Shown piece by piece: positions 1 to 47,190 of a stretch of DNA of 47,190 nucleotides. Made by a program: the position numbers and the translations under genes. Below the pieces are notes generated by a model that saw only the letters and a list, made by a program, of their open reading frames with translations, had not been told where the DNA came from and searched no databases. The DNA is taken from positions 1 through 47,190 of IMG/VR virus record IMGVR_UViG_3300042539_001117. One strand, written 5' to 3'. The stretch comes from a virus. The number at the start of each line of letters is the position of its first letter. Positions within the stretch are counted from its first letter, which is position 1.

Positions 1-2
1 AG

Positions 3-1139
3 GTAAACGATCTTTCTTCTAGTGCGGTAACATCGCTTACTGGTACTGCAAATGAAGTTGAAGTTTCATCTTCTGCTGGCGCGGTTACGATTGGTCTTCC
101 ATCAAACGTAACAATTGGTCAAGACCTTACCGTGACTGGCAACCTTACTGTTAATGGCAATACCACAACTCTTAACACGGAAACACTTTCTGTCGAAGAT
201 AATATTATTGTCCTTAACTCTGGGGTAACGGCATCACCATCTTTGAATGCTGGGCTTGAAGTTGAACGTGGTACGTCAACAAATGTTGAAATTCGTTGGA
301 ATGAAACATCAGATAAATGGGAATTTACTAATGATGGGACCATTTATACGGAGCTTGGTGACACAACAACAGCTATTCTTAAGTCAGCAATCAACGCTAA
401 AGGCGATTTAATTGTAGGAAGTGCAGATGATACTCCGGCAATACTTTCTGTTGGAACAAATGGTCATTTCTTAAAGGCTAATTCTTCGGCAGCTACTGGC
501 GTTGAATGGGCCTCAATACCAACAATTAATGCGATTAATGATATAGGTGACGTCACAATCACTTCGGTGGCAACTGGCGACTTCCTCAAATACAACGGAT
601 CCGCCTGGGTTAACGATGCCATTAATCTTGGCACAGACACTGTTGGTGACTATGTTGCTACAATAACTGGTGGAACAGGTGTTACGTCAACTGCTGCAAC
701 CTCGGGAGAAGGAACAACTCACTCGTTGTCAATTGGCCAGGACGTTGCCACATCGGCTTCGGTAATTTTTGCCAACGTAGCAACTGGTGCAATAACACTT
801 GATTCTGGAACTGGTGAACTTAATACTTCAACCCAACTTGTTACCGTGAACACGGTTACAACTGTTGACAGTTTTGCAAAAGAAACCTTTAGATCAGCTA
901 AGTATCTTGTCCAGGTAACGCAGGGTACTAAGTACACAACTTCTGAAGTTCTTTTGGCGCACGACGGCACAGACTCCTTTATGTCAGAGTACGCTGTAAT
1001 TGAACTTGGTGCATCAAGAATCCCGATGACTGTATCAACTTCAATTTCTGCAGGGAACGTATTGTTGAGAGTGACGATTGCAGACGCAGCATCAACAAAT
1101 GCTACCGTCAAAGTTGCAAGAACATTGATAGCAGTGTGA
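3..1139 (+). CDS. Modular tail fibre protein, 5'-truncated
   Basis: The reading frame is open to the left edge of the window, so the start is missing; 378 residues are visible. An ATG-like start at 132 would lie inside the repeat module and is not credible. The protein is Thr/Ser/Gly/Asn-rich and lacks catalytic motifs. It carries the NLTVNGNTTTLNTETLSVED module (141-348), then a segment with GDLIVGSADDTP and the NGHFLKANSSAATGVEWAS motif, then FLKYNGSAWVN, all typical of beta-structured phage fibre shafts in aquatic phages. The C-terminal ~100 residues differ in composition and may form the tip. The same modules recur in the genes at 1209 and 6507. Role in host recognition is inferred from this fibre-like architecture. 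Confidence 0.8.
   Translation, partial: VNDLSSSAVTSLTGTANEVEVSSSAGAVTIGLPSNVTIGQDLTVTGNLTVNGNTTTLNTETLSVEDNIIVLNSGVTASPSLNAGLEVERGTSTNVEIRWNETSDKWEFTNDGTIYTELGDTTTAILKSAINAKGDLIVGSADDTPAILSVGTNGHFLKANSSAATGVEWASIPTINAINDIGDVTITSVATGDFLKYNGSAWVNDAINLGTDTVGDYVATITGGTGVTSTAATSGEGTTHSLSIGQDVATSASVIFANVATGAITLDSGTGELNTSTQLVTVNTVTTVDSFAKETFRSAKYLVQVTQGTKYTTSEVLLAHDGTDSFMSEYAVIELGASRIPMTVSTSISAGNVLLRVTIADAASTNATVKVARTLIAV
141..348 (+). repeat. Fibre module copy 1 (about 70 codons)
   Basis: First of three diverged copies of a module reading roughly NLTV-x-G-TTT-x-NTET-x-x-x-(E/D)DNII-x-LN, followed by NAG-x-EVERGTSTNV and RWNET-x-D-x-WE. The other copies lie at 2469-2672 and 8016-8220 in two other genes. 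Protein conservation exceeds DNA conservation. Confidence 0.8.
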
Positions 1140-1145
1140 TATAAT
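1135..1145 (+). promoter_or_regulatory. Extended -10 promoter
   Basis: TGTGATATAAT overlaps the stop codon of the upstream fibre gene. It is followed by a 63-base AT-rich leader before the fibre gene at 1209. It belongs to a family of near-identical elements at 9689, 14435, 19028 and 20474. No convincing -35 box is seen. Confidence 0.6.
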
Positions 1146-1208
1146 TATATAGGTTTTACAATTTAATAATTAAAATTAAATTCTAAACTAGAGGGACAGT
1201 GAACTTTA

Positions 1209-4097
1209 GTGGCAGACAAAGATTTTGTAATCAAGCATGGATTAGTGGTTGGCGACACCGCTACGATCAATGGCGTACAAATTGATCTGTCTGGCGCTAC
1301 TCCCAACCAGGTTTTAAAATTTGATGGCACTAAGTTTGCCCCAGCCACCGCCTCTGATAGCCCAGCAAGCGTTTCTTATGAAGAAACAATTGGGAATAAT
1401 ACCGACACAACATTTACAATTGCACACAACCTTGAGACTAAGGACTTGAATGTAATTGTAAGAGAGAACATTAGTCCTTATGATGTTGTCGAGGTAGCCT
1501 GGGAAGCAACAACTGCGAATATAATTACTTTAAACTTTGAATTAGCACCGACTACAAATTCTAAACGAGTAGTCATCAAAGGCCCAGGAACTAAAGAGTT
1601 TTATTCAACCCTAATAGGAGATGGATCAAACTCTACAATAGTCATAAATCATGGTCTTAATTCTAAAAATGTAGTTCCAGTTATAAGAAATGCACAATCC
1701 TTGTTTGAAGTTGTTGAAGTTTTAGCTCAAGCAACTACTTTAAATACAATCACTTTAGATTTTGCAACTGTTCCAGAAGCGTCATCTTTAATGGCATCTG
1801 TTTATTTATTAGATGTAGATAATTCTCATTTTTCAACTGTCGGTGATGGAACCAATAGTGAATTTACAATTACTCACAATTTAAACACTAGAGACATTGG
1901 GGTGACATGTAGGCTGACAGCTAGCCCATATGATTTCGTATCAATAAGATGGGAAGCTACAAGTGCTAATGTGGCTAAGGTTATTTTTTCTTCTCCACCA
2001 ACAGCAAATTCTAGAAAAATAGGCATTTATAAATCTTTGGGTGGAAAAAAACCTTTTAATGATGAAGTAACATTAGATATTTTAGATGACGTTTCTATTA
2101 CTTCAGCTTCAAATGGACAATTTTTAAGTTGGAATGGAACAAATTGGGTTAACGCAAGTGCACCTGGTGGTGGAGGAATTAATCAGCTTGATGATATTAG
2201 TGACGTATCTGCAGCTACCCCCAACGCGGGTGAAGTTCTTCAGTGGAATGGTAACGCATGGGTTTCATCACTGGTGGTTGGTCCAGCTGGTGACACGGGA
2301 CCAGCAGGCCCAACTGGCCCAGAAGGTCCAACTGGATCAATAGATGCACTTGCAGATGTTGTGATAACATCTGCCACAAATGGTCAACTATTACAATTTA
2401 ATGGAACAAATTGGGTGAATTCCGCCCCCGCAGAATTGACAATTACAAATGATTTAACAGTTGGCGGAAACTTAATTGTTTCTGGAACTACAACAACCCT
2501 CAACACAGAAACTTTATTAATTGAGGATAATATAATTGTTCTTAATTCAGGAGTTTCATCTTCTCCGTCTACAAATGCGGGTATAGAAGTTGAAAGAGGA
2601 ACATCAACAAATGTTCAACTTCGCTGGAATGAAACCACAGACAAGTGGGAAACTACTAACGATGGTTCAACGTTCGCAGCAATTTCTACCAATGGTAACA
2701 TTAACCTTGGGACAGATACAGTTGGAGATTATGTATCCTCACTAATTGCTGGGACAAACATTACAATTAGTAACAACTCTGGAGAAAGTGCAACTCCAAC
2801 TATTTCGGTTTCTGGGAACGTTTCTGGGGTTGACTCAATATCAAATATAGATTTTGTTCAGTTTGACACAACCGCAAATGCAACACCTGTTGCTGGATTG
2901 CTTGGTTGGGATTCAGTTCAGGGAACACTAAATCTTGGCCTGACTGCAAGCAAGCATATACACATTGGCGAAGAGTCACTATTTCGTGTCCGCAATTCGA
3001 CTGGTGCGACAATCGGCAAAGGTACTGCGGTATATGCATCGGGCGTAGAGCCAAGCGGTCGCATCCAGGTAACGCCATATGTTGCTGATGGCGTAATACG
3101 TGAAGCACGATTTATGGGCCTTGCTGCTGAATCAATTGCAAATGGTGTTAATGGATTTGTCCAACACTTTGGACACGTAAGAGACCTTGACACAAGAGGA
3201 ACTTCATCGACAGCAATTAGCGTTGGTGATGAAACCTGGGCTGCTGGAGATATTCTCTATGTTCACCCAACAGTTGCTGGAAAGCTAACCAATGTCGCAC
3301 CCCGACATGCCATTATTGTTGCTTTGATAATTATCAGACATGCATCAGCTGGCTCGTTGTTTGTAAGGTCTTCTAGCGGTGGACATATTGAAGATATACA
3401 CGATATTCTTTTAACATCTCCAACGGACGGTCAATTTTTGCGTTATGACAGTGCCTCAGCAGCATGGGTAAACGACGCCATTAATCTTGGAACAGACACT
3501 ATTGGCGACTATGTTTCTTCACTCGTTGCAGGAACTGGAATTACGCTTTCAAATAATTCTGGTGAAGGCGCAACTCCAACAATTGCAGTTAATACATCAG
3601 TTATACAATCTAGAGTGTCAAATGTTTCTGATGAAGAAATTGGTTACCTTGATGGTGTTACTTCAGCAATTCAAACACAATTAAACACAAAAGCGCCTCT
3701 TGCATCGCCTACATTTACTGGGACCGTAACTGGAACCCCTACTGCTGGAACAACATCAACTGGAACTAGTGGTTTTGGTTATATGGGTTTGCCACAAAAC
3801 GGTGCGACTACAGGTGCTTATGGGATTGTTGCTGCTGATGCTGGAACACATATTTATTCAAGTGCAACTCGCACGATAACTATCCCCGCTAATGCAACAA
3901 TTGCTATGCCTATTGGTTCAACTATTGTGTTTATTGCGGGTTCTGGTGCAACGGTTACGATAGCAATAACATCAGACACGATGTATTTGGCAGGTCTTGG
4001 CACAACGGGTTCTAGGACCCTTGCAGCGTTTGGTATGGCAACTGCTGTAAAGATAACTTCAACATCGTGGATAATTAGCGGTAATGGACTTACCTGA
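1209..4097 (+). CDS. Large modular tail fibre with collagen-like stretch
   Basis: 962 residues from a GTG start; GAGGG at 1191-1195 is a rather distant ribosome site. Residues ~60-290 hold three diverged repeats with the pattern (T/E)FTI-x-HNL followed by a V-x-W/A-x-AT segment. These are followed by several short repeats of the type GQFLSWNGTNWVN. Residues ~356-378 are a collagen-like run of Gly-Pro-x triplets (GPAGDTGPAGPTGPEGPTG). Next comes fibre module copy 2, then a segment with the common phage motif EEIGYLDGVTSAIQTQLNTK. The C-terminal beta-rich domain (from ~residue 860) resembles the C-terminus of the fibre at 6507, so it is probably a shared tip. It overlaps the next gene by TGATG, suggesting translational coupling. 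Receptor binding is inferred. Confidence 0.82.
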   Translation: MADKDFVIKHGLVVGDTATINGVQIDLSGATPNQVLKFDGTKFAPATASDSPASVSYEETIGNNTDTTFTIAHNLETKDLNVIVRENISPYDVVEVAWEATTANIITLNFELAPTTNSKRVVIKGPGTKEFYSTLIGDGSNSTIVINHGLNSKNVVPVIRNAQSLFEVVEVLAQATTLNTITLDFATVPEASSLMASVYLLDVDNSHFSTVGDGTNSEFTITHNLNTRDIGVTCRLTASPYDFVSIRWEATSANVAKVIFSSPPTANSRKIGIYKSLGGKKPFNDEVTLDILDDVSITSASNGQFLSWNGTNWVNASAPGGGGINQLDDISDVSAATPNAGEVLQWNGNAWVSSLVVGPAGDTGPAGPTGPEGPTGSIDALADVVITSATNGQLLQFNGTNWVNSAPAELTITNDLTVGGNLIVSGTTTTLNTETLLIEDNIIVLNSGVSSSPSTNAGIEVERGTSTNVQLRWNETTDKWETTNDGSTFAAISTNGNINLGTDTVGDYVSSLIAGTNITISNNSGESATPTISVSGNVSGVDSISNIDFVQFDTTANATPVAGLLGWDSVQGTLNLGLTASKHIHIGEESLFRVRNSTGATIGKGTAVYASGVEPSGRIQVTPYVADGVIREARFMGLAAESIANGVNGFVQHFGHVRDLDTRGTSSTAISVGDETWAAGDILYVHPTVAGKLTNVAPRHAIIVALIIIRHASAGSLFVRSSSGGHIEDIHDILLTSPTDGQFLRYDSASAAWVNDAINLGTDTIGDYVSSLVAGTGITLSNNSGEGATPTIAVNTSVIQSRVSNVSDEEIGYLDGVTSAIQTQLNTKAPLASPTFTGTVTGTPTAGTTSTGTSGFGYMGLPQNGATTGAYGIVAADAGTHIYSSATRTITIPANATIAMPIGSTIVFIAGSGATVTIAITSDTMYLAGLGTTGSRTLAAFGMATAVKITSTSWIISGNGLT
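2469..2672 (+). repeat. Fibre module copy 2
   Basis: Second copy of the ~70-codon module, with NTETLLIEDNIIVLNSG and NAGIEVERGTSTNVQLRWNE as landmarks, inside the 1209-4097 fibre gene. The other copies are at 141-348 and 8016-8220. Confidence 0.8.
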
Positions 4098-5227
4098 TGA
4101 CTGGTGTTCTTTCGGGAATAATTGGGGGGATGAAAGGTCCAACTAAACCTGTAACTGCCCCAACATCGTTAAGTGCTATTCCGACCACTACGGATGTTTC
4201 AATTTCTTTTACTTCCCCATCAGATAATGGTGGTTCACCTATAACGAATTATGAGTATTCATTTAATAACTCAACATGGACTGCTTTAAGTCCTGCTGAT
4301 GTGATAAGTCCTATAACAATTAGCAGTCTGGCCCCAAATACTGCGTATTCTGTATATCTTCGTGCCGTAAACATCTTTGGTTCTGGTCCTGGTTCTTCTG
4401 CAACATCATTCACAACTGCAAAAGTTGCCCCGTCATCCGTTGATTATCTTATTGTTGGAGGTGGAGGTGGAGGTGGCGTATGGGCAGGGGGAGGTGGAGG
4501 TGGAGCAGGTGGATATCGCTCTGGCGCTGCTTCGGTTACTCCAGCAACTGCTTACACAATTACCGTTGGTGGTGGTGGTTCCAGTGGAACAACTGGAGTA
4601 ACCCCAACTGCAGGCTCAGGTTCTTCTGCTTTTAGTATTACTTCAAGTGGGGGAGGTAGGGGAGGCGGTGATAGTGGTGGACCTACAACTGGCGGTTCTG
4701 GTGGGGGTGGAGGAAGAACTAACCAAGGTGGAGCGGCAGGCACTTCTGGTCAAGGTGGAAATGGCGGTAGTGCTTCTGGCATGAATGCAGGCGGTGGCGG
4801 TGGAGCTGGAGCAAACGGCGGTAATGCTACTGGCGGTGCTGGTTTTGGCGGTAATGGCGGCGCTGGTTTGTCATCTTCAATCACTGGAACATCAATCACA
4901 AGAGGTGGTGGTGGTGGTGGTGGTGCTCACGAAAGTAGCGCAACTGGTGGAACTGGTGGTGCTGGAGGCGGTGGCAATGCCAACTCTACATGCAATAATG
5001 CAAGTCCCGGAACAGCAAATACTGGTGGTGGTGGTGGTGGAGCTAGCGGTATAACAATGGCTTGTGGTGTACTTGGAGCTGCAGGTGGCTCAGGAGTTGT
5101 GATTATTGCTTATCCAGATTCTTTTACTGCAGCAGTAGCAACAACTGGTTCGCCCACGTACAGCACTGTGTCTCGTTCGGGGTATCATGTATATACATTT
5201 AATGGCTCAGGGTCCATTACTTTCTAG
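4097..5227 (+). CDS. FN3 plus glycine-rich adhesin
   Basis: 376 residues. Residues ~15-112 look like a fibronectin type III domain: APTSLSAIPTTTDVSISF, then SDNGGSPITNYEYSFNN, then LAPNTAYSVYLRAVNIFGSG. Residues ~118-330 are a glycine-rich domain opening with VDYLIVGGGGGGG and containing many runs of four to seven glycines, ending in GSGVVIIAY. The last ~45 residues form a beta-rich tail. Known context: phage Gly-rich domains occur in tail adhesins, and the S16-type long-tail-fibre adhesin gp38 folds as a sandwich of polyglycine helices. The gene starts inside the stop of the preceding fibre, which fits a fibre-tip adhesin made together with its fibre. Specificity cannot be read from sequence. 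Confidence 0.75.
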   Translation: MTGVLSGIIGGMKGPTKPVTAPTSLSAIPTTTDVSISFTSPSDNGGSPITNYEYSFNNSTWTALSPADVISPITISSLAPNTAYSVYLRAVNIFGSGPGSSATSFTTAKVAPSSVDYLIVGGGGGGGVWAGGGGGGAGGYRSGAASVTPATAYTITVGGGGSSGTTGVTPTAGSGSSAFSITSSGGGRGGGDSGGPTTGGSGGGGGRTNQGGAAGTSGQGGNGGSASGMNAGGGGGAGANGGNATGGAGFGGNGGAGLSSSITGTSITRGGGGGGGAHESSATGGTGGAGGGGNANSTCNNASPGTANTGGGGGGASGITMACGVLGAAGGSGVVIIAYPDSFTAAVATTGSPTYSTVSRSGYHVYTFNGSGSITF

Positions 5228-5238
5228 GAGAAACTTAA

Positions 5239-5604
5239 ATGGCACATTTTGCAGAAATTGGCGAAGACAATATTGTATTACAGGTCATTGCAGTATCCAA
5301 TGATGAATGTAAAGATGACGCAGGAAATGAATCAGAGGCTGTAGGCGCTGAATTCTGTCGTAATCTTTTCGGTGGAACGTGGAAGCAGACATCGTATAAC
5401 GGCAACATTCGTGCCCGTTATGCTGGGGTTGGTTACGTATACCGATCAGACTTTGATGCTTTTATTGCCCCAAAGCCTTACCCGTCATGGACTCTTGATG
5501 AAGAAACCACTGAATGGGAAGCCCCTGTCGCTCGCCCAGAAGCAGGGATATACTCTTGGAACGAGGATACTCAAACTTGGGATGCATTCGAAATATCCGA
5601 GTAA
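5239..5604 (+). CDS. Small conserved virion-associated or fibre-accessory protein
   Basis: 121 residues, with AGGAGA seven bases before the ATG. It begins MAHFAEIGEDNIVLQVIAVS. It has a Cys pair (C24, C40), the motif FGGTWKQTSYN and a Trp/Asp/Glu-rich acidic C-terminus. I recognise this general type (MAHFA-x-(I/L)-x-x-N-x-V-x-x-V) as a small protein often found beside tail-fibre genes in marine phages, where it is annotated as hypothetical. Position directly after the adhesin suggests a structural or fibre-assembly role, but no domain supports a precise function. Confidence 0.65.
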   Translation: MAHFAEIGEDNIVLQVIAVSNDECKDDAGNESEAVGAEFCRNLFGGTWKQTSYNGNIRARYAGVGYVYRSDFDAFIAPKPYPSWTLDEETTEWEAPVARPEAGIYSWNEDTQTWDAFEISE

Positions 5605-5607
5605 GAC

Positions 5608-5636
5608 TTGACAACTGATCATATATAAGCTAATAT
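5608..5636 (+). promoter_or_regulatory. Sigma-70-like promoter for a leaderless glycosyltransferase mRNA
   Basis: TTGACA (5608-5613), a 17-base spacer, then TAATAT (5631-5636). Only six bases separate the -10 from the ATG at 5643 and no Shine-Dalgarno is visible. Transcription would therefore start at or next to the start codon. Confidence 0.6.
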
Positions 5637-5642
5637 TTTTCT

Positions 5643-6449
5643 ATGCCTGTAGAAGAACAATCAATCAATATAACAATACCTAAAGAAAAGCTCGAGCAAT
5701 GGAATGTATTCTTTGCACTTCCTTGTTATGACTCACATGTGACTGAGCCTTTTATGATGAGCTTTTTGCAAGCTTGTCTTTATTTTAAAGAAATAGGTTT
5801 AAAATATTCAGTCTGCACAATATCTGATTCTTTGATCAACCGCGCTAGAAATAACTTGGTTGCCAAATTTATGGGCAATCCTGATTTTACTCATATGGTA
5901 TTTATAGACGTAGATCTCCAATTTGATAAAGAAGCTATATTAAAATTATTGTGGCATGATAAAGATGTTATGACTGCATCTTACCCAATAAAAGAAATTA
6001 ATTGGGATAAAGTAAAAGAAGGTGCACAAGCAGACTTACTTGCCCAAGACTTGATGGAGTACGCCACAAGATATGTAGTTCATATGACTAAGCCTGGTGA
6101 GACTCAATTAAATATTGATAATGGCGCAATCGAATGCTATGAGGCAGGAACAGGCTTTATGCTTATTAAGCGTCAAGTCTTTGATAAGATGTTTAAGAAG
6201 TATAAAAAGTTAAAATACAAAGATGATACAGGCGCATTGCATGGGGAAGAGATAGAAAACGCCTACGCTTTATTTAATTCTTATGTAGATGATGACGGAA
6301 GATTCTTATCTGAGGATTACGGCTTCTGTAGATATTGGCAGAAGATGGGTGGAAAGATTTGGGTTGATCCAACTATTAACTTAACCCATTTTGGACGTAT
6401 CAAATATACGGGAAAAATGTTAGAATTTTTAAAGAGAATAACACAATAA
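5643..6449 (+). CDS. GT-A fold glycosyltransferase-like protein
   Basis: 268 residues. It starts with an N-terminal strand NVFFALPCYD (residues ~21-30), followed by a helix and SDSLINRARNNLVAKF (residues 61-76). Next comes the metal-binding DxD signature in FIDVDLQF (D89, D91), then SYPIKEINW and a late EDYGFCRYW motif. This arrangement is that of phage GT-A glycosyltransferases that use nucleotide sugars and a divalent metal. The catalytic-base candidate is in the EDYGF segment. It has its own promoter and no visible ribosome site, so it may be a separately expressed leaderless gene. Target (fibre glycosylation, DNA or host envelope) cannot be told; the fibre-rich neighbourhood favours virion or surface decoration. 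Confidence 0.72.
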   Translation: MPVEEQSINITIPKEKLEQWNVFFALPCYDSHVTEPFMMSFLQACLYFKEIGLKYSVCTISDSLINRARNNLVAKFMGNPDFTHMVFIDVDLQFDKEAILKLLWHDKDVMTASYPIKEINWDKVKEGAQADLLAQDLMEYATRYVVHMTKPGETQLNIDNGAIECYEAGTGFMLIKRQVFDKMFKKYKKLKYKDDTGALHGEEIENAYALFNSYVDDDGRFLSEDYGFCRYWQKMGGKIWVDPTINLTHFGRIKYTGKMLEFLKRITQ

Positions 6450-6460
6450 TTTTGCTTTAG

Positions 6461-6491
6461 ACCTATTACTATATCTTCAGTTCTGTAATAT
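6461..6491 (+). promoter_or_regulatory. Possible weak promoter before the third fibre gene
   Basis: The gap 6450-6506 contains TTACTATATC (6466-6475), shared with the gap before the second sheath gene (29432-29441), and a TAATAT at 6486-6491. No matching -35 is seen. The ribosome site AGGAG lies six bases before the ATG at 6507. Confidence 0.3.
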
Positions 6492-6506
6492 ACGTATAGG
6501 AGCATC

Positions 6507-8543
6507 ATGGCCCGTTTAAGAATTGAAACCGCACCAGAAATAACAGTTTTTGATGAAGCTTTTGTTATCAAAGCCGCAACAGGTGCGACTGCACCATTAA
6601 TAGAATTAAAAAATTCTAGTGGTACAGTTGTAGGAAATATAGCGGTAGATGGAACGTTAAATGTTCTTTCCGTATCAGCATCAAATGCCGGCACCGGTTC
6701 GAGTGCTCTTGTTACAAGAAGTTATGTAGATAGCTTATTCGCTGGTTTGCATTGGCATGCTCCTGTGGCCCTTGCTACAGTAGCGGCATTGCCAACTTCT
6801 ACCTACAATAACGGAACATCTGGTGTGGGAGCAACTTTAACAGCTTCAGCCAATGGTGCATTGTCTGTAGATGGAGGATCTACAGCAGTTGGAGATTCTG
6901 TCCTTGTTAAGAATCAAGCAGACGCAAAACAAAATGGCATATACACAGTAACTGCTACTGGTGGAGCTTCAGCAGTCTGGGTTCTAACAAGAAGAACAGA
7001 CTCAGATAATAACCCAGCAGGAGAAGTCAAAAAGGGTGACGCTACATTTGTTATTGGTGGATCTGTTAATATAAATCGTGGATTTATTCTTACTAGCACT
7101 CCAAGTGGAGAAGACGATGCCATTGTTATTGGCACAGATGACATAACATTTTCGCAATTTACTGGTACTGGATCATTTACAGCTGGCAATGGTTTAACAA
7201 TATCAGAAAATGCAGTTAACGTAGTAAGTGCTGACAGTGGAAGAATAGTAGTAAACGCTGACAGCATTGACTTAGCTAATGTTACGGTTACACCTACCAC
7301 CGGAAATGCTACAACAACATTTCTCACGAACGTTTCAGTAGATGCTTACGGTAGAGTAACTGGAAAAGAAACTAGCGATGTTAACTTTTCTGCTTATTTA
7401 ACAACAAGCAATGCTGCTAGTACATATGCGCCGCTAGTTAGCCCGAGTTTAAGTGGAACACCTGTTGCCCCAACAGCAAACGCTGGAGATAACAGCACAA
7501 CAATAGCGACAACTAACTATGCAGATCGCTCCGCTGATGCAGTAAACACATATATACAAAATAATTACTTAACATCCAGCACAGCAGCTAACACATATTT
7601 AGCTATAGCTAATGCATCGAACACCTATATAGCCAGCGCAATAGTAGACGCTAAAGGTGATCTGATTGTTGCCTCGGCAAATAATACTGTTGGTCGCTTA
7701 GCTGTTGGAACAGATGGAAACTTTTTAAGAGCAAACTCGTCGGCTACATCAGGTCTTGAATGGGGTTCAATCCCAACTATCAATGACATTGATGACGTTG
7801 GCGGAGTGACAATTACTTCAGTTGCAAGTGGTCAGTTTCTTAAGTATAACGGTTCAGCTTGGGTTAACGCTAGCCTCACTGAGACGTTAGGTATTACAGA
7901 TCTTTCTGATGTTACAATTACCACAGCAGCAACAAATCAACTTCTTGCATACAATGGTTCTGCTTGGGTTAATACTTCTAATCCAACAGTAGCTGGAAAC
8001 TTAACTGTTTCTGGCAACTTAACAGTTTCAGGAACTACCACAAGTATCAACACAGAGACTTTAACAATCGATGACAACATTATTATATTAAACAATAATG
8101 AAGCAGGTACTCCATCGCAAAACGCTGGCATTGAGGTTGAGCGTGGTACTTCAACAAACGTGGCTCTTCGTTGGAATGAAACAACAGACTGTTGGGAATT
8201 CACCAATGATGGAACCAATTATCAGAGGATATACACTGACACAGTCACTAACGCTCAGGCAGCTAGCTATACCCTAGTGTTAGCAGACAGTGGCAAGATG
8301 GTTGAAATGGGCGTTGCTTCGGCCAATACTTTAACAGTACCACCCAACTCTTCAGTGGCCTTTCCTATTGGAACTACTATTACAGTTCTTCAGACAGGAG
8401 CTGGTCAGTGCACTTTGACAGCAGGTGCTGGAGTAACGGTCAACGGTACTCCTGGACTCAAGTTGCGTACAACTTGGTCATCTGCTACACTTATTAAACG
8501 CGCAACCGATACTTGGGTTGCCCTAGGAGATATGGTAGCATAA
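6507..8543 (+). CDS. Modular tail fibre protein
   Basis: 678 residues with a good AGGAG site. The N-terminus (residues 1-100) contains a short coil and a segment LVTRSYVDSLFAGLHWHAPV seen in other phage fibre and collar-type proteins. Next is a beta domain with VKNQADAKQNGIYTVTATGG (residues ~132-151). Repeats follow: GDLIVASANNTVGRLAVGTDG, GQFLKYNGSAWVN and NQLLAYNGSAWVN. Fibre module copy 3 comes next. The C-terminal ~110 residues include YTLVLADSGKMVEM and NSSVAFPIGTTITVLQTGAG, and parallel the tip of the 1209 fibre. It is probably a receptor-binding or side fibre. One Cys in the module replaces the Lys found in the other two copies. Confidence 0.8.
   Translation: MARLRIETAPEITVFDEAFVIKAATGATAPLIELKNSSGTVVGNIAVDGTLNVLSVSASNAGTGSSALVTRSYVDSLFAGLHWHAPVALATVAALPTSTYNNGTSGVGATLTASANGALSVDGGSTAVGDSVLVKNQADAKQNGIYTVTATGGASAVWVLTRRTDSDNNPAGEVKKGDATFVIGGSVNINRGFILTSTPSGEDDAIVIGTDDITFSQFTGTGSFTAGNGLTISENAVNVVSADSGRIVVNADSIDLANVTVTPTTGNATTTFLTNVSVDAYGRVTGKETSDVNFSAYLTTSNAASTYAPLVSPSLSGTPVAPTANAGDNSTTIATTNYADRSADAVNTYIQNNYLTSSTAANTYLAIANASNTYIASAIVDAKGDLIVASANNTVGRLAVGTDGNFLRANSSATSGLEWGSIPTINDIDDVGGVTITSVASGQFLKYNGSAWVNASLTETLGITDLSDVTITTAATNQLLAYNGSAWVNTSNPTVAGNLTVSGNLTVSGTTTSINTETLTIDDNIIILNNNEAGTPSQNAGIEVERGTSTNVALRWNETTDCWEFTNDGTNYQRIYTDTVTNAQAASYTLVLADSGKMVEMGVASANTLTVPPNSSVAFPIGTTITVLQTGAGQCTLTAGAGVTVNGTPGLKLRTTWSSATLIKRATDTWVALGDMVA
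8016..8220 (+). repeat. Fibre module copy 3
   Basis: Third diverged copy of the ~70-codon module in the 6507 fibre gene, with NTETLTIDDNIIILNN and NAGIEVERGTSTNVALRWNE as landmarks. The other copies lie at 141-348 and 2469-2672. Confidence 0.8.
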
Positions 8544-8544
8544 T

Positions 8545-8983
8545 ATGGCACAGGATGATGGCAAGAAACAAAAAAGAAAAGCCCCTAAACCTACAATAGC
8601 TGCGCGGAGTAGCCGACTCTACTGCTAACACAACCATAACAGCTGCGGGCTTTACCGTTGGAACACCTTCAGATACAGCTACCGCTAATCCTGCCATTCT
8701 AAACCAGGTTAAAACAGCGGTAACAGACACTGCTGTTACGCCATTGGGCACAAGTATTTCCTATGAAAGACACGCCCCGTTCTTCCCACCTTACTTCCCA
8801 CCATTTTTCCCACCGTTTTTCCCGCCTTACTTTCCACCATATTTCCCACCATATTTCCCACCGTTTTTCCCACCGTTTTTCCCACCGTTCTTCCCACCGT
8901 TCTTCCCACCGTTCTTCCCACCGTTCTTCCCACCGTTCTTCCCACCGTTTTTCCCACCTTACTTCCCACCAGTATTTAAATAG
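8545..8983 (+). pseudogene. Proline-rich (FPPx)n protein gene interrupted by a +1 frameshift
   Basis: From ATG 8545 the first frame reads MAQDDGKKQKRKAPKPTIAA and stops at 8626-8628. The +1 frame has a stop at 8597-8599 and is then open to the TAG at 8981-8983. It encodes a Thr/Ala-rich segment (ADSTANTTITAAGFTVG, AILNQVKTAVTDTAV), then SYERHAPF and sixteen FPPx tetrapeptides ending VFK. A single +1 shift between 8600 and 8625 would join them into a protein of about 145 residues. Options are programmed frameshifting, real inactivation or a sequence error. A TTG at 8744 could start only the repeat part. Function is unknown; the polyproline character suggests an extended structural segment and a possible prolyl-hydroxylase substrate. 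Codon use in the repeat is not random, with CCA/CCG and TTC/TTT alternating. Confidence 0.6.
8783..8974 (+). repeat. 12-base tandem repeat, 16 units, encoding FPPx
   Basis: Sixteen consecutive 12-base units of the form TT(C/T)CC(A/G)CC(A/G/T)TTY or TAY, each coding Phe-Pro-Pro-(Phe/Tyr), with Val in the last. Variants are clustered, with Tyr units 1, 4-6 and 15 and eight Phe units in a row at 7-14. This suggests expansion by slippage or unequal recombination. Confidence 0.9.
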
Positions 8984-8990
8984 ATGGATA

Positions 8991-9022
8991 AAAAAACCCG
9001 CCTTATAAAGGCGGGTTTTATA
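8991..9022. terminator. Bidirectional intrinsic terminator between convergent genes
   Basis: A 12-bp perfect stem (8993-9004 with 9008-9019) around the loop ATA. The sequence is AAAACCCGCCTT pairing with AAGGCGGGTTTT. An A-run precedes and a T-run follows, so it can end transcription of the plus-strand proline-rich gene and of the minus-strand oxygenase gene. Confidence 0.9.
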
Positions 9023-9042
9023 TCTATATAAAATAATGGATA

Positions 9043-9660
9043 TTATAATTTTGTAATTGTGTAAAAAGATGGTGTAGTAAATCTTTCTCCAGACTTAATT
9101 ACCTTGACACCATGTAGATAATTAATGTCACCAGGATGAGCTACTGCAAGCCCAGGTTCTGGCTTTACTTCAATGTCATGTTCAGGGTAATATAATTCGC
9201 CGCCCTCAAAATCATCATTATAATATATAAGTGAATTTAGATCATACGTAGGGAATGGGTTTGGTGATCCATCGTTTAGCTGTTTATCAGCATGTGGACG
9301 TTGCTCTATCCCAGGAAACCATCTTATTATAACTGGTGGTCTAACTGACAATTCAACATTAAAAGAATCTTCTAAAAAATATTTCATTTTTAATATATAT
9401 TTGTCAACAAGATTATAAATATCTAAATTTATCTTAGATAAGATCTCACCACTACACTGTCTATTCGACCAATAAGAGGCATCGTACGTGCACGTGCCGT
9501 CTTCTGAGTATTGATTTTCACCAGCATCCATCCACTGATTAATTGTTGGTAAAAAATCTTGTATAATTTTAAGGTCTTCTAAATCTACAAAGTTTTTTAT
9601 AATTTTTATATTGTCTTTCGAACTGCCAAAATGTCCTGGTTTTACTAAAGATTCTTCCAC
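9043..9660 (-). CDS. Fe(II)/2-oxoglutarate oxygenase, prolyl-hydroxylase type
   Basis: 205 residues and the only gene on the minus strand. The start is GTG at 9660-9658, preceded by AAAGGA at a six-base gap. The jelly-roll oxygenase core is clear. The HxD iron motif is RPHADK (H123, D125), then LIYYNDDFEGGELYYP (strand pair typical of prolyl 4-hydroxylases). The distal iron ligand is H183 in YLHGV, and R193 in GERF would bind the 2-oxoglutarate carboxylate. The reaction is hydroxylation of a protein or small-molecule carbon using O2 and 2-oxoglutarate. It converges on the proline-rich gene at 8545 and diverges from another oxygenase at 9732. The substrate is unknown. Confidence 0.85.
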   Translation of the reverse strand: MEESLVKPGHFGSSKDNIKIIKNFVDLEDLKIIQDFLPTINQWMDAGENQYSEDGTCTYDASYWSNRQCSGEILSKINLDIYNLVDKYILKMKYFLEDSFNVELSVRPPVIIRWFPGIEQRPHADKQLNDGSPNPFPTYDLNSLIYYNDDFEGGELYYPEHDIEVKPEPGLAVAHPGDINYLHGVKVIKSGERFTTPSFYTITKL

Positions 9661-9688
9661 TGGTTATCCTTTGCAAGCAAAAAGTTTA

Positions 9689-9702
9689 TGTGGTATAGTA
9701 TA
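9689..9702. promoter_or_regulatory. Divergent promoter, overlapping -10 boxes on both strands
   Basis: TGTGGTATAGT (9689-9699) is an extended -10 for the plus-strand operon starting at 9732, where GGAG precedes the ATG. The same near-palindrome GGTATAGTATATC gives TATACT on the minus strand (9702-9697), correctly placed for the gene starting at 9660. Two divergent oxygenase genes share this spot. Confidence 0.55.
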
Positions 9703-9731
9703 TCATTATCACTTATTGATTGGAGATTTAA

Positions 9732-10466
9732 ATGGAATTTTTTCATGTTGGCGCGTGTGCAGATAGTAAAGACAATGCTAAATTCGGCATCTATTTGTAC
9801 AGAAATGCTATTCCAAGAGAGTTAAATATTCCAGAAAGATTAGAAGAAGCAATAGGCGACAGCACGCACGAGTTGTTTAAGTGGTCAGAAGCGATGGTTG
9901 GCTATAACGTAAAAATGCCGGACTATAGAGATTGTGTAGACCTCAAAATGAGCCCAAGTCATTGGCAGTATTTAACTCCAGAATTTGAAGAAGTAAAAAA
10001 ATGCTACGAAGATGTAGAGACAAATTTAAAGAAATGCCTGACTCATTACGAATCTTTATATAATTTTAAGATGGATTATATGGAAGCTATAAACTTTGTT
10101 AGATATAAGCCGGGTCAACATTTTGCGGTGCACGCTGACCACGGTTTTTCATATACGTGTACATTGTCTTCGGTCATGTATTTAAATGATGATTATGAGG
10201 GTGGTGAATTGTGGTTTCCTTATCTCAATATAAACTTTAAACCACAAGCTGGGGATATAGTTTTGTTCCCTTCAACATATATATATGCGCATTCTTCATT
10301 GAAAGTAAAAAGCGGTGTTAAATATTCTGCTGTTACTATGTTTGATTATAACGACAATAACCACAAACATGGCATTGGCTATGGTGGTGACGGAAGCAAA
10401 ATAACAGAAAATGTTGGGATATCTAAAGCGGACAATGTTCCTTTAACATACCCAATGCCACAATAG
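9732..10466 (+). CDS. Prolyl-4-hydroxylase-like Fe(II)/2-oxoglutarate oxygenase
   Basis: 244 residues. The iron triad is H134/D136 in FAVHADHG and H187 in IYAHSS. The strand pair is VMYLNDDYEGGELWFPY, followed by KPQAGDIVLFPS. The 2-oxoglutarate anchor position is Lys (K197 in SGVKYSAV) rather than the Arg used by most neighbours. Lys is the residue used by animal collagen prolyl 4-hydroxylases. The C-terminal tail after residue ~205 is His/Gly/Asn-rich (NDNNHKHGIGYGGDG). It is the first gene of the plus-strand island operon and is followed after nine bases by a peroxidase-fold gene. The substrate is not known; the proline-rich or collagen-like virion proteins are candidates by context only. 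Confidence 0.87.
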   Translation: MEFFHVGACADSKDNAKFGIYLYRNAIPRELNIPERLEEAIGDSTHELFKWSEAMVGYNVKMPDYRDCVDLKMSPSHWQYLTPEFEEVKKCYEDVETNLKKCLTHYESLYNFKMDYMEAINFVRYKPGQHFAVHADHGFSYTCTLSSVMYLNDDYEGGELWFPYLNINFKPQAGDIVLFPSTYIYAHSSLKVKSGVKYSAVTMFDYNDNNHKHGIGYGGDGSKITENVGISKADNVPLTYPMPQ

Positions 10467-10475
10467 GAGGGCATT

Positions 10476-11099
10476 ATGGAGAATCAGCAAATAAACCCGT
10501 TGGAAATACCAACAGTTGAATACTATGATGAATCTATATATGATTTAAACCTAGAGTCTTTAGACGGAGAAGAAAACATCTTTGAAAAGAATAAAGGCAA
10601 AGTTACAATGCTCGTTAATGTTACCGGGGAATGTGCTAATTCCCCACAGTATGTAACTATACAAAATTTATATGATAAATATAAAGATTTGGGTTTTGAA
10701 GTGGTAGCGGTTCCAAGTACGGATTTTTGTGACCATGCATATGGAGATTTTAAGGACTCAAATGCAAGTCCAGAACTTATGCGTAGCCATATGAAGGAAT
10801 TGTATAAAACAGATTTACCATTTGCTAAAATGGCAGCAATTGTAGAAGATTCAGCAACAGGTTTGCCAGTTCATCCGTTCTATGAAAAGGTTCAAGAAAA
10901 TAAAGATCCTATTCAAGGTAATTTTGAAAAGTTTATTATTAGCAAAGATGGCAAAAAGGTAGTTAGATACTGCAACTCGGATCTGCTTGACCTTGCATAT
11001 AATTCAGGGAATAGAACGATTAATTCCGAAACAGCGTTGAAAAGTATTACTGAAACTATAGAGCATTTTCTTGGTGAATCAGATATAATAGTTGAATGA
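10476..11099 (+). CDS. Divergent glutathione-peroxidase-fold protein, Cys retained
   Basis: 207 residues, with GGAGG six bases before the ATG. After an acidic ~40-residue lead it shows the thioredoxin-like peroxidase fold: GKVTMLVNVTGEC, where C53 is the peroxidatic position of NVAS-x-C. Next are YDKYKDLGFEVVAVPSTDF and GNFEKFIISKDGK. In the usual Cys-Gln-Trp-Asn tetrad, Cys is kept, the CNQFG-x-QE segment with Gln is replaced by STDFCDHAYG, Trp becomes Gly148, and Asn149 is kept. Thiol peroxidase activity is possible but compromised; a redox-sensing, thiol-exchange or scaffold role is an alternative. A second, more decayed homologue lies at 20780. Confidence 0.7.
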   Translation: MENQQINPLEIPTVEYYDESIYDLNLESLDGEENIFEKNKGKVTMLVNVTGECANSPQYVTIQNLYDKYKDLGFEVVAVPSTDFCDHAYGDFKDSNASPELMRSHMKELYKTDLPFAKMAAIVEDSATGLPVHPFYEKVQENKDPIQGNFEKFIISKDGKKVVRYCNSDLLDLAYNSGNRTINSETALKSITETIEHFLGESDIIVE

Positions 11100-11800
11100 C
11101 TAAAGTTACCTTAACAAAGACAACTCAAGACGCACCAGAAATACGCCAGTCACGAATAAAGCGTGAGTGGATGGACAACACCTATAACAAGCATGCCTAC
11201 CAGTGTTTGCCTATGACGTATGCAAACGTTTATGGCTGGGAATTGATTCTGCCGCAAGATGTTGTCGCTCAGTGGGATGGTGGCAATACAGTGCCTAAGA
11301 TCCTTGAAGGGGCAGAGTACAAGGGTAGACAAATAGCTTACGGTGGAATCATTGGAATGGTTTCCTTTTCTACTGGATGGGCATTCGGCACTGAAGACGG
11401 TTATGAAACCTCAATTGGAGGTTCTCCAAATTACATGGTAGATGGAGCTTCTCCTTTGTCGGCAATAATACCGAGCAGCTGGTGGCCAGATGAATTCCAA
11501 ATGAATTGGATGATAAATAAAATTGGGGAACCAGTTGTCTTTGAAGCAGGAATGCCTTTTATGTTTTTTAATATTTTTGATAGCACAGTTACAAATAGCG
11601 TAGAATTCAAAGTAGAAAATTTGTGGGATAAACCAGAGCTAATGAACTCTAGGCAAAAATATGGCGATATGAAAATGAAAAATAATCAAGAAAATCCTTG
11701 GACATGGACAAAGGGAATAAGAACTGGCGTTGATGCAGACGGCAATAGAATTGGGCCAAGTTTTACTGGTCTACCAAAGTTAGATGAACCAAGTTTATGA
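11096..11800 (+). CDS. Uncharacterised protein, possible DUF6065 relative
   Basis: 234 residues, overlapping the preceding stop (ATGA). The protein is Trp-rich, with NVYGWELILPQDVVAQWDGG, then GIIGMVSFSTGWAF, then SSWWPDEFQMNWMINKIGEP and FEAGMPFMFFNIFDST, and a polar C-terminus. The combination of a W-E-(L/I)-x-x-P motif, a W-P-x-x-x-Q-M-N-W motif and a later F-x-F-(F/I)-N-I segment recalls the uncharacterised DUF6065 family. I assign that from memory and with low confidence. Those families commonly sit beside 2-oxoglutarate oxygenases and cupin-like proteins. No catalytic residues can be named. It is translationally coupled upstream to the peroxidase-like gene and downstream to cassette 1. 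Confidence 0.45.
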   Translation: MTKVTLTKTTQDAPEIRQSRIKREWMDNTYNKHAYQCLPMTYANVYGWELILPQDVVAQWDGGNTVPKILEGAEYKGRQIAYGGIIGMVSFSTGWAFGTEDGYETSIGGSPNYMVDGASPLSAIIPSSWWPDEFQMNWMINKIGEPVVFEAGMPFMFFNIFDSTVTNSVEFKVENLWDKPELMNSRQKYGDMKMKNNQENPWTWTKGIRTGVDADGNRIGPSFTGLPKLDEPSL

Positions 11801-11955
11801 ACGCAAAAGATAAAGCAATAATTTATTTAGATAACTCTATTAAGCATTTGTCTGAATTAATAAAAAAATCAAATTTTGATTCTTTAGTAAAAAACGCAGA
11901 ACAATCTTTGTTAAACCAAAAAAACGCTTTAAAGGAAATTAAAGATGGAGCCTAG
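11797..11955 (+). CDS. Cassette 1, gene a: 52-residue helical protein
   Basis: A short gene starting inside the stop of the previous gene (TTTATGA). It encodes 52 residues, MNAKDKAIIYLDNSIKHLSE and onwards, ending ALKEIKDGA. It is predicted as one or two amphipathic helices rich in Lys, Leu and Asn. It resembles the 69-residue product at 19061 (D-(K/Q)-A-x-x-(Y/F)-L-(D/E)-x-SI-x-x-LS-x-L). Both are the first gene of the same four-gene cassette, which makes it very likely a real gene despite its size. Function unknown. Confidence 0.7.
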   Translation: MNAKDKAIIYLDNSIKHLSELIKKSNFDSLVKNAEQSLLNQKNALKEIKDGA

Positions 11956-12151
11956 ACAAATCAGTGAAGAATTAATACATGAATTTACGGAAACGATGGA
12001 CGATGCTATCCCTGTTTATTCTGATGAAGATCAAAATATCATAATGCCAAATGGCGGGACAACAAGGGAGTATGTTTTGACTGAAGCATTTGCTGAAATG
12101 AATAAGTATGTAATACTCCCACTATCTCCATCTGTGGATGATCTAATATGA
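11945..12151 (+). CDS. Cassette 1, gene b: small acidic protein
   Basis: 68 residues, with the start 11 bases inside the end of gene a and AAGGA/AAAGATGGAG context upstream. It is strongly acidic in its first half (EELIHEFTETMDDAIPVYSD) with EDQNIIMPNGG and a C-terminal ILPLSPSVDDLI. No family is recognised. The small protein in the same position of cassette 2 (19273) shares size and acidity but no clear sequence similarity. Its last codon overlaps the ATG of gene c (ATATGA). Confidence 0.65.
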   Translation: MEPRQISEELIHEFTETMDDAIPVYSDEDQNIIMPNGGTTREYVLTEAFAEMNKYVILPLSPSVDDLI

Positions 12152-12447
12152 AAACCTACAATGCGGAAAAAGACTTAGAATATATTAATGAGCAATTATA
12201 TTTATATTTATATATAATTGGTTTAAATCCTAAAAATATTGACGAGTATTCAATAGACCAAATAATAAATTCTGCAAGAAATATATCAATAGCTCCTATA
12301 AGCGAAGTTGAGTCAGGCTCTATGGATCTTTCAAATGATCCTCTTTATTTATTTTTAAAAAACCAAAGAATATCTTTAATTGGAAACATTAGAAGAATTT
12401 GGTACATGCGACAGTTAGCAATTGGAGCAATCAAAAATGCAGTATGA
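12148..12447 (+). CDS. Cassette 1, gene c: 99-residue RRxW protein
   Basis: 99 residues, starting at the ATGA overlap with gene b. Landmarks are KDLEYINEQL, YLYIIGLN, SIDQIINSARN and the C-terminal NQRISLIGNIRRIWYMRQL. It aligns over its full length with the 93-residue product at 19460 (DLE, IG, ID-x-(I/V)-IN, RN, (K)-x-Q-x-I-x-L, RR-x-W). The pair defines a small family I do not recognise. It is probably helical and cytoplasmic, with no membrane segment. Its coding end overlaps the start of the methyltransferase-like gene d. Confidence 0.68.
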   Translation: MKTYNAEKDLEYINEQLYLYLYIIGLNPKNIDEYSIDQIINSARNISIAPISEVESGSMDLSNDPLYLFLKNQRISLIGNIRRIWYMRQLAIGAIKNAV

Positions 12448-13135
12448 AGTAGATTATTTTGATAATTTAGTTAAATTAATAAAATACAATGATATCGAAT
12501 CAGTTGAAGATTCTATATCAAAAAGTAAAATAATAAATGAATACTTAGAGGCTTTTTCTATAGATAAAAGAAAAATAGCTGCTGGTATGGATTTTATGAT
12601 TTGGTATTTTGATGTCTTTAGTAAAGAAAGTCATTTTTGGAATGTCAATCCTGCCTACTTCTATGCGGCTAATACGCATGAATTTGGTTTTCTAACAGCT
12701 AATCCAAAAACTTCACTAATGACACTCCCGGCTTTTAATACTGGTTTAGCGAGATTAATGGAGAAGAAATCAAAGCTTTCTTTATTAAATAACTATCAGC
12801 TACATTTATTTGAGCACTATATAGGTGATGAACCGTGGTCTTACGACACTGTTACAATGCAGGATGTACAATCTGGCAATGGTGGCTACTATGATTTCAT
12901 ATGTATGAGCATTCATGACGTTATCCATGATCCAGATTTAGTTATAGATTTTTTTAATTTATTAAACAAAAATGGAACAATGATGATGCTATATACTGGC
13001 ACTGATCAGCTTTATAAAAATGGATCAATATATACTGATTTTTATGAAGTTCACAGAAATTTAATTAATATTAAAAATTCATGCGTTTATCATAACCCTA
13101 CAGGAGCAGCTGTTACTTATGCAGTTAGTTTATAA
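12437..13135 (+). CDS. Cassette 1, gene d: degenerate methyltransferase-like protein
   Basis: 232 residues. ATG 12437 is preferred to an upstream TTG because GGAG sits eight bases before it. The N-terminal helix region includes INEYLEAFSIDKRKIAAG. The C-terminal half has YDTVTMQDVQSGNGG, YYDFICMSIHD, then FFNLLNKNGTMMMLY, an order like strands 4-5 of a class I SAM methyltransferase. A Gly-rich SAM-binding motif I is not visible. It is homologous to the 246-residue product at 19731, sharing (V/I)D(R/K)R(N/K)IA(T/A)G, a final YH-x-P segment and overall layout. It may be an inactive or strongly diverged methyltransferase. Function unknown. Confidence 0.6.
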   Translation: MQYEVDYFDNLVKLIKYNDIESVEDSISKSKIINEYLEAFSIDKRKIAAGMDFMIWYFDVFSKESHFWNVNPAYFYAANTHEFGFLTANPKTSLMTLPAFNTGLARLMEKKSKLSLLNNYQLHLFEHYIGDEPWSYDTVTMQDVQSGNGGYYDFICMSIHDVIHDPDLVIDFFNLLNKNGTMMMLYTGTDQLYKNGSIYTDFYEVHRNLINIKNSCVYHNPTGAAVTYAVSL

Positions 13136-13138
13136 AAG

Positions 13139-13816
13139 ATGATTATTATAGATGATTTCATAAAAGATAAAAATTTATTAGAAGAAATAGAGTTAACTCC
13201 AAATTTCTTTCCAGAATCAATGGGCGACGAAGAAAAAATAGCTACAGTTTTAAATGGTTATCACGATGGACAATGTGATTGTTTTGCGCCGTATATGTTT
13301 TGGGATGGTTGGTTAAAATCTGAGGCAGATACTCCAAGAAAAAGATTAATTAAAAAAATATGGGAGAACAATCTTCCATTTCCAGTAGAAGACGTTTGCG
13401 GTTTTGAGTATTGGACTAGAACTTTTAAGCCTGGACAATTTCTTGATACTCATGTAGATGAAGATACATTTCTTTACGCAGATAAAAAAATATTTAGAGG
13501 ACCAAGAATAGGTTGTGTATATTATCCGCACACCAATGATGTGGTTGGTGGATTTTTAGAGATGCATCCTACAGCTATTTCAGAAGATACAGCTAACGCT
13601 TTAGAGAAAGAAAATATAGATCATTTAATAGTTCCAGTAGAGTTAAGAGAGAGAATATCTTGTAAGCCAAATAGGCTAATAATTTTTGACGCTGGACATG
13701 TCATACATAACACGACTCCACCGATTAAAGGTGTTAGAAGAGTTGTGGTGGTAAATGTGTGGCATAAAGATAACCCACCATCAGCTTTAAAAACTGGTGA
13801 ATTTTATTATGAATGA
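13139..13816 (+). CDS. Fe(II)/2-oxoglutarate oxygenase
   Basis: 225 residues, starting three bases after the previous stop. The N-terminus reads MIIIDDFIKDKNLLEEIE, the usual opening of phage-type oxygenases. The HxD is in FLDTHVDEDT (H105, D107). The distal His is H187 or H190 in FDAGHVIHNTTPP, followed by GVRRVVVVNVW with R200 or R201 as the 2-oxoglutarate anchor. Between them is an insertion (residues ~140-175) that is absent from the short neighbours and could shape substrate entry. It follows cassette 1 and overlaps the start region of the next oxygenase, so the two are probably co-translated. Substrate unknown. Confidence 0.82.
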   Translation: MIIIDDFIKDKNLLEEIELTPNFFPESMGDEEKIATVLNGYHDGQCDCFAPYMFWDGWLKSEADTPRKRLIKKIWENNLPFPVEDVCGFEYWTRTFKPGQFLDTHVDEDTFLYADKKIFRGPRIGCVYYPHTNDVVGGFLEMHPTAISEDTANALEKENIDHLIVPVELRERISCKPNRLIIFDAGHVIHNTTPPIKGVRRVVVVNVWHKDNPPSALKTGEFYYE

Positions 13817-14405
13817 AAAAATTGATTTATTTACATTAAGTATATGTAAAACTTTTTTACAAAACATTGACAATGATAAGTTGTTGAAGGAAATAGAAAA
13901 ATTTGACACAACACCAAATGTAAAAGATCCATCACCGGCTCATACTTTTTACGAAGATAAGCTTTATCCTTTTGGTCAACCAGAATCAATGAAGTTAATT
14001 GATGAAATAACTAATTCTGTCAATCATTTTACTAACTCAGATATGGTTATGGATTCTATTTGGACTATAACTCTAGAAAAAGGCCAGTCTGTTTTAAGCC
14101 ACACGCACAAGGTAAACACTCAGCTTTATCCAGAAGAATATTATTCTGTTTCATACTATGTAAGCGCACCAGAAGATAGCGCAGATTTAATATTTGTTAC
14201 CACACACTGTAATACAATAGAGAGAGCAACTTCAGTTAAAACAGAGACAGGAATGTTGTTGATATTTAACTCTTATATTCCCCATATGACAAATAGGCAA
14301 TATTCGGAAGAAAAAAGAGTTGTCGTAAGTGCAAACTTTAGTCCTAAAACACCGAACACTAACCCTACCGCAGATTGGTCGGAATATAGGGTGCCAAATA
14401 GGTAA
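13809..14405 (+). CDS. 2OG-Fe(II) oxygenase-like protein with HxH motif
   Basis: 198 residues from ATG 13809; a GTG at 13797 would add four residues, but GGTGA is better spaced for 13809. The core is SIWTITLEKGQSVLSHTHK, YYSVSYYVSAPEDSADLIFV, then ETGMLLIFNSYIPHMTNR and EEKRVVVSANFSP. Iron-ligand candidates are H98 and H100 (HTH instead of HxD) and H159, with R170 as the 2-oxoglutarate anchor. This pattern matches the PF13759 type (2OG-FeII_Oxy_5), where the H-x-H form is usual. It is the last gene before a promoter at 14435, so it ends the first island operon. Activity is likely but unproven; a non-catalytic cupin is the alternative. Confidence 0.75.
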   Translation: MNEKIDLFTLSICKTFLQNIDNDKLLKEIEKFDTTPNVKDPSPAHTFYEDKLYPFGQPESMKLIDEITNSVNHFTNSDMVMDSIWTITLEKGQSVLSHTHKVNTQLYPEEYYSVSYYVSAPEDSADLIFVTTHCNTIERATSVKTETGMLLIFNSYIPHMTNRQYSEEKRVVVSANFSPKTPNTNPTADWSEYRVPNR

Positions 14406-14434
14406 AGAAATAAGTTTTTAAATACTACTATTAT

Positions 14435-14445
14435 TGTGGTATAAT
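14435..14445 (+). promoter_or_regulatory. Extended -10 promoter of the ferritin-like operon
   Basis: TGTGGTATAAT, identical to the element at 19028-19038. It lies 20 bases before ATG 14466, with the ribosome site AGGGAGA in between (14454-14460). No clear -35 is seen. Confidence 0.7.
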
Positions 14446-14465
14446 TATTATTTAGGGAGATTTTT

Positions 14466-15575
14466 ATGACTGTAACAAAAGAAACTTACAAAGAATTCAT
14501 AGGCAATATAAAGATTAATGACATAGAGCCTATCATCAATGCCCCAGAAGTGGATTTTGCTGCGGTTGACCATGTTGTCAAAACTAATTTTGATATAATG
14601 TTTACTTGGGATTATTCTTTAGCTCGCACACAATTAAGAAAGCTTTACGAAAAAGCTAAAAATAATCAATGGAATGGAGAAACTGCATTAGACTGGTCTA
14701 CTCCTGTTGATATAGAAAAGTCTGTAGCTGAAGACTATGCAAATTTTGGATCGACTAGAGAGATGTCAGTCTATGAGGGTAGCCCTATAGAAAATTGGGG
14801 CGATAAAGAATGGCTGCAATTTGGCTTAGAAAGCAGAAGGTGGATGATCTCACAGTTCATACACGGAGAGCAAGGTGCTCTGATTTGTTCTGCAAAACTA
14901 ACACAAACATGTCCATGGTACGATGGCAAACTTTTTGCTGCAACACAAGTTGTAGATGAAGCTCGACATGTTGAAGTTTTTGCAAAGTATACTAATGAAA
15001 AATTGGGTGGAACACTTCCTTTTAACTGGCATATCCAAGGCTTGGTTGACGATACTATTGCCGACAATCGTTGGGATATAACCTATCTAGGAATGCAGAT
15101 TATGGTTGAGGGGCTCGGCCTTGCATCGATGGCGTATATGCGTGAATTAACAAATGAACCGTTGTTGAAGCAATTGTTGCGTAATGTTATGGCTGACGAA
15201 GCGCGTCATGTTTCATTTGGTATTATCTCACTCAAGGAGATCTATGCGGAAATGACCGATTCAGAGATTATGGAGCGTCAGCAGCTTGCCTATGAAGCTA
15301 GCATAAAGCTTGGGGAGCGAATGCTGCAACAAGAGGTATACGAAAAGATGGGTGTTAAGACAAAAGACATTGCCCCGTTCTTATTGAACGATCCAGCACA
15401 GGCTTGGATTAGAAAGATGCTTGCGGCTAAGATTGTCCCAAACCTTAGCAAGCTAGGGTTGCTAGATAGAAACGGTGCTTGGTTGCGTAGAAAATTTGAA
15501 GAAATGGGAACAATAGAATTTGAAAACCTTGGAGATTCTGAAGAGGAGTTTTCAGCTTTTATACATAGTTACTAA
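14466..15575 (+). CDS. Ferritin-like di-iron carboxylate protein
   Basis: 369 residues. A four-helix di-iron site is complete in sequence: E135 in FIHGEQGAL, D-E-A-R-H at 164-168 (E165, H168), E215 in QIMVEGLGLA, and a second D-E-A-R-H at 244-248 (E245, H248). This is the (E...ExxH)x2 pattern of the ribonucleotide-reductase R2-like and ferritin-like superfamily. No ribonucleotide reductase large subunit is visible and the length and spacing are not those of R2. An oxidase, N-oxygenase or desaturase-type enzyme is therefore more likely. It is the first gene of an operon with a methyltransferase, a TauD-like oxygenase and a glycosyltransferase, which suggests small-molecule or glycan tailoring. 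Codon and GC use looks a little richer than its neighbours in the 3' half. Confidence 0.82.
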   Translation: MTVTKETYKEFIGNIKINDIEPIINAPEVDFAAVDHVVKTNFDIMFTWDYSLARTQLRKLYEKAKNNQWNGETALDWSTPVDIEKSVAEDYANFGSTREMSVYEGSPIENWGDKEWLQFGLESRRWMISQFIHGEQGALICSAKLTQTCPWYDGKLFAATQVVDEARHVEVFAKYTNEKLGGTLPFNWHIQGLVDDTIADNRWDITYLGMQIMVEGLGLASMAYMRELTNEPLLKQLLRNVMADEARHVSFGIISLKEIYAEMTDSEIMERQQLAYEASIKLGERMLQQEVYEKMGVKTKDIAPFLLNDPAQAWIRKMLAAKIVPNLSKLGLLDRNGAWLRRKFEEMGTIEFENLGDSEEEFSAFIHSY

Positions 15576-15577
15576 TT

Positions 15578-16243
15578 ATGAAAACACCTAATGATTATAA
15601 TGTAGATAGAGTTTATTCCTATGAAAGCTCTGAAGATCTAAAGAGATATTATAATGATTGGGCGGATGAATATGATAGTTATGCAAAAGACGTAAACTAC
15701 ATCTTGCCAGAAAAAGTATCCGAAGTATTTTTTAAGTACGTTTCTAATAGTAATTATAGTGAAACAAAAAAAAATAGCATATTAGACATAGGTTGTGGTA
15801 CCGGATTATTGGGTGAAAGCCTGTCTTTTATTGATGATAATCTTTGGATTGAGGGCGTTGATATATCTTCTTCAATGATAAGGATAGCTTCTTTAAAGAG
15901 AAGAAAAAATTTTTTACCTGTATATGATTGGATGATGGTAGACGATCTGACTAGCCCAAAGTTAATGCTAGAAAGTTATTATGATTACTTTATAAGTTCT
16001 GGAACATTTACTCTTGGTCATCTTGGTTCTAGTGATTTAATTAATTTATTAATTTATTTAAAATCACAAGGTATAGCAGTTATATCAATAAAAGAAGATC
16101 ATTTTATTCATGATAACTTTAAAGAAATTTTTGTAGAATTAGAAAAAAACAAAACAATACAAGATATAATGTATTACAAGGTGAACTCTTACGAATCAAA
16201 TTTTAAAGCAGATTCAATAATTGTAAAGTTTAAAAAAGTTTAA
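15578..16243 (+). CDS. Class I SAM-dependent methyltransferase
   Basis: 221 residues, starting two bases after the preceding stop. Motif I is ILDIGCGTGLLGESL (residues 68-82), the acidic end of strand 2 is IEGVDISSSMIRIA (residues 91-104), and motif III/IV region is WMMVDDLTSP. Then YDYFISSGTFTLGHLG and GIAVISIKEDHF follow the expected strands 4 and 5. The N-terminal YYNDWADEYDSYAKDV is typical of small-molecule methyltransferases of the UbiE/COQ5-like type, though the substrate is unknown. Its place in the operon with ferritin-like, TauD-like and GT32-like genes suggests one tailoring pathway. Confidence 0.83.
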   Translation: MKTPNDYNVDRVYSYESSEDLKRYYNDWADEYDSYAKDVNYILPEKVSEVFFKYVSNSNYSETKKNSILDIGCGTGLLGESLSFIDDNLWIEGVDISSSMIRIASLKRRKNFLPVYDWMMVDDLTSPKLMLESYYDYFISSGTFTLGHLGSSDLINLLIYLKSQGIAVISIKEDHFIHDNFKEIFVELEKNKTIQDIMYYKVNSYESNFKADSIIVKFKKV

Positions 16244-16247
16244 ACTA

Positions 16248-17144
16248 ATGAATAATTTAAATTTTTGTTTTAAAAATTTATCTTTTAATCAAATATTAGA
16301 AAATAAAGAATTTTATCAAAAAAAACTAATTGATAATAAATTAGTTGGTTTTAAAAAAATAGAATTATCAGATAGTGAATATGAAAAAATTTGCACTGTT
16401 GTTTCGGGGGTTGACCAGTTATATTGGTTAAAAAAAAAGAATCACTCCACTTTGTATCAGCCAGATAAAAAAACTCTTACGGAAAAAAGTATAAAAAATT
16501 TTAGAGATTGGTGTATGCATTTAGACGTAACTCCAGTAATTGATGGCATGAATAATAACCTTGATAATTATGGGCATACATCTTATGTTTCAATGAATAT
16601 GAAGACATTTAAGTGTAATAAAAAATATGGAAAAACTGTTTTTTTAGATTTAATAAAGTTAAACAATTCTTGTCCAGATTATTTTAAAGAAAAATTGTTA
16701 GAATCTAAATTAGAATATCACATAAGTAAAGCTAAAGATTTTAATATTGATGCACCAAAAAAGCCACCAGTTAACAGAGCAGACTATAATTCAGATCTAG
16801 AGGCAGAAATAGCCAACGCAAAGATTGATCCTCTTTCTGGAATCTTTTATCCATTTAGAACTCATCCTATAACAAAAGAAACAATTTTATTTTGGCCTAC
16901 ATATTTAAGCTCTCAATTAGTCGGCGGCTTTAAGCCTTGGTTTGAAGAATTTAAGTTATGGATAAAAAATTATCTTGACGAAAAAAACAACTGGGACGAA
17001 TGGGAGTGGAGTAAAAACGATATTATAATTTTCGACAACAGATGTATGCTTCACTCGTTTACTCCTGGCTGGAAGCCAAAAGAAAGAATTTTTGATCAAA
17101 TTATTTTAGGTTCTGATGTGCAAATTTTTGAGGGTTTAAGATAG
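16248..17144 (+). CDS. TauD/TfdA-like Fe(II)/2-oxoglutarate dioxygenase
   Basis: 298 residues, with no clear ribosome site and the ATG four bases after the previous stop. The TauD-type HxD is H91/D93 in CMHLDVTPV. The C-terminal part has PFRTHPITKETILFWP, WDEWEWSKNDIIIFDNR, then CMLHSFTPGW (distal H269) and KERIFDQIILG (R280). This order and the W-x-x-x-D-x-x-x-x-DNR-x-x-x-H block are characteristic of the taurine and clavaminate-synthase-like family. It is a different oxygenase branch from the prolyl-hydroxylase-like genes around it. The gene is notably AT-rich. A small-molecule substrate is more usual for this family; which one is unknown. Confidence 0.8.
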   Translation: MNNLNFCFKNLSFNQILENKEFYQKKLIDNKLVGFKKIELSDSEYEKICTVVSGVDQLYWLKKKNHSTLYQPDKKTLTEKSIKNFRDWCMHLDVTPVIDGMNNNLDNYGHTSYVSMNMKTFKCNKKYGKTVFLDLIKLNNSCPDYFKEKLLESKLEYHISKAKDFNIDAPKKPPVNRADYNSDLEAEIANAKIDPLSGIFYPFRTHPITKETILFWPTYLSSQLVGGFKPWFEEFKLWIKNYLDEKNNWDEWEWSKNDIIIFDNRCMLHSFTPGWKPKERIFDQIILGSDVQIFEGLR

Positions 17145-17145
17145 T

Positions 17146-17880
17146 ATGATACCAAAAATAATATGGCAAACTCATAGTTTCCTACTTGAAGATCTCCCTC
17201 TCTTTGCTAAGGGCCCCATGCTATCTTGGATTGAGCAGAATAAAGACTATACCCATAATTATGTAAACCATTTTGAAAGAGAATCTTTTATATATAATAC
17301 TTTTGGAGAAGATTGGCTTAACTTCTATAAGCAATGTCAGTCGCAAGTTTTTCAAGCTGACATGTGGAGAGTCTTATGTCTGTACGAACACGGTGGCATA
17401 TACGCAGACATGGATACGATATGTCTGTCTGGTATAGATTCTTTTTTAGATTTAAATAAAGATTTTATTTGTGAAGCTGGTTTTCCAAAAACACATGGGT
17501 GGATAAATACTTCAATTTTTGCTAGCGAACCTAAAGGAAAGTTTATAACAAAATTAAAAGATCTTTTGTATAAAAGATGTAAAGATAAGGATGGAGAACC
17601 AATAACGGTTGAAGATTGTGGACCGTTAGCATTTAGTGAAGCAATGGATAAATATATGGATGACGGATGCGACATGTCGGACATTAGTTTATGCGAGTTT
17701 AATTATCCAGTTAATAATAAAGAATCTGTTTTACAAATTTTTGGGTCGACTACTTGGAATGATGTTAAATGGGGTTTTGATTTTTCTTATTTAAATGAAA
17801 TATATAGTTCAATTATAAAAGATTCAAAAACAGATATTAAAATTTATACCAAAACAGGTCATGGTGGTTGGAATGTTTAA
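17146..17880 (+). CDS. GT32-like glycosyltransferase
   Basis: 244 residues, starting one base after the preceding stop codon. The N-terminus IPKIIWQTH (residues 2-10) and the core VFQADMWRVLCLYEHGGIYADMD with its DxD (D88, D90) are the signature of the GT32 / Och1-like sugar-transferase family. That family uses nucleotide sugars and a metal ion. A catalytic-region ENCGP-like segment appears as VEDCGPLAFSEAM. It probably adds a hexose to a glycan or protein. It lies in the operon with the ferritin-like, methyltransferase and TauD-like genes. Together with the GT-A gene at 5643, it gives this phage two sugar transferases near its fibre genes. Confidence 0.83.
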   Translation: MIPKIIWQTHSFLLEDLPLFAKGPMLSWIEQNKDYTHNYVNHFERESFIYNTFGEDWLNFYKQCQSQVFQADMWRVLCLYEHGGIYADMDTICLSGIDSFLDLNKDFICEAGFPKTHGWINTSIFASEPKGKFITKLKDLLYKRCKDKDGEPITVEDCGPLAFSEAMDKYMDDGCDMSDISLCEFNYPVNNKESVLQIFGSTTWNDVKWGFDFSYLNEIYSSIIKDSKTDIKIYTKTGHGGWNV

Positions 17881-17897
17881 TGTAGCAGTGAGTACAT

Positions 17898-18266
17898 ATG
17901 GCCTATGAATTGGTGGGCAAAAGCCCAACATCCGCAGTGGGTCTGTGTGTCAGATTAAATATTTGGAAATGGTATGAGTTTGTCAGAATGATTAGCTATT
18001 TTAATATAATCTCTGATTTAGAAATTTCGTCCTGGATGACAAATGATCAGGTTGAATTGTCCAGTGAGGAAGCAATATTATTATCGGAAAATATAAAATC
18101 AAATCTTGATAACTTTGATTATTTTATAAATGAACTTTACAAAGAAGACATCCCCTATTCACACATGCCGTGGCACAGAGAAGTTTGTTGTCCAATTTTA
18201 AATGGATCTGACATCAAATATGTGCTATTATTTTTAGAATCATGTGGTGGGTTTAAGGTTAGATGA
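17898..18266 (+). CDS. Uncharacterised 122-residue protein
   Basis: Starts after a 17-base gap; a GTGAG lies near but no strong ribosome site is seen. Visible parts: MAYELVGKSPTSAVGLCVRL, then WKWYEFVRMISYFNII, an acidic helix ELSSEEAILLSENIKSNLDN, and a C-terminal DIKYVLLFLESCGGFKVR. Cys-rich in the last third (HREVCCPI and SCGG). No family is recognised. The end overlaps the ATG of the oxygenase at 18263 (GATGA), so the two are probably translated together. A regulatory or accessory partner of that enzyme is possible. Confidence 0.6.
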   Translation: MAYELVGKSPTSAVGLCVRLNIWKWYEFVRMISYFNIISDLEISSWMTNDQVELSSEEAILLSENIKSNLDNFDYFINELYKEDIPYSHMPWHREVCCPILNGSDIKYVLLFLESCGGFKVR

Positions 18267-19027
18267 AGGTGGAAAGAATGTATAAGCCGAGAATAATTGT
18301 ATTTACCGATTTTCTACCAAAGGAAGATTGGGAAGTTGTAGATAAGTATTGTAGAGATAATAAAGAAAAATTTCCATATGTCGGTTACGGTTCTCCGGTT
18401 AGATGGAAGATAGAGGAGCATTCTAAAAATCCAGATATTAAATATATTCGTTCTTTTTTAATTTCAGAAGAAGAATATGATCTATATATGAAGGGTGAAA
18501 TACCGGAGCCTTATCCAAACGATACAAAGCATGGCGACAACTATGTGATGTCGGTAGAAGAGATCCAAAAGGTTGAGGAAGAGCCACCTGTAACTGCACT
18601 CATGCACCATTCTAAATGGCCAAATAGCTTACTGCAAAATAAAACATTTGACATTATAAGCGGTTACCTGTCTGGTGTCGTAAGTATAGTAAAAGAAGTA
18701 TATGGTGAAGATTGTTTCAGTGAAAGTGGCCCTTGGATAGCGGTAGCTAGAGAAGGTGGCTATATGAATATGCACTGTGACGGAACGTTTATACATAACA
18801 GGGACGCCATTACACAGTATTCTAGCGTGTATTACATCAATGACGATTACGAGGGCGGCGAATTCAATATGCCGCTGATGGGCTTTAAGCTTAAACCTAA
18901 AGCAAATTCGCTTCTTATTTTTACCCATTCTTCCCATGAAGATATGGCGCATGAGGTAACACCAGTTTTATCTGGTGATCGTTTTGTTTCACAAGGATTT
19001 TTTGCCATTACAAAAACCAATAGCTGA
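18263..19027 (+). CDS. Fe(II)/2-oxoglutarate oxygenase, prolyl-hydroxylase type
   Basis: 254 residues from the overlapping ATG 18263; an in-frame ATG at 18278 is an alternative start. The first 130 residues form a long helical lead including a Glu-rich segment (SVEEIQKVEEEPPV). The core has MNMHCDGTFIH (H171, D173), VYYINDDYEGGEFNMP, KPKANSLLIF, then EDMAHEVTPVLSGDRF with distal H230 and R240. It is closest in style to the genes at 9732 and 21397. The last gene before the promoter at 19028, it ends the second island operon. Substrate unknown. Confidence 0.86.
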   Translation: MKVERMYKPRIIVFTDFLPKEDWEVVDKYCRDNKEKFPYVGYGSPVRWKIEEHSKNPDIKYIRSFLISEEEYDLYMKGEIPEPYPNDTKHGDNYVMSVEEIQKVEEEPPVTALMHHSKWPNSLLQNKTFDIISGYLSGVVSIVKEVYGEDCFSESGPWIAVAREGGYMNMHCDGTFIHNRDAITQYSSVYYINDDYEGGEFNMPLMGFKLKPKANSLLIFTHSSHEDMAHEVTPVLSGDRFVSQGFFAITKTNS

Positions 19028-19038
19028 TGTGGTATAAT
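19028..19038 (+). promoter_or_regulatory. Extended -10 promoter of cassette 2
   Basis: TGTGGTATAAT directly after the TGA of the upstream gene, identical to 14435-14445. The ribosome site AAAGGAGAC follows and the ATG is at 19061. Confidence 0.7.
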
Positions 19039-19060
19039 TAAAAAGACAAAGGAGACAAGT

Positions 19061-19270
19061 ATGCAACTCAATAATTACGATTCACAAAAAGCTAAAGATC
19101 AAGCTAAATCTTTCTTGGAAAAATCAATACAGACTTTAAGTTTGCTGCTGGATGTAAACTATGAAAATTTAAATAAAGATTCAAAAAATCCATTTAGCGA
19201 AAGCCTTCCTCAGCACAACGCATTTAATTGTCTTATAGATGAGATAGTTTCTTATAGGAAAATAGTTTAA
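19061..19270 (+). CDS. Cassette 2, gene a: 69-residue helical protein
   Basis: 69 residues with a strong AAAGGAGA site. The segment DQAKSFLEKSIQTLSLLLD aligns with DKAIIYLDNSIKHLSELIK of the 52-residue product at 11797. The cassette 2 version has an extra middle region and ends in ECLIDEI-like FNCLIDEIVSYRKIV. It is predicted as mostly helical. It is the first gene of cassette 2 and directly follows an extended -10 promoter. No family is recognised. Shared position and sequence with cassette 1 are the evidence that it is functional. Confidence 0.68.
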   Translation: MQLNNYDSQKAKDQAKSFLEKSIQTLSLLLDVNYENLNKDSKNPFSESLPQHNAFNCLIDEIVSYRKIV

Positions 19271-19272
19271 TT

Positions 19273-19467
19273 ATGAGTAGTATAGGTGAGCCAAATAGTT
19301 TTGGAATGGAAACAAGACAAGGGGAATCTATAACTGATACCCCAGACTGGGACAACGAAATTATAGAGTGGGACTCTGCGACTGGGATATATTATGTTGC
19401 CGGCAAACCGGTCAGCATGTGTCAAGGTGTTGCAATGTTTAAGGAAGAAAAAAAAGAAGATGAATAA
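19273..19467 (+). CDS. Cassette 2, gene b: small acidic protein
   Basis: 64 residues, beginning two bases after gene a. It is rich in Glu, Asp and Trp (TPDWDNEIIEWDSATGIYYV), then AGKPVSMCQGVAMF, and ends in a mixed charged tail KEEKKEDE. It matches cassette 1 gene b in size, acidity and position, but no residue pattern is shared that I can defend. The final codons overlap the ATG of gene c at 19460. Confidence 0.62.
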   Translation: MSSIGEPNSFGMETRQGESITDTPDWDNEIIEWDSATGIYYVAGKPVSMCQGVAMFKEEKKEDE

Positions 19468-19741
19468 GTATAGGCCGCTAGAAGATCTGGAGCACCGTTC
19501 CCAACACTTGGCATCTTTTTTGTTTATTCTTGGAATTGATGAAGATGATTTTGAATCTACCAAAATAGATGATGTTATAAATCTTATTAGGAATAGATAC
19601 GTGTACAAACACAGCCATCCAGATTACAATATAGCGGTTCAAGAATACGTTAAAAAACAAAGTATTGTTTTAAATAGGGGAGTTAGAAGAGCTTGGTTTG
19701 ATGTGCAAGTTGCTTCGTACGAGGTGCAAAATGTCGGGTGA
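19460..19741 (+). CDS. Cassette 2, gene c: 93-residue RRxW protein
   Basis: 93 residues from ATG 19460, inside the end of gene b; a longer frame from 19394 would overlap more of gene b and has no support. Landmarks are LEDLEHRSQHLASFLFILG, KIDDVINLIRN, KKQSIVLNRGVRRAWF. These align along the whole length with the product of 12148. The conserved core is DLE, (I)(L/I)G, ID-x-(V/I)-IN, RN, Q-x-I-x-L and RR-x-W. The family is unknown to me. It overlaps the next gene by 11 bases. Confidence 0.68.
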   Translation: MNKYRPLEDLEHRSQHLASFLFILGIDEDDFESTKIDDVINLIRNRYVYKHSHPDYNIAVQEYVKKQSIVLNRGVRRAWFDVQVASYEVQNVG

Positions 19742-20471
19742 TAAAAAGTATGAACCACAGTTATCTTTTGATTTTACTAGCTGGGAATATGATTGGCGAT
19801 CATATGCTAATGAGTCTACGAAAAAAGATGGACCAGAGTCAGTAGCAATTTCTGATTATTTATTTAATACAGTTGGTGTAGATAGAAGAAATATAGCTAC
19901 TGGCGGGGCCAGTGATTATGAATTTGTTATACATTACCCAAGACCAAATTTAGCTGACTCATACGGTCAATCTCAGTGGATGCCGATACTATTAATTCAG
20001 ATGCTAATGGATATTAGTAGAGGCAAGAATATACTGGCATTGTCGGGGGGGCTAGATAGATTTAGATTGAAGCCTTTTCAGGATATCTACGGGTCTAATA
20101 TATATATGTTGAATAATAAAAAAACAGCAATGTATGAAAAGTTCCAAAAAGAAAATACTCCAATAGAATATGATGTTGTTAGCCATCAGGATCTAGAAAA
20201 AGACAATTGCAATAATTATATGTTTGATATGATTGTGGGATGGTCACAGGACATGGAGAATCCCTTTGTGCCTGTACATTTTTATCTTGATAGATTAAAT
20301 ACAGGTGGGATTCTAGTGATCCAAAATTCATCAGATAGCATTTTTCTTTACCAAAATGATACTCAGGCATCTCCTGTTTGGGAGTATCACAATGAGATAA
20401 AGTCAAGAAAAGACTGCAACATGTATCACATACCTTTGTTTTATGGGGTTACAGTTGTCATTAAACAATAA
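19731..20471 (+). CDS. Cassette 2, gene d: degenerate methyltransferase-like protein
   Basis: 246 residues from ATG 19731; GAGGTG lies four bases upstream, which favours this start over the upstream TTG at 19698. Visible: VGVDRRNIATGGASDYEFV, a nucleotide-binding-like loop GKNILALSGGLDRF, YGSNIYMLNNKKTAMYEKF (where a methyltransferase carries its SAM-ribose acidic residue), then YDVVSHQDLEKDN, FDMIVGWSQD and LDRLNTGGILVIQN. The order is that of a class I methyltransferase with poor motif I. It is the homologue of 12437, and better preserved. Whether it binds SAM is open. Confidence 0.62.
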   Translation: MSGDKKYEPQLSFDFTSWEYDWRSYANESTKKDGPESVAISDYLFNTVGVDRRNIATGGASDYEFVIHYPRPNLADSYGQSQWMPILLIQMLMDISRGKNILALSGGLDRFRLKPFQDIYGSNIYMLNNKKTAMYEKFQKENTPIEYDVVSHQDLEKDNCNNYMFDMIVGWSQDMENPFVPVHFYLDRLNTGGILVIQNSSDSIFLYQNDTQASPVWEYHNEIKSRKDCNMYHIPLFYGVTVVIKQ

Positions 20472-20473
20472 TA

Positions 20474-20484
20474 GGTGATATAAT
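20474..20484 (+). promoter_or_regulatory. Extended -10 promoter, possibly leaderless
   Basis: GGTGATATAAT just after the stop of the upstream gene, only six bases before ATG 20491. The transcript would start at or near the ATG. The GGTGA could instead act as a distant ribosome site for readthrough mRNA. Confidence 0.6.
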
Positions 20485-20490
20485 TGTTTT

Positions 20491-20787
20491 ATGATTACTA
20501 AATGGAAAGCAACAGTGGTTAATCCACTTGGAACAGAAAAATACAGTGTAAACCTGGACAGTACGGATGACTTAGCCACCGCTACGGCGTCAAGCGAAAA
20601 GGGTACCGTGCAGTTTGTGCAAACACAAAGCCTAAGTCCTCTATTCGCCGCAAACATAGAAGCTCCAATGAAAACAAGATTAGAGCTAGAATTTAGCACC
20701 AATGATTTTACCTCAAAAGATATGTCAGCTGTTTTAAGGGTAGGAGATTTTTCTAGTATGAAAGTAGATTTGGTTAGATATGAATAA
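20491..20787 (+). CDS. Uncharacterised 98-residue protein
   Basis: First gene after the promoter at 20474. It encodes MITKWKATVVNPLGTEKYSV and a beta-rich, Ser/Thr-rich body with GTVQFVQTQSLSPL and APMKTRLELEFSTNDF, and ends MKVDLVRYE. It has no Cys or His and no catalytic pattern, so it may be a small beta-barrel or a binding protein. Family not recognised. It overlaps the peroxidase-fold gene at 20780 by eight bases, suggesting coupling. Confidence 0.6.
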   Translation: MITKWKATVVNPLGTEKYSVNLDSTDDLATATASSEKGTVQFVQTQSLSPLFAANIEAPMKTRLELEFSTNDFTSKDMSAVLRVGDFSSMKVDLVRYE

Positions 20788-21400
20788 TTCAGCATACGAT
20801 ATTGAGCTATTGTCAATCGACGGCTCATATGACATTATGGGGTCAATGAAGGGCAAATTAACTCTTGTAACAAATATAGCTTCAAAATTAGGCTATGATC
20901 CTAAGTGTAGTGTAACTTTTTCTTACGCAAGAACTTGTAAATATTTATGGGAACTTGAATTCATTTATCAAAAATATAAAGATCAAGGCTTTAGCGTCGT
21001 TGGTATACCATGTAATCAATTTGGGAAACAAGAGCCAAAAGAGAATAACGAAATAGAAGCTTTTATCAAAGAAGCTTATCCTTTTGTAAGTTTTCCTATT
21101 TCTCAAAAAATAGAAGTTAACGGCAAAAATGAACATCCGCTTTATTCTTTTTTAAAGGGACCAGAAAAAAGAGGATATTCAGACACTACCGCAGACAGCA
21201 GCGATGCAGCTATTGAAGGACAGAATTTAGTTGGTCAGGCAATAGCAAGAATTCCACATAGCTACGAAAAGTTCTTATTAAGCCCTCAAGGAATGTTTAT
21301 TACTAGATTTAATTGGCAAGATGGACCACTAGATGAGGAGCCTAGAGTTATGGGCGCTGGTTGGACCATTATGGAAGCGATAGAGGAGATGCTAGGATGA
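20780..21400 (+). CDS. Glutathione-peroxidase-like protein with altered active site
   Basis: 206 residues. The fold is clear: GKLTLVTNIASKLGYDPKC, FIYQKYKDQGFSVVGIPCNQ, FGKQEPKENNEIEAF, YSFLKG and YEKFLLSPQGM. Active-site positions: the peroxidatic Cys/Sec of NVAS-x-(C/U)-G is Leu37; the Gln of FG-x-QE is kept (Q84); the Trp-Asn of WNFEKF are His160 and Ser161. An extra ~12-residue insertion carries C43 and C53, and C78 is in the CNQ motif. So the classical reaction is unlikely unless an inserted Cys substitutes. Contrast the product of 10476, which keeps Cys and Asn. It is followed by four tandem oxygenases starting inside its stop codon. Confidence 0.8.
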   Translation: MNNSAYDIELLSIDGSYDIMGSMKGKLTLVTNIASKLGYDPKCSVTFSYARTCKYLWELEFIYQKYKDQGFSVVGIPCNQFGKQEPKENNEIEAFIKEAYPFVSFPISQKIEVNGKNEHPLYSFLKGPEKRGYSDTTADSSDAAIEGQNLVGQAIARIPHSYEKFLLSPQGMFITRFNWQDGPLDEEPRVMGAGWTIMEAIEEMLG

Positions 21401-22494
21401 GCTACAATATAGAGTCAGAAAATTCCCAAATTAGAGATGTAGCGTTCCCCTCTAGCCCGCCCCTCAATGAGGACACCGTAAAGGAAATATCCACAATTGA
21501 ATGCGAAATCCTTGGCCCAGGTGTCGTGGTTTTTAGGAACGCTTTTCAGATAGATCAGGACGCAGTGCTAACGCATATTGATTCCAATGCAGAAGAAGCG
21601 CATAAAACCCGATGGGAATATGTTGAGGTTGATGGCGTAAAAATGGGCATCAATGAAGACGGCTTTAGGTATAGGATGGAAGACGTACCAGCAGCACCGA
21701 TAAGATTGCTTGACCCGGTAAATGAATCTACGCCTAAAGAAGTAGAAGAGTTTCTATACACTTTGGAAGACCAAATATACAAGTGTCTGATAAAGTACAT
21801 AGACCACTACCCCCTGATGCTTGGTAGCATATGGTGGAAGACAAGAGGCCATATATTGCGCTATGGAGATGGTGGAAGACTTGGTTGTCACGCAGATAAT
21901 GATACTAATTATAAGGTGACAAAAGGCGTTAGGTATATGCCAAAGGGTATGGTCGCATCAAGACAAACATGCGGTGCTTTAATTTACCTAAATGATTGCG
22001 TAGATTCTGAAGAAGAATTAAATGGAAGAAATTTTACAGGCGGACATCTTAGGTTTGTTCATTTGGGAATTTCTTATAAGCCAAGAAAAGGTGACATAAT
22101 ATTCTTCCCAACAAATTACGTCGCGTCCCACGATGTAGAAACTATGGGTAAGGGTGTTAGATATAGTTATTTAACTTTTTTTGGTCAAGGCGCAAATGAT
22201 AAGAGCGCAAATATTATGATAGTTGAACCAGATGAAAGTTTCCAATGGTGTCCTCCTGTTTGGTTAAATAATATATATGATGATTACGAAATGTATTGCA
22301 AATCTCCATATTCTATTTTTTCTGATCCAGGAAAAAACAATGTAGAAGTTGGTTGGAACCCAGTTTACCAAGGAAGAGAAGTCGCACAGTACAGCGCATC
22401 ACACGATGCGGTTGAGGTTGAAGAAGCTAAAGCTGATACTGTATCCGAAGATCTACCAGAAGGACCATGCGGTACTGAAGCTGTAAGAATCTAA
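21397..22494 (+). CDS. Tandem oxygenase array copy 1 (Fe(II)/2-oxoglutarate)
   Basis: 365 residues from the ATG overlapping the previous stop (ATGA). Core: SIWWKTRGHILRYGDGG, then LGCHADND (H165, D167), ALIYLNDCVDSEEELNG, FTGGHLRFVH, KGDIIFFPTNYVASHDV (distal H245) and GVRYSYLTFFG (R255). It is the longest of the four copies, with a ~70-residue C-terminal acidic extension (DAVEVEEAKADTVSEDLPEG) that the others lack in this form. The N-terminal ~130 residues contain the shared VVVFRNAFQIDQDAV and WEYVEVDG region. A hydroxylase of protein or peptide is inferred; the substrate is unknown. Confidence 0.86.
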   Translation: MSYNIESENSQIRDVAFPSSPPLNEDTVKEISTIECEILGPGVVVFRNAFQIDQDAVLTHIDSNAEEAHKTRWEYVEVDGVKMGINEDGFRYRMEDVPAAPIRLLDPVNESTPKEVEEFLYTLEDQIYKCLIKYIDHYPLMLGSIWWKTRGHILRYGDGGRLGCHADNDTNYKVTKGVRYMPKGMVASRQTCGALIYLNDCVDSEEELNGRNFTGGHLRFVHLGISYKPRKGDIIFFPTNYVASHDVETMGKGVRYSYLTFFGQGANDKSANIMIVEPDESFQWCPPVWLNNIYDDYEMYCKSPYSIFSDPGKNNVEVGWNPVYQGREVAQYSASHDAVEVEEAKADTVSEDLPEGPCGTEAVRI

Positions 22495-22498
22495 TATT

Positions 22499-23413
22499 AT
22501 GAAAATAGAAAAATTAGGAACTGGAATTGTCCTATTCCAAAATGTTATCAACATGGAAGAATACCCTGAGATAATACCTTTCATAAAATCATTAAAGCAA
22601 AAGGCAGTAGAAGAAGATTATACGATAATTAAAAATGAACGCAATGAAAGTGTATATGCCATAAATAGAAGTGGGCATAGATATGCAATAGAGGATATAG
22701 AAAAAAGCTCTAGCCACATTATGAATTTTTTAGATAATAATGATTCTGATAAAATAGAATTGTTTTTTATTGAATGCGAAAGAGCTTTTAGGCAGTGCCT
22801 TCTTCAATACCTTGAGATATATCCGATGGCTCTTCCAAGTATATGGTGGAGAACTCAGGGGCATATATTAGCATATGGCCCAGGGAGCGACATGGGTCTC
22901 CATAGTGACAATGATGTTAACTACCAGCCTGGATTTGAACCAGATCTTCAAGTGGCGACTAGAAGTGTTTTGGGGTCTATCTTGTATTTTAATACATCTG
23001 TAGATTCAAAAGAAGAGATTATAAAAGATGAATATCTTGGCGGACATATAGTGTTCCCGTATTGTGATGTTGATTATTCTCCAAAAGCAGGAGATTTACT
23101 AATGTTTCCATCTAACTTCATTGCCTCACACGAGGTTAAGGAATGTTATGAAGGTGGAAGATATGCCTATATTGGTTATTATTCTCATGGTTCGGAGCAT
23201 ATAGAAAGAGGCATACAATTAATTAATGGGGATCTACCTGTTGGAAAACAGGGTCAAATATGGATGCCAGAGATAGTTGAAGAATATAAAGAATATATAT
23301 ACAATAAATACCCTGATAAGCCTGAAGATTTTTATGGCGATTTGCTCCAGGCAACCAAAAGAATGTATAATAGCGCTAATACACTAAAGGAAGTAAACCA
23401 TGAAATTCAATGA
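22499..23413 (+). CDS. Tandem oxygenase array copy 2 (Fe(II)/2-oxoglutarate)
   Basis: 304 residues, four bases after copy 1. Core: SIWWRTQGHILAYGPGSDMG, then LHSDND (H135, D137), ILYFNTSVDSKEEI, LGGHIVFPY, AGDLLMFPSNFIASHEV (H211) and GGRYAYIGYYSHGSEH (R221). The N-terminal region begins KLGTGIVLFQNVINMEEY, paralogous to copies 1, 3 and 4. The C-terminal region has WMPEIVEEYKEYIYNKYPD, which is shared with copy 3 (NLYMPTLVSDYRSYLLS). It overlaps copy 3 by 14 bases (start of copy 3 at 23400), a strong sign of co-translation. All metal and cofactor residues are intact. Confidence 0.86.
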   Translation: MKIEKLGTGIVLFQNVINMEEYPEIIPFIKSLKQKAVEEDYTIIKNERNESVYAINRSGHRYAIEDIEKSSSHIMNFLDNNDSDKIELFFIECERAFRQCLLQYLEIYPMALPSIWWRTQGHILAYGPGSDMGLHSDNDVNYQPGFEPDLQVATRSVLGSILYFNTSVDSKEEIIKDEYLGGHIVFPYCDVDYSPKAGDLLMFPSNFIASHEVKECYEGGRYAYIGYYSHGSEHIERGIQLINGDLPVGKQGQIWMPEIVEEYKEYIYNKYPDKPEDFYGDLLQATKRMYNSANTLKEVNHEIQ

Positions 23414-24281
23414 CGTTGATGCAAAGCATCTGGGTGGCGGTGTAGTTTTATTTGAATCAGCAATCGATATTGATTGGGATTACATTAGAGGGTTTAGTAG
23501 AGACGCTATTAATAAAGAAAAAGAAGAAATGTATGTCCCCGCTGTAGATCCAGAAACCGGCGATGAAATCTACCTTAATAAAAGTGGGTACTTTTTTGGC
23601 AAAGATAGTATTGACCAAATGCCAGGAAGAGGATCAGCGATACATAGATATAGTGACGAAAAAATAAAAGAAATATTTGATTTTGTAGAAGAATCAAAAG
23701 ATAAGTATTTGCTCAAGTATTTTGAACTATTCCCTTTGGCATTTAAATGCGTATGGTGGAAGGTTAAGGGACACATAGTTCAGTACAAAAAGGATGTTTA
23801 TTTGGGCAGCCATTCCGATGTTAGTGCAGATTACATATATGACGTTTGGACACCTAAAGACCAACTCGCGACTAGAAATACAATAAGCAATGTATTCTAC
23901 CTAACCTCTTGCGTTGACACTGTAGAGGAGTTAGATGGCACAAATTTTGTTGGAGGCCATCATTATTTTAATTATTTAGATATAAATGTAAAACCAAAAA
24001 AAGGTGATCTATTGATGTTCCCTTCTAATTTTATGGCAGCACATGAAGTCAAGCCAGTAGAGGATGGGGAAAGATACTCTTATCTTGGCTGGTACAGCCA
24101 TGGAACCCCAAATAGTGAGGTTGGGGAATCAGTTGTTGACCCAGGAAAAGAGCTAGAACTAGCAAAAAATGCCACCAACCTCTACATGCCTACCCTGGTT
24201 TCTGACTATAGAAGCTACCTTTTATCAAAGGGCTATGATGAATCGTCCGAGCAGTTTATGTTAACAAGATCGAATTATTAA
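23400..24281 (+). CDS. Tandem oxygenase array copy 3 (Fe(II)/2-oxoglutarate)
   Basis: 293 residues; the start lies 14 bases inside copy 2 with AAAGGAAG upstream. Core: VWWKVKGHIVQYKKDVYLG, SHSDVSADY (H138, D140), VFYLTSCVDTVEELDG, FVGGHHYFNYL, KKGDLLMFPSNFMAAHEV (H215) and GERYSYLGWYSHGT (R225). The opening KHLGGGVVLFESAIDIDWDY matches the shared N-terminal unit. The C-terminal segment NLYMPTLVSDYRSYLLSKG parallels copy 2. The catalytic set is complete, so loss of function is not evident. Divergence lies mostly in the loop after HxD and in the N-terminal lid, the regions expected to pick the substrate. Confidence 0.86.
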   Translation: MKFNDVDAKHLGGGVVLFESAIDIDWDYIRGFSRDAINKEKEEMYVPAVDPETGDEIYLNKSGYFFGKDSIDQMPGRGSAIHRYSDEKIKEIFDFVEESKDKYLLKYFELFPLAFKCVWWKVKGHIVQYKKDVYLGSHSDVSADYIYDVWTPKDQLATRNTISNVFYLTSCVDTVEELDGTNFVGGHHYFNYLDINVKPKKGDLLMFPSNFMAAHEVKPVEDGERYSYLGWYSHGTPNSEVGESVVDPGKELELAKNATNLYMPTLVSDYRSYLLSKGYDESSEQFMLTRSNY

Positions 24282-24282
24282 T

Positions 24283-25080
24283 ATGTTAAAAAAAGATTTT
24301 AAAATAGAAGATAAAGGTTCCGGGCTATGTGTAATGACAAACGCATTTGATATTGATCAAGACATGCTTTTTGAATATATAAACTGGCTTAAACAGGAAG
24401 AGGAAGACACCTTTACTTATTTGGAAGAAAATGGCAAAAAGTACGCTATTAACAGAACTGGTTTTAAGTTTGATTTATCAGAAGTAAGAGAGGCGCCAGA
24501 AAGATTCGTTGATCCGCTATGCAGAATGTCGAGCAGAAAGCCAACCGCCGAACAATGCAAATTAATATATGATTTAGAGGATTTAATTTACGAGGCTTTG
24601 GTTGAATACGTAAAGATATATGACGTAGCTGCAACAGTTTGTTGGTGGAGAAGCCCTGGTCACATAGCTACTTATTCGGACGGTCAAAAAATTGGTCCTC
24701 ATTGTGATGATCAAATTCCATGGGAATATGGTGTAGCTCCAAGAAATGAGTATCCAAAGCACAGTAAGGTAAGTATAAACATATACTTAAATGATGGCGT
24801 GGATTCTGAGGAAGAATTAAATGGAAGAAATTTCTTGGGCGGAGACATAATATTTAAATACGCGAAGTATAGACATAAGCCAAAAACTGGTAGTATAACT
24901 ATATATCCAACTAACTATGTTGGCACACACGAGGTTGAATCAGTTACCGCTGGGAAAAGAATAGCCTACCTTGGAGCACTTCTTTATGGGACTCCGGCTA
25001 ATGCTAGCCCCGTTCCAGAGGTTGGAGAAGAGAGAATATGGCTACAAAATCTAAGAAAAGATGCTGGGCTAATGCATTAA
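24283..25080 (+). CDS. Tandem oxygenase array copy 4 (Fe(II)/2-oxoglutarate)
   Basis: 265 residues, the shortest copy, one base after copy 3. Core: VCWWRSPGHIATYSDGQ, GPHCDDQIP (H140, D142), INIYLNDGVDSEEELNG, FLGGDIIFKYAKYRHKP, GSITIYPTNYVGTHEVES (H216) and GKRIAYLGALLYG (R226). The motif YLND-x-VDSEEELNGRNF is almost identical to copy 1, so copies 1 and 4 may be the closest pair in that region. There is no C-terminal extension. It is the last gene of the island. A non-oxygenase small gene at 25126 follows. Confidence 0.85.
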   Translation: MLKKDFKIEDKGSGLCVMTNAFDIDQDMLFEYINWLKQEEEDTFTYLEENGKKYAINRTGFKFDLSEVREAPERFVDPLCRMSSRKPTAEQCKLIYDLEDLIYEALVEYVKIYDVAATVCWWRSPGHIATYSDGQKIGPHCDDQIPWEYGVAPRNEYPKHSKVSINIYLNDGVDSEEELNGRNFLGGDIIFKYAKYRHKPKTGSITIYPTNYVGTHEVESVTAGKRIAYLGALLYGTPANASPVPEVGEERIWLQNLRKDAGLMH

Positions 25081-25125
25081 TCATTATTACTATTGTCCTA
25101 TAGGATACTTAAGTATTGGGATAAT

Positions 25126-25413
25126 ATGATTTATAATGAGGCAATAACCTACGATAGCCCTAATGTGTCTTATAACGGCACGTTAATAATTTATGCAGAT
25201 AGCTTAATAAATCCAATTGTATTAAACAATATAACTATATTTTATGCATCAAACGAAGACTATTCAAATTTAACAACAATTGGCGTTATAAGCATGGATA
25301 TAAGTCCTCAGGGAATTGTTTCTGTAGAAGTTTTAGATAAAGACGTATCCGCCATATTGTCAGCTCAGGTAATATCGGTTGGTACACCAGGAGAAATATC
25401 TATAGTTGGTTAA
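25126..25413 (+). CDS. Small neck or baseplate-type protein of unknown function
   Basis: 95 residues from ATG 25126; a TTG at 25093 would add 11 residues, but neither has a strong ribosome site, so the start is uncertain. It is beta-rich: NEAITYDSPNVSYNGTLIIY, then NPIVLNNITIFYASNEDYSN, and GVISMDISPQGIVSVEVLD. There are no Cys or His clusters. It is the first gene after the oxygenase array and the last before the promoter at 25421. Its Ig-like beta pattern and neighbours suggest a small structural protein, but no family is recognised. Confidence 0.5.
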   Translation: MIYNEAITYDSPNVSYNGTLIIYADSLINPIVLNNITIFYASNEDYSNLTTIGVISMDISPQGIVSVEVLDKDVSAILSAQVISVGTPGEISIVG

Positions 25414-25420
25414 ACTAGGC

Positions 25421-25429
25421 TACTATAAT
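25421..25429 (+). promoter_or_regulatory. Promoter of the neck and first-sheath operon
   Basis: TACTATAAT, containing TATAAT at 25424-25429, lies 29 bases before ATG 25459. It resembles the island promoters but lacks the TGTGG part. GGAG at 25449-25452 is the ribosome site. Confidence 0.5.
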
Positions 25430-25458
25430 TAAAAAATGCAAGGTTTATTGGAGAAAAA

Positions 25459-26358
25459 ATGACTACTAGCAGTGTACTTGTTAATGATACTGTAAGAATA
25501 AAGGTAAAATTTGTTGACGTCAACAATGTTACTGGAGCACAAATATTGGTTAGCCCTACCTCTGTTTTGGTTACGATCTACAGGTCAGACAATACACAAA
25601 TTGTTTCAACGACAGCAACAGCTCTTACTAGCTCAGAATACTATTATGATTTTACCCCCACAATTGCTGACACGTATAAAATAGTTTTTGTAGGCAATAT
25701 ACCTGGTGGAAGTTCCATAACTGTTAACCAACAGCTTTATGTCAGCACATCTACAGACACATATAAGCCTGTTATAACATTAAAGGCAGATGAAATAATT
25801 ACCTTCGCAGCAGATGTTGACCCAATTTATTTAAACCCAGAAGAAATGCAAGCATACTTTCCGGAAGCATCTCTGCTTGAAATAGGAGAAATAATTCATT
25901 ACCATTCAATGGAGGTAAGAGATATCTATGGATTTAATGATTCAAATCCAGCATCTGGAATAAACTATACTAGCTTAGAATACATAAAGGCAGCAACGGC
26001 TTGTGATCTCAGTAGAACGTATAGCTATGGTGGAGATGATGACGTTTCTGTACAGTTGGGTGACCTAACTGTTACAGCAAGAAACCTGCCAAGGACAAAT
26101 ATAAGCAGAGGTAATGCAGTCACCTGGTGCCAAATTGCAGCGGCGTTAAGAAAAGAAATGTTGGCTGGCACAACGGGGGCAAGAGGCTTCCAGCCAAAAG
26201 GTCTACCTACAATGCCAGTTGTAAATTCTGGTAACTATATAGATCCAGATACTGGCAGGGTAACTTACTTGACAGAGAGAGATCTTTACGGGGCAAGTAG
26301 AAAGAGGGAACTATCCTACGACCCAATGCCTAAGAGGGGCTTGCGCAATTATGATTAA
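25459..26358 (+). CDS. Probable head-tail connector with N-terminal Ig-like domain
   Basis: 299 residues. Residues ~1-95 form a beta sandwich-like domain (DTVRIKVKFVDVNN, SVLVTIYRSDN, YYDFTPTIADTYKIVFVG). Residues ~115-225 are helical (NPEEMQAYFPEASLLEIGEI, SLEYIKAATACDLSRTYSYG), as in phage neck adaptor proteins. The C-terminal tail includes GRVTYLTERDLYGASRKREL. A connector role is inferred from position immediately before a closure-like protein and a tail sheath, not from a recognised family motif. A similar N-terminal domain appears in the sheath gene at 26727. It overlaps the next gene by eight bases. Confidence 0.5.
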   Translation: MTTSSVLVNDTVRIKVKFVDVNNVTGAQILVSPTSVLVTIYRSDNTQIVSTTATALTSSEYYYDFTPTIADTYKIVFVGNIPGGSSITVNQQLYVSTSTDTYKPVITLKADEIITFAADVDPIYLNPEEMQAYFPEASLLEIGEIIHYHSMEVRDIYGFNDSNPASGINYTSLEYIKAATACDLSRTYSYGGDDDVSVQLGDLTVTARNLPRTNISRGNAVTWCQIAAALRKEMLAGTTGARGFQPKGLPTMPVVNSGNYIDPDTGRVTYLTERDLYGASRKRELSYDPMPKRGLRNYD

Positions 26359-26725
26359 TCTTGAAAAATCATTTATGAGCATTTTAAAAAAATGGGGCTA
26401 TGATGTTTTTATACAAAGAAAAAAAGCTAATGGCAATTACGAAGATAATTTACAGCAAGTAACTACGAGAAGCGTTTTCCCAAAAGGAAGATTTGAAGCC
26501 AAGTCAGCAGACGAGGAAAGCGAAGGAATAGTCGTCAATTCTGATGTTGTTTATTACTTTGAAGCCTCCGTTAACCCAGGGGAGGGTGATAGAATCTACG
26601 AGATGATCCCCAATGTTGCGAGCAAGTATACTATCTACGTCATAGATACAAGTGCCCCAATAAGAGGCAAGGGTGGGAAAATAGTTTATTGGACAGTCGG
26701 AGCAACTAGGGAAAAACAGGTTTAA
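26351..26725 (+). CDS. Probable neck or head-closure protein
   Basis: 124 residues. ATG 26351 lies in the end of the connector-like gene. The protein has KKWGYDVFIQRKKANGNYED, then RSVFPKGRFEAKSADEES, DVVYYFEASVNPGEGDRIYE and KYTIYVIDTSAPIRGKGGK. The size, beta-barrel-like strand pattern, DRIYE turn and place between an adaptor and a sheath gene fit small head-closure or stopper proteins of long-tailed phages. Evidence is positional plus general appearance only. It is followed after one base by the first sheath gene. Confidence 0.5.
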   Translation: MINLEKSFMSILKKWGYDVFIQRKKANGNYEDNLQQVTTRSVFPKGRFEAKSADEESEGIVVNSDVVYYFEASVNPGEGDRIYEMIPNVASKYTIYVIDTSAPIRGKGGKIVYWTVGATREKQV

Positions 26726-26726
26726 G

Positions 26727-28601
26727 GTGTTAATAGTAAAAAAAAATCAACAATTAAAATTTAGATTTACATTTGTTGGTGACGCTAGGTCAACTTCAAC
26801 TACATCAACTAATTCTAAAAATATTTCATTTAAACAAATACTAAACAACAAAGCGATAATAACCACAGTTGTTAACCATGGTTTCCAGGTTGGACAAGCA
26901 GTTACAATTACTGGGGTAGATTCAATATTTAACGGATTGCATACAATAGAAGAAGTAACTAATGACACATTCAGTTATAGAACAGTAGAATCAAATGTTA
27001 GCGTTGTTGTTTCTTCTGGTACAGCTTCTGTTACTTCCGCCTTATTGAACGGCGGTTTATCCTATGACCCAATAGCAAATGGTTCAGATGTTACGGTTAG
27101 CGTGTATAGAGGTCTTGACCAATCAGGTGCAATTATAGGAGTTCCTATATCTTATAGGTATACAAATTCCACGACAAGCCCTGACGCCTACATAGAGAGA
27201 AATGGAACAACTGAGTTTGTTTTTAATTATAGAATTCCAGAAAATATAGAAGCACAAAATTCTTTATTCAGCGGCATTTACACTATTGTAGCTAGAACTT
27301 ACATCGACGGAAATTTATTGAGTTCAACGGTTCAATTTGAACTAAAAGATACTTTATACGATTTAGTCTCAGGTGTTGGTCAAGGGAATAAATCTGCAAC
27401 AATAACTTACAAACCGTCTTATGATGACCTGAACCAAACTAATATGCAGTCTATATTATTAATAGGCCACGCAGATGGGCTAGAATTAAATAATCCAGTA
27501 AAAATAAACTCAGTACAAAACGCAATAGATCTTTTATCTGGGAACAAGAACAGCCCTTTACTTAGGGGCGTATTAGATGCATATGGCGCAGGCGCAAGAA
27601 ACATATTCATATGCGCGGCAGCCCCGATGTCGGAATATGTTTTAAGCGTAGAAGATAGAAACAAAGCTTATGCCGTTTTTAATGGACAAACTCTTAAAAC
27701 TTTCTATGAAAAATATTATGAAAGATTGATTGAAACATATAGTATTATAAAACAATTAGACTATATAGATATAATTGTTCCATTAGAAGCTTCTATAATA
27801 AAAACTGGTGGAGTAGATTTCTTGTCACAACTCGTGCACTATTGCAATGACTTCCACAATGAAACTGGGTATGTGCAAATTGGCGTTATAGGCAGTAGAG
27901 GGAATGGAATAAGTTCATCCGATATTGAGTTGATTCAAAATAGCAAATATCTTAGATACAAATATACTACATTTATTAACACTACCTCTAGCACGCAAAT
28001 TGCTTCTGACATAGGAAGATACGTTGTTCCAGTATATGGGGAGGCTGTGTTCTCTCACCTGCAAATAGACAACACCTACACCGCCTCAGTTGCAGCAGCT
28101 GTTGCTGGGATGATAGCCCAGTCTCAATTAAATATGGGCTTAACAAGAAAAAGAATTCCAGGGGCTTTATCTTTGTACGGTGTAGACCTAAATTCTACTC
28201 AATTAAATACACTTGACTCAATCGGCATAAACACAATATATAGAGGCACTAAAGCACGTAGGGGTAATGTATATGAAGTGTACCTGACCAGTGATTACAC
28301 CCTTTCAAATGTTAATTCTGTGTTTTCGAAACTTCCGCAAATGAGGTTAACTTCATATGTAGCTAGCCAAGTCAAAGCGTACGGCTATGATTACATAGGA
28401 AAATTTGGGTATGACAAGGTTGTAACTAGTGTTACTAATATGTTGTCAACATTAAAGAAGAATGGTTCAATTGTTGACTATGAATTTAAGGCAGAACAAT
28501 CTGAACAGGAACAAGGTCTATTAATATTAAATATTAATTTAACTTCTTCTTTAGGTTTGAAAAAAATTAACCTTTCTTTATCAGCAGGACCGGCGGCTTA
28601 A
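26727..28601 (+). CDS. Tail sheath protein 1 with extra N-terminal domains
   Basis: 624 residues from a GTG one base after the previous stop; only a weak ribosome site is seen. Residues ~1-215 contain an Ig-like domain (KFRFTFVGDA, VTVSVYRGLDQSG, FSGIYTIVARTYIDG). Inserted in it is a FCCH-like piece (ITTVVNHGFQVGQAVTITG, FNGLHTIEEVTNDTFSY). From ~220 it is a contractile-tail sheath: LIGHADGLELNNPVKI, AIDLLSGNKNSPLLRGVLDA, then TYTASVAAAVAGMIAQSQLN and the C-terminal GTKARRGNVYEVYL and FSKLPQMRLTSYVASQV. The role is the contractile outer layer of the tail. A second, shorter sheath gene is at 29476; the two may assemble in different tail zones. Confidence 0.85.
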   Translation: MLIVKKNQQLKFRFTFVGDARSTSTTSTNSKNISFKQILNNKAIITTVVNHGFQVGQAVTITGVDSIFNGLHTIEEVTNDTFSYRTVESNVSVVVSSGTASVTSALLNGGLSYDPIANGSDVTVSVYRGLDQSGAIIGVPISYRYTNSTTSPDAYIERNGTTEFVFNYRIPENIEAQNSLFSGIYTIVARTYIDGNLLSSTVQFELKDTLYDLVSGVGQGNKSATITYKPSYDDLNQTNMQSILLIGHADGLELNNPVKINSVQNAIDLLSGNKNSPLLRGVLDAYGAGARNIFICAAAPMSEYVLSVEDRNKAYAVFNGQTLKTFYEKYYERLIETYSIIKQLDYIDIIVPLEASIIKTGGVDFLSQLVHYCNDFHNETGYVQIGVIGSRGNGISSSDIELIQNSKYLRYKYTTFINTTSSTQIASDIGRYVVPVYGEAVFSHLQIDNTYTASVAAAVAGMIAQSQLNMGLTRKRIPGALSLYGVDLNSTQLNTLDSIGINTIYRGTKARRGNVYEVYLTSDYTLSNVNSVFSKLPQMRLTSYVASQVKAYGYDYIGKFGYDKVVTSVTNMLSTLKKNGSIVDYEFKAEQSEQEQGLLILNINLTSSLGLKKINLSLSAGPAA

Positions 28602-28602
28602 G

Positions 28603-29373
28603 ATGGCACAATTACCGATCAGCATGCCAAAGCTTGGCTTGGCAGATGCGATGGATAAATCGCGTTTTGCAAACATACTCCAGTCTGATGGGAATTTAAG
28701 TTACCTAGAATTTATATCAGCTGTAAAATCTTTATGGGAAGAAAGCTTTCCGAACTATCCGATCAAGGCAACGTCAAATGGGGATAATTCTTTTACCTGG
28801 TTTAACCCAGCAACTCAAGAATACGATACCACAGATGCAATAATAGTGTATTCTTTAGAATTAAGAAAAGCTCATTCGGTTGAACCTAAACCTAGAATGA
28901 GACAAATAACAAATAATAATGTTTACGTTTATGGGCAAAGGTTCCAGAACGTTGTTGCATTTACGGCTATGTCTCCGGTCGGAAAAAGATCAGGGTCAGA
29001 TTCAAATTCTGTTTCTGATGATCAAGACAATTCTTATTTGGTTGAATCTTTAATAGAATCTTTTGAAGACTTTATGTTGGAGTATACCCCAATCTTTAAA
29101 AAAATAGGTGCTTCAGAATTAGTGTACTCAAGAAGACTTTCAGATTCAGAAGTAAATAGAGATTCCAAAGACGTTCACAAGAGAACGGTCACCTACATGC
29201 TCACCACAGAAAAGGTCTTTGCAGCACAAGCTAATACGATAGAAAAGATAGCTATAGATGTAAGACAGTTTATGGCCTATGAGCCAGAATTCTTAGCCGC
29301 AGCAACTCCAAATTATGAAGATATAAACATTAACCTTATAGACTTAGAGAATACTGCTACTCCACGTCATTAA
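28603..29373 (+). CDS. Probable tail-terminator or neck protein
   Basis: 256 residues, starting one base after sheath 1. Visible: MAQLPISMPKLGLADAMDKS, LEFISAVKSLWEESFPNYP, YSLELRKAHSVEPKPRMRQI, a Ser/Asp-rich loop KRSGSDSNSVSDDQDNSYL, then VESLIESFEDFMLEYTPIFK and a strand-rich end RTVTYMLTTEKVF. It looks like the alpha-beta organisation of tail-terminator proteins, with a helix that precedes a loop and a strand. The placement between two sheath genes is consistent with a neck or terminator component. No decisive family motif is known to me. Confidence 0.45.
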   Translation: MAQLPISMPKLGLADAMDKSRFANILQSDGNLSYLEFISAVKSLWEESFPNYPIKATSNGDNSFTWFNPATQEYDTTDAIIVYSLELRKAHSVEPKPRMRQITNNNVYVYGQRFQNVVAFTAMSPVGKRSGSDSNSVSDDQDNSYLVESLIESFEDFMLEYTPIFKKIGASELVYSRRLSDSEVNRDSKDVHKRTVTYMLTTEKVFAAQANTIEKIAIDVRQFMAYEPEFLAAATPNYEDININLIDLENTATPRH

Positions 29374-29404
29374 AACCTGTATTAAAATTCCCATAGTTAA
29401 TATA

Positions 29405-29441
29405 TTGATAGTTATTTTTATGACTTAGTTGTTACTATATC
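29405..29441 (+). promoter_or_regulatory. Possible promoter of sheath 2 and tube genes
   Basis: The 102-base gap before the second sheath gene includes TTGATA (29405-29410) and TTACTATATC (29432-29441). The latter is identical to the 10-base sequence at 6466-6475. Spacing is not ideal. GGAGGT at 29459-29464 is a strong ribosome site. Confidence 0.35.
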
Positions 29442-29475
29442 ACAAGACTTATTCTGTCGGAGGTTCAAAGATAAC

Positions 29476-30789
29476 ATGGCTACACCGGGTGTAACAACAT
29501 TAATTAGAGATCGCTTCTACAGCGTCTCAAGGCAAGATGTCCCAGCGGGACCAAGAATTGTGGCGATAGCCAAAAGAAACAAAAATGAGTTCAATCCTTC
29601 TACGGAAACAACTGCTTATAATGCTATGAACAAGGTTGCTGACCTTGACGTAGTGCAAGCTACTACAGAGAAAGATGTTATTGACGCTTTTGGCGTTGGT
29701 TCAGATCTCCATAAAGCATTTTTGGAATTGATTACTGCAGGCGCAGAAAGAATTCACCTTGTTCCACTTCCTTATGACACGCAGTTTGACCACACAAATG
29801 GACAACTAAAAAGCGCTAGCGCAGGATTTGCTAGTTATGGCGAAGATATTTTTAACGCAGCTTTTGCAGCAGCAGAAGCTGCAATCCCAGATGTTATCAT
29901 ACCTTGGGGTAGAGGTGGCAATTCATCAGACTGGGATGCCACAACAGGAGCGACACCAAACGCACAAGATTATCTTTTCCACGCAAACAACTCCAATACA
30001 ACAGCAAATAACTGGGCATATAAGGTAGCAAGTAAAGTAAAAGATATTTCCGAAAATACAAACCCGTGCATTGCAGTGATGGGTATAGCGCCATACGTAG
30101 CAAGTTCAAGAGAAACTTTAACACCAGCGCAAGTTTCATCACACATGACTTCTTCTTTGGCACTCTTGCCAGACAGGAATAATGCGCTTATGAAGGCTGT
30201 TGGTTCGTATGTTTCAATTATAGCTACAGAAGTAAAACCAGTAGGATACGCTACAACAACTTCTGATGGAACTACAGATTACGGTTATTCAAACGGAGCA
30301 GCATCACTTGCGGCGACTATGAGCAGAACACCATCGTACACGGGCCTAACAAACAAAGCTCTTTACAATGTTCAAGCTCTTCGTTACGCACCCACAAGAG
30401 TGCAGCAAGTAACCCTGAATGCCGCAGCAGTAAACGCTGTTATATTGAACTTTAATAAGATTGCAGTATTCGGTGGAGCAGTAACTTACTCGGCAGCAAA
30501 TTCAGACTATCTGAGACTCTCAACTAAGAGAATCGTAGATGAGGCTTCACAACTAGTTCGTCAAGTATGTCAAAAGTTCATTGGCGAACCATCAACAATA
30601 CAAGTAAGAAATTCAATGGAAACAGCAATTTCTTCAGGCTTACGTGGTATGCAAGTCAAAGGTGCCTTGCTGGAGAGTGACTTCAATGTTACATATGTTC
30701 CTTCAGATAACATGGCGATTGTAGACCTCGTATTAACACCTGCGTTCGAACTTAATTCGATCCAGGTTCAAATATCCATTAACATATAA
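29476..30789 (+). CDS. Tail sheath protein 2
   Basis: 437 residues. It opens MATPGVTTLIRDRFYSVSRQ and has AGPRIVAIAKRNKNEF, VIDAFGVGSDLHKAFLELIT, AGAERIHLVPLPYDTQF, then SLAATMSRTPSYTGLTNKAL. The C-terminal domain has RIVDEASQLVRQVCQKFIGE and MQVKGALLESDFNVTYVPSD. This is the layout of a contractile tail sheath, including the C-terminal domain that hooks neighbouring subunits. It is clearly different from sheath 1, with no Ig-like lead. It precedes the tube genes, the usual sheath-tube order, so it may be the main sheath. The relatively high-GC, regular codon use fits high expression. Confidence 0.85.
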   Translation: MATPGVTTLIRDRFYSVSRQDVPAGPRIVAIAKRNKNEFNPSTETTAYNAMNKVADLDVVQATTEKDVIDAFGVGSDLHKAFLELITAGAERIHLVPLPYDTQFDHTNGQLKSASAGFASYGEDIFNAAFAAAEAAIPDVIIPWGRGGNSSDWDATTGATPNAQDYLFHANNSNTTANNWAYKVASKVKDISENTNPCIAVMGIAPYVASSRETLTPAQVSSHMTSSLALLPDRNNALMKAVGSYVSIIATEVKPVGYATTTSDGTTDYGYSNGAASLAATMSRTPSYTGLTNKALYNVQALRYAPTRVQQVTLNAAAVNAVILNFNKIAVFGGAVTYSAANSDYLRLSTKRIVDEASQLVRQVCQKFIGEPSTIQVRNSMETAISSGLRGMQVKGALLESDFNVTYVPSDNMAIVDLVLTPAFELNSIQVQISINI

Positions 30790-30811
30790 TATACCGGTTG
30801 GAGGGTAGCAA

Positions 30812-31513
30812 ATGGCAGCAGAATCATATAACCCAGTAAATAAATATCTTAACACTTATACTACATTTTCAGGTGCAGACATAGTTGCAACTTTTGGTGG
30901 AGTAGAGATTGGCGCACTTTCAGGAATTACATTTTCTGTAACAAGAGAAAAAGCACCTATTTACACAATGGGTTCACCAAACCCAAGATCTTTCTCAAGA
31001 GGAAAGCGTGGCATCGCTGGATCATTAATTTTTACAGTTTTTGATCGCCCAGCACTTTACACAATGTTGGACAAGAATTATGAATCACAAGATTCAAAGC
31101 AAATGTTCTACACCAGAGCACATAACACACTCCCAGGTGATACTCAGTCAGTAGGTAGAGGTATAGCTGGTTTAGGAACTGCTGGTAATTTTAGCAAGGA
31201 CGTTGTTAAAAAGGTTCCTTATTACGCTGACCAAATTCCACCATTTGACATTACAGTAACTTTTGTTAATGAATATGGACAAGCAGCAGTTCGCTCAATC
31301 TACGGAGTTGAACTCTTGAACGAAGGTTCGGGAGCTTCGATGGACGATATCGTTATCGAAGAAACAATGACTTATGTAGCTAGAGAGCTCGGCCCTATGT
31401 ACGCCATCAAGGTGGACAAAGAAGCTGATCAAAGTTCTCTTAAGCTTAATGACATTTTGAGCCAAGGCGCAGTAACGAACTCGGGACTTAATTCAAATAT
31501 TATTCGTCCGTAA
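30812..31513 (+). CDS. Tail tube protein 1
   Basis: 233 residues, with GGAGGG ahead of the ATG. Core: FSGADIVATFGGVEIGAL, GITFSVTREKAPIYTMG, PNPRSFSRGKRGIAGSLIF, DQIPPFDITVTFVNEYGQ and SMDDIVIEETMTYVARELGP. The same landmarks recur in the next gene (FSGADTVAT, R-(G/I)-(I)AGSLIFTVF, PPFDI-x-(L/V)TF-NEYG, (S)-(M/V)-DD-(I/L)-(I/V)-(E/T)E), so they are paralogues. A beta-sandwich tube subunit is inferred from its place after the sheath. It is followed by a hairpin terminator at 31538, so this copy may be made in excess. Confidence 0.75.
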   Translation: MAAESYNPVNKYLNTYTTFSGADIVATFGGVEIGALSGITFSVTREKAPIYTMGSPNPRSFSRGKRGIAGSLIFTVFDRPALYTMLDKNYESQDSKQMFYTRAHNTLPGDTQSVGRGIAGLGTAGNFSKDVVKKVPYYADQIPPFDITVTFVNEYGQAAVRSIYGVELLNEGSGASMDDIVIEETMTYVARELGPMYAIKVDKEADQSSLKLNDILSQGAVTNSGLNSNIIRP

Positions 31514-31537
31514 TTTTAAACAATTACAAGTTATGAG

Positions 31538-31573
31538 TAATGCATGGGGTAACACCCATGCATTATTTATTTA
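31538..31573 (+). terminator. Hairpin between tube genes 1 and 2
   Basis: An 11-bp perfect stem TAATGCATGGG (31538-31548) with CCCATGCATTA (31555-31565) around GTAACA, followed by TTTATTTAAAAG. The T-run is imperfect, so partial termination or an mRNA 3'-end stabiliser is likely. Confidence 0.75.
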
Positions 31574-31592
31574 AAAGACTGGTTAGGTAAAA

Positions 31593-32324
31593 ATGCAAGA
31601 AGTGAATCAAACTTCAAATATTTCTAGTTTTTCTGAAGTAAGACCAGAATACGACCCAGCAACTGATTTTAAATCAATACTTTCCAACATGTCATTTTCG
31701 GGAGCCGATACGGTTGCCACTATGATAATTCCTCAAATAGGTCCAGATGGTAGAATCACCAGTGCTGGTGACGTTATAGATATAGGTGAACTGCAAACAA
31801 TATCCTATTCAATACACAGGGAAAATAGTCCAGTTAGAACGTTGGGCCATTCTAATGTTAGGGGGTTTATTAAGGGTGGCAGAACTATCGCTGGCTCATT
31901 AATATTCACGGTGTTTAACGAATATGCTTTTTATAGAATAAAGCAATACAAAGAATACCTTGCTAGAAGCAATGGTTTTTTTGCCCCATTAGCAGACATG
32001 CTTCCACCTTTTGATATTGTATTGACATTCTTTAATGAGTATGGAAATGCAGCTAAGATGAAAATATTTGGCGTGACCATAGTAGATGAAGGCCAGACTA
32101 TGTCTGTAGACGACCTTATCACAGAGCAAACATACACGTTCATGGCCAGAGGTATACAGCCCATGGTTAATATGGCGTATGAAAAAGAAAAGTATGGTAA
32201 TATGACTGATACGCAAACAAATAATATTTTAAATATTAATAGAAATATTTTTGGGGATACAGTTAATGGCGAGACCGTAACCGCCATGTATTCTAATTTA
32301 ATAACAGATGAAGTAATTTCTTAA
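31593..32324 (+). CDS. Tail tube paralogue 2
   Basis: 243 residues. It has an N-terminal ~30-residue polar lead, then SFSGADTVATMIIPQIG, ELQTISYSIHRENSPVRTLG, RGFIKGGRTIAGSLIFTVF, MLPPFDIVLTFFNEYGNAAK and MSVDDLITEQTYTFMARG. It parallels tube protein 1 along the whole chain. Differences (insertion after SFSGADTVAT, AT-rich codon use, Asn-rich C-terminus) suggest a specialised part such as a tail-tip or tube-initiation protein. The ribosome site is a weak AGGT. It is made after the hairpin at 31538, so it probably accumulates less than tube 1. Confidence 0.7.
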   Translation: MQEVNQTSNISSFSEVRPEYDPATDFKSILSNMSFSGADTVATMIIPQIGPDGRITSAGDVIDIGELQTISYSIHRENSPVRTLGHSNVRGFIKGGRTIAGSLIFTVFNEYAFYRIKQYKEYLARSNGFFAPLADMLPPFDIVLTFFNEYGNAAKMKIFGVTIVDEGQTMSVDDLITEQTYTFMARGIQPMVNMAYEKEKYGNMTDTQTNNILNINRNIFGDTVNGETVTAMYSNLITDEVIS

Positions 32325-32333
32325 GGAAAAAAA

Positions 32334-33263
32334 GTGTCAAATAGTTATTATCAAGAAAATTTTAATCCTTTATCTAATTTAGATTCAGTTTGGTCTGGTG
32401 GATTAGCTGGGGATAATAAAGACAAAAGATTTAGTAATTATTATGATTACTATTTTGGCGGGGAAGACATCAAGGTGTATGTTGATGGACTTTTTGAACC
32501 AGAAAATGAATTAGATATATCATCTTTTAGTTATTCGATTAAACAGGAAAAGCAACCGCTATATGGTTTCTGGTCTTATAATTACGATACAGTTTTATAT
32601 GGCACAAGAATCGTTAGCGGTGAATTTACAATATATACTCGTTACCCTAGAAGGATGACGGACCTGATAGAGCAAGCAGCTTCGGTAAGAGTTAAGAACC
32701 CTACACCGCAAGAGAGTATGGGTGGAGTTGTTTCTTCTTTGAGGTCAAAATTAGAGTCAGCTGATGACCAAAAGAACATAGAAAAGTATTGGGCCTATAG
32801 TCAGCTTGACAGAATAACGGCAGATCCTTTATCAAAAATTGCTAAAGATTCTGGTCATAATATTTTTAGTGCCCATCCACCATTTAATTTTGTTATTCTC
32901 TATGGTGCCCAAGAAGCTTCTATGAGCCCACTTGATTATAGCGGCACTACAGGAGGAGTCATAACAGACAATCTAGATAGAATGATTGTGTCAGATATAA
33001 ACGAAAGACTAATAAGAACTGACAACAATGCTAATCCAATGAAAATAGTTCTGCAGGAAGTGCAGCTTCTTGGCATGGCAACTTCGTACAGCACAGGCGG
33101 GCAACCAGTTGCCGAGAGCTACCAGTTCATAGCTAGAGATCTTTATTTTAGTGAAGTAAACCTTGGCTTTATCAAGTCTGGAACCACTCAAAATACTTCC
33201 GAAACTAATCAGGGAAGAAACGGACAATCCGCAACGGATCAGTCTTCAAATAATTTAAATTAA
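32334..33263 (+). CDS. Tail tube-like paralogue 3, larger
   Basis: 309 residues from GTG 32334 with AAGGA at eight bases. It begins with a Tyr/Asn-rich lead (NSYYQENFNPLSNLD), then GGEDIKVYVDGLFEPENELD, ISSFSYSIKQEKQPLYGFWS and GTRIVSGEFTIYTRYPRRMT. The later part has HPPFNFVILYGAQEASMSP and MKIVLQEVQLLGMATSYSTG. It keeps the (F-S-x-S-(I)-(K/H)-x-E), PPF-(N/D)-(F/I) and (G)EF/SLIFT landmarks of tubes 1 and 2, with larger loops. Probably another tube or baseplate-hub-related part. Distance from true tube is uncertain. Confidence 0.6.
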   Translation: MSNSYYQENFNPLSNLDSVWSGGLAGDNKDKRFSNYYDYYFGGEDIKVYVDGLFEPENELDISSFSYSIKQEKQPLYGFWSYNYDTVLYGTRIVSGEFTIYTRYPRRMTDLIEQAASVRVKNPTPQESMGGVVSSLRSKLESADDQKNIEKYWAYSQLDRITADPLSKIAKDSGHNIFSAHPPFNFVILYGAQEASMSPLDYSGTTGGVITDNLDRMIVSDINERLIRTDNNANPMKIVLQEVQLLGMATSYSTGGQPVAESYQFIARDLYFSEVNLGFIKSGTTQNTSETNQGRNGQSATDQSSNNLN

Positions 33264-33268
33264 ATATA

Positions 33269-33297
33269 TTGAATATATTGCATATATAATGTATAAT
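33269..33297 (+). promoter_or_regulatory. Sigma-70-like promoter of chaperone and giant structural genes
   Basis: TTGAAT (33269-33274), 17 bases, then TATAAT (33292-33297), within a very AT-rich gap. AAGGAGAT (33323-33330) precedes ATG 33334. This is the last promoter-like site seen before the 34-kb to 47-kb structural block. Confidence 0.6.
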
Positions 33298-33333
33298 GAT
33301 AAGTGAACTAGTGTTTTAATACAAGGAGATATT

Positions 33334-33837
33334 ATGGCTACGCAGAGAAAAGTTTCCATTTCCACAAACCCTGAAATGGCAAAAGAAGTCAACGTTGATG
33401 AAGTTATAGAGATAACCGCAGAGCCTGTTGAAGTAGCACAGGTTGATGATGAATCAAAATCTGTCGAAGATTTAGACGATGAACAAGAGATATGGGAAGG
33501 TGGACCAACCGCCGGAATCATCAAGCACTGGAAAGAAGTGTACGGAGATATTTACGTAACATCTTTATCTTTTGATAAGCACATTGTTTGGAGAGTTCTA
33601 TCTAGATTAGAATATAAGAGCCTTGTTAAGAAGATGGAACAATTGGTTCAAGCTGGCCAGCTGTCTTCTGCGGAAGCTAACATGTGGAATGAAGAAGCTA
33701 TATCAGAACTGTGCATGCTCTACCCTGAATATGATAAAGATAATACTGGTGGCATTATGGCTGGAGTTCCATCTTTGATTTCACAAGAAGTTTTAGAGGC
33801 ATCGGGATTCGTCGCCTTAGAGGTTAGACAATTATAA
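33334..33837 (+). CDS. Putative tail assembly chaperone 1
   Basis: 167 residues with an AAGGAG site. The first ~55 residues are acidic (NVDEVIEITAEPVEVAQVDD, then SVEDLDDEQEIW). The rest is helical: YGDIYVTSLSFDKHIVWRVL, SRLEYKSLVKKMEQLV, and MLYPEYDKDN, then GVPSLISQEVLEASGF. It resembles the next protein (EY, YPE, P-x-x-IS, SGF landmarks). Two small related genes immediately before the tape-measure-size gene are what long-tailed phages use as tail assembly chaperones. Here they are separate genes without an overlapping slippery site. Confidence 0.6.
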   Translation: MATQRKVSISTNPEMAKEVNVDEVIEITAEPVEVAQVDDESKSVEDLDDEQEIWEGGPTAGIIKHWKEVYGDIYVTSLSFDKHIVWRVLSRLEYKSLVKKMEQLVQAGQLSSAEANMWNEEAISELCMLYPEYDKDNTGGIMAGVPSLISQEVLEASGFVALEVRQL

Positions 33838-33844
33838 TTTAATT

Positions 33845-34471
33845 ATGGATCCAGAAAAACTCTATGAGTTAAAAAAAAGATATGGTTCTATCTTTAGCAC
33901 TTTAGTTAAAAAACAAGAAGTGTTTTTCAGAGAATTAACATTTGAAGAATACGACAAAATCATAGAGTATAAAAACTCTGATGCCCACTCTTCCGTAGAT
34001 ATAGAAGATATCATCATCGGTGCCGCGGTCGTTTATCCTGAAGATTTTAATATTAATTCTTTGCCTCCCGGTTTAATATCTTCCTTGTCGCAGCAGATAG
34101 TTGACGTATCTGGTTTCTATTCAGCCAAAATAGCCAAAAACATACTAGAAGATAAAAGGGAAAAAGCTAACGAAGTTAGAAGTTTAATGAAAGCTTTTGT
34201 TCTCGCTACTATACATACGTACAACCCTAAAGATTTAGATGGGATGACCTTTTCCCAATTAGCAGAAAATGTCGCACTATCTGAAAAAATTATTGAAATA
34301 CAACAAAGTATAAATGGCGTTGAGCCAACAAATATTAATCTTCAATTAATTGATCCGGAAGAAGAATTAGCAAAGAAAAAAACCAGTGAAGCTAGACATA
34401 ATCTTTCGAAGAAAGAAGGAGAAGCTAGCTATTCAGACCCTATTGCTCAAAAATTATGGGGATTAAAGTAA
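33845..34471 (+). CDS. Putative tail assembly chaperone 2
   Basis: 208 residues. It starts seven bases after chaperone 1. Landmarks: LKKRYGSIFSTLVKKQEVFF, RELTFEEYDKIIEYK, IIGAAVVYPEDFNINSL, LISSLSQQIVDVSGFYSAKI and a charged helix NILEDKREKANEVRSLMKAF. The C-terminus is acidic and Lys-rich (PEEELAKKKTSEARHNLSKK). The FEEYDKIIE, YPED, IS...SGF order matches chaperone 1, so the pair probably arose by duplication. A role in assembling the giant 34484 product is inferred from position. Confidence 0.58.
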   Translation: MDPEKLYELKKRYGSIFSTLVKKQEVFFRELTFEEYDKIIEYKNSDAHSSVDIEDIIIGAAVVYPEDFNINSLPPGLISSLSQQIVDVSGFYSAKIAKNILEDKREKANEVRSLMKAFVLATIHTYNPKDLDGMTFSQLAENVALSEKIIEIQQSINGVEPTNINLQLIDPEEELAKKKTSEARHNLSKKEGEASYSDPIAQKLWGLK

Positions 34472-34483
34472 CAGGAGAAAGTC

Positions 34484-37400
34484 TTGATTAGAGATCGTGG
34501 TCCATTACATAACTTGGGTAATGGTGTAACGTCTCGTGACGTACCTCTGAATGAGGGTGAAACAGAAGGCATTTCCCAAGATAGCGGTGCAGTTTCAAAA
34601 GCCCTAGGCGGCCATCCCGTCATGCGTTTTTTTGCGCATGCAGGAACAACAATGCTTGTTGCTGGCGTTGGTTCAGCCATGCTCAGGAAAGGTGTTAGAA
34701 GACATCTTGACAATTTACAAGGCGTTAAAAGAGCTATCAATGGCGTAAACGATCCATATGAAAAATTGGTCTTTGAATCTGGCGATGAATTAACAACTGG
34801 CTATCTTGGGTCTAGACACGGAACTTTTGAAAATTTTGGTTATTCATTTTCAAAGAATGAATTAGATCAAGCTGGAAGAGGATTAACTTCAGAGCCAGCT
34901 GCGATTTGGGGTCTTAAAGAAGACCTTCAACAAAGGATGATTAGAGTCGGCAGAAGAATGCCGTACGAACTCCCAGCTTTGTGGGGCGCACAAAGAATGG
35001 TCACAGATCCACTCTTTGGTAAAGACGATAACAGAAAAAAAATAAACTGGTATAATCCCGCTGATGTTGTAAGCGACTTTGTAAAAACATCGGTAACAAC
35101 AATGGCAACAATGATTTTGCCGTTCGAAGGTGGTGGAGCAGCTCTTAATGCATCTAAGAGCTCAATGAATACTTTCAAATATTCTATGGCCAGCATATCG
35201 GATTTAAGTCCGGTAAAACAAAAGGCGGCAAAAGGGTTTGTAAATTTAAGTGAAGTCCTTGGAGAAGTAGGCCATGATATGGCCACCGCCGGGAATGCAT
35301 TCTTAAAAAAGACAGCTCAATCCTCAGGGGCATTTAATGCAGCCACAACGGCTATGGGTGCCAACGAGCAACCTAGATTTGTTGATGCCTTACATAAGGC
35401 CAGGAAGGGCGCCAGAGCCGCCTACGAGGCCTCTAGAGGGGCTAGAGACCCGGGAATGAAGAGAGCCACCAATTACGCTAAAGCCCTCGCATTTGGCGTT
35501 AAAAGCTCTGATGGGGAAATTGGCCCTGGGATAATAGATACGATACCAGCCTTTAGAGGTTTAAATGCAGGGATAAGGGCGGGGACAGAACAGTTTAGGG
35601 TTTACGGGAAAGCTTATGACGCTCTACAAAATTCGATAGAGCATTCAAGGGTACTATCTTCTTCTAGCCCAAGGTCCGCAGATGTAGTTTCTGCGATGCA
35701 AAAGATACAGGCGCAGTACTCTAGCAGGCTATCTAAACTAGCTAATTATACTTCAGTATTGGGCGCAGGTGGTCCTGGGGATTCAAGTTTTACTAGGTCT
35801 GAATTTTATCTGGGCCAACAACAAACTGAATACAAAAAACTTTTAAGTCAAAGACTTTCGTCTAAAGGTTTAGATCCAAAAGAAACTGATAATTTTGTTA
35901 ATCAAATTAAAGTTACAAGTCCAGGAGCTAAAACACATCCAACCAATATGATCTCAATTGGAAAGATGAAAATCCATGGAGATGAAGAAAGTTACTTTGA
36001 CATACTGCTTGATAGACTTAAAGGTGTTAAGGGCGGAAAAGATTATGAAACAGCTTTGGCAAATGTTGCAGGGGCAGGAAAAACATCAGATCAATTCTTA
36101 AAAGAAGTTGTAGAAGAAACTAATACATATTTTACCAGCAAAGAATTCCAACATGGTGTAAAGTTAAAAATTAAAAACCAATGGAATTCATTTTCTAGAA
36201 ACGATTTAGTTGATCGCGCTTCTTCTATTCTAAAACCAGAAAAAGCTGTGTATCAAGATTTTGTTGGTCCACTAAATAGTGTAAAGAAACAATTCTTACA
36301 AAGAAAAACAGCTCAAGTATTAGGGATACCATTAAAAGATTTAGAAGGAAGGATGGTGTCCGAAGATATAGTCAGAAATGGTTTGGCTAATAGGGGATTC
36401 GATCCAAACGATTTTACAAATTTAAAATCTTTTTTAATTAGAAACAAAAAAATAACCTCAGGAATATTTGAAGGAAATTTCAACCTCTTTGGAATGAAGC
36501 CGCTTTTGATAAGCGAAGCGGTAGACAAGGGTAAGTTTGCGCACCTGCCCGATAGAGAACAGTCTATAATAAAAAATCTAGCTGGAAGAATGGCTATAGA
36601 TGACCCAGTATCTAAATCTATAGGATTCAACAAATTAGAAGGAGTTTATCAAACAAGGTCTGGACAAACATTAGATTTTAGTTCAATTAAAACATCATTT
36701 AAAAATGTTGCGAACTTTTTTGCCTCAGACCTACACATACCTATCATTAAACTTAACCCAGCCGATTTGTTTGGTCGCAGATCTTTTGCCGAAATGGCAC
36801 AAAAAGGACCCCTGCAATATTCACCTGGGTCAACAGTCCAGCCATTTGGCGATCTTCCTGGTAGTAGAGCAGACTTCCATATATGGCACGCTACCAAGGG
36901 GACTAAAGGCAAAATAACTTCTTATTCAACAAATGAATTCTCTGGAGAAACTTTTGGAGAAACTTTAAGAGGAACTTACCGACCATTACCAACTAGAAGT
37001 ACCGAAATGCTCACCAAGCATGCACGCTTTGCTGCTGGCATGCCTGGAACACCCGCCTATGATGTAGATGGACAATCTGGTTCAAAGTTTTTAGATTTTG
37101 TTTTAGGTAACTCTGACAGATCAAGGCGATTCAAAAATGCAATGGACATTGACGCCGATCAACCAAACTCATTGTTCGGTTTATTGTCAAGATTCCGCAA
37201 TAGATCTCAAGACATAAATAATCCTCAAGTTGTATCTCGCCTGCTAAAGGGCGAAGAAGTAATGTTGAAAGAGGGTGGGGCTAGAAAGCCGTATAGGTTA
37301 GATAGAGTTGGCGAAAGATATAATTTAGTAGATTCAACTGGAAAAATTAGCAACACATATAGTGAATCTGAAATACTAAAAGGCACTGATATATTCAGGA

Positions 37401-40400
37401 AGAGAACTTTTGGTTACGGCTACACAGATAAGATAATGCAGGAGCTTGAAATTATAGCTCCTGAAACTTTTACAAGAGCTGGGTTAGGCAAAGTATCAGA
37501 AGTTAGAACCGCACAGCAGGCAAGAGATTTCGTTGCTCGACTAGAAGAGATGAAGCCGCTGCTCTCTGCGCAAGCTAGAGAAAGAGGAATTGATTCAAGA
37601 TTCTTGGAAGAGTCTTATTCAAGAATAAGAAACATAGTTAAAGATTCTGACTTAGCTGCAGCAGCGCAGTCTTCAAGCAAATCTTCGACAATCACAACTA
37701 GACTTGATGAATTAAGGAACGAAATATTTAGATATGTTTCGCAGACAAACGCAGTTCTTGGTCAGGGTGGTTCTACCACCGAAAGCATGTTTGTTAATAT
37801 ACAAAATGTATTAACAAACTTAAAGAAGTCTATACCAGCTTCGCAATATGCAGAAGCACAAGCAGCAGCACTGTCAACGCTATTTAATATTAGTGCGTAC
37901 AGAACTTTTAATCAATCTATTTCTTCTGAACAAAATGCAAGAAATGCAGTTGAAGCTTTATTGAAAATAACTACTTCTAGCTCTTCCGGTGGCGCAGCAG
38001 CTAGATCATTGTTCGATCCATTCACGCGTGGAACAGAGTCTTTAATAGCCAGCAATCTAAGAAGGCCTTTCAACGCGCTGTCGCCTTTGGGTAGAAGAAA
38101 ATTTGGAACAGCGGCATTTAAGCCAAGTGAATTTAGCATAGACCCATTGGGCTCTGGTCAATCTATTACTTTTGTTCCAACGTTTGGAACTGTATTCGAT
38201 AAAAATCCATTTGGAGCAATTAAAAGTGCACTAGGAGTCGGCACTTATAAAAATCCGCAAGATTATTCTGTAGCCGGGACTGCAGTTTCTCAAGGTGTTG
38301 AGCGTTTGAATAGATATTTCGGCACGCTAGGAATGCAGCTAGATACATCTAGGTTCAATGGTCCTCTTGATTTGTATATGCGTGGCATGGTTGGCAAGAG
38401 GGTTCTCCCTATTTTTGCGGCTGGAACAACAGCGATGACAGTGGACAGGACAATAGGTGGTTATACCCAGCCAAAAGATAAAGATGGAGAAAGAGTTTAT
38501 TCACCATTCTTCACAACTAAAGCAGCTCGTGGAGTAGTTGAAGCAAGATCAATTCTTTCTGGTATTACACCTGGTGGTGATACTTATGAAGATAAAAAAG
38601 AACAACTAACAGAAGGACTTGTCCCTATAAGACAGGGTCGTTTTTGGCCGCTTGGCAACACGCCATTTGCTGGAGGCAAAGTTCAATACTACAGACCGTC
38701 TTGGTATAGGAAATTACAGGGTGGAGCAATGTTTACTTCGGACACTTATGGAAGTCCGATGGAAAAATTCTTGTACTACAATGATATTTCTCCACTAAGA
38801 CCGATAGACCCTTATAGGTTTGAAAGAAAACACTTTGAGGATAGACCATATCCTGTAACTGGAGAATATTTTTCTGGTCCGTTTGGTCCGGCTGTACCAC
38901 TATTAAACGCGACTCTTGGAAGAATTCTAAAACCACAAGTATTAATGCATGAACAGGAATTAACACAAGGTTTGCAAAACTATGTTCAAGCAGGTCAAGC
39001 AGGCGCCTATAATGCAACACCGTATTTAACTTCTCCTGGTGGTGGAATTGGTGGTCGTGGCGGCGGCGGTGGAACCGGAGCTGGGCCTGGAATGATATCA
39101 GCTTCTAATGCAAGCTATGGATCAGCTGGTGGCACTCCGTTATACACAGCTGGAAGATTAACAAAAGGAACAATAGCTGGGTTAAATGAACCATTAATGC
39201 AAATGGCATACGGCCCGACAAAACAACGTGGGGTAATGCCAGCACAAATAGTTCCTACTGGTTCACCTTTGTCACCTGGTGCATTGCAAATGCAAATGGG
39301 TAATCTAGGATATACAACTCAAGAAATGGCTGGTATTTACGGTTTCGGTTTCTCTTCTCTAAGAGAAAAATTTGGCTTTGGTCAAGGTGATTACCAGCCA
39401 GACAGAGCAACTTTGCAGTCTGCTTCAAAAGCATATGGAACAACAAGAGCATTCTGGGATTTAAATCTTGGTGGTGCTGGCGACCTTCCACTCCCAGCGC
39501 AAGGTGCTTTGGGCAACTTAGAATTTTCCGAAATAGTAAGAAGATTTATTCCCAAGGAAAGATCAGGAGTAGATTATTTAAACCCAATAAAAAATACTAT
39601 GGGTGAGCAATACCCCTTCCTGCCGGGCGCAGAGTATTTTACTGACTTCACAAGAGGTGACCCTTTTACGCGAATCGCAGAAGGCGAGCTAAGGTTGCCT
39701 GGCAGAGGTTATGAGAGATTTAATACACTAAACTCTGATGAAACAGGAAGATATGGTTTAGTTGATCAACTGAGTATATTGGCTGATGTTGCCCCGTACT
39801 CAAATCAATTTAAACAACTAAATGCCGCTATAGATTCAAAAAATCTTTCTCCAGATCAAAAGATAAAAGTTCAAGAAATAAGAAATAGAGTAGAACAAAC
39901 AACTAAAAAATATAATTTTAGTAGATATGAATACAAAGACAAAACAGCTTCTGAATTAGGTATATCAGATAGAAGATATAAATTTGAAAGAACAAAAGAA
40001 TATTTAGCGCATAGAGATACAATTTTTAATACTAAATTTTGGCAAGATAGGACAGCCCAAGAAGATTGGGAAAGAAGAAATGTTTATGGTTCTACTTTTC
40101 CTGAATGGCAGAGGCCTTTCGAAAGCTTTATTAAACCAATGGCATACAAAGCTACACAGAGAGACCCACTAACTGCCTCTGCAACTTTACTGGCTGTTGG
40201 AACAGCTTTTGGTAGGACTCCTAAAGGAAAAGCTTTTGGTGGTTTTGTTGGGGCAGCAACTGGCTTGTTTGCGTCTACATATGACAATGCTAGAGAGGCA
40301 ATAACTGGAGAAAGATTTATTCCTAAGGTAAGAAAAAAAGAATTAGCGCTTGAAGAATATACTGACATGTTAAACTATGTTAAATATTCTAGGTTGGCTT

Positions 40401-40984
40401 CTATGGCGCAACAATCTGGTAGTGGGTTTGAAGCAAATCAATATAGACAAGCCGCAAAAAGAACTATGTATGGAGCTGATATATATGGTGCTCCAGTAGA
40501 AACTCTTTCTTTGGCAATACCAAAAAGAAAAAGAGAACACTTTGCAGAAATGATTAATGCTCCAGAATCTGAACGCAAAGCTATATTGTCTACTTCTGGC
40601 AGATTAGAAAGAAGAATATATCAAGCAGCATGGGGGATGCCAGTCGAAGATAAGCCTGATTTGGCAGAGTACTTTAGTAGGCACGAATTGCCAGATTTGA
40701 ATTGGGAAGGTTGGCATCCGAATACTAATCTAGACCATGTAAAAGTTAAGATAGGTCAAAACATGGGTCTGGAAATGTCGCAGATGGGTTACTATCCACA
40801 ACAGATAAAAGAAGCAAATTTAGCAAATCCAGCTTTCCCTCAATTTAATAGGCAAGAAAACAAAGATGATATACTTGGAAAGTTAAGAAGACTTCTTAGT
40901 GGCTCCGGTGTATCTGGGACAATTACTCCAGTAGCAAATACTTTTGGATCAAGCAGTATTGATATTTCAGCAGGTGTTAGGTAA
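34484..40984 (+). CDS. Giant virion protein, probable tape measure
   Basis: 2166 residues from TTG 34484, chosen because AGGAGA (34473-34478) sits five bases ahead and no other start is near. It lies where tape-measure genes lie, after chaperone-like and tube genes. Features: a hydrophobic helix at ~47-66 (MRFFAHAGTTMLVAGVGSAM), Lys/Arg- and Ala-rich helical stretches, a Gly-rich spacer GGGIGGRGGGGGTGAGPGM at ~1522-1540, and a small-residue hydrophobic stretch at ~1895-1930 (ATLLAVGTAFGRTPKGKAFG). No lysozyme or peptidase motif is clear. If it is the tape measure, its size would imply a very long tail, so division of labour with the next gene should be considered. It ends in TAATG with the next gene. 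Confidence 0.55.
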   Translation: MIRDRGPLHNLGNGVTSRDVPLNEGETEGISQDSGAVSKALGGHPVMRFFAHAGTTMLVAGVGSAMLRKGVRRHLDNLQGVKRAINGVNDPYEKLVFESGDELTTGYLGSRHGTFENFGYSFSKNELDQAGRGLTSEPAAIWGLKEDLQQRMIRVGRRMPYELPALWGAQRMVTDPLFGKDDNRKKINWYNPADVVSDFVKTSVTTMATMILPFEGGGAALNASKSSMNTFKYSMASISDLSPVKQKAAKGFVNLSEVLGEVGHDMATAGNAFLKKTAQSSGAFNAATTAMGANEQPRFVDALHKARKGARAAYEASRGARDPGMKRATNYAKALAFGVKSSDGEIGPGIIDTIPAFRGLNAGIRAGTEQFRVYGKAYDALQNSIEHSRVLSSSSPRSADVVSAMQKIQAQYSSRLSKLANYTSVLGAGGPGDSSFTRSEFYLGQQQTEYKKLLSQRLSSKGLDPKETDNFVNQIKVTSPGAKTHPTNMISIGKMKIHGDEESYFDILLDRLKGVKGGKDYETALANVAGAGKTSDQFLKEVVEETNTYFTSKEFQHGVKLKIKNQWNSFSRNDLVDRASSILKPEKAVYQDFVGPLNSVKKQFLQRKTAQVLGIPLKDLEGRMVSEDIVRNGLANRGFDPNDFTNLKSFLIRNKKITSGIFEGNFNLFGMKPLLISEAVDKGKFAHLPDREQSIIKNLAGRMAIDDPVSKSIGFNKLEGVYQTRSGQTLDFSSIKTSFKNVANFFASDLHIPIIKLNPADLFGRRSFAEMAQKGPLQYSPGSTVQPFGDLPGSRADFHIWHATKGTKGKITSYSTNEFSGETFGETLRGTYRPLPTRSTEMLTKHARFAAGMPGTPAYDVDGQSGSKFLDFVLGNSDRSRRFKNAMDIDADQPNSLFGLLSRFRNRSQDINNPQVVSRLLKGEEVMLKEGGARKPYRLDRVGERYNLVDSTGKISNTYSESEILKGTDIFRKRTFGYGYTDKIMQELEIIAPETFTRAGLGKVSEVRTAQQARDFVARLEEMKPLLSAQARERGIDSRFLEESYSRIRNIVKDSDLAAAAQSSSKSSTITTRLDELRNEIFRYVSQTNAVLGQGGSTTESMFVNIQNVLTNLKKSIPASQYAEAQAAALSTLFNISAYRTFNQSISSEQNARNAVEALLKITTSSSSGGAAARSLFDPFTRGTESLIASNLRRPFNALSPLGRRKFGTAAFKPSEFSIDPLGSGQSITFVPTFGTVFDKNPFGAIKSALGVGTYKNPQDYSVAGTAVSQGVERLNRYFGTLGMQLDTSRFNGPLDLYMRGMVGKRVLPIFAAGTTAMTVDRTIGGYTQPKDKDGERVYSPFFTTKAARGVVEARSILSGITPGGDTYEDKKEQLTEGLVPIRQGRFWPLGNTPFAGGKVQYYRPSWYRKLQGGAMFTSDTYGSPMEKFLYYNDISPLRPIDPYRFERKHFEDRPYPVTGEYFSGPFGPAVPLLNATLGRILKPQVLMHEQELTQGLQNYVQAGQAGAYNATPYLTSPGGGIGGRGGGGGTGAGPGMISASNASYGSAGGTPLYTAGRLTKGTIAGLNEPLMQMAYGPTKQRGVMPAQIVPTGSPLSPGALQMQMGNLGYTTQEMAGIYGFGFSSLREKFGFGQGDYQPDRATLQSASKAYGTTRAFWDLNLGGAGDLPLPAQGALGNLEFSEIVRRFIPKERSGVDYLNPIKNTMGEQYPFLPGAEYFTDFTRGDPFTRIAEGELRLPGRGYERFNTLNSDETGRYGLVDQLSILADVAPYSNQFKQLNAAIDSKNLSPDQKIKVQEIRNRVEQTTKKYNFSRYEYKDKTASELGISDRRYKFERTKEYLAHRDTIFNTKFWQDRTAQEDWERRNVYGSTFPEWQRPFESFIKPMAYKATQRDPLTASATLLAVGTAFGRTPKGKAFGGFVGAATGLFASTYDNAREAITGERFIPKVRKKELALEEYTDMLNYVKYSRLASMAQQSGSGFEANQYRQAAKRTMYGADIYGAPVETLSLAIPKRKREHFAEMINAPESERKAILSTSGRLERRIYQAAWGMPVEDKPDLAEYFSRHELPDLNWEGWHPNTNLDHVKVKIGQNMGLEMSQMGYYPQQIKEANLANPAFPQFNRQENKDDILGKLRRLLSGSGVSGTITPVANTFGSSSIDISAGVR

Positions 40985-43900
40985 TGATACCAATAAACGA
41001 ACTATTTACTAATCCTAGAAAAGCTGAGTATGCTGCTAAAGCCGGCATGGCTAGAACTGAGCTTGGCAGAACAGGCGCAGCAAGAGTTGAAAAAGACGAA
41101 ACTACTGGAAGATTTAGTTATGTATCATCAGTTAGTGGAAAAAAATTTGACACTCCTGGTGAAGCTTTCTTGGAATCTAAAAAATTTTTATTAACAGATT
41201 ATACAGAACTAAGATATGGGGCATCAAAACTTGGTTCTGAATTTTATGATACTAGATTTTCTCAAGCGGGTTCTGTATTAGAAAATCTTCAAACAAGATT
41301 AACTTCTGCAACCGATCTTCAAAGATCACAATTGGCAAGAATCGGGCTTGGAGATATTGACCCGAGTACATTGATGATGCAAATTCTAACTAGCAAAAGC
41401 GAAAAAGGAAAAGGTGCAACTTTAGCGGCAAAAGAGTTAGAGAAACTTAGCATAGGCTTTATCCCTATTGTTGATGGAGAGGGTGGAGCTTTTCTTACCA
41501 TGCAGGCTTTAGTTGGCGGAGAACAAAGGGCCCTATCATCTGCTCAGATGCACATGATGAGCACAATATTGGGGTCTGGTTTATTAAACCAAGAAAGATT
41601 GCAATCAGCATTAGGCGAAGCATCAATGCCAGGGTTTGTTAATAAACTACCAAAACGTCTAAGGGCATTCTTTTCTGAAAGAGATATTTTTATGCCGCAA
41701 GAAGACATAACGAGAGCTATAGGTAGTATTGATGTCGGTACCGCAATTGAGGATAGAGCTCTAAGGGTTGATTCTGGGATTGACTATCTCAGAAGATATA
41801 TGGGATTTGCTGGTAGGTCTACAGATTTAGTTTATGATGCTGACGGTAAGGTTATTTCTGGTCTTGGACAAAATTTTATAGTGAAAGAGGGTGGCGTTGA
41901 ATACAATTTAATAGATGAACTTTTAGACACAAATTTAGTAAAAGCTACCATAGATAATTTGTCAACAGAAAGTTTAGACAAAGGAATTCTTTCAACTGAA
42001 AAAATTAAGGGCTTAGTTGGACGATCAAACAGCTCAAAAGAATTATTGGACAACGTCGCGGAAGCGTTTAAGGCCGAGGGAGGCAAAAACAGCGATGCAT
42101 ACAAATCAATAGAAAGAATAATGAAAGGCGTAAAAAGAGAGTTTGATGGTATATCCGTAGTTAATGATAGGCTAAGAGCTTATAAGATGGATGAATTGCA
42201 AGGGCGTATAGGCACCATGCAAGACCAGATAAAAGAAATACACGCAGATTTAAGAGCAGGCATACCAGGTAGGAGTAGGCAAGAAGCAGAAGCTTTAGAG
42301 CAGCAATTATATGAGATACAAAGGCAATACGACATAGTTTCAAAGGCAAACAATCTGTATCAAGTAACCATGAGAGGAGGTACTGGCGAAGAGCAAATAA
42401 AGTCCGCTGCTAATTTTGCAGACTTCGATTTGATAGGAAATAAAAGAGGTTTATTTTCTGGTTTTGCAGCCATCTTAGATGAAGAGGCAATTAAGGGTGA
42501 GTTAGGTTTTAATTTTAAAGGATTTGTTTTTAGCGGTCTAGGAAGTAGTAGCGACAAAGTATATTCTGATCCAGTTTCTACCTCATTCCTTGGTGAACTT
42601 TTTGCTTCAGATTATGATATAGAAAATATGAAAAGATACTCTGGAGAAATAATGCAAGAATTTAATACTGCTATTGATCAAAATATTTTGCCACCAAGAA
42701 TAAAAGAAATGCTGCAAAGAACAGTTTTTAATGATGAGCTGGATTATCTGCCAGAATACATGACTGAAACAAGAATACGAAATAAAGAATTTGCAAGACA
42801 GCTGCTCGAGATGCATCAATCTGGAATATCCCCAAAAGATTCTCCAAGAATGATGAACATGCTAGCCAGTCTTCACGCTTCGGAAATGTTTAGAATACAG
42901 ACAAAGGGTAACGTTGCAACTTACCTACCAGCTTTGCCTGACGTTAGAAGATTTGCATTGAGCACTGAGAACGCAGCGTTCCAGAGTGGTACGGCACCAA
43001 GTGAAAATCTTTCTGGCATGACTAGTGCAAGAATCAAAGGAGTTGATAGAGAAATAGCGACACAGCTTTTAGAGTTCAGAGTAGATGATAATAGGGTTTT
43101 ATTCGGTCCTGGAATGACAAATAGATTCTATGAGTCTTTGGGTGGTTTCGACTTGGACGACAAAGTCTTAACTAAGATGATGACATATAAAGATAATGGT
43201 AATAAGAAAAGACTTTTGTTTGGCATGTACAGACAACCTTCTGGCCCAGAAGAATCAATATATGCAAAAGCAAATTTAGACGAAGGAACACTAAGGTCAT
43301 ATTTCCAGAATGAAAGATTTAGAGGGCTGTTAGAAGATTATAGATTATCGGCTGGCGGCGTAAGGGCTTCATCATTAGACGATCTCTACTCTGTTCTTTG
43401 GAATGATAAAAAATATAAAACCATAAATGCAGATGAAGCAGAACAACTTGTTATAAGCATTTTTGATTTTGCTGAGTCCAGAGGTAAAGCTGGACTAAGA
43501 ATGCTTGATGGTTCTATGGAAGGCGTAGCTGGTGCTCATAATAGAAGAATACTTAGGGCAATAGAAAGACAGGGTTCTTCATCGCTAGCAAATAGCAGAC
43601 AATATACAAGGCCTGGAATTTTTAAAATATTTGAAGAAGAGAATCAAAAGTATGATTCGCGACAAGGTTATTTGATAAAAGATCAAATTAAAGAACTTCT
43701 TGAAAATGATTCGTACAAAAATGCTTTAGACTCTTCAGTATATAATCAATTAAAAACAGCTTTAGAATCATCTCAGTTTGGTGAAGTGAACAGAGTATTT
43801 GAAAAGAATTTAGATAACCCAATTTTAAGTGCGTTAAAAGAACAGTCTGTATTTAATAAAATGTTTAGTGTGGCTACTTCAGAAGAATCAGCAGTACTTG

Positions 43901-45903
43901 GAACGTATGTTAATAGAACAATGTTGGTTGGGTCTAAGTTGAATCAAACGCAAGATTTAATAGAGCATTTAATAAACATGGGCGGGCAAGACGGAAGAAT
44001 TAGAAAAATCCTTGAACATCAAATAGGTTTAGTTTCTCAGGAACTTGCAATTGACTTTTCCAAGAGTGCTTCTGGAGTTATGCCATCTTTACTTAGTGAT
44101 ATGGATGTATTGAGGGAAAGTTTAACCAGTGTCACTATGGCCATAGATAATTCAAAAGATGTAAACGCAGCCTTAAGAGCTGTGGAAAGAATACGCAAAG
44201 CTGGTGGATCGATAGATGATATTGGTGCACAAGCGATAGAAAACCTTGGCAAACGCGTGGGCACAGAGTACGCACAAGTAATGGAGTTGGCAACTGAGAT
44301 GGCAGTTAGAGACGCTGCAGCTGCTGAAAAATTTAAAGAAAGATTTTTGCCAAAAATTGATCAACAATTATTAAAGGGAAGAGCTCAGTTAGTTGACCTT
44401 GAATCTATGATCAGAGGTATATCTAGTGGGATACAAACAGGTGCTTCTGACGTTGGTATGTTTAAAGATATAATAGGACAATTGTCCGAAGAACAAATGC
44501 CGATAAGTTCAGAAGTAAGAAGAGATGCGCTTATAAGACTTTTTGGTGCGAATGAGCAACACGCTTATGCTACTGTTTCCAGGTTGCATGGCGCAGGCAC
44601 AGTTGCCGCTGCAAATTTAGAAGCAATGAATAATATCAGGTACAGGAGCAGGACAATAAATCCTGCTTTAGCTTCGTTTGAATACACAGAAGAAGCCAGA
44701 AGAGCAGCAGACTTTCTTTTAGAAAAACATACAGAAGAAGCTTCTAGAATATTAAATTTTAGAACAGATATGGCTGAGCTAAACAATGAAGCAACAAAAG
44801 AATTATATTTAAGAAAACTTAAAATGGGCGATACGGTAACAGATGACATAAGAGAAGCAGCTCGTAGATCTGGTGTATCTGTAGAAGAAATGATAAATAC
44901 CTTAAAGAAAAGAAGCGATCAAATTGGTAAAGAATTTATTTATGATGATTTAAATTATTTTCCAAAATCAGTGCTAGAAGACGTAGCTGGATCTGGTGGA
45001 ACAATTTCTAACAATTTAAGAGAGTTATTTTCAGCAGCAGAGATAAAAAGAAATTATAATTACCTAGAGAGTTTAAGAGCAAGCGATGATGTAGTTAAAA
45101 CTTTAAATATTTTAGGATCAACAACAAGTCAAAATCTTTCTTCAAGGGCCGGGCAAACAGCAAAACAAATTCTAGAAGCTTCAGCGTATGGCGTACTGCA
45201 TGATCCTTCATCGACTCAATTAGACATACTTGCTTTATTGTCTGATAATAAAGAAATACAAAACCAAGTGTTTAATAACAGAAGTATGAATGAGGTTAGA
45301 ACGACAATGTCCAATAGACTTGATGCAGTTATGGCTGACATTAGGTATTCAGAATTGGCAGATGAATTTAAAACAGATCTAGATTTTATTGGGAGACCAA
45401 CAACTGCAGCTCCTGCGCCAACTACTGCGGTTGGAAAAGATTTGGAAAGAGTAATATCGGGCGAAGAAGTATCTGTTGCCAAAGCTCAGTTTAAACGAAT
45501 TGGTGAATTCATAAAAGACGGAAGTTTAAAAAACTTATTTCAAGAAAATAAACTATTTAAAAATTCAGTTGTAGCAATAGGAGCTCTGGTTGTTGGCAGC
45601 TTTGCTTACCAGGCCGTAAGGGATAGAAGCCAAGAAGACATACAGGGTCCACCACTACTACCTGGAGGGTCAGCTTACGAAGACAATTACCCCAAGAGGA
45701 TGTCTGAAATCCCGCAAATAGGAAACACAGTTTACAATCCAGGTATAGATTATAAAGTTAATTTATATGGGAATACAAAAGATGTTTCTAACTTTAGACA
45801 AGAAGCTATGGGATTAGGAAAATTCAATATGAACACTACTATGTATCGTAGAGCTCCTCAGGCTGGGAATAACCCGTACAATGAAGTAGCTAGCTCTTTC
45901 TAA
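40984..45903 (+). CDS. Giant virion protein with C-terminal membrane segment
   Basis: 1639 residues, starting at the TAATG junction with the 2166-residue gene, so the two are probably translated in fixed proportion. It is mostly helical and charged: coiled-coil-like parts such as MQDQIKEIHADLRAGIPGRS and EQQLYEIQRQYDIVSKANNL (~412-460). A single strong hydrophobic segment, SVVAIGALVVGSFAYQAV, lies at ~1526-1545 and is followed by a ~94-residue Pro/Asn/Tyr-rich tail. That is consistent with a protein that inserts into or crosses a membrane during DNA entry, or a second tail-interior protein. No enzymatic domain is recognised. A tape-measure or ejected-protein role is inference. Confidence 0.5.
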   Translation: MIPINELFTNPRKAEYAAKAGMARTELGRTGAARVEKDETTGRFSYVSSVSGKKFDTPGEAFLESKKFLLTDYTELRYGASKLGSEFYDTRFSQAGSVLENLQTRLTSATDLQRSQLARIGLGDIDPSTLMMQILTSKSEKGKGATLAAKELEKLSIGFIPIVDGEGGAFLTMQALVGGEQRALSSAQMHMMSTILGSGLLNQERLQSALGEASMPGFVNKLPKRLRAFFSERDIFMPQEDITRAIGSIDVGTAIEDRALRVDSGIDYLRRYMGFAGRSTDLVYDADGKVISGLGQNFIVKEGGVEYNLIDELLDTNLVKATIDNLSTESLDKGILSTEKIKGLVGRSNSSKELLDNVAEAFKAEGGKNSDAYKSIERIMKGVKREFDGISVVNDRLRAYKMDELQGRIGTMQDQIKEIHADLRAGIPGRSRQEAEALEQQLYEIQRQYDIVSKANNLYQVTMRGGTGEEQIKSAANFADFDLIGNKRGLFSGFAAILDEEAIKGELGFNFKGFVFSGLGSSSDKVYSDPVSTSFLGELFASDYDIENMKRYSGEIMQEFNTAIDQNILPPRIKEMLQRTVFNDELDYLPEYMTETRIRNKEFARQLLEMHQSGISPKDSPRMMNMLASLHASEMFRIQTKGNVATYLPALPDVRRFALSTENAAFQSGTAPSENLSGMTSARIKGVDREIATQLLEFRVDDNRVLFGPGMTNRFYESLGGFDLDDKVLTKMMTYKDNGNKKRLLFGMYRQPSGPEESIYAKANLDEGTLRSYFQNERFRGLLEDYRLSAGGVRASSLDDLYSVLWNDKKYKTINADEAEQLVISIFDFAESRGKAGLRMLDGSMEGVAGAHNRRILRAIERQGSSSLANSRQYTRPGIFKIFEEENQKYDSRQGYLIKDQIKELLENDSYKNALDSSVYNQLKTALESSQFGEVNRVFEKNLDNPILSALKEQSVFNKMFSVATSEESAVLGTYVNRTMLVGSKLNQTQDLIEHLINMGGQDGRIRKILEHQIGLVSQELAIDFSKSASGVMPSLLSDMDVLRESLTSVTMAIDNSKDVNAALRAVERIRKAGGSIDDIGAQAIENLGKRVGTEYAQVMELATEMAVRDAAAAEKFKERFLPKIDQQLLKGRAQLVDLESMIRGISSGIQTGASDVGMFKDIIGQLSEEQMPISSEVRRDALIRLFGANEQHAYATVSRLHGAGTVAAANLEAMNNIRYRSRTINPALASFEYTEEARRAADFLLEKHTEEASRILNFRTDMAELNNEATKELYLRKLKMGDTVTDDIREAARRSGVSVEEMINTLKKRSDQIGKEFIYDDLNYFPKSVLEDVAGSGGTISNNLRELFSAAEIKRNYNYLESLRASDDVVKTLNILGSTTSQNLSSRAGQTAKQILEASAYGVLHDPSSTQLDILALLSDNKEIQNQVFNNRSMNEVRTTMSNRLDAVMADIRYSELADEFKTDLDFIGRPTTAAPAPTTAVGKDLERVISGEEVSVAKAQFKRIGEFIKDGSLKNLFQENKLFKNSVVAIGALVVGSFAYQAVRDRSQEDIQGPPLLPGGSAYEDNYPKRMSEIPQIGNTVYNPGIDYKVNLYGNTKDVSNFRQEAMGLGKFNMNTTMYRRAPQAGNNPYNEVASSF

Positions 45904-45912
45904 AGGTGACTT

Positions 45913-46365
45913 ATGATTTTTGGTGCTGACAAACAAAACAAAAACTTAAAAGACGCTGCTGCTAAAACTAAAGATACATCGGTTAGGACCGAAACATCTA
46001 ACGCATACGCTGCAAAAATAGCTTCCGATAAAGGCAATAAATCTGCGTCAAACGCTGCTAACTCTAAAGATACAGTTTATAAATCTAAAAAGAATTTAAA
46101 AACTTCGGACACAATCAGAGGTTCGAAGGAAGGTTTGATGGATGGTAAATCAACATACCTCCAGATGAACAACTCTGGATATATGAATCAAAGACTCCAG
46201 CAGGCTAGATATACAAAGAATTTTGAAACACACAAAAGCCCGTTCATGCAAAGAAACTTTACAAATGTACAACAAACTGGTATAATTAATAATTATAGTG
46301 GGGTTACCCAAGATGGATCTTCATCCAGTAGGATTAATGCTATGTCTAAATTGAATATAATTTGA
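45913..46365 (+). CDS. Small basic, low-complexity virion-region protein
   Basis: 150 residues with AAGGTGA before the ATG. It is Lys/Ser/Asn/Ala-rich, with NLKDAAAKTKDTSVRTETSN, ASDKGNKSASNAANSKDTVY and KSPFMQRNFTNVQQTGIINN. It is predicted to be largely disordered, with no Cys. It follows the giant genes and may be a small structural or baseplate-assembly part. No family is recognised, and no promoter separates it from 40984. Confidence 0.55.
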   Translation: MIFGADKQNKNLKDAAAKTKDTSVRTETSNAYAAKIASDKGNKSASNAANSKDTVYKSKKNLKTSDTIRGSKEGLMDGKSTYLQMNNSGYMNQRLQQARYTKNFETHKSPFMQRNFTNVQQTGIINNYSGVTQDGSSSSRINAMSKLNII

Positions 46366-46374
46366 TGGTAAAAC

Positions 46375-47190
46375 ATGGCTAATCCAAGGATTAATATCTT
46401 CTTAGAAGATCATGAGATAGATTCTAAGGCTTATGATTATTTAAAATATCTTGTTGGTTTATCTTATGTAGATAAATTAATTGATTTTCTTAACCCAGAT
46501 AATGTTGGCAAAACAGTAAGTTACGCACAGCTAAACGATTTTTTTAATAGCCAAACTTTACCTTCTGGCGTAACAACAGATTCATTAAAGTACACTCCAA
46601 AAGATTCTTTAAATTTATCAGAAAAAGATAAGTTCAGCGTATTTGCGGCAAACGTAGGAATAAGATATTGGTTGACTGGAACAAGACAACCTATATTGGA
46701 ATTAACTAGCGAACTGTTAGCTAGGTACCGACCAGGAATAAGTGCAGAAAAAGCAAGAGACGATTTCTTCTATTACAAAGCTTTTCAGCGGAAACCCTTA
46801 TCTTACAGAGTACGCAACCGTCATACCTGCAGCAGAGTCTTTATACAATAGATTAAAAATTTGGAAAAAAACATATAATCCATCAAGAGACAAAAGCGAA
46901 AACATAAAAGCTTTAGTTTCACAGGAGTCAACTTGGTTAACTGATCAATTGACTATTGGGTCAAATGATCCTACTGGAGATTCTGTTGAGGCTTTAAACT
47001 ATTTGGAAGAAGTTTTTGAAAAAGTTTATGAATCTAATTGGCAAACAAAATTAAAAGATTTAAAACTCTATGCTTCTCCAAATCAAGACCCATCGACAGT
47101 TGACTGGACCGGTTTCTATAGAGTATTCAAACCTCTTAGAGATGACAATGTTCTTGACCCACTAAAAGGTGCAGTAGATGCAGACCAATT
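46375..47190 (+). CDS. Virion-region protein, interrupted by a +1 frameshift and cut by the window edge
   Basis: ATG 46375 reads MANPRINIFLEDHEIDSKAY and on through KARDDFFYYKAFQ, then reaches a stop at 46849-46851 with an unlikely end (RVRNRHTCSRVFIQ). From about 46788, the +1 frame continues openly to the right edge as SGNPYLTEYATVIPAAESLY, IWKKTYNPSRDKSEN, YLEEVFEKVYESNW and so on. Joining KAF to SGNPY needs one base skipped at TTTTCAG. That may be a sequence error, a real mutation or a +1 programmed shift (TTT-C). The full protein would exceed 270 residues. A helical structural protein of unknown function. Confidence 0.55.

What the first reader, a model, noticed from the sequence alone, without database searches (positions are those of the whole stretch)
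8783..9660. Proline-rich repeat protein next to prolyl-hydroxylase-like genes: enzyme and substrate?
Seen: the sixteen FPPx repeats end about 70 bases before a convergent oxygenase gene, and a divergent Lys-anchor oxygenase follows. Knowledge: prolyl 4-hydroxylases act on proline-rich repeats and collagen Gly-x-Pro triplets, and the Lys anchor is typical of collagen-type enzymes. Inference: hydroxyproline in virion fibres, possibly then glycosylated by the GT-A or GT32 enzymes here.
Basis: inference. Interest (0 to 1): 0.7.

Follow-up and report, generated by a model that had tools for sequence, protein, structure and literature searches.

The report
Phage proline repeats paired with prolyl hydroxylases
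Aquatic phages that carry a tail-region protein made of repeated phenylalanine-proline-proline units almost always carry, just downstream, enzymes that look like prolyl hydroxylases, which suggests a substrate for a very common but unexplained class of phage enzyme.

Summary
In detail: sixteen FPPx units (8783-8974), a convergent 2OG-Fe(II) oxygenase 68 bases on, then a divergent one with a Lys anchor. The enzyme-substrate idea survived tests that could have refuted it. In IMG/VR, 47 of 50 FPPx contigs carry phrog_61 oxygenases. An oxygenase lies within 2.5 kb downstream in 57 of 72 FPPx loci, against 1 of 57 upstream. Among phage proteins sharing one FnIII motif, those with a Pro-rich tail have an oxygenase downstream in 16 of 17 cases, the others in 3 of 61. 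Within one tail-fibre type the figures are 29/31 with an array and 5/18 without. Four loci first taken as exceptions carried another array, (FFxPPG)n. Nearest solved structures of both enzymes are prolyl hydroxylases, including the chlorovirus one. Hydroxylation itself is not shown. The glycosylation step is not supported (GT32 in 0 of 120 FPPx loci). Unexpectedly, the FPPx gene lies in two frames joined at CGG_A, conserved in about 50 distinct relatives although CGG is otherwise almost unused: a candidate programmed +1 frameshift like that of glass-sponge mitochondria. Known enzyme fold, new proposed phage substrate; the shared-locus explanation is weakened, not excluded.

The parts
6507..8543 (+). 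tail-fibre-like protein, 678 aa, directly upstream; its C-terminal motif TPGLKLRxxWS marks the locus in relatives
   Evidence: phrog_8745 tail fiber E 1e-35; motif used as anchor
8545..8983 (+). FPPx gene read in two frames: 0 frame 8545-8604 (MAQDDGKKQKRKAPKPTIAA), then +1 frame 8606-8980; predicted product 145 aa
8605..8608 (+). candidate +1 frameshift site GCG_CGG_A (C8605 skipped, GGA read as Gly); 0-frame stop TAA at 8626-8628
   Evidence: same CGG|A in about 50 distinct relatives; CGG used 0 times in 13,918 codons of other window genes; relatives without the extra C read Gly at that point
8609..8782 (+). short N-terminal domain VADSTANTTITAAGFTVGTPSD...LGTSISYERHAPF (PASTA-like by eye only, no Pfam match)
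8783..8974 (+). sixteen FPPx repeats, x Phe or Tyr except a final Val
8984..9027 (.). hairpin between the two convergent genes, probably a shared terminator
   Evidence: -23.6 kcal/mol, z -5.4; the consensus terminator scan did not list it
9043..9660 (-). oxygenase 1, prolyl-hydroxylase-like (HADK family; H123, D125, H183, Arg193)
9732..10466 (+). oxygenase 2, prolyl-hydroxylase-like (H134, D136, H187, Lys197)
11096..11800 (+). DUF6065 protein, also frequent near FPPx arrays
   Evidence: Pfam E 4e-42; homologues in 64 of 120 FPPx loci, 18 of 115 FnIII loci
13139..13816 (+). further 2OG-Fe(II) oxygenase
   Evidence: Pfam PF13640 E 2e-4, below cut-off
13797..14405 (+). further 2OG-Fe(II) oxygenase
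   Evidence: Pfam PF13759 E 5e-9, phrog_81 E 3e-23
17146..17880 (+). GT32-type glycosyltransferase; no support for a link to the array
   Evidence: Pfam PF04488 E 7e-13; 0 of 120 FPPx loci
18263..19027 (+). further 2OG-Fe(II) oxygenase
   Evidence: PF13640 E 1.5e-10
21361..25080 (+). four consecutive 2OG-Fe(II) oxygenases (21361-22494, 22499-23413, 23400-24281, 24283-25080)
   Evidence: PF13640 E 1.9e-10, 7.2e-8, 3.1e-11 and 6.8e-8

Best explanation
The FPPx array is an extended, proline-rich segment of a protein encoded directly after a tail-fibre gene, probably a virion or tail component. At least one of the prolyl-hydroxylase-like oxygenases encoded just downstream, most likely the HADK-family enzyme (oxygenase 1 here), hydroxylates prolines of its Pro-Pro units during infection. 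Shown: the repeat; the conserved order of repeat gene then oxygenases; the statistical link to Pro-rich tails of several kinds; the fold and active-site residues (by prediction and alignment). Inferred: that the array prolines are the target, that the protein is in the virion, and that the gene product is made through a +1 shift at CGG_A. Why the modification is useful (stiffer or more hydrophilic rod, altered adhesion) is a guess.
For: 47 of 50 FPPx contigs carry phrog_61 oxygenases, most of them several, against 1 of 43 FnIII control contigs (counting only hits to the oxygenase part of the profile). Oxygenase within 2.5 kb downstream in 57/72 FPPx loci, upstream in 1/57, p 5e-21. FnIII-matched control: 16/17 with Pro-rich tail against 3/61 without, p 9e-13; with a stricter array definition 12/13 against 4/61, p 1e-9, and two of those four have short PP-rich tails. 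Loci sampled by tail-fibre motif, blind to array and oxygenase: 29/31 with array have an oxygenase, 5/18 without, p 2.6e-6. HADK enzymes in loci found through a general oxygenase motif: 13 of 16 with enough flank have an aromatic-Pro array within 9 kb. Four loci first counted as exceptions proved to encode (FFxPPG)n arrays. Poly-Pro tails with few aromatics also have the enzyme downstream (L292, L312, L316, L356), pointing to proline as the common feature. PDB profile matches: B. anthracis P4H E 5e-11 for ox1 and 7.5e-11 for ox2. Foldseek: ox1 best match is chlorovirus collagen prolyl hydroxylase 5c5t (E 7e-10); ox2 best matches are algal P4H 2jig, P. putida P4H with EF-Tu 4iw3, and algal P4H with bound (Ser-Pro)5 3gze.
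Against: No biochemical evidence. 15 of 72 FPPx loci have no oxygenase within 2.5 kb, and 3 of 50 contigs none at all, though contigs may be fragments. The same superfamily occurs without such arrays, e.g. cyanophage S-SCSM1 with 24 reported 2OG genes and no aromatic-PP array found, and oxygenases follow the tail fibre in 5 of 18 array-less loci. The loci are related, so counts are not fully independent, and the oxygenase profiles used were trained on FPPx loci. TM-scores to P4Hs are moderate (0.5-0.7). For chlorovirus PBCV-1, a cited amino-acid analysis found no hydroxyproline in virions (reference 162 of PMC7019647).
Confidence: 0.6

Rival explanations
1. Shared locus without shared function. 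The tail-fibre and array genes and an island of accessory oxygenases sit side by side in one broad phage group and are inherited together; the oxygenases act on something else (sugars, small molecules, host proteins such as EF-Tu).
For: The window island also holds AurF-like, TauD-like, methyltransferase and GT32 genes. A tail-fibre C-terminal motif is shared by many such loci. Several paralogues per contig are more than one substrate would seem to need. ox2 also resembles the EF-Tu prolyl hydroxylase 4iw3.
Against: Within the same tail-fibre type, array presence still predicts oxygenase presence (29/31 against 5/18). The link holds across different N-terminal domains (FnIII, PASTA-like) and repeat types (FPPF, FPFFPP, FFxPPG, poly-P).
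Confidence: 0.25
2. The oxygenases modify the array protein, but not at proline: for example hydroxylation of Phe, Tyr or His, or of the adjacent Cys-rich tails.
For: Arrays are as rich in aromatic residues as in proline, and many FPPx proteins end in Cys-rich tails. 2OG oxygenases hydroxylate many residues (general knowledge).
Against: Closest solved structures are prolyl hydroxylases for both enzymes. Poly-Pro tails with few aromatics also have the enzyme downstream.
Confidence: 0.1
3. DNA repair, or modulation of host 2-oxoglutarate and nitrogen signalling, as published for cyanophage 2OG oxygenases.
For: Proposed in PMC3037559 and PMC2984593; some of the cyanophage genes lie next to uvsX and uvsY, and S-SCSM1 has several among replication genes.
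Against: Here the genes follow tail-fibre and array genes, not replication genes, and the nearest structures are protein hydroxylases.
Confidence: 0.05

Closest known systems
Chlorovirus PBCV-1 prolyl 4-hydroxylase (vCPH, PDB 5c5t)
   Same: Viral, short, stand-alone 2OG-Fe(II) prolyl hydroxylase; best Foldseek match of oxygenase 1
   Different: 15-16% identity; virus of algae; a cited analysis found no hydroxyproline in its virions (PMC7019647, ref. 162). Here a specific repeat protein is encoded next door.
Algal prolyl 4-hydroxylase (2jig, 3gze)
   Same: Among the best fold matches of oxygenase 2; crystallised with a proline-rich peptide, (Ser-Pro)5
   Different: About 17% identity; different repeat chemistry (Ser-Pro against Phe-Pro-Pro)
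Bacterial P4Hs (B. anthracis 3itq/5hv0; P. putida 4iw3)
   Same: B. anthracis P4H is the best sequence-profile match for both families; P. putida P4H is a top fold match of ox2
   Different: Both are reported with EF-Tu as partner (entry titles 5v7y, 4iw3); no linked repeat gene is known to me
Cyanophage 2OG-Fe(II) oxygenases (Kyanoviridae, e.g. S-SCSM1)
   Same: Same superfamily, many paralogues per genome (PMC9602691)
   Different: Many lie among replication genes; no aromatic-PP array found in S-SCSM1
+1 frameshifting at rare UGG_(A)/CGG_(A) in glass-sponge mitochondria (PMC5009743)
   Same: Extra base 5' of a GGA codon creating an otherwise almost unused CGG
   Different: Phage genes, conserved in many relatives; frameshifting not measured here

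Membership tests
Prolyl 4-hydroxylase-type 2OG-Fe(II) oxygenase | Double-stranded beta-helix fold of the P4H group | tested here: met
   AlphaFold pLDDT 94.7 (ox1) and 87.6 (ox2); Foldseek best matches include P4H, P3H1 and PHD structures; TM-scores moderate
Prolyl 4-hydroxylase-type 2OG-Fe(II) oxygenase | HxD...H iron triad | tested here: met
   Invariant H123/D125/H183 in A1 and H134/D136/H187 in A2
Prolyl 4-hydroxylase-type 2OG-Fe(II) oxygenase | Basic residue binding 2OG (Lys in collagen type, Arg in PHD type) | tested here: met
   Lys197 in ox2, Arg193 in ox1, each at least 90% conserved; roles assigned by position, not by a structure with ligand
Prolyl 4-hydroxylase-type 2OG-Fe(II) oxygenase | Hydroxylates peptidyl proline | not testable with these tools
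   needs enzyme assay or mass spectrometry
Collagen-like substrate | (Gly-X-Y)n repeats | tested here: not met
   The array is FPPx without Gly; only a 7-triplet run occurs elsewhere, in ORF 1209-4097
Hydroxyproline-rich glycoprotein (extensin-like) | Hyp repeats carrying O-glycans, with glycosyltransferase | tested here: inconclusive
   Pro-rich repeat present; GT32 not conserved with arrays; Hyp and glycans not testable
Programmed +1 frameshift, rare CGG_A type | Conserved shift site at an otherwise avoided codon, with the +1 frame conserved as protein | tested here: met
   about 50 distinct sites; CGG 0/13,918 and 2/43,902 codons
Programmed +1 frameshift, rare CGG_A type | Trans-frame protein is made | not testable with these tools
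   needs reporter or proteomics

The most novel reading that the evidence does not exclude
Many aquatic phages build hydroxyproline-containing aromatic-proline rods at their tails with their own battery of prolyl hydroxylases, an extensin-like or collagen-like adhesive in bacterial viruses, and in one subgroup make the rod protein only after a +1 ribosomal shift at a codon, CGG, that these genomes otherwise almost never use.
Probability: 0.4. Interest if true: 0.9.

Novelty: new variant of a known kind. Interest (0 to 1): 0.76.

Why it matters
[quoted passage not shown] A neighbouring repeat gene that predicts their presence turns an open question into a direct test. If true, phages would make hydroxyproline-containing virion proteins, and phage proteomics searches that leave out hydroxyproline would miss them. 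The CGG_A site would also extend a mitochondrial recoding signal to phages and explain why gene callers would miss the start of this gene.

Tried and rejected
Sequencing error as the cause of the FPPx frame break: rejected, the same break is conserved in divergent relatives. T4-like clade as a confounder: the Gp23 capsid search found nothing in 50 contigs, but it also rang in no control, so it says little. Random 16-mer as neutral control: only 4 loci, not usable. Bacterial genomes with FPPx-like DNA: arrays of FPPV, FPPL, FPPR or FPPP type, many probably not real reading frames, had no oxygenase; only L475, with aromatic x, had them. First Pro-rich cut-offs were too strict and produced false exceptions, corrected after. 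Glycosylation partner: not supported as general. Cyanophage isolates as test cases: no aromatic-PP array in S-SCSM1; of six other phage records, one short PPYFPP match in S-SKS1, on the strand opposite to the annotated gene there. A scan for other +1 sites by codon gave many chance candidates for common codons, so counts alone mean little; the CGG set stands out because its sites fall in homologous genes. A motif-class tally of oxygenase order was uninformative. The unbiased tail-fibre test weakens as the flank demanded grows and loci drop out (p 2.6e-6, 4e-4, 0.017 for 3, 4, 6 kb).

Full report
What is there. The array is sixteen FPPx units at 8783-8974, x being Phe or Tyr except for a final Val. 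The frame ends at 8983. Oxygenase 1 (9043-9660, minus) is convergent, oxygenase 2 (9732-10466, plus) divergent. A hairpin of -23.6 kcal/mol lies between the array gene and oxygenase 1. Upstream is a tail-fibre-like gene (6507-8543). Downstream, up to about 25.1 kb, is an island with seven more 2OG-Fe(II) oxygenases seen by Pfam, plus TauD-like, AurF-like, methyltransferase, glutathione-peroxidase-like, DUF6065 and GT32 genes, followed by tail-sheath genes. The record is a virus contig of 47,190 bases.

How the gene is read. The FPPx frame has no in-frame ATG. An ATG at 8545 opens a 20-codon reading frame, MAQDDGKKQKRKAPKPTIAA, which meets CGG at 8605 and stops at 8626. The FPPx frame is +1 to it. 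This break is in all close relatives examined and in divergent ones, always as CGG followed by A and mostly after a GCN codon; about 50 distinct sequences were listed. A second subclass has it at another place in the gene (AAA_CGG_AAC in L018, L057, L059). Relatives without the break (L037, L058) read glycine at exactly that point, so the simplest reading is that C is skipped and GGA is decoded. CGG occurs 0 times in 13,918 codons of other window genes and 2 times in 43,902 codons of relatives. The same kind of site appears in tail-fibre genes of relatives (L065, L086, L137, L164) and possibly at 46789 in the window. [quoted passage not shown] Frameshifting is inferred here, not measured. Other FPPx genes, with FnIII domains, have an ordinary in-frame start, so the shift is not a property of all FPPx genes.

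Is the neighbourhood more than chance? Using oxygenase profiles grown from four window oxygenases, 57 of 72 distinct FPPx loci with enough sequence have an oxygenase within 2.5 kb downstream and 1 of 57 within 2.5 kb upstream. Of 50 long FPPx contigs, 47 carry phrog_61 matches, most of them several.

Matched controls. Many FPPx proteins contain FnIII domains, so loci were fetched by an FnIII motif alone. After removing near-duplicates, 16 of 17 with a Pro-rich tail have an oxygenase within 2.5 kb, 3 of 61 without; with a stricter array definition 12 of 13 and 4 of 61. Whole contigs of 43 FnIII control loci gave 3 phrog_61 matches, of which two fall outside the oxygenase part of that profile. 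These control contigs include shorter ones than the FPPx set. Because most array loci share one tail-fibre type, a further scan used the tail-fibre motif TPGLKLRxxWS, blind to arrays and enzymes. In the 80 loci listed, 29 of 31 with an array have an oxygenase and 5 of 18 without (p 2.6e-6 with 3 kb flank; p 4e-4 with 4 kb; p 0.017 with 6 kb, where fewer loci qualify). Relatedness between loci means these p-values are optimistic.

Reverse direction. Loci fetched by an oxygenase motif show that oxygenases of this superfamily do occur without arrays (11 of 18 with enough flank have one nearby). The HADK family, to which oxygenase 1 belongs, is more closely tied: 13 of 16 with at least 6 kb upstream. 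Four loci that seemed to lack an array encode a six-residue version, (FFxPPG)n, between FnIII and Hint-like domains. So the constant element is Pro-Pro in a repeat, with unit length and flanking residues varying.

The enzymes. Alignments of 33 and 40 sequences keep HxD...H and a basic 2OG anchor, Arg193 in oxygenase 1 and Lys197 in oxygenase 2. The nearest PDB sequences by profile are bacterial prolyl 4-hydroxylases. AlphaFold models match chlorovirus vCPH and human P3H1 (oxygenase 1), and algal P4H, the P. putida P4H-EF-Tu complex and PHD2 (oxygenase 2). TM-scores are about 0.5-0.7, so these are relatives of the group, not close copies.

What is not supported. The glycosylation step has no comparative support: GT32 is in none of 120 FPPx loci as held, and the 5643-6449 gene in 10; flanks are limited, so this is weak evidence against. 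Virion location of the FPPx protein is inferred from its place after a tail-fibre gene. No hydroxyproline has been shown, and a cited analysis found none in PBCV-1 virions, a warning against arguing from the enzyme alone.

Literature. Published ideas for phage 2OG oxygenases are DNA repair and 2-oxoglutarate or nitrogen control (PMC3037559, PMC2984593). [quoted passage not shown] Paper searches in the open library found no description of the pairing reported here, but most subscription papers and preprints were not searchable.

Verdict. Observation confirmed. Enzyme-substrate link likely (0.6), best tied to the HADK family and to Pro-Pro repeats. Mechanism unproven. Additional candidate finding: CGG_A +1 frameshift in the same gene.

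Noticed in passing
8605-8608; relatives L002, L018, L043, L052, L057, L059, L063, L065, L070, L076, L085, L086, L089, L095 and others: Conserved GCN_CGG_A (or AAA_CGG_A) break joining two frames of the FPPx gene, although CGG is otherwise almost unused in these phages: candidate programmed +1 frameshift.
   Followed up: yes
46789 (ORF 46375-46851 into 46742-47188): Second possible CGG_A +1 site in the window: CAG|CGG|AAA, after which the +1 frame stays open for 133 codons to the window end.
   Followed up: partly
L065 3503 (+), L086, L137, L164, L014: CGG +1 sites in other genes of relatives, including tail-fibre genes after ...GKLFYKNSTANAII.
   Followed up: partly
11096-11800: DUF6065 protein has homologues in 64 of 120 FPPx loci and 18 of 115 FnIII loci; function unknown.
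   Followed up: partly
L547, L574, L584, L613, L007, L069, L345: Aromatic-proline arrays followed by Hint-like domains (by eye), suggesting cleavage or attachment of the array protein.
   Followed up: no
L475 (DUCD01000215.1, Verrucomicrobiales MAG): Contig with two FPPx genes and oxygenases that looks like a phage contig binned into a bacterial genome.
   Followed up: no
window 1209-4097, residues 358-378: Short collagen-like run GPAGDTGPAGPTGPEGPTGSI in a tail-fibre-like protein.
   Followed up: no
10476-11099 and 20780-21400: Two glutathione-peroxidase-like genes in the oxygenase island; relatives in 22 of 120 FPPx loci.
   Followed up: partly
L118, L078, L099: Tandem fusions of two 2OG oxygenase domains in one open frame near arrays.
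   Followed up: no

Follow-up and report, generated by a model that had tools for sequence, protein, structure and literature searches.

What use could a phage have for ten iron-dependent oxygenases in one block? The question is raised by an uncultured freshwater phage, of which a stretch of 47,190 nucleotides (the window) was analysed. Reports of phage oxygenases dependent on Fe(II) and 2-oxoglutarate (2OG) go back a long way, with no substrate known for them (PMC3037559, PMC9602691). From the comparisons below we consider it probable that the island is a phage cassette for post-translational tailoring, with the predicted (Pro-Pro-[Phe/Tyr]-Phe)n tail of the protein encoded at its left edge (8545-8983) as its substrate. 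A conserved cassette with a specific candidate substrate makes the question testable with a short peptide.

The ten oxygenases and their setting

All ten open reading frames claimed as Fe(II)/2OG oxygenases in the first-pass annotation are present (Table 1), and their Pfam and PHROGs families agree. They lie where they had been placed, except that two of the given starts, 13809 and 21397, are ATGs inside frames which can also start at 13797 and 21361. The PF13640 cut-off was passed by six products (9732, 18263, 21361, 22499, 23400 and 24283), that of PF13759 by 13797 and that of TauD by 16248, while 9043(-) and 13139 gave weak PF13640 matches (21.2 and 22.6 bits, below the cut-off of 27) and match PHROGs families of 2OG type. 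Eight families, with 18-35 sequences and minimum identities of 34-51%, retain HxD, the distal His and the Arg/Lys after it in diverged orthologs, and in 13797 HxH takes the place of HxD (24 sequences). The iron and 2OG residues said to be visible are thus conserved in diverged orthologs for nine of the ten; 16248 has the residues, with three orthologs only, all close.

The AlphaFold model of 23400 (pLDDT 86) revealed the double-stranded beta-helix in a fold of prolyl-hydroxylase/PiuC type, and the other nine were assigned by sequence family. PiuC came at the top of the Foldseek matches of this model, along with viral, algal and bacterial prolyl hydroxylases; a sequence search of 23400 against the PDB gave no match. 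Profile comparison matched 9732 to a bacterial prolyl 4-hydroxylase (P4H; 3itq, E 4e-8) and 9043 to prolyl 3-hydroxylase 1 (8k0e, E 1.5e-6). By profile and model, the three oxygenases tested (9732, 9043 and 23400) resemble prolyl hydroxylases or PiuC most closely. P4H-like sequence is common to PF13640 enzymes with other activities, which counts against the tailoring reading.

Mis-assembly of the island from several genomes is ruled out because it recurs in independent IMG/VR contigs (L047/G005 of 111 kb, L048, L049 and L078), where identity to these genes is about 100%. In relatives the gene set and its order are conserved, and the cassette is found in more than one genome background, typically with 6-14 oxygenases of these families within 9.7-16 kb and up to 12 PF13640 matches per record. 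The density remarked on earlier is shared by the relatives, but its rarity is softened by cyanophage S-SCSM1 with 24 2OG genes (PMC9602691), and rarity by count alone was dropped as the main point. The oxygenase count is not unprecedented; what is new is the partner repeat gene.

The tail sheath of the window and the terminase of G005 are nearest to those of Moorella and Bacillus phages, not cyanophages (for the terminase, Moorella phage MTATph1, 37%). A cellular origin of the cassette was rejected, as the only two genome matches are MAG contigs with fibre genes and are probably viral. The tRNA search found none, and the Rfam search gave no match.

Table 1. Features of the island and its borders, in order of position in the window
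Feature	Position	Strand	Evidence or remark
Tail-fibre gene, directly upstream of repeat gene	6507..8543	+	phrog_8745 E 1.3e-35
Fibre-tip-like gene with proline/aromatic repeat, probable substrate	8545..8983	+	Zero frame 8545-8604, then +1 frame 8606-8983
C-GGA at inferred +1 frameshift, CGG in zero frame	8605..8608	+	Sequence comparison
12-bp tandem repeat, 16.2 copies, codes PPFF/PPYF	8777..8970	+	Same repeat type at cassette edge in relatives
A/T-flanked hairpin, convergent genes on either side, probably two-way terminator	8994..9019	.	Read by eye; absent from terminator scan output
2OG oxygenase, prolyl-3/4-hydroxylase-like	9043..9660	-	PF13640 weak, PHROGs, orthologs, profile
2OG oxygenase, prolyl-4-hydroxylase-like	9732..10466	+	PF13640 48 bits, profile
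Glutathione-peroxidase-fold protein	10476..11099	+	Pfam, orthologs: Cys53 kept, usual Gln position changed
DUF6065 protein, model with dUTPase-like fold	11096..11800	+	PF19541 145 bits, Foldseek of model
Small conserved protein (68 aa)	11945..12151	+	Orthologs
Small protein, by eye like 19394-19741	12148..12447	+	ORF list, orthologs
Conserved protein, methyltransferase-like by eye, like 19698-20471	12422..13135	+	Orthologs; no match in Pfam or PHROGs
2OG oxygenase	13139..13816	+	PF13640 weak, PHROGs, ortholog alignment
2OG oxygenase, PF13759 type with HxH	13797..14405	+	Pfam, ortholog alignment
AurF-like di-iron oxygenase	14466..15575	+	PF11583 30.6 bits, just above cut-off
SAM methyltransferase, travels with AurF-like gene	15578..16243	+	Pfam, relatives
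TauD-type 2OG oxygenase	16248..17144	+	PF02668 28.1 bits
Glycosyltransferase (DXD sugar-binding type)	17146..17880	+	PF04488 49.5 bits
Small conserved protein	17898..18266	+	Orthologs
2OG oxygenase	18263..19027	+	PF13640 42.3 bits, ortholog alignment
Small conserved protein	19061..19270	+	Orthologs
Small protein of repeated gene pair	19394..19741	+	Orthologs
Second copy of methyltransferase-like (by eye) protein, repeated gene pair	19698..20471	+	Orthologs; no match in Pfam or phage records
Small conserved protein	20491..20787	+	Orthologs
Glutathione-peroxidase-fold protein	20780..21400	+	PF00255 95.6 bits, alignment
2OG oxygenase, four-gene run	21361..22494	+	PF13640, ortholog alignment
2OG oxygenase, four-gene run	22499..23413	+	PF13640, ortholog alignment
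2OG oxygenase, four-gene run	23400..24281	+	PF13640, ortholog alignment, model PiuC/prolyl-hydroxylase-like
2OG oxygenase, four-gene run	24283..25080	+	PF13640, ortholog alignment
Tail sheath, structural block right of island	29476..30789	+	phrog_16991 E 1e-21

The repeat gene and its tie to the cassette

The gene at the left edge encodes a tail-fibre-like product with a C-terminal (Pro-Pro-[Phe/Tyr]-Phe)n of about 16 units. If C8605 is skipped, the fused product has 145 aa and reads MAQDDGKKQ...PTIAA/GVADSTANTTITAAGF...(PP[FY]F)n...PPVFK-stop. From sequence comparison we infer that, in one common version of the gene, the repeat would be reachable only through a +1 shift at a CGG codon. The CGG at the shift site is invariant in 35/35 distinct sequences, the zero frame stops 2-22 codons later, and elsewhere CGG occurs at 0.0 per thousand among 10,822 codons of the long open reading frames of the window. 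Unshifted homologs were found as well, the repeat gene of G003 and of marine L137 being read in one frame. Across 151 distinct arrays the unit is PP[F/Y/H/W]F while synonymous codons are freely varied, as expected of selection on the protein. The gene falls just outside the island as delimited in the first-pass annotation, where its frame change was also missed.

Of the relatives whose distinct contigs extend 6 kb or more to each side of DUF6065, 35 of 35 have such a repeat near the cassette; the relatives are not independent. In the reverse search, with contigs fetched by the repeat DNA pattern only, cassette oxygenases were present at 83 of 118 loci, at least three of them at 54, and where at least 5 kb was available downstream an oxygenase lay within 5 kb in 42/48. 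Grouping the oxygenases nearest the repeat by identity gave 36 clusters at a level of 70% and 14 at 50%. Control loci of another fibre repeat gave oxygenases at 3/118, none with three or more, and collagen-like loci at 7/120; the HMMs used for the oxygenases derive from the cassette itself and detect only 4/7 unrelated cyanophage 2OG genes, so that the FFPP set is favoured over these controls.

Collagen-like repeats were rejected as the partner on the 7/120 loci, and the unit here is PP[FY]F, not the collagen-type Gly-X-Y. The exception is L434 (4 kb), where a collagen-like fibre has two ox9043-like genes, ox9732 and DUF6065 as neighbours and the 4 kb contain no FFPP gene. L247 and L332 contain canonical repeats and no oxygenase within the available sequence, and like L434 they count against the tailoring reading. 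A lineage with a changed repeat, FFxPPG, is without both glutathione-peroxidase-fold genes (gpx10476, gpx20780) and three of the oxygenases (ox21361, ox22499, ox24283); since it is one clade, several independent events of co-variation were ruled out.

Tailoring of the repeat and competing explanations

Because the cassette lies near a Pro/Phe-rich fibre repeat in every comparable relative, the enzymes probably hydroxylate this repeat. The earlier suggestion, in which the genes form a dedicated tailoring system with virion adhesins perhaps as its target, finds good genomic support in a conserved syntenic cassette, present in more than one genome background and tied to one fibre repeat type; the activity itself is a prediction from sequence. 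The prolyl-hydroxylase-like enzymes would hydroxylate the repeat prolines, and the others would modify aromatic residues or, in concert with the glycosyltransferase and the methyltransferase, extend the hydroxyl groups so formed. Arms modified in this way might be displayed by the tail as a tip that is adhesive or shielded. Where the gene has the form seen here, only ribosomes that shift +1 at the rare CGG would make the arm, and this would set its dose. Tentatively, we put forward a fuller proposition: tailed phages may carry a proline/aromatic fibre tip that is hyper-hydroxylated and decorated, and that works in the manner of hydroxyproline-rich or mussel adhesive proteins. A dedicated oxygenase cassette would make it, and its dose would be set by +1 frameshifting at a codon that the phage hardly uses otherwise. 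If true, phages equip their tails with chemically modified arms; sequence annotation would miss this layer of virion chemistry, and the repeat DNA pattern would offer a simple way to find the system. In the literature searched, no earlier description of an oxygenase cassette hydroxylating a phage fibre repeat was found, nor any paper on prolyl hydroxylation of phage fibres.

It is unlikely that the oxygenases instead target sugars or lipids of the host surface, or a small molecule, and that the repeat gene merely shares with them a variable region next to the fibres. The region is variable, some relatives contain sugar genes, and the AurF-like, TauD and methyltransferase genes are of kinds usual in small-molecule pathways. 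Nevertheless, neighbourhood alone leaves unexplained why the tie holds both ways in many lineages, why another fibre repeat gave only 3/118 and why fewer enzymes accompany the FFxPPG repeat. We give little credence to auxiliary metabolism, in which the enzymes would alter the host 2-oxoglutarate level, iron uptake or stress responses, as has been proposed for cyanophage 2OG genes (PMC3037559) and for viral enzymes like PiuC (PMC13184970); PiuC is among the top Foldseek matches of 23400, but one enzyme would do, whereas here a conserved gene order holds 6-14 different ones together with the fibre repeat.

The DUF6065 model (pLDDT 78) gave 49 dUTPase matches at E <= 0.001 in Foldseek (best E 4.6e-5), with TM of about 0.4 on the query and up to 0.7 on the target. 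The dUTPase catalytic motifs are not clearly kept, in a comparison by eye only. The tailoring reading gives no account of this fold, which was counted against it. Modification of nucleic acids or nucleotides, with DUF6065 as a dUTPase relative, would fit this model and is very improbable, given the cassette's place among tail genes, the motifs not clearly kept and a Pfam search of the island with no DNA-methyltransferase or TET/JBP match. By the DUF6065 marker alone, 488 IMG/VR stretches were found, which makes the system a common one among aquatic phages; none of 50,697 phage records gave a DUF6065 match. No paper naming DUF6065 was found in the literature searched.

Known systems and the other cassette genes

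T4-like cyanophages rich in 2OG genes are similar in having several of these among tail-fibre genes, seven within 9 kb in S-SCSM1. They differ in that the stretch of S-SCSM1 examined has no FFPP repeat, the phage records hold no DUF6065 match, and the tail sheath and terminase discussed above are not nearest to theirs. In PBCV-1 (vCPH) and mimivirus (collagen enzymes), the virus encodes prolyl and lysyl hydroxylases as well as the repeat proteins that accompany them. PBCV-1 vCPH, a viral 2OG enzyme of P4H fold (5c5t), is among the nearest structures to 23400, and the likeness extends to the proposed substrate, a viral repeat protein. Unlike both systems, the present one belongs to a tailed phage, has PP[FY]F as opposed to Gly-X-Y, and has a conserved cassette where 6-14 oxygenases stand alongside DUF6065, glutathione-peroxidase-fold and di-iron proteins.

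Algal and plant P4H acting on hydroxyproline-rich wall proteins, and mussel adhesive proteins, are cases in which 2OG enzymes modify repeats rich in Pro and Tyr. Among the top Foldseek matches of 23400 is the Chlamydomonas P4H with (Ser-Pro)5 (3gze); here, in contrast, a phage genome has its own clustered enzymes, and the likeness need not mean common origin. In RiPP-type clusters a gene-encoded repetitive substrate stands next to several tailoring enzymes, an arrangement similar to this one, and some relatives contain a radical SAM-SPASM gene. Unlike those clusters, no leader peptidase or exporter was recognised here, and the candidate substrate, a fibre-like protein, is encoded within a cluster of tail genes.

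Sister cassettes add sugar-making and sugar-transfer genes and extra TauD genes, which, like the radical SAM-SPASM gene, speak for tailoring. The canonical glutathione peroxidase motif comprises a peroxidatic Cys and a catalytic Gln. In 20780 the usual peroxidatic Cys is replaced in most orthologs while Cys43 is invariant in 18 aligned, and ordinary peroxidase function was rejected for 10476 and 20780 on their altered active-site residues. The AurF-like protein has weak profile matches to di-iron proteins; its EARH repeats and metal ligands (E135, E165, H168, E215, E245 and H248) are conserved in 23 sequences with a minimum identity of 73%.

Repeat gene and cassette

A tandem-repeat analysis of the window revealed a 12-bp repeat in 16 copies at the left edge of the island, and a similar 12-bp-type repeat was found at the cassette edge in other contigs. 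Translated in frame, it gives (PP[FY]F)n, for the most part closed by PPxFK-stop. In a set of 151 distinct arrays, PP followed by F/Y/H/W and then F is the unit in 99.5%, and the synonymous codons vary. The proteins bearing it are fibre-like and differ in their N-terminal parts, with FN3 domains in two contigs (G001 and G025).

The association was examined in both directions. Among loci where DUF6065 is flanked by at least 6 kb on each side (44 loci, a hand count giving 35 distinct contigs), automatic search placed the repeat within 6 kb in 41, 40 as PPxF and one as FFxPPG. As for the three missed, a three-unit array was read by eye in L153, L152 shows the same gene scores as L153 (the array was read in L153 only), and in L192 the array lies 6.1 kb away. 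Conversely, searching with the DNA pattern of the repeat alone yielded at least 118 new loci, and among the matches listed 83 of 118 contain at least one cassette-type oxygenase and 54 three or more. Among the matches listed for the controls, oxygenases were found in 7 of 120 loci with collagen-like repeats (mean GC 0.51 vs. 0.39) and in 3 of 118 with the GNVT fibre repeat (three or more in none; 2 of 76 low-GC loci), counts that may be about half of the truth because the HMMs were derived from the cassette and recover 4 of 7 unrelated cyanophage 2OG genes; the contrast with the FFPP loci is unchanged. Fisher p-values against the controls (5e-27 and 7e-31) should not be read literally, as the loci share ancestry (they form 36 clusters at 70% identity and 14 at 50%). 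A possible exception to the pairing is L434 (3971 bases), where the fibre next to the cassette genes has collagen-like GPT repeats and the DNA between them holds no FFPP gene.

The FFxPPG unit occurs in ten loci, all of one clade. Missing from them are ox21361, ox22499, ox24283 and the two GPx genes, with the remaining cassette genes retained; the changed unit and the gene absence are one evolutionary event.

Features in the window and in related contigs
Record	Positions	Feature	Observation
Window	1209-4097	Fibre gene	Short collagen-like stretch at 2301-2335 (GPAGDTGPAGPTGPEGPTG)
Window	8545-8983	Repeat gene	Tandem repeat at 8777-8970
Window	9043-25080	Island	
Window	10476-11099	GPx-fold protein	Active site likewise altered
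Window	11096-11800	DUF6065	
Window	14466-15575	AurF-like	
Window	20780-21400	GPx-fold protein	Cys43 invariant; insert in place of usual Cys
G005	41204-41581	Second FFPP gene	Own frame break; ~8 kb upstream of cassette
G001	33300-37300	Separate small unit	Two weak oxygenase matches, AurF-like gene and its methyltransferase; ~100 kb from main cassette
L103	18535-19557 (= G005 58535-59557)	Radical SAM-type gene	Between glycosyltransferase and 17898 homolog of the near-identical G005 cassette; absent from window
G003	152312-153439	Secreted-protein motif	

Island enzymes and proposed chemistry

The window is an IMG/VR virus record of 47,190 bases. In it, the island lies between tail-fibre genes on the left and, on the right, a block of structural genes that includes the tail sheath. 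The first-pass annotation had named ten Fe(II)/2OG oxygenase ORFs packed here, and Pfam or PHROGs bore out all ten; HxD (HxH in 13797), the distal His and the following Arg/Lys are kept in nine of them across 18-35 diverged orthologs. Number alone is not new, since cyanophages carry up to 5 2OG-Fe(II) genes each (Sullivan et al. 2010, PMC3037559) and cyanophage S-SCSM1 has 24 2OG genes (PMC9602691), seven of which were found within 9 kb, among fibre genes.

The profile of ox9732 matches prolyl-4-hydroxylases and that of ox9043 prolyl-3-hydroxylases, and the ox23400 model matches PiuC-type oxygenases, the PBCV-1 collagen prolyl hydroxylase, Chlamydomonas P4H and bacterial P4H. The island also has methyltransferase and glycosyltransferase genes, a small gene pair present twice, and genes for an AurF-like di-iron oxygenase, for two proteins of GPx fold whose active sites are altered, and for DUF6065, whose predicted model matches dUTPases (dUTPase-like fold) and whose Pfam family itself has no function.

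We infer all of the cassette chemistry and the virion location. The repeat prolines are most likely hydroxylated by cassette enzymes, and the others would modify aromatic residues or the newly made hydroxyl groups. The unmodified repeat would be very hydrophobic because half of it is Phe or Tyr; hydroxylation would aid its solubility, and the modified product is probably displayed on the phage tail.

Frame change in the repeat gene

Where the linker is PASTA-like (a name given by eye; Pfam search gave no match), as in the window's gene, a basic N-terminal peptide and the repeat occupy different frames, the repeat being +1 relative to the peptide, and both are joined when the C of C-GGA is skipped. 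The homologs of G003 and L137 need no shift to be read through. The zero-frame junction codon is CGG in 35 of 35 distinct sequences of this arrangement, picked by repeat-frame length and Gly as its third residue, not by CGG, and the zero-frame stop follows 2-22 codons on. Over the 10,822 codons of the window's long ORFs, CGG has a frequency of 0.0 per thousand, and in G003, G005, G009, G010 and G014 its frequency does not exceed 0.2 per thousand. At the sequence level this fits, and looks like, programmed +1 frameshifting at a slowly read CGG codon; alternatively, the repeat frame may be translated from an internal start.

Cassette in related genomes

DUF6065 relatives are encoded in 488 IMG/VR stretches, of which 80 were kept; 40 loci were fetched with 23400 and 36 with the AurF-like protein. 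DUF6065 had no match among 50,697 phage records. Gene order is conserved in large contigs, where fibre genes adjoin the cassette. DUF6065-fetched loci of at least 17 kb hold 6-14 genes of oxygenase families, and a record has up to 12 PF13640 matches, with 0 in G007 and G019, both retrieved through the AurF-like gene. More than one genome background probably carries the cassette, since the sheath block of the window did not turn up in the sequence covered for G001, G008, G021, G022 and G025 (fragments in the case of G008, G022 and G025; G021 read to 60 of 69 kb). A version with 58-59% DUF6065 identity is present in two MAG contigs, both probably viral.

The radical SAM gene family, tested on the L050 relative, proved to be radical SAM with SPASM. 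GPx matches in several short 'phage' records (e.g., OR849339.1) look like host DNA contamination. The secreted-protein motif in G003, which we take to be typical of freshwater Actinobacteria, is a weak host hint.

Follow-up and report, generated by a model that had tools for sequence, protein, structure and literature searches.

Four anciently duplicated 2-oxoglutarate oxygenase genes are inherited as one array within a lineage of large aquatic bacterial viruses

The window analysed here, the whole 47,190-base stretch of an IMG/VR virus record, carries bacterial-virus late genes of myophage type and, upstream of tail genes, four consecutive oxygenase genes that we call copies A to D. The late genes include one for a sheath-like protein at 29476-30789 (phrog_16991, E 1e-21), a weaker sheath candidate at 26727-28601 and, at 30812 and 31593, genes of tube/head-like type. 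A fibre-like gene and a tailoring island rich in further 2-oxoglutarate (2OG) oxygenase genes precede them. The features used below are the following.

6507..8543, plus strand: fibre-like gene upstream of the island
9043..9660, minus strand: ox9043, 2OG-oxygenase-like, below the Pfam cut-off, co-inherited with A-D
9732..10466, plus strand: ox9732, 2OG oxygenase whose history matches that of A-D, most closely B and D
11096..11800, plus strand: DUF6065 gene (PF19541, E 3.8e-42), near the array in relatives
13139..13816, plus strand: 2OG-oxygenase-like gene, below the Pfam cut-off
13797..14405, plus strand: PF13759-type 2OG oxygenase (Pfam)
16248..17144, plus strand: TauD-type oxygenase of the island
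18263..19027, plus strand: PF13640 oxygenase in the variable part of the island
20455..20484, plus strand: promoter-like element
20491..20787, plus strand: small gene (98 aa) that evolves fast and opens the operon-like run
20780..21400, plus strand: GPx-like gene that heads the array (PF00255, E 1.6e-27)
21397..22494, plus strand: oxygenase copy A, 365 aa from the ATG at 21397 (PF13640, 42 bits)
22499..23413, plus strand: oxygenase copy B, 304 aa (PF13640, 33.7 bits)
23400..24281, plus strand: oxygenase copy C, 293 aa (PF13640, 44.5 bits)
24283..25080, plus strand: oxygenase copy D, 265 aa (PF13640, 33.8 bits)

The ATG of copy A and the stop of the gene before it overlap by 4 nt, and an alternative in-frame TTG start lies at 21361. 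A and B are 4 nt apart, B and C overlap by 14 nt, and C and D are separated by 1 nt. Gene 20491, the GPx-like gene, A-D and a gene at 25093 all overlap or lie 1-12 nt apart, and by this spacing genes 20491 to 25093 appear to form an operon-like run. An alignment of the GPx-like gene shows Leu in the window copy at the position usual for the peroxidatic Cys; searches of Pfam and PHROGs assigned no family to the product of gene 20491. The promoter-like element contains TATAAT at 20479-20484, preceded by TG and 6 nt ahead of gene 20491, and is the best of 41 matches in the window, a number not above chance (44.2 expected). Of 18 relatives examined, gene 20491 was recognised in 11, and in 9 of these TATAAT lies close to its start; none of the other 7, where the stretch before the GPx-like gene was read instead, shows it.

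In a Pfam profile search all four copies exceed the curated PF13640 cut-off of 27 bits, which places them in the Fe(II)/2OG oxygenase superfamily, and the HxD...H iron triad and the 2OG-binding Arg are present in each. The first-pass annotation had described four consecutive, overlapping or abutting paralogous oxygenase genes, and this is borne out by coordinates, PF13640 scores and profile-profile comparison. The copies are 27-35% identical to each other in the window, and their profile-profile E-values (5e-60 for A-B, 1.4e-50 for A-D and 3.1e-46 for C-D, over about 260-275 columns and thus nearly full length) exclude chance likeness; A compared with another window oxygenase gives a far weaker 5.8e-16. 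The catalytic residues quoted for A-D are correct when A is numbered from 21397 (H165/D167/H245/R255; in the 377-aa frame H177/D179/H257/R267). Two motifs said to be common to all four needed amendment. The tryptophan motif is indeed shared, but reads WW-[KR]-x-x-GHI rather than WW-x-(K/R)-x-x-GHI, and VDSEEELNG is exact in A and D only, C having VDTVEELDG and B VDSKEEIIK.

Array carriers are a group of large, uncultured, aquatic bacterial viruses. Scans of viral contigs returned 80 loci per query from 135 matches with A, 154 with D and 384 with DUF6065. Many of these loci were near copies, and the 189 that hold C were clustered at 97% C identity into 64 clusters, in which C is present by construction. 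Thirty-six clusters hold ABCD, 11 BCD, 5 ACD and 8 BCD with A further on; CDA, ABBCD, ABC and AC occur once each. Six clusters (the five ACD and the AC) have A directly next to C, with no B between them. A is absent from 6 of the 11 BCD clusters with the DUF6065 gene and a tail gene both in view, the remaining 5 being contigs that end too soon or members of a rearranged lineage. In locus L049 D is absent and a 25093-type gene directly follows C. B of L058 occupies two overlapping frames, through a frameshift or a sequencing error. All four copies are present in each of ten large related records; in one of 210,831 bases (G004) C closes the record and D opens it, so that it resembles a whole, circularly permuted genome. 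Locus L029 carries two more PF13640 oxygenases behind D. Inserts between C and D that by eye looked sulfotransferase-like (L148, L151 and L055) or FkbM-like (L029) were not confirmed by Pfam or PHROGs and are therefore discounted. The named phage collection contained no close relatives of the array, and scans of genome contigs with D (single sequence) and A (alignment) found no relative; these scans are seeded on short exact peptides and distant cellular homologues may escape them.

In a careful tree of 85 rows each copy forms a single clade (support 100/100 for A, 97/85 for B, 100/100 for C and 100/99 for D), and a quick tree of 119 rows agrees. The 85-row tree takes in the rearranged lineage, which has the order GPx-B-C-D-A(reversed) and in part of which the AurF-like and methyltransferase genes separate B from C. 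Since each copy keeps its own clade across both gene orders, the duplications are older than the split of the lineages. A-D were anciently duplicated and have been inherited together within one phage lineage; the per-copy clades support the paralogy and old divergence of the four, and in trees that included homologues none fell into unrelated clades. Against 20 other oxygenase rows A-D group as one clade with support 81/86, which is only suggestive of monophyly, and the pairings AD, BC and AB were not rejected (p-AU 0.214, 0.197 and 0.23).

Catalytic residues were checked in orthologous ORFs of A (80, of which 47 distinct), B (70, 42), C (75, 45) and D (71, 42). One C row has K in place of R; otherwise no ungapped row departs from triad or Arg. 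Gaps at the later catalytic positions affect 1 B, 3 C and 1 D rows. The claim of intact catalytic residues thus extends from the window to its close relatives. Fourteen columns hold the same residue at at least 90% in all four groups, among them the triad, the Arg and a Tyr before HxD. No column among 75 rows is conserved at 90% within copies yet differs between copies, and a sequence-only search for specificity residues thus failed at this threshold. Measured over the whole gene in up to seven pairs, dN/dS ranges from 0.015 to 0.071 for A-C and from 0.036 to 0.086 for D, most pairs falling at about 0.02-0.09, with one D pair an outlier (0.125 at dS 0.03) and several dS values above 1 and therefore saturated. 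All four copies are under strong purifying selection.

A structural model of copy A, built from 22 sequences, has a mean pLDDT of 67.9 and shows the double-stranded beta-helix fold. The first match of this model in Foldseek against the PDB is the Pseudomonas putida prolyl-4-hydroxylase with EF-Tu (E 8e-7); the top 50 also include natural-product oxygenases, and Tpa1 is listed. VIA-align places P3H1 (Z 12.3, rmsd 4.5, 189 aligned) and PHD2 on top, and its best 50 rows comprise 47 protein prolyl or lysyl hydroxylases, PHD2 entries for the most part, and 3 uncharacterised oxygenases. Among viral models the nearest are two from uncultured Caudovirales phages, with 24-26% identity. The matches of this model, mixed in Foldseek, favour protein substrates but are no proof of them.

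Co-inheritance was measured as the correlation of pairwise protein distances in 22-23 contigs. Distances of A-D correlate mutually at 0.47-0.76, with ox9732 at 0.28-0.75 and with DUF6065 at 0.31-0.52, whereas the adjacent downstream tail genes give -0.05 to 0.25 and no co-inheritance with the tail core was found. The array therefore lies in a block inherited apart from the tail core; as a candidate substrate the tail core loses by this, and the fibre becomes a fair one. In a second set of ten large records and 85 orthogroups, correlations of at least 0.6 with at least three of A-D occur outside the island for the fibre (the G008 homologue of gene 6507 follows A-D at 0.64-0.81) and for three small genes (thermonuclease-like, deoxyribosyltransferase-like and RNase H). 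Because these DNA-metabolism genes track A-D no less closely than the fibre, co-inheritance by itself would be enough to account for the fibre correlation.

The DUF6065 gene matched 34 plasmid records, of which three loci were viewed. In two, both from Sinorhizobium, it starts 10 nt after an autotransporter gene; in the third, an unannotated Niveispirillum plasmid locus, it has no autotransporter neighbour on its strand. This is a hint, no more, of a link with surface proteins; the DUF6065 model (pLDDT 42.6) was too poor for use.

We propose, with a probability of roughly 0.4, that A-D are protein hydroxylases made from one late operon, each with its own target site, and that virion parts are the likeliest targets. 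Judged from sequence and from the copy A model, all four would be active enzymes, produced together late in infection. They would most probably act on exposed virion parts such as the co-inherited fibre and less probably on the tail core next door, and other enzymes of the island could then build on the hydroxyls that they add. The first-pass annotation had put forward, as an example of separate target sites, different residues that might lie in one protein. In favour of the proposal stand the separate clades across two gene orders, the kept catalytic residues, the low dN/dS, the structural matches of A, the operon-like spacing with its recurring promoter-like element, the history shared with the fibre and not with the tail core, and the separate losses of A, B and D, by which separate roles are indirectly supported. 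Against the proposal stand the modest pLDDT of the A model, the natural-product oxygenases in its Foldseek top 50, the rarity of a collagen-like target and the lack of copy-specific columns at 90%.

Those natural-product matches suit a different reading, in which A-D belong to a tailoring pathway for a phage-made small molecule, sugar or peptide and do not act on virion proteins. The island holds six further 2OG-type genes (9043, 9732, 13139, 13797, 16248 and 18263), of which the TauD-type gene is one, along with AurF/R2lox-like, methyltransferase and glycosyltransferase genes, and in relatives the same stretch carries P450, radical SAM/SPASM, DegT aminotransferase, WS/DGAT acyltransferase, PhyH and TauD genes. 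These partners vary between relatives, however, while A-D persist, and the VIA-align ranking of the A model favours protein hydroxylases; we regard this pathway as unlikely, though a serious contender. Somewhat less probable is that A-D turn the host to phage production by modifying its own proteins, with EF-Tu and ribosomal proteins as examples. The best Foldseek match and the presence of Tpa1 would fit such targets, as would inheritance apart from the tail core, but the array has late structural genes around it and shares its inheritance with the fibre.

Uncoupled turnover of 2OG is inefficient, and bulk use of it would not need four separately conserved clades. Both points leave little likelihood that A-D serve to consume 2OG and shift host nitrogen signalling, as PMC3037559 proposes for cyanophages, even with 5-11 PF13640 matches per record (15 records). 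Hydroxylation of collagen-like (Gly-X-Y) fibre repeats would agree with the similarity of the A-model fold to P4H, P3H1 and LH3, and a short Gly-X-Y run, the GPAGDTGPAGPTGPEGPTGSI stretch, occurs in the window fibre at 1209-4097, with longer runs in fibre-like ORFs of G004, G006 and G008. Such runs occur in just 3 of the 10 large array-bearing records, some of which are fragments, and A-D in all ten; collagen hydroxylation is thus not the common function and is very improbable as an explanation. That the four proteins form one obligate hetero-oligomer, as the tight operon-like order and the 36 of 64 clusters with ABCD might suggest, is hardly credible, because B is missing from 6 clusters, A from 6 with both flanks seen and D from L049 while the other copies stay.

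The protein-hydroxylase proposal can be carried one step further, to a more doubtful form. The array may be the conserved core of a multi-step decoration pathway in which the four dedicated hydroxylases place hydroxyls at fixed sites on the host-recognition fibre, and partners that can be exchanged (glycosyl-, methyl- and acyltransferases, radical SAM enzymes and P450) elaborate them. If this were true, enzyme exchange, and not sequence change alone, would diversify the surface chemistry of these phages. A set of four orthologues that a phage lineage keeps, and of which most can be lost singly, offers a good opening for finding first substrates, and phages naturally without A, B or D can be compared with those that carry the full array.

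No paper on such a four-oxygenase array was among those listed by literature searches. Cultured T4-like cyanophages mostly have 1-5 2OG-Fe(II) oxygenase genes and S-SCSM1 has 24, and the functions of the viral enzymes have not been specifically investigated, according to PMC9602691; a role through host 2OG and nitrogen status has been put forward in PMC3037559. Like cyanophages, S-SCSM1 among them (PMC9602691), the present viruses carry PF13640 enzymes in many copies, and A-D give weak tblastn matches to cyanophages (24-38%) and weak matches to phrog_61. Unlike in cyanophages, four orthologous groups are here kept as one array across a phage lineage. The PKHD-type hydroxylases YbiX/PiuC resemble A-D by a weak profile match in the core, and the profile of D finds the PKHD-type hydroxylase 3dkq among PDB sequences (E 8.5e-4), where no meaningful match came from the profiles of A, C or DUF6065; scores against NF003974 (12.5, 14.3, 21 and 26.1 bits for A to D), however, all lie below the cut-off of 143. 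Protein prolyl hydroxylases (PHD2, P3H1, P4H and the P. putida P4H) rank closest in fold to the A model in VIA-align (Z 11-12) and share the metal triad and 2OG arginine with A-D, but identity is 10-17% in the listed rows and the phage proteins have long N- and C-terminal additions. That phages can be rich in 2OG oxygenases is already known; what is new is a conserved, ancient and co-inherited array of them.

Between the window and the relative at locus L008, the fourth gene (D) of the array of adjoining Fe(II)/2-oxoglutarate oxygenase genes (21397-25080 in the window) and a sheath gene are nearly identical (dS 0.03 and 0.05, respectively), and the first three (A, B and C) each have a dS >1, a sign that the array has recombined internally in recent time. 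In one sub-lineage of relatives, the junction between C and D carries inserted protein genes:

L148, 6504-8007: inserted protein gene(s)
L151, 7213-7998: inserted protein gene(s)
L055, 11051-11674: inserted protein gene(s)

By eye the inserted proteins at these three loci resemble sulfotransferases, a likeness that was not confirmed, and no family was assigned. In G004, a large related virus record of 210,831 bases, D lies at the start and C at the end, which suggests that the record covers the complete genome, about 210 kb, in circularly permuted form.

The window also has the following features:

12148-13135: two-gene module, copy 1 (a protein of ~100 aa and one of about 240-257 aa)
14466-16243: AurF/R2lox-like gene, then a methyltransferase gene, near the array
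19394-20471: two-gene module, copy 2 (proteins in the same size ranges)
20780-21400: GPx-like gene, at the head of the array

At the position that we take to be that of the usual peroxidatic Cys in the GPx-like protein, Cys is found in 1 of 22 aligned relatives (alignment A5) and the others have Ala, Leu, Tyr, Phe or Ser; judged at this presumed site, the usual Cys is lost. A second Cys, 6 residues further on, is invariant. The protein is conserved, yet it is probably not a normal peroxidase.

The module pairs were judged by eye to be two copies of one module, and the larger protein of both matched no family. They border the variable part of the surrounding island on both sides. In several relatives with the rearranged order GPx-B-C-D-A (A reversed; L182, L183 and L187-L189), the AurF/R2lox-like and methyltransferase pair lies between B and C or directly before B.

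On two Sinorhizobium plasmids (L245 and L246), 10 nt separate an autotransporter gene from the start of the downstream DUF6065 gene, and DUF6065 is possibly the partner of a surface protein.
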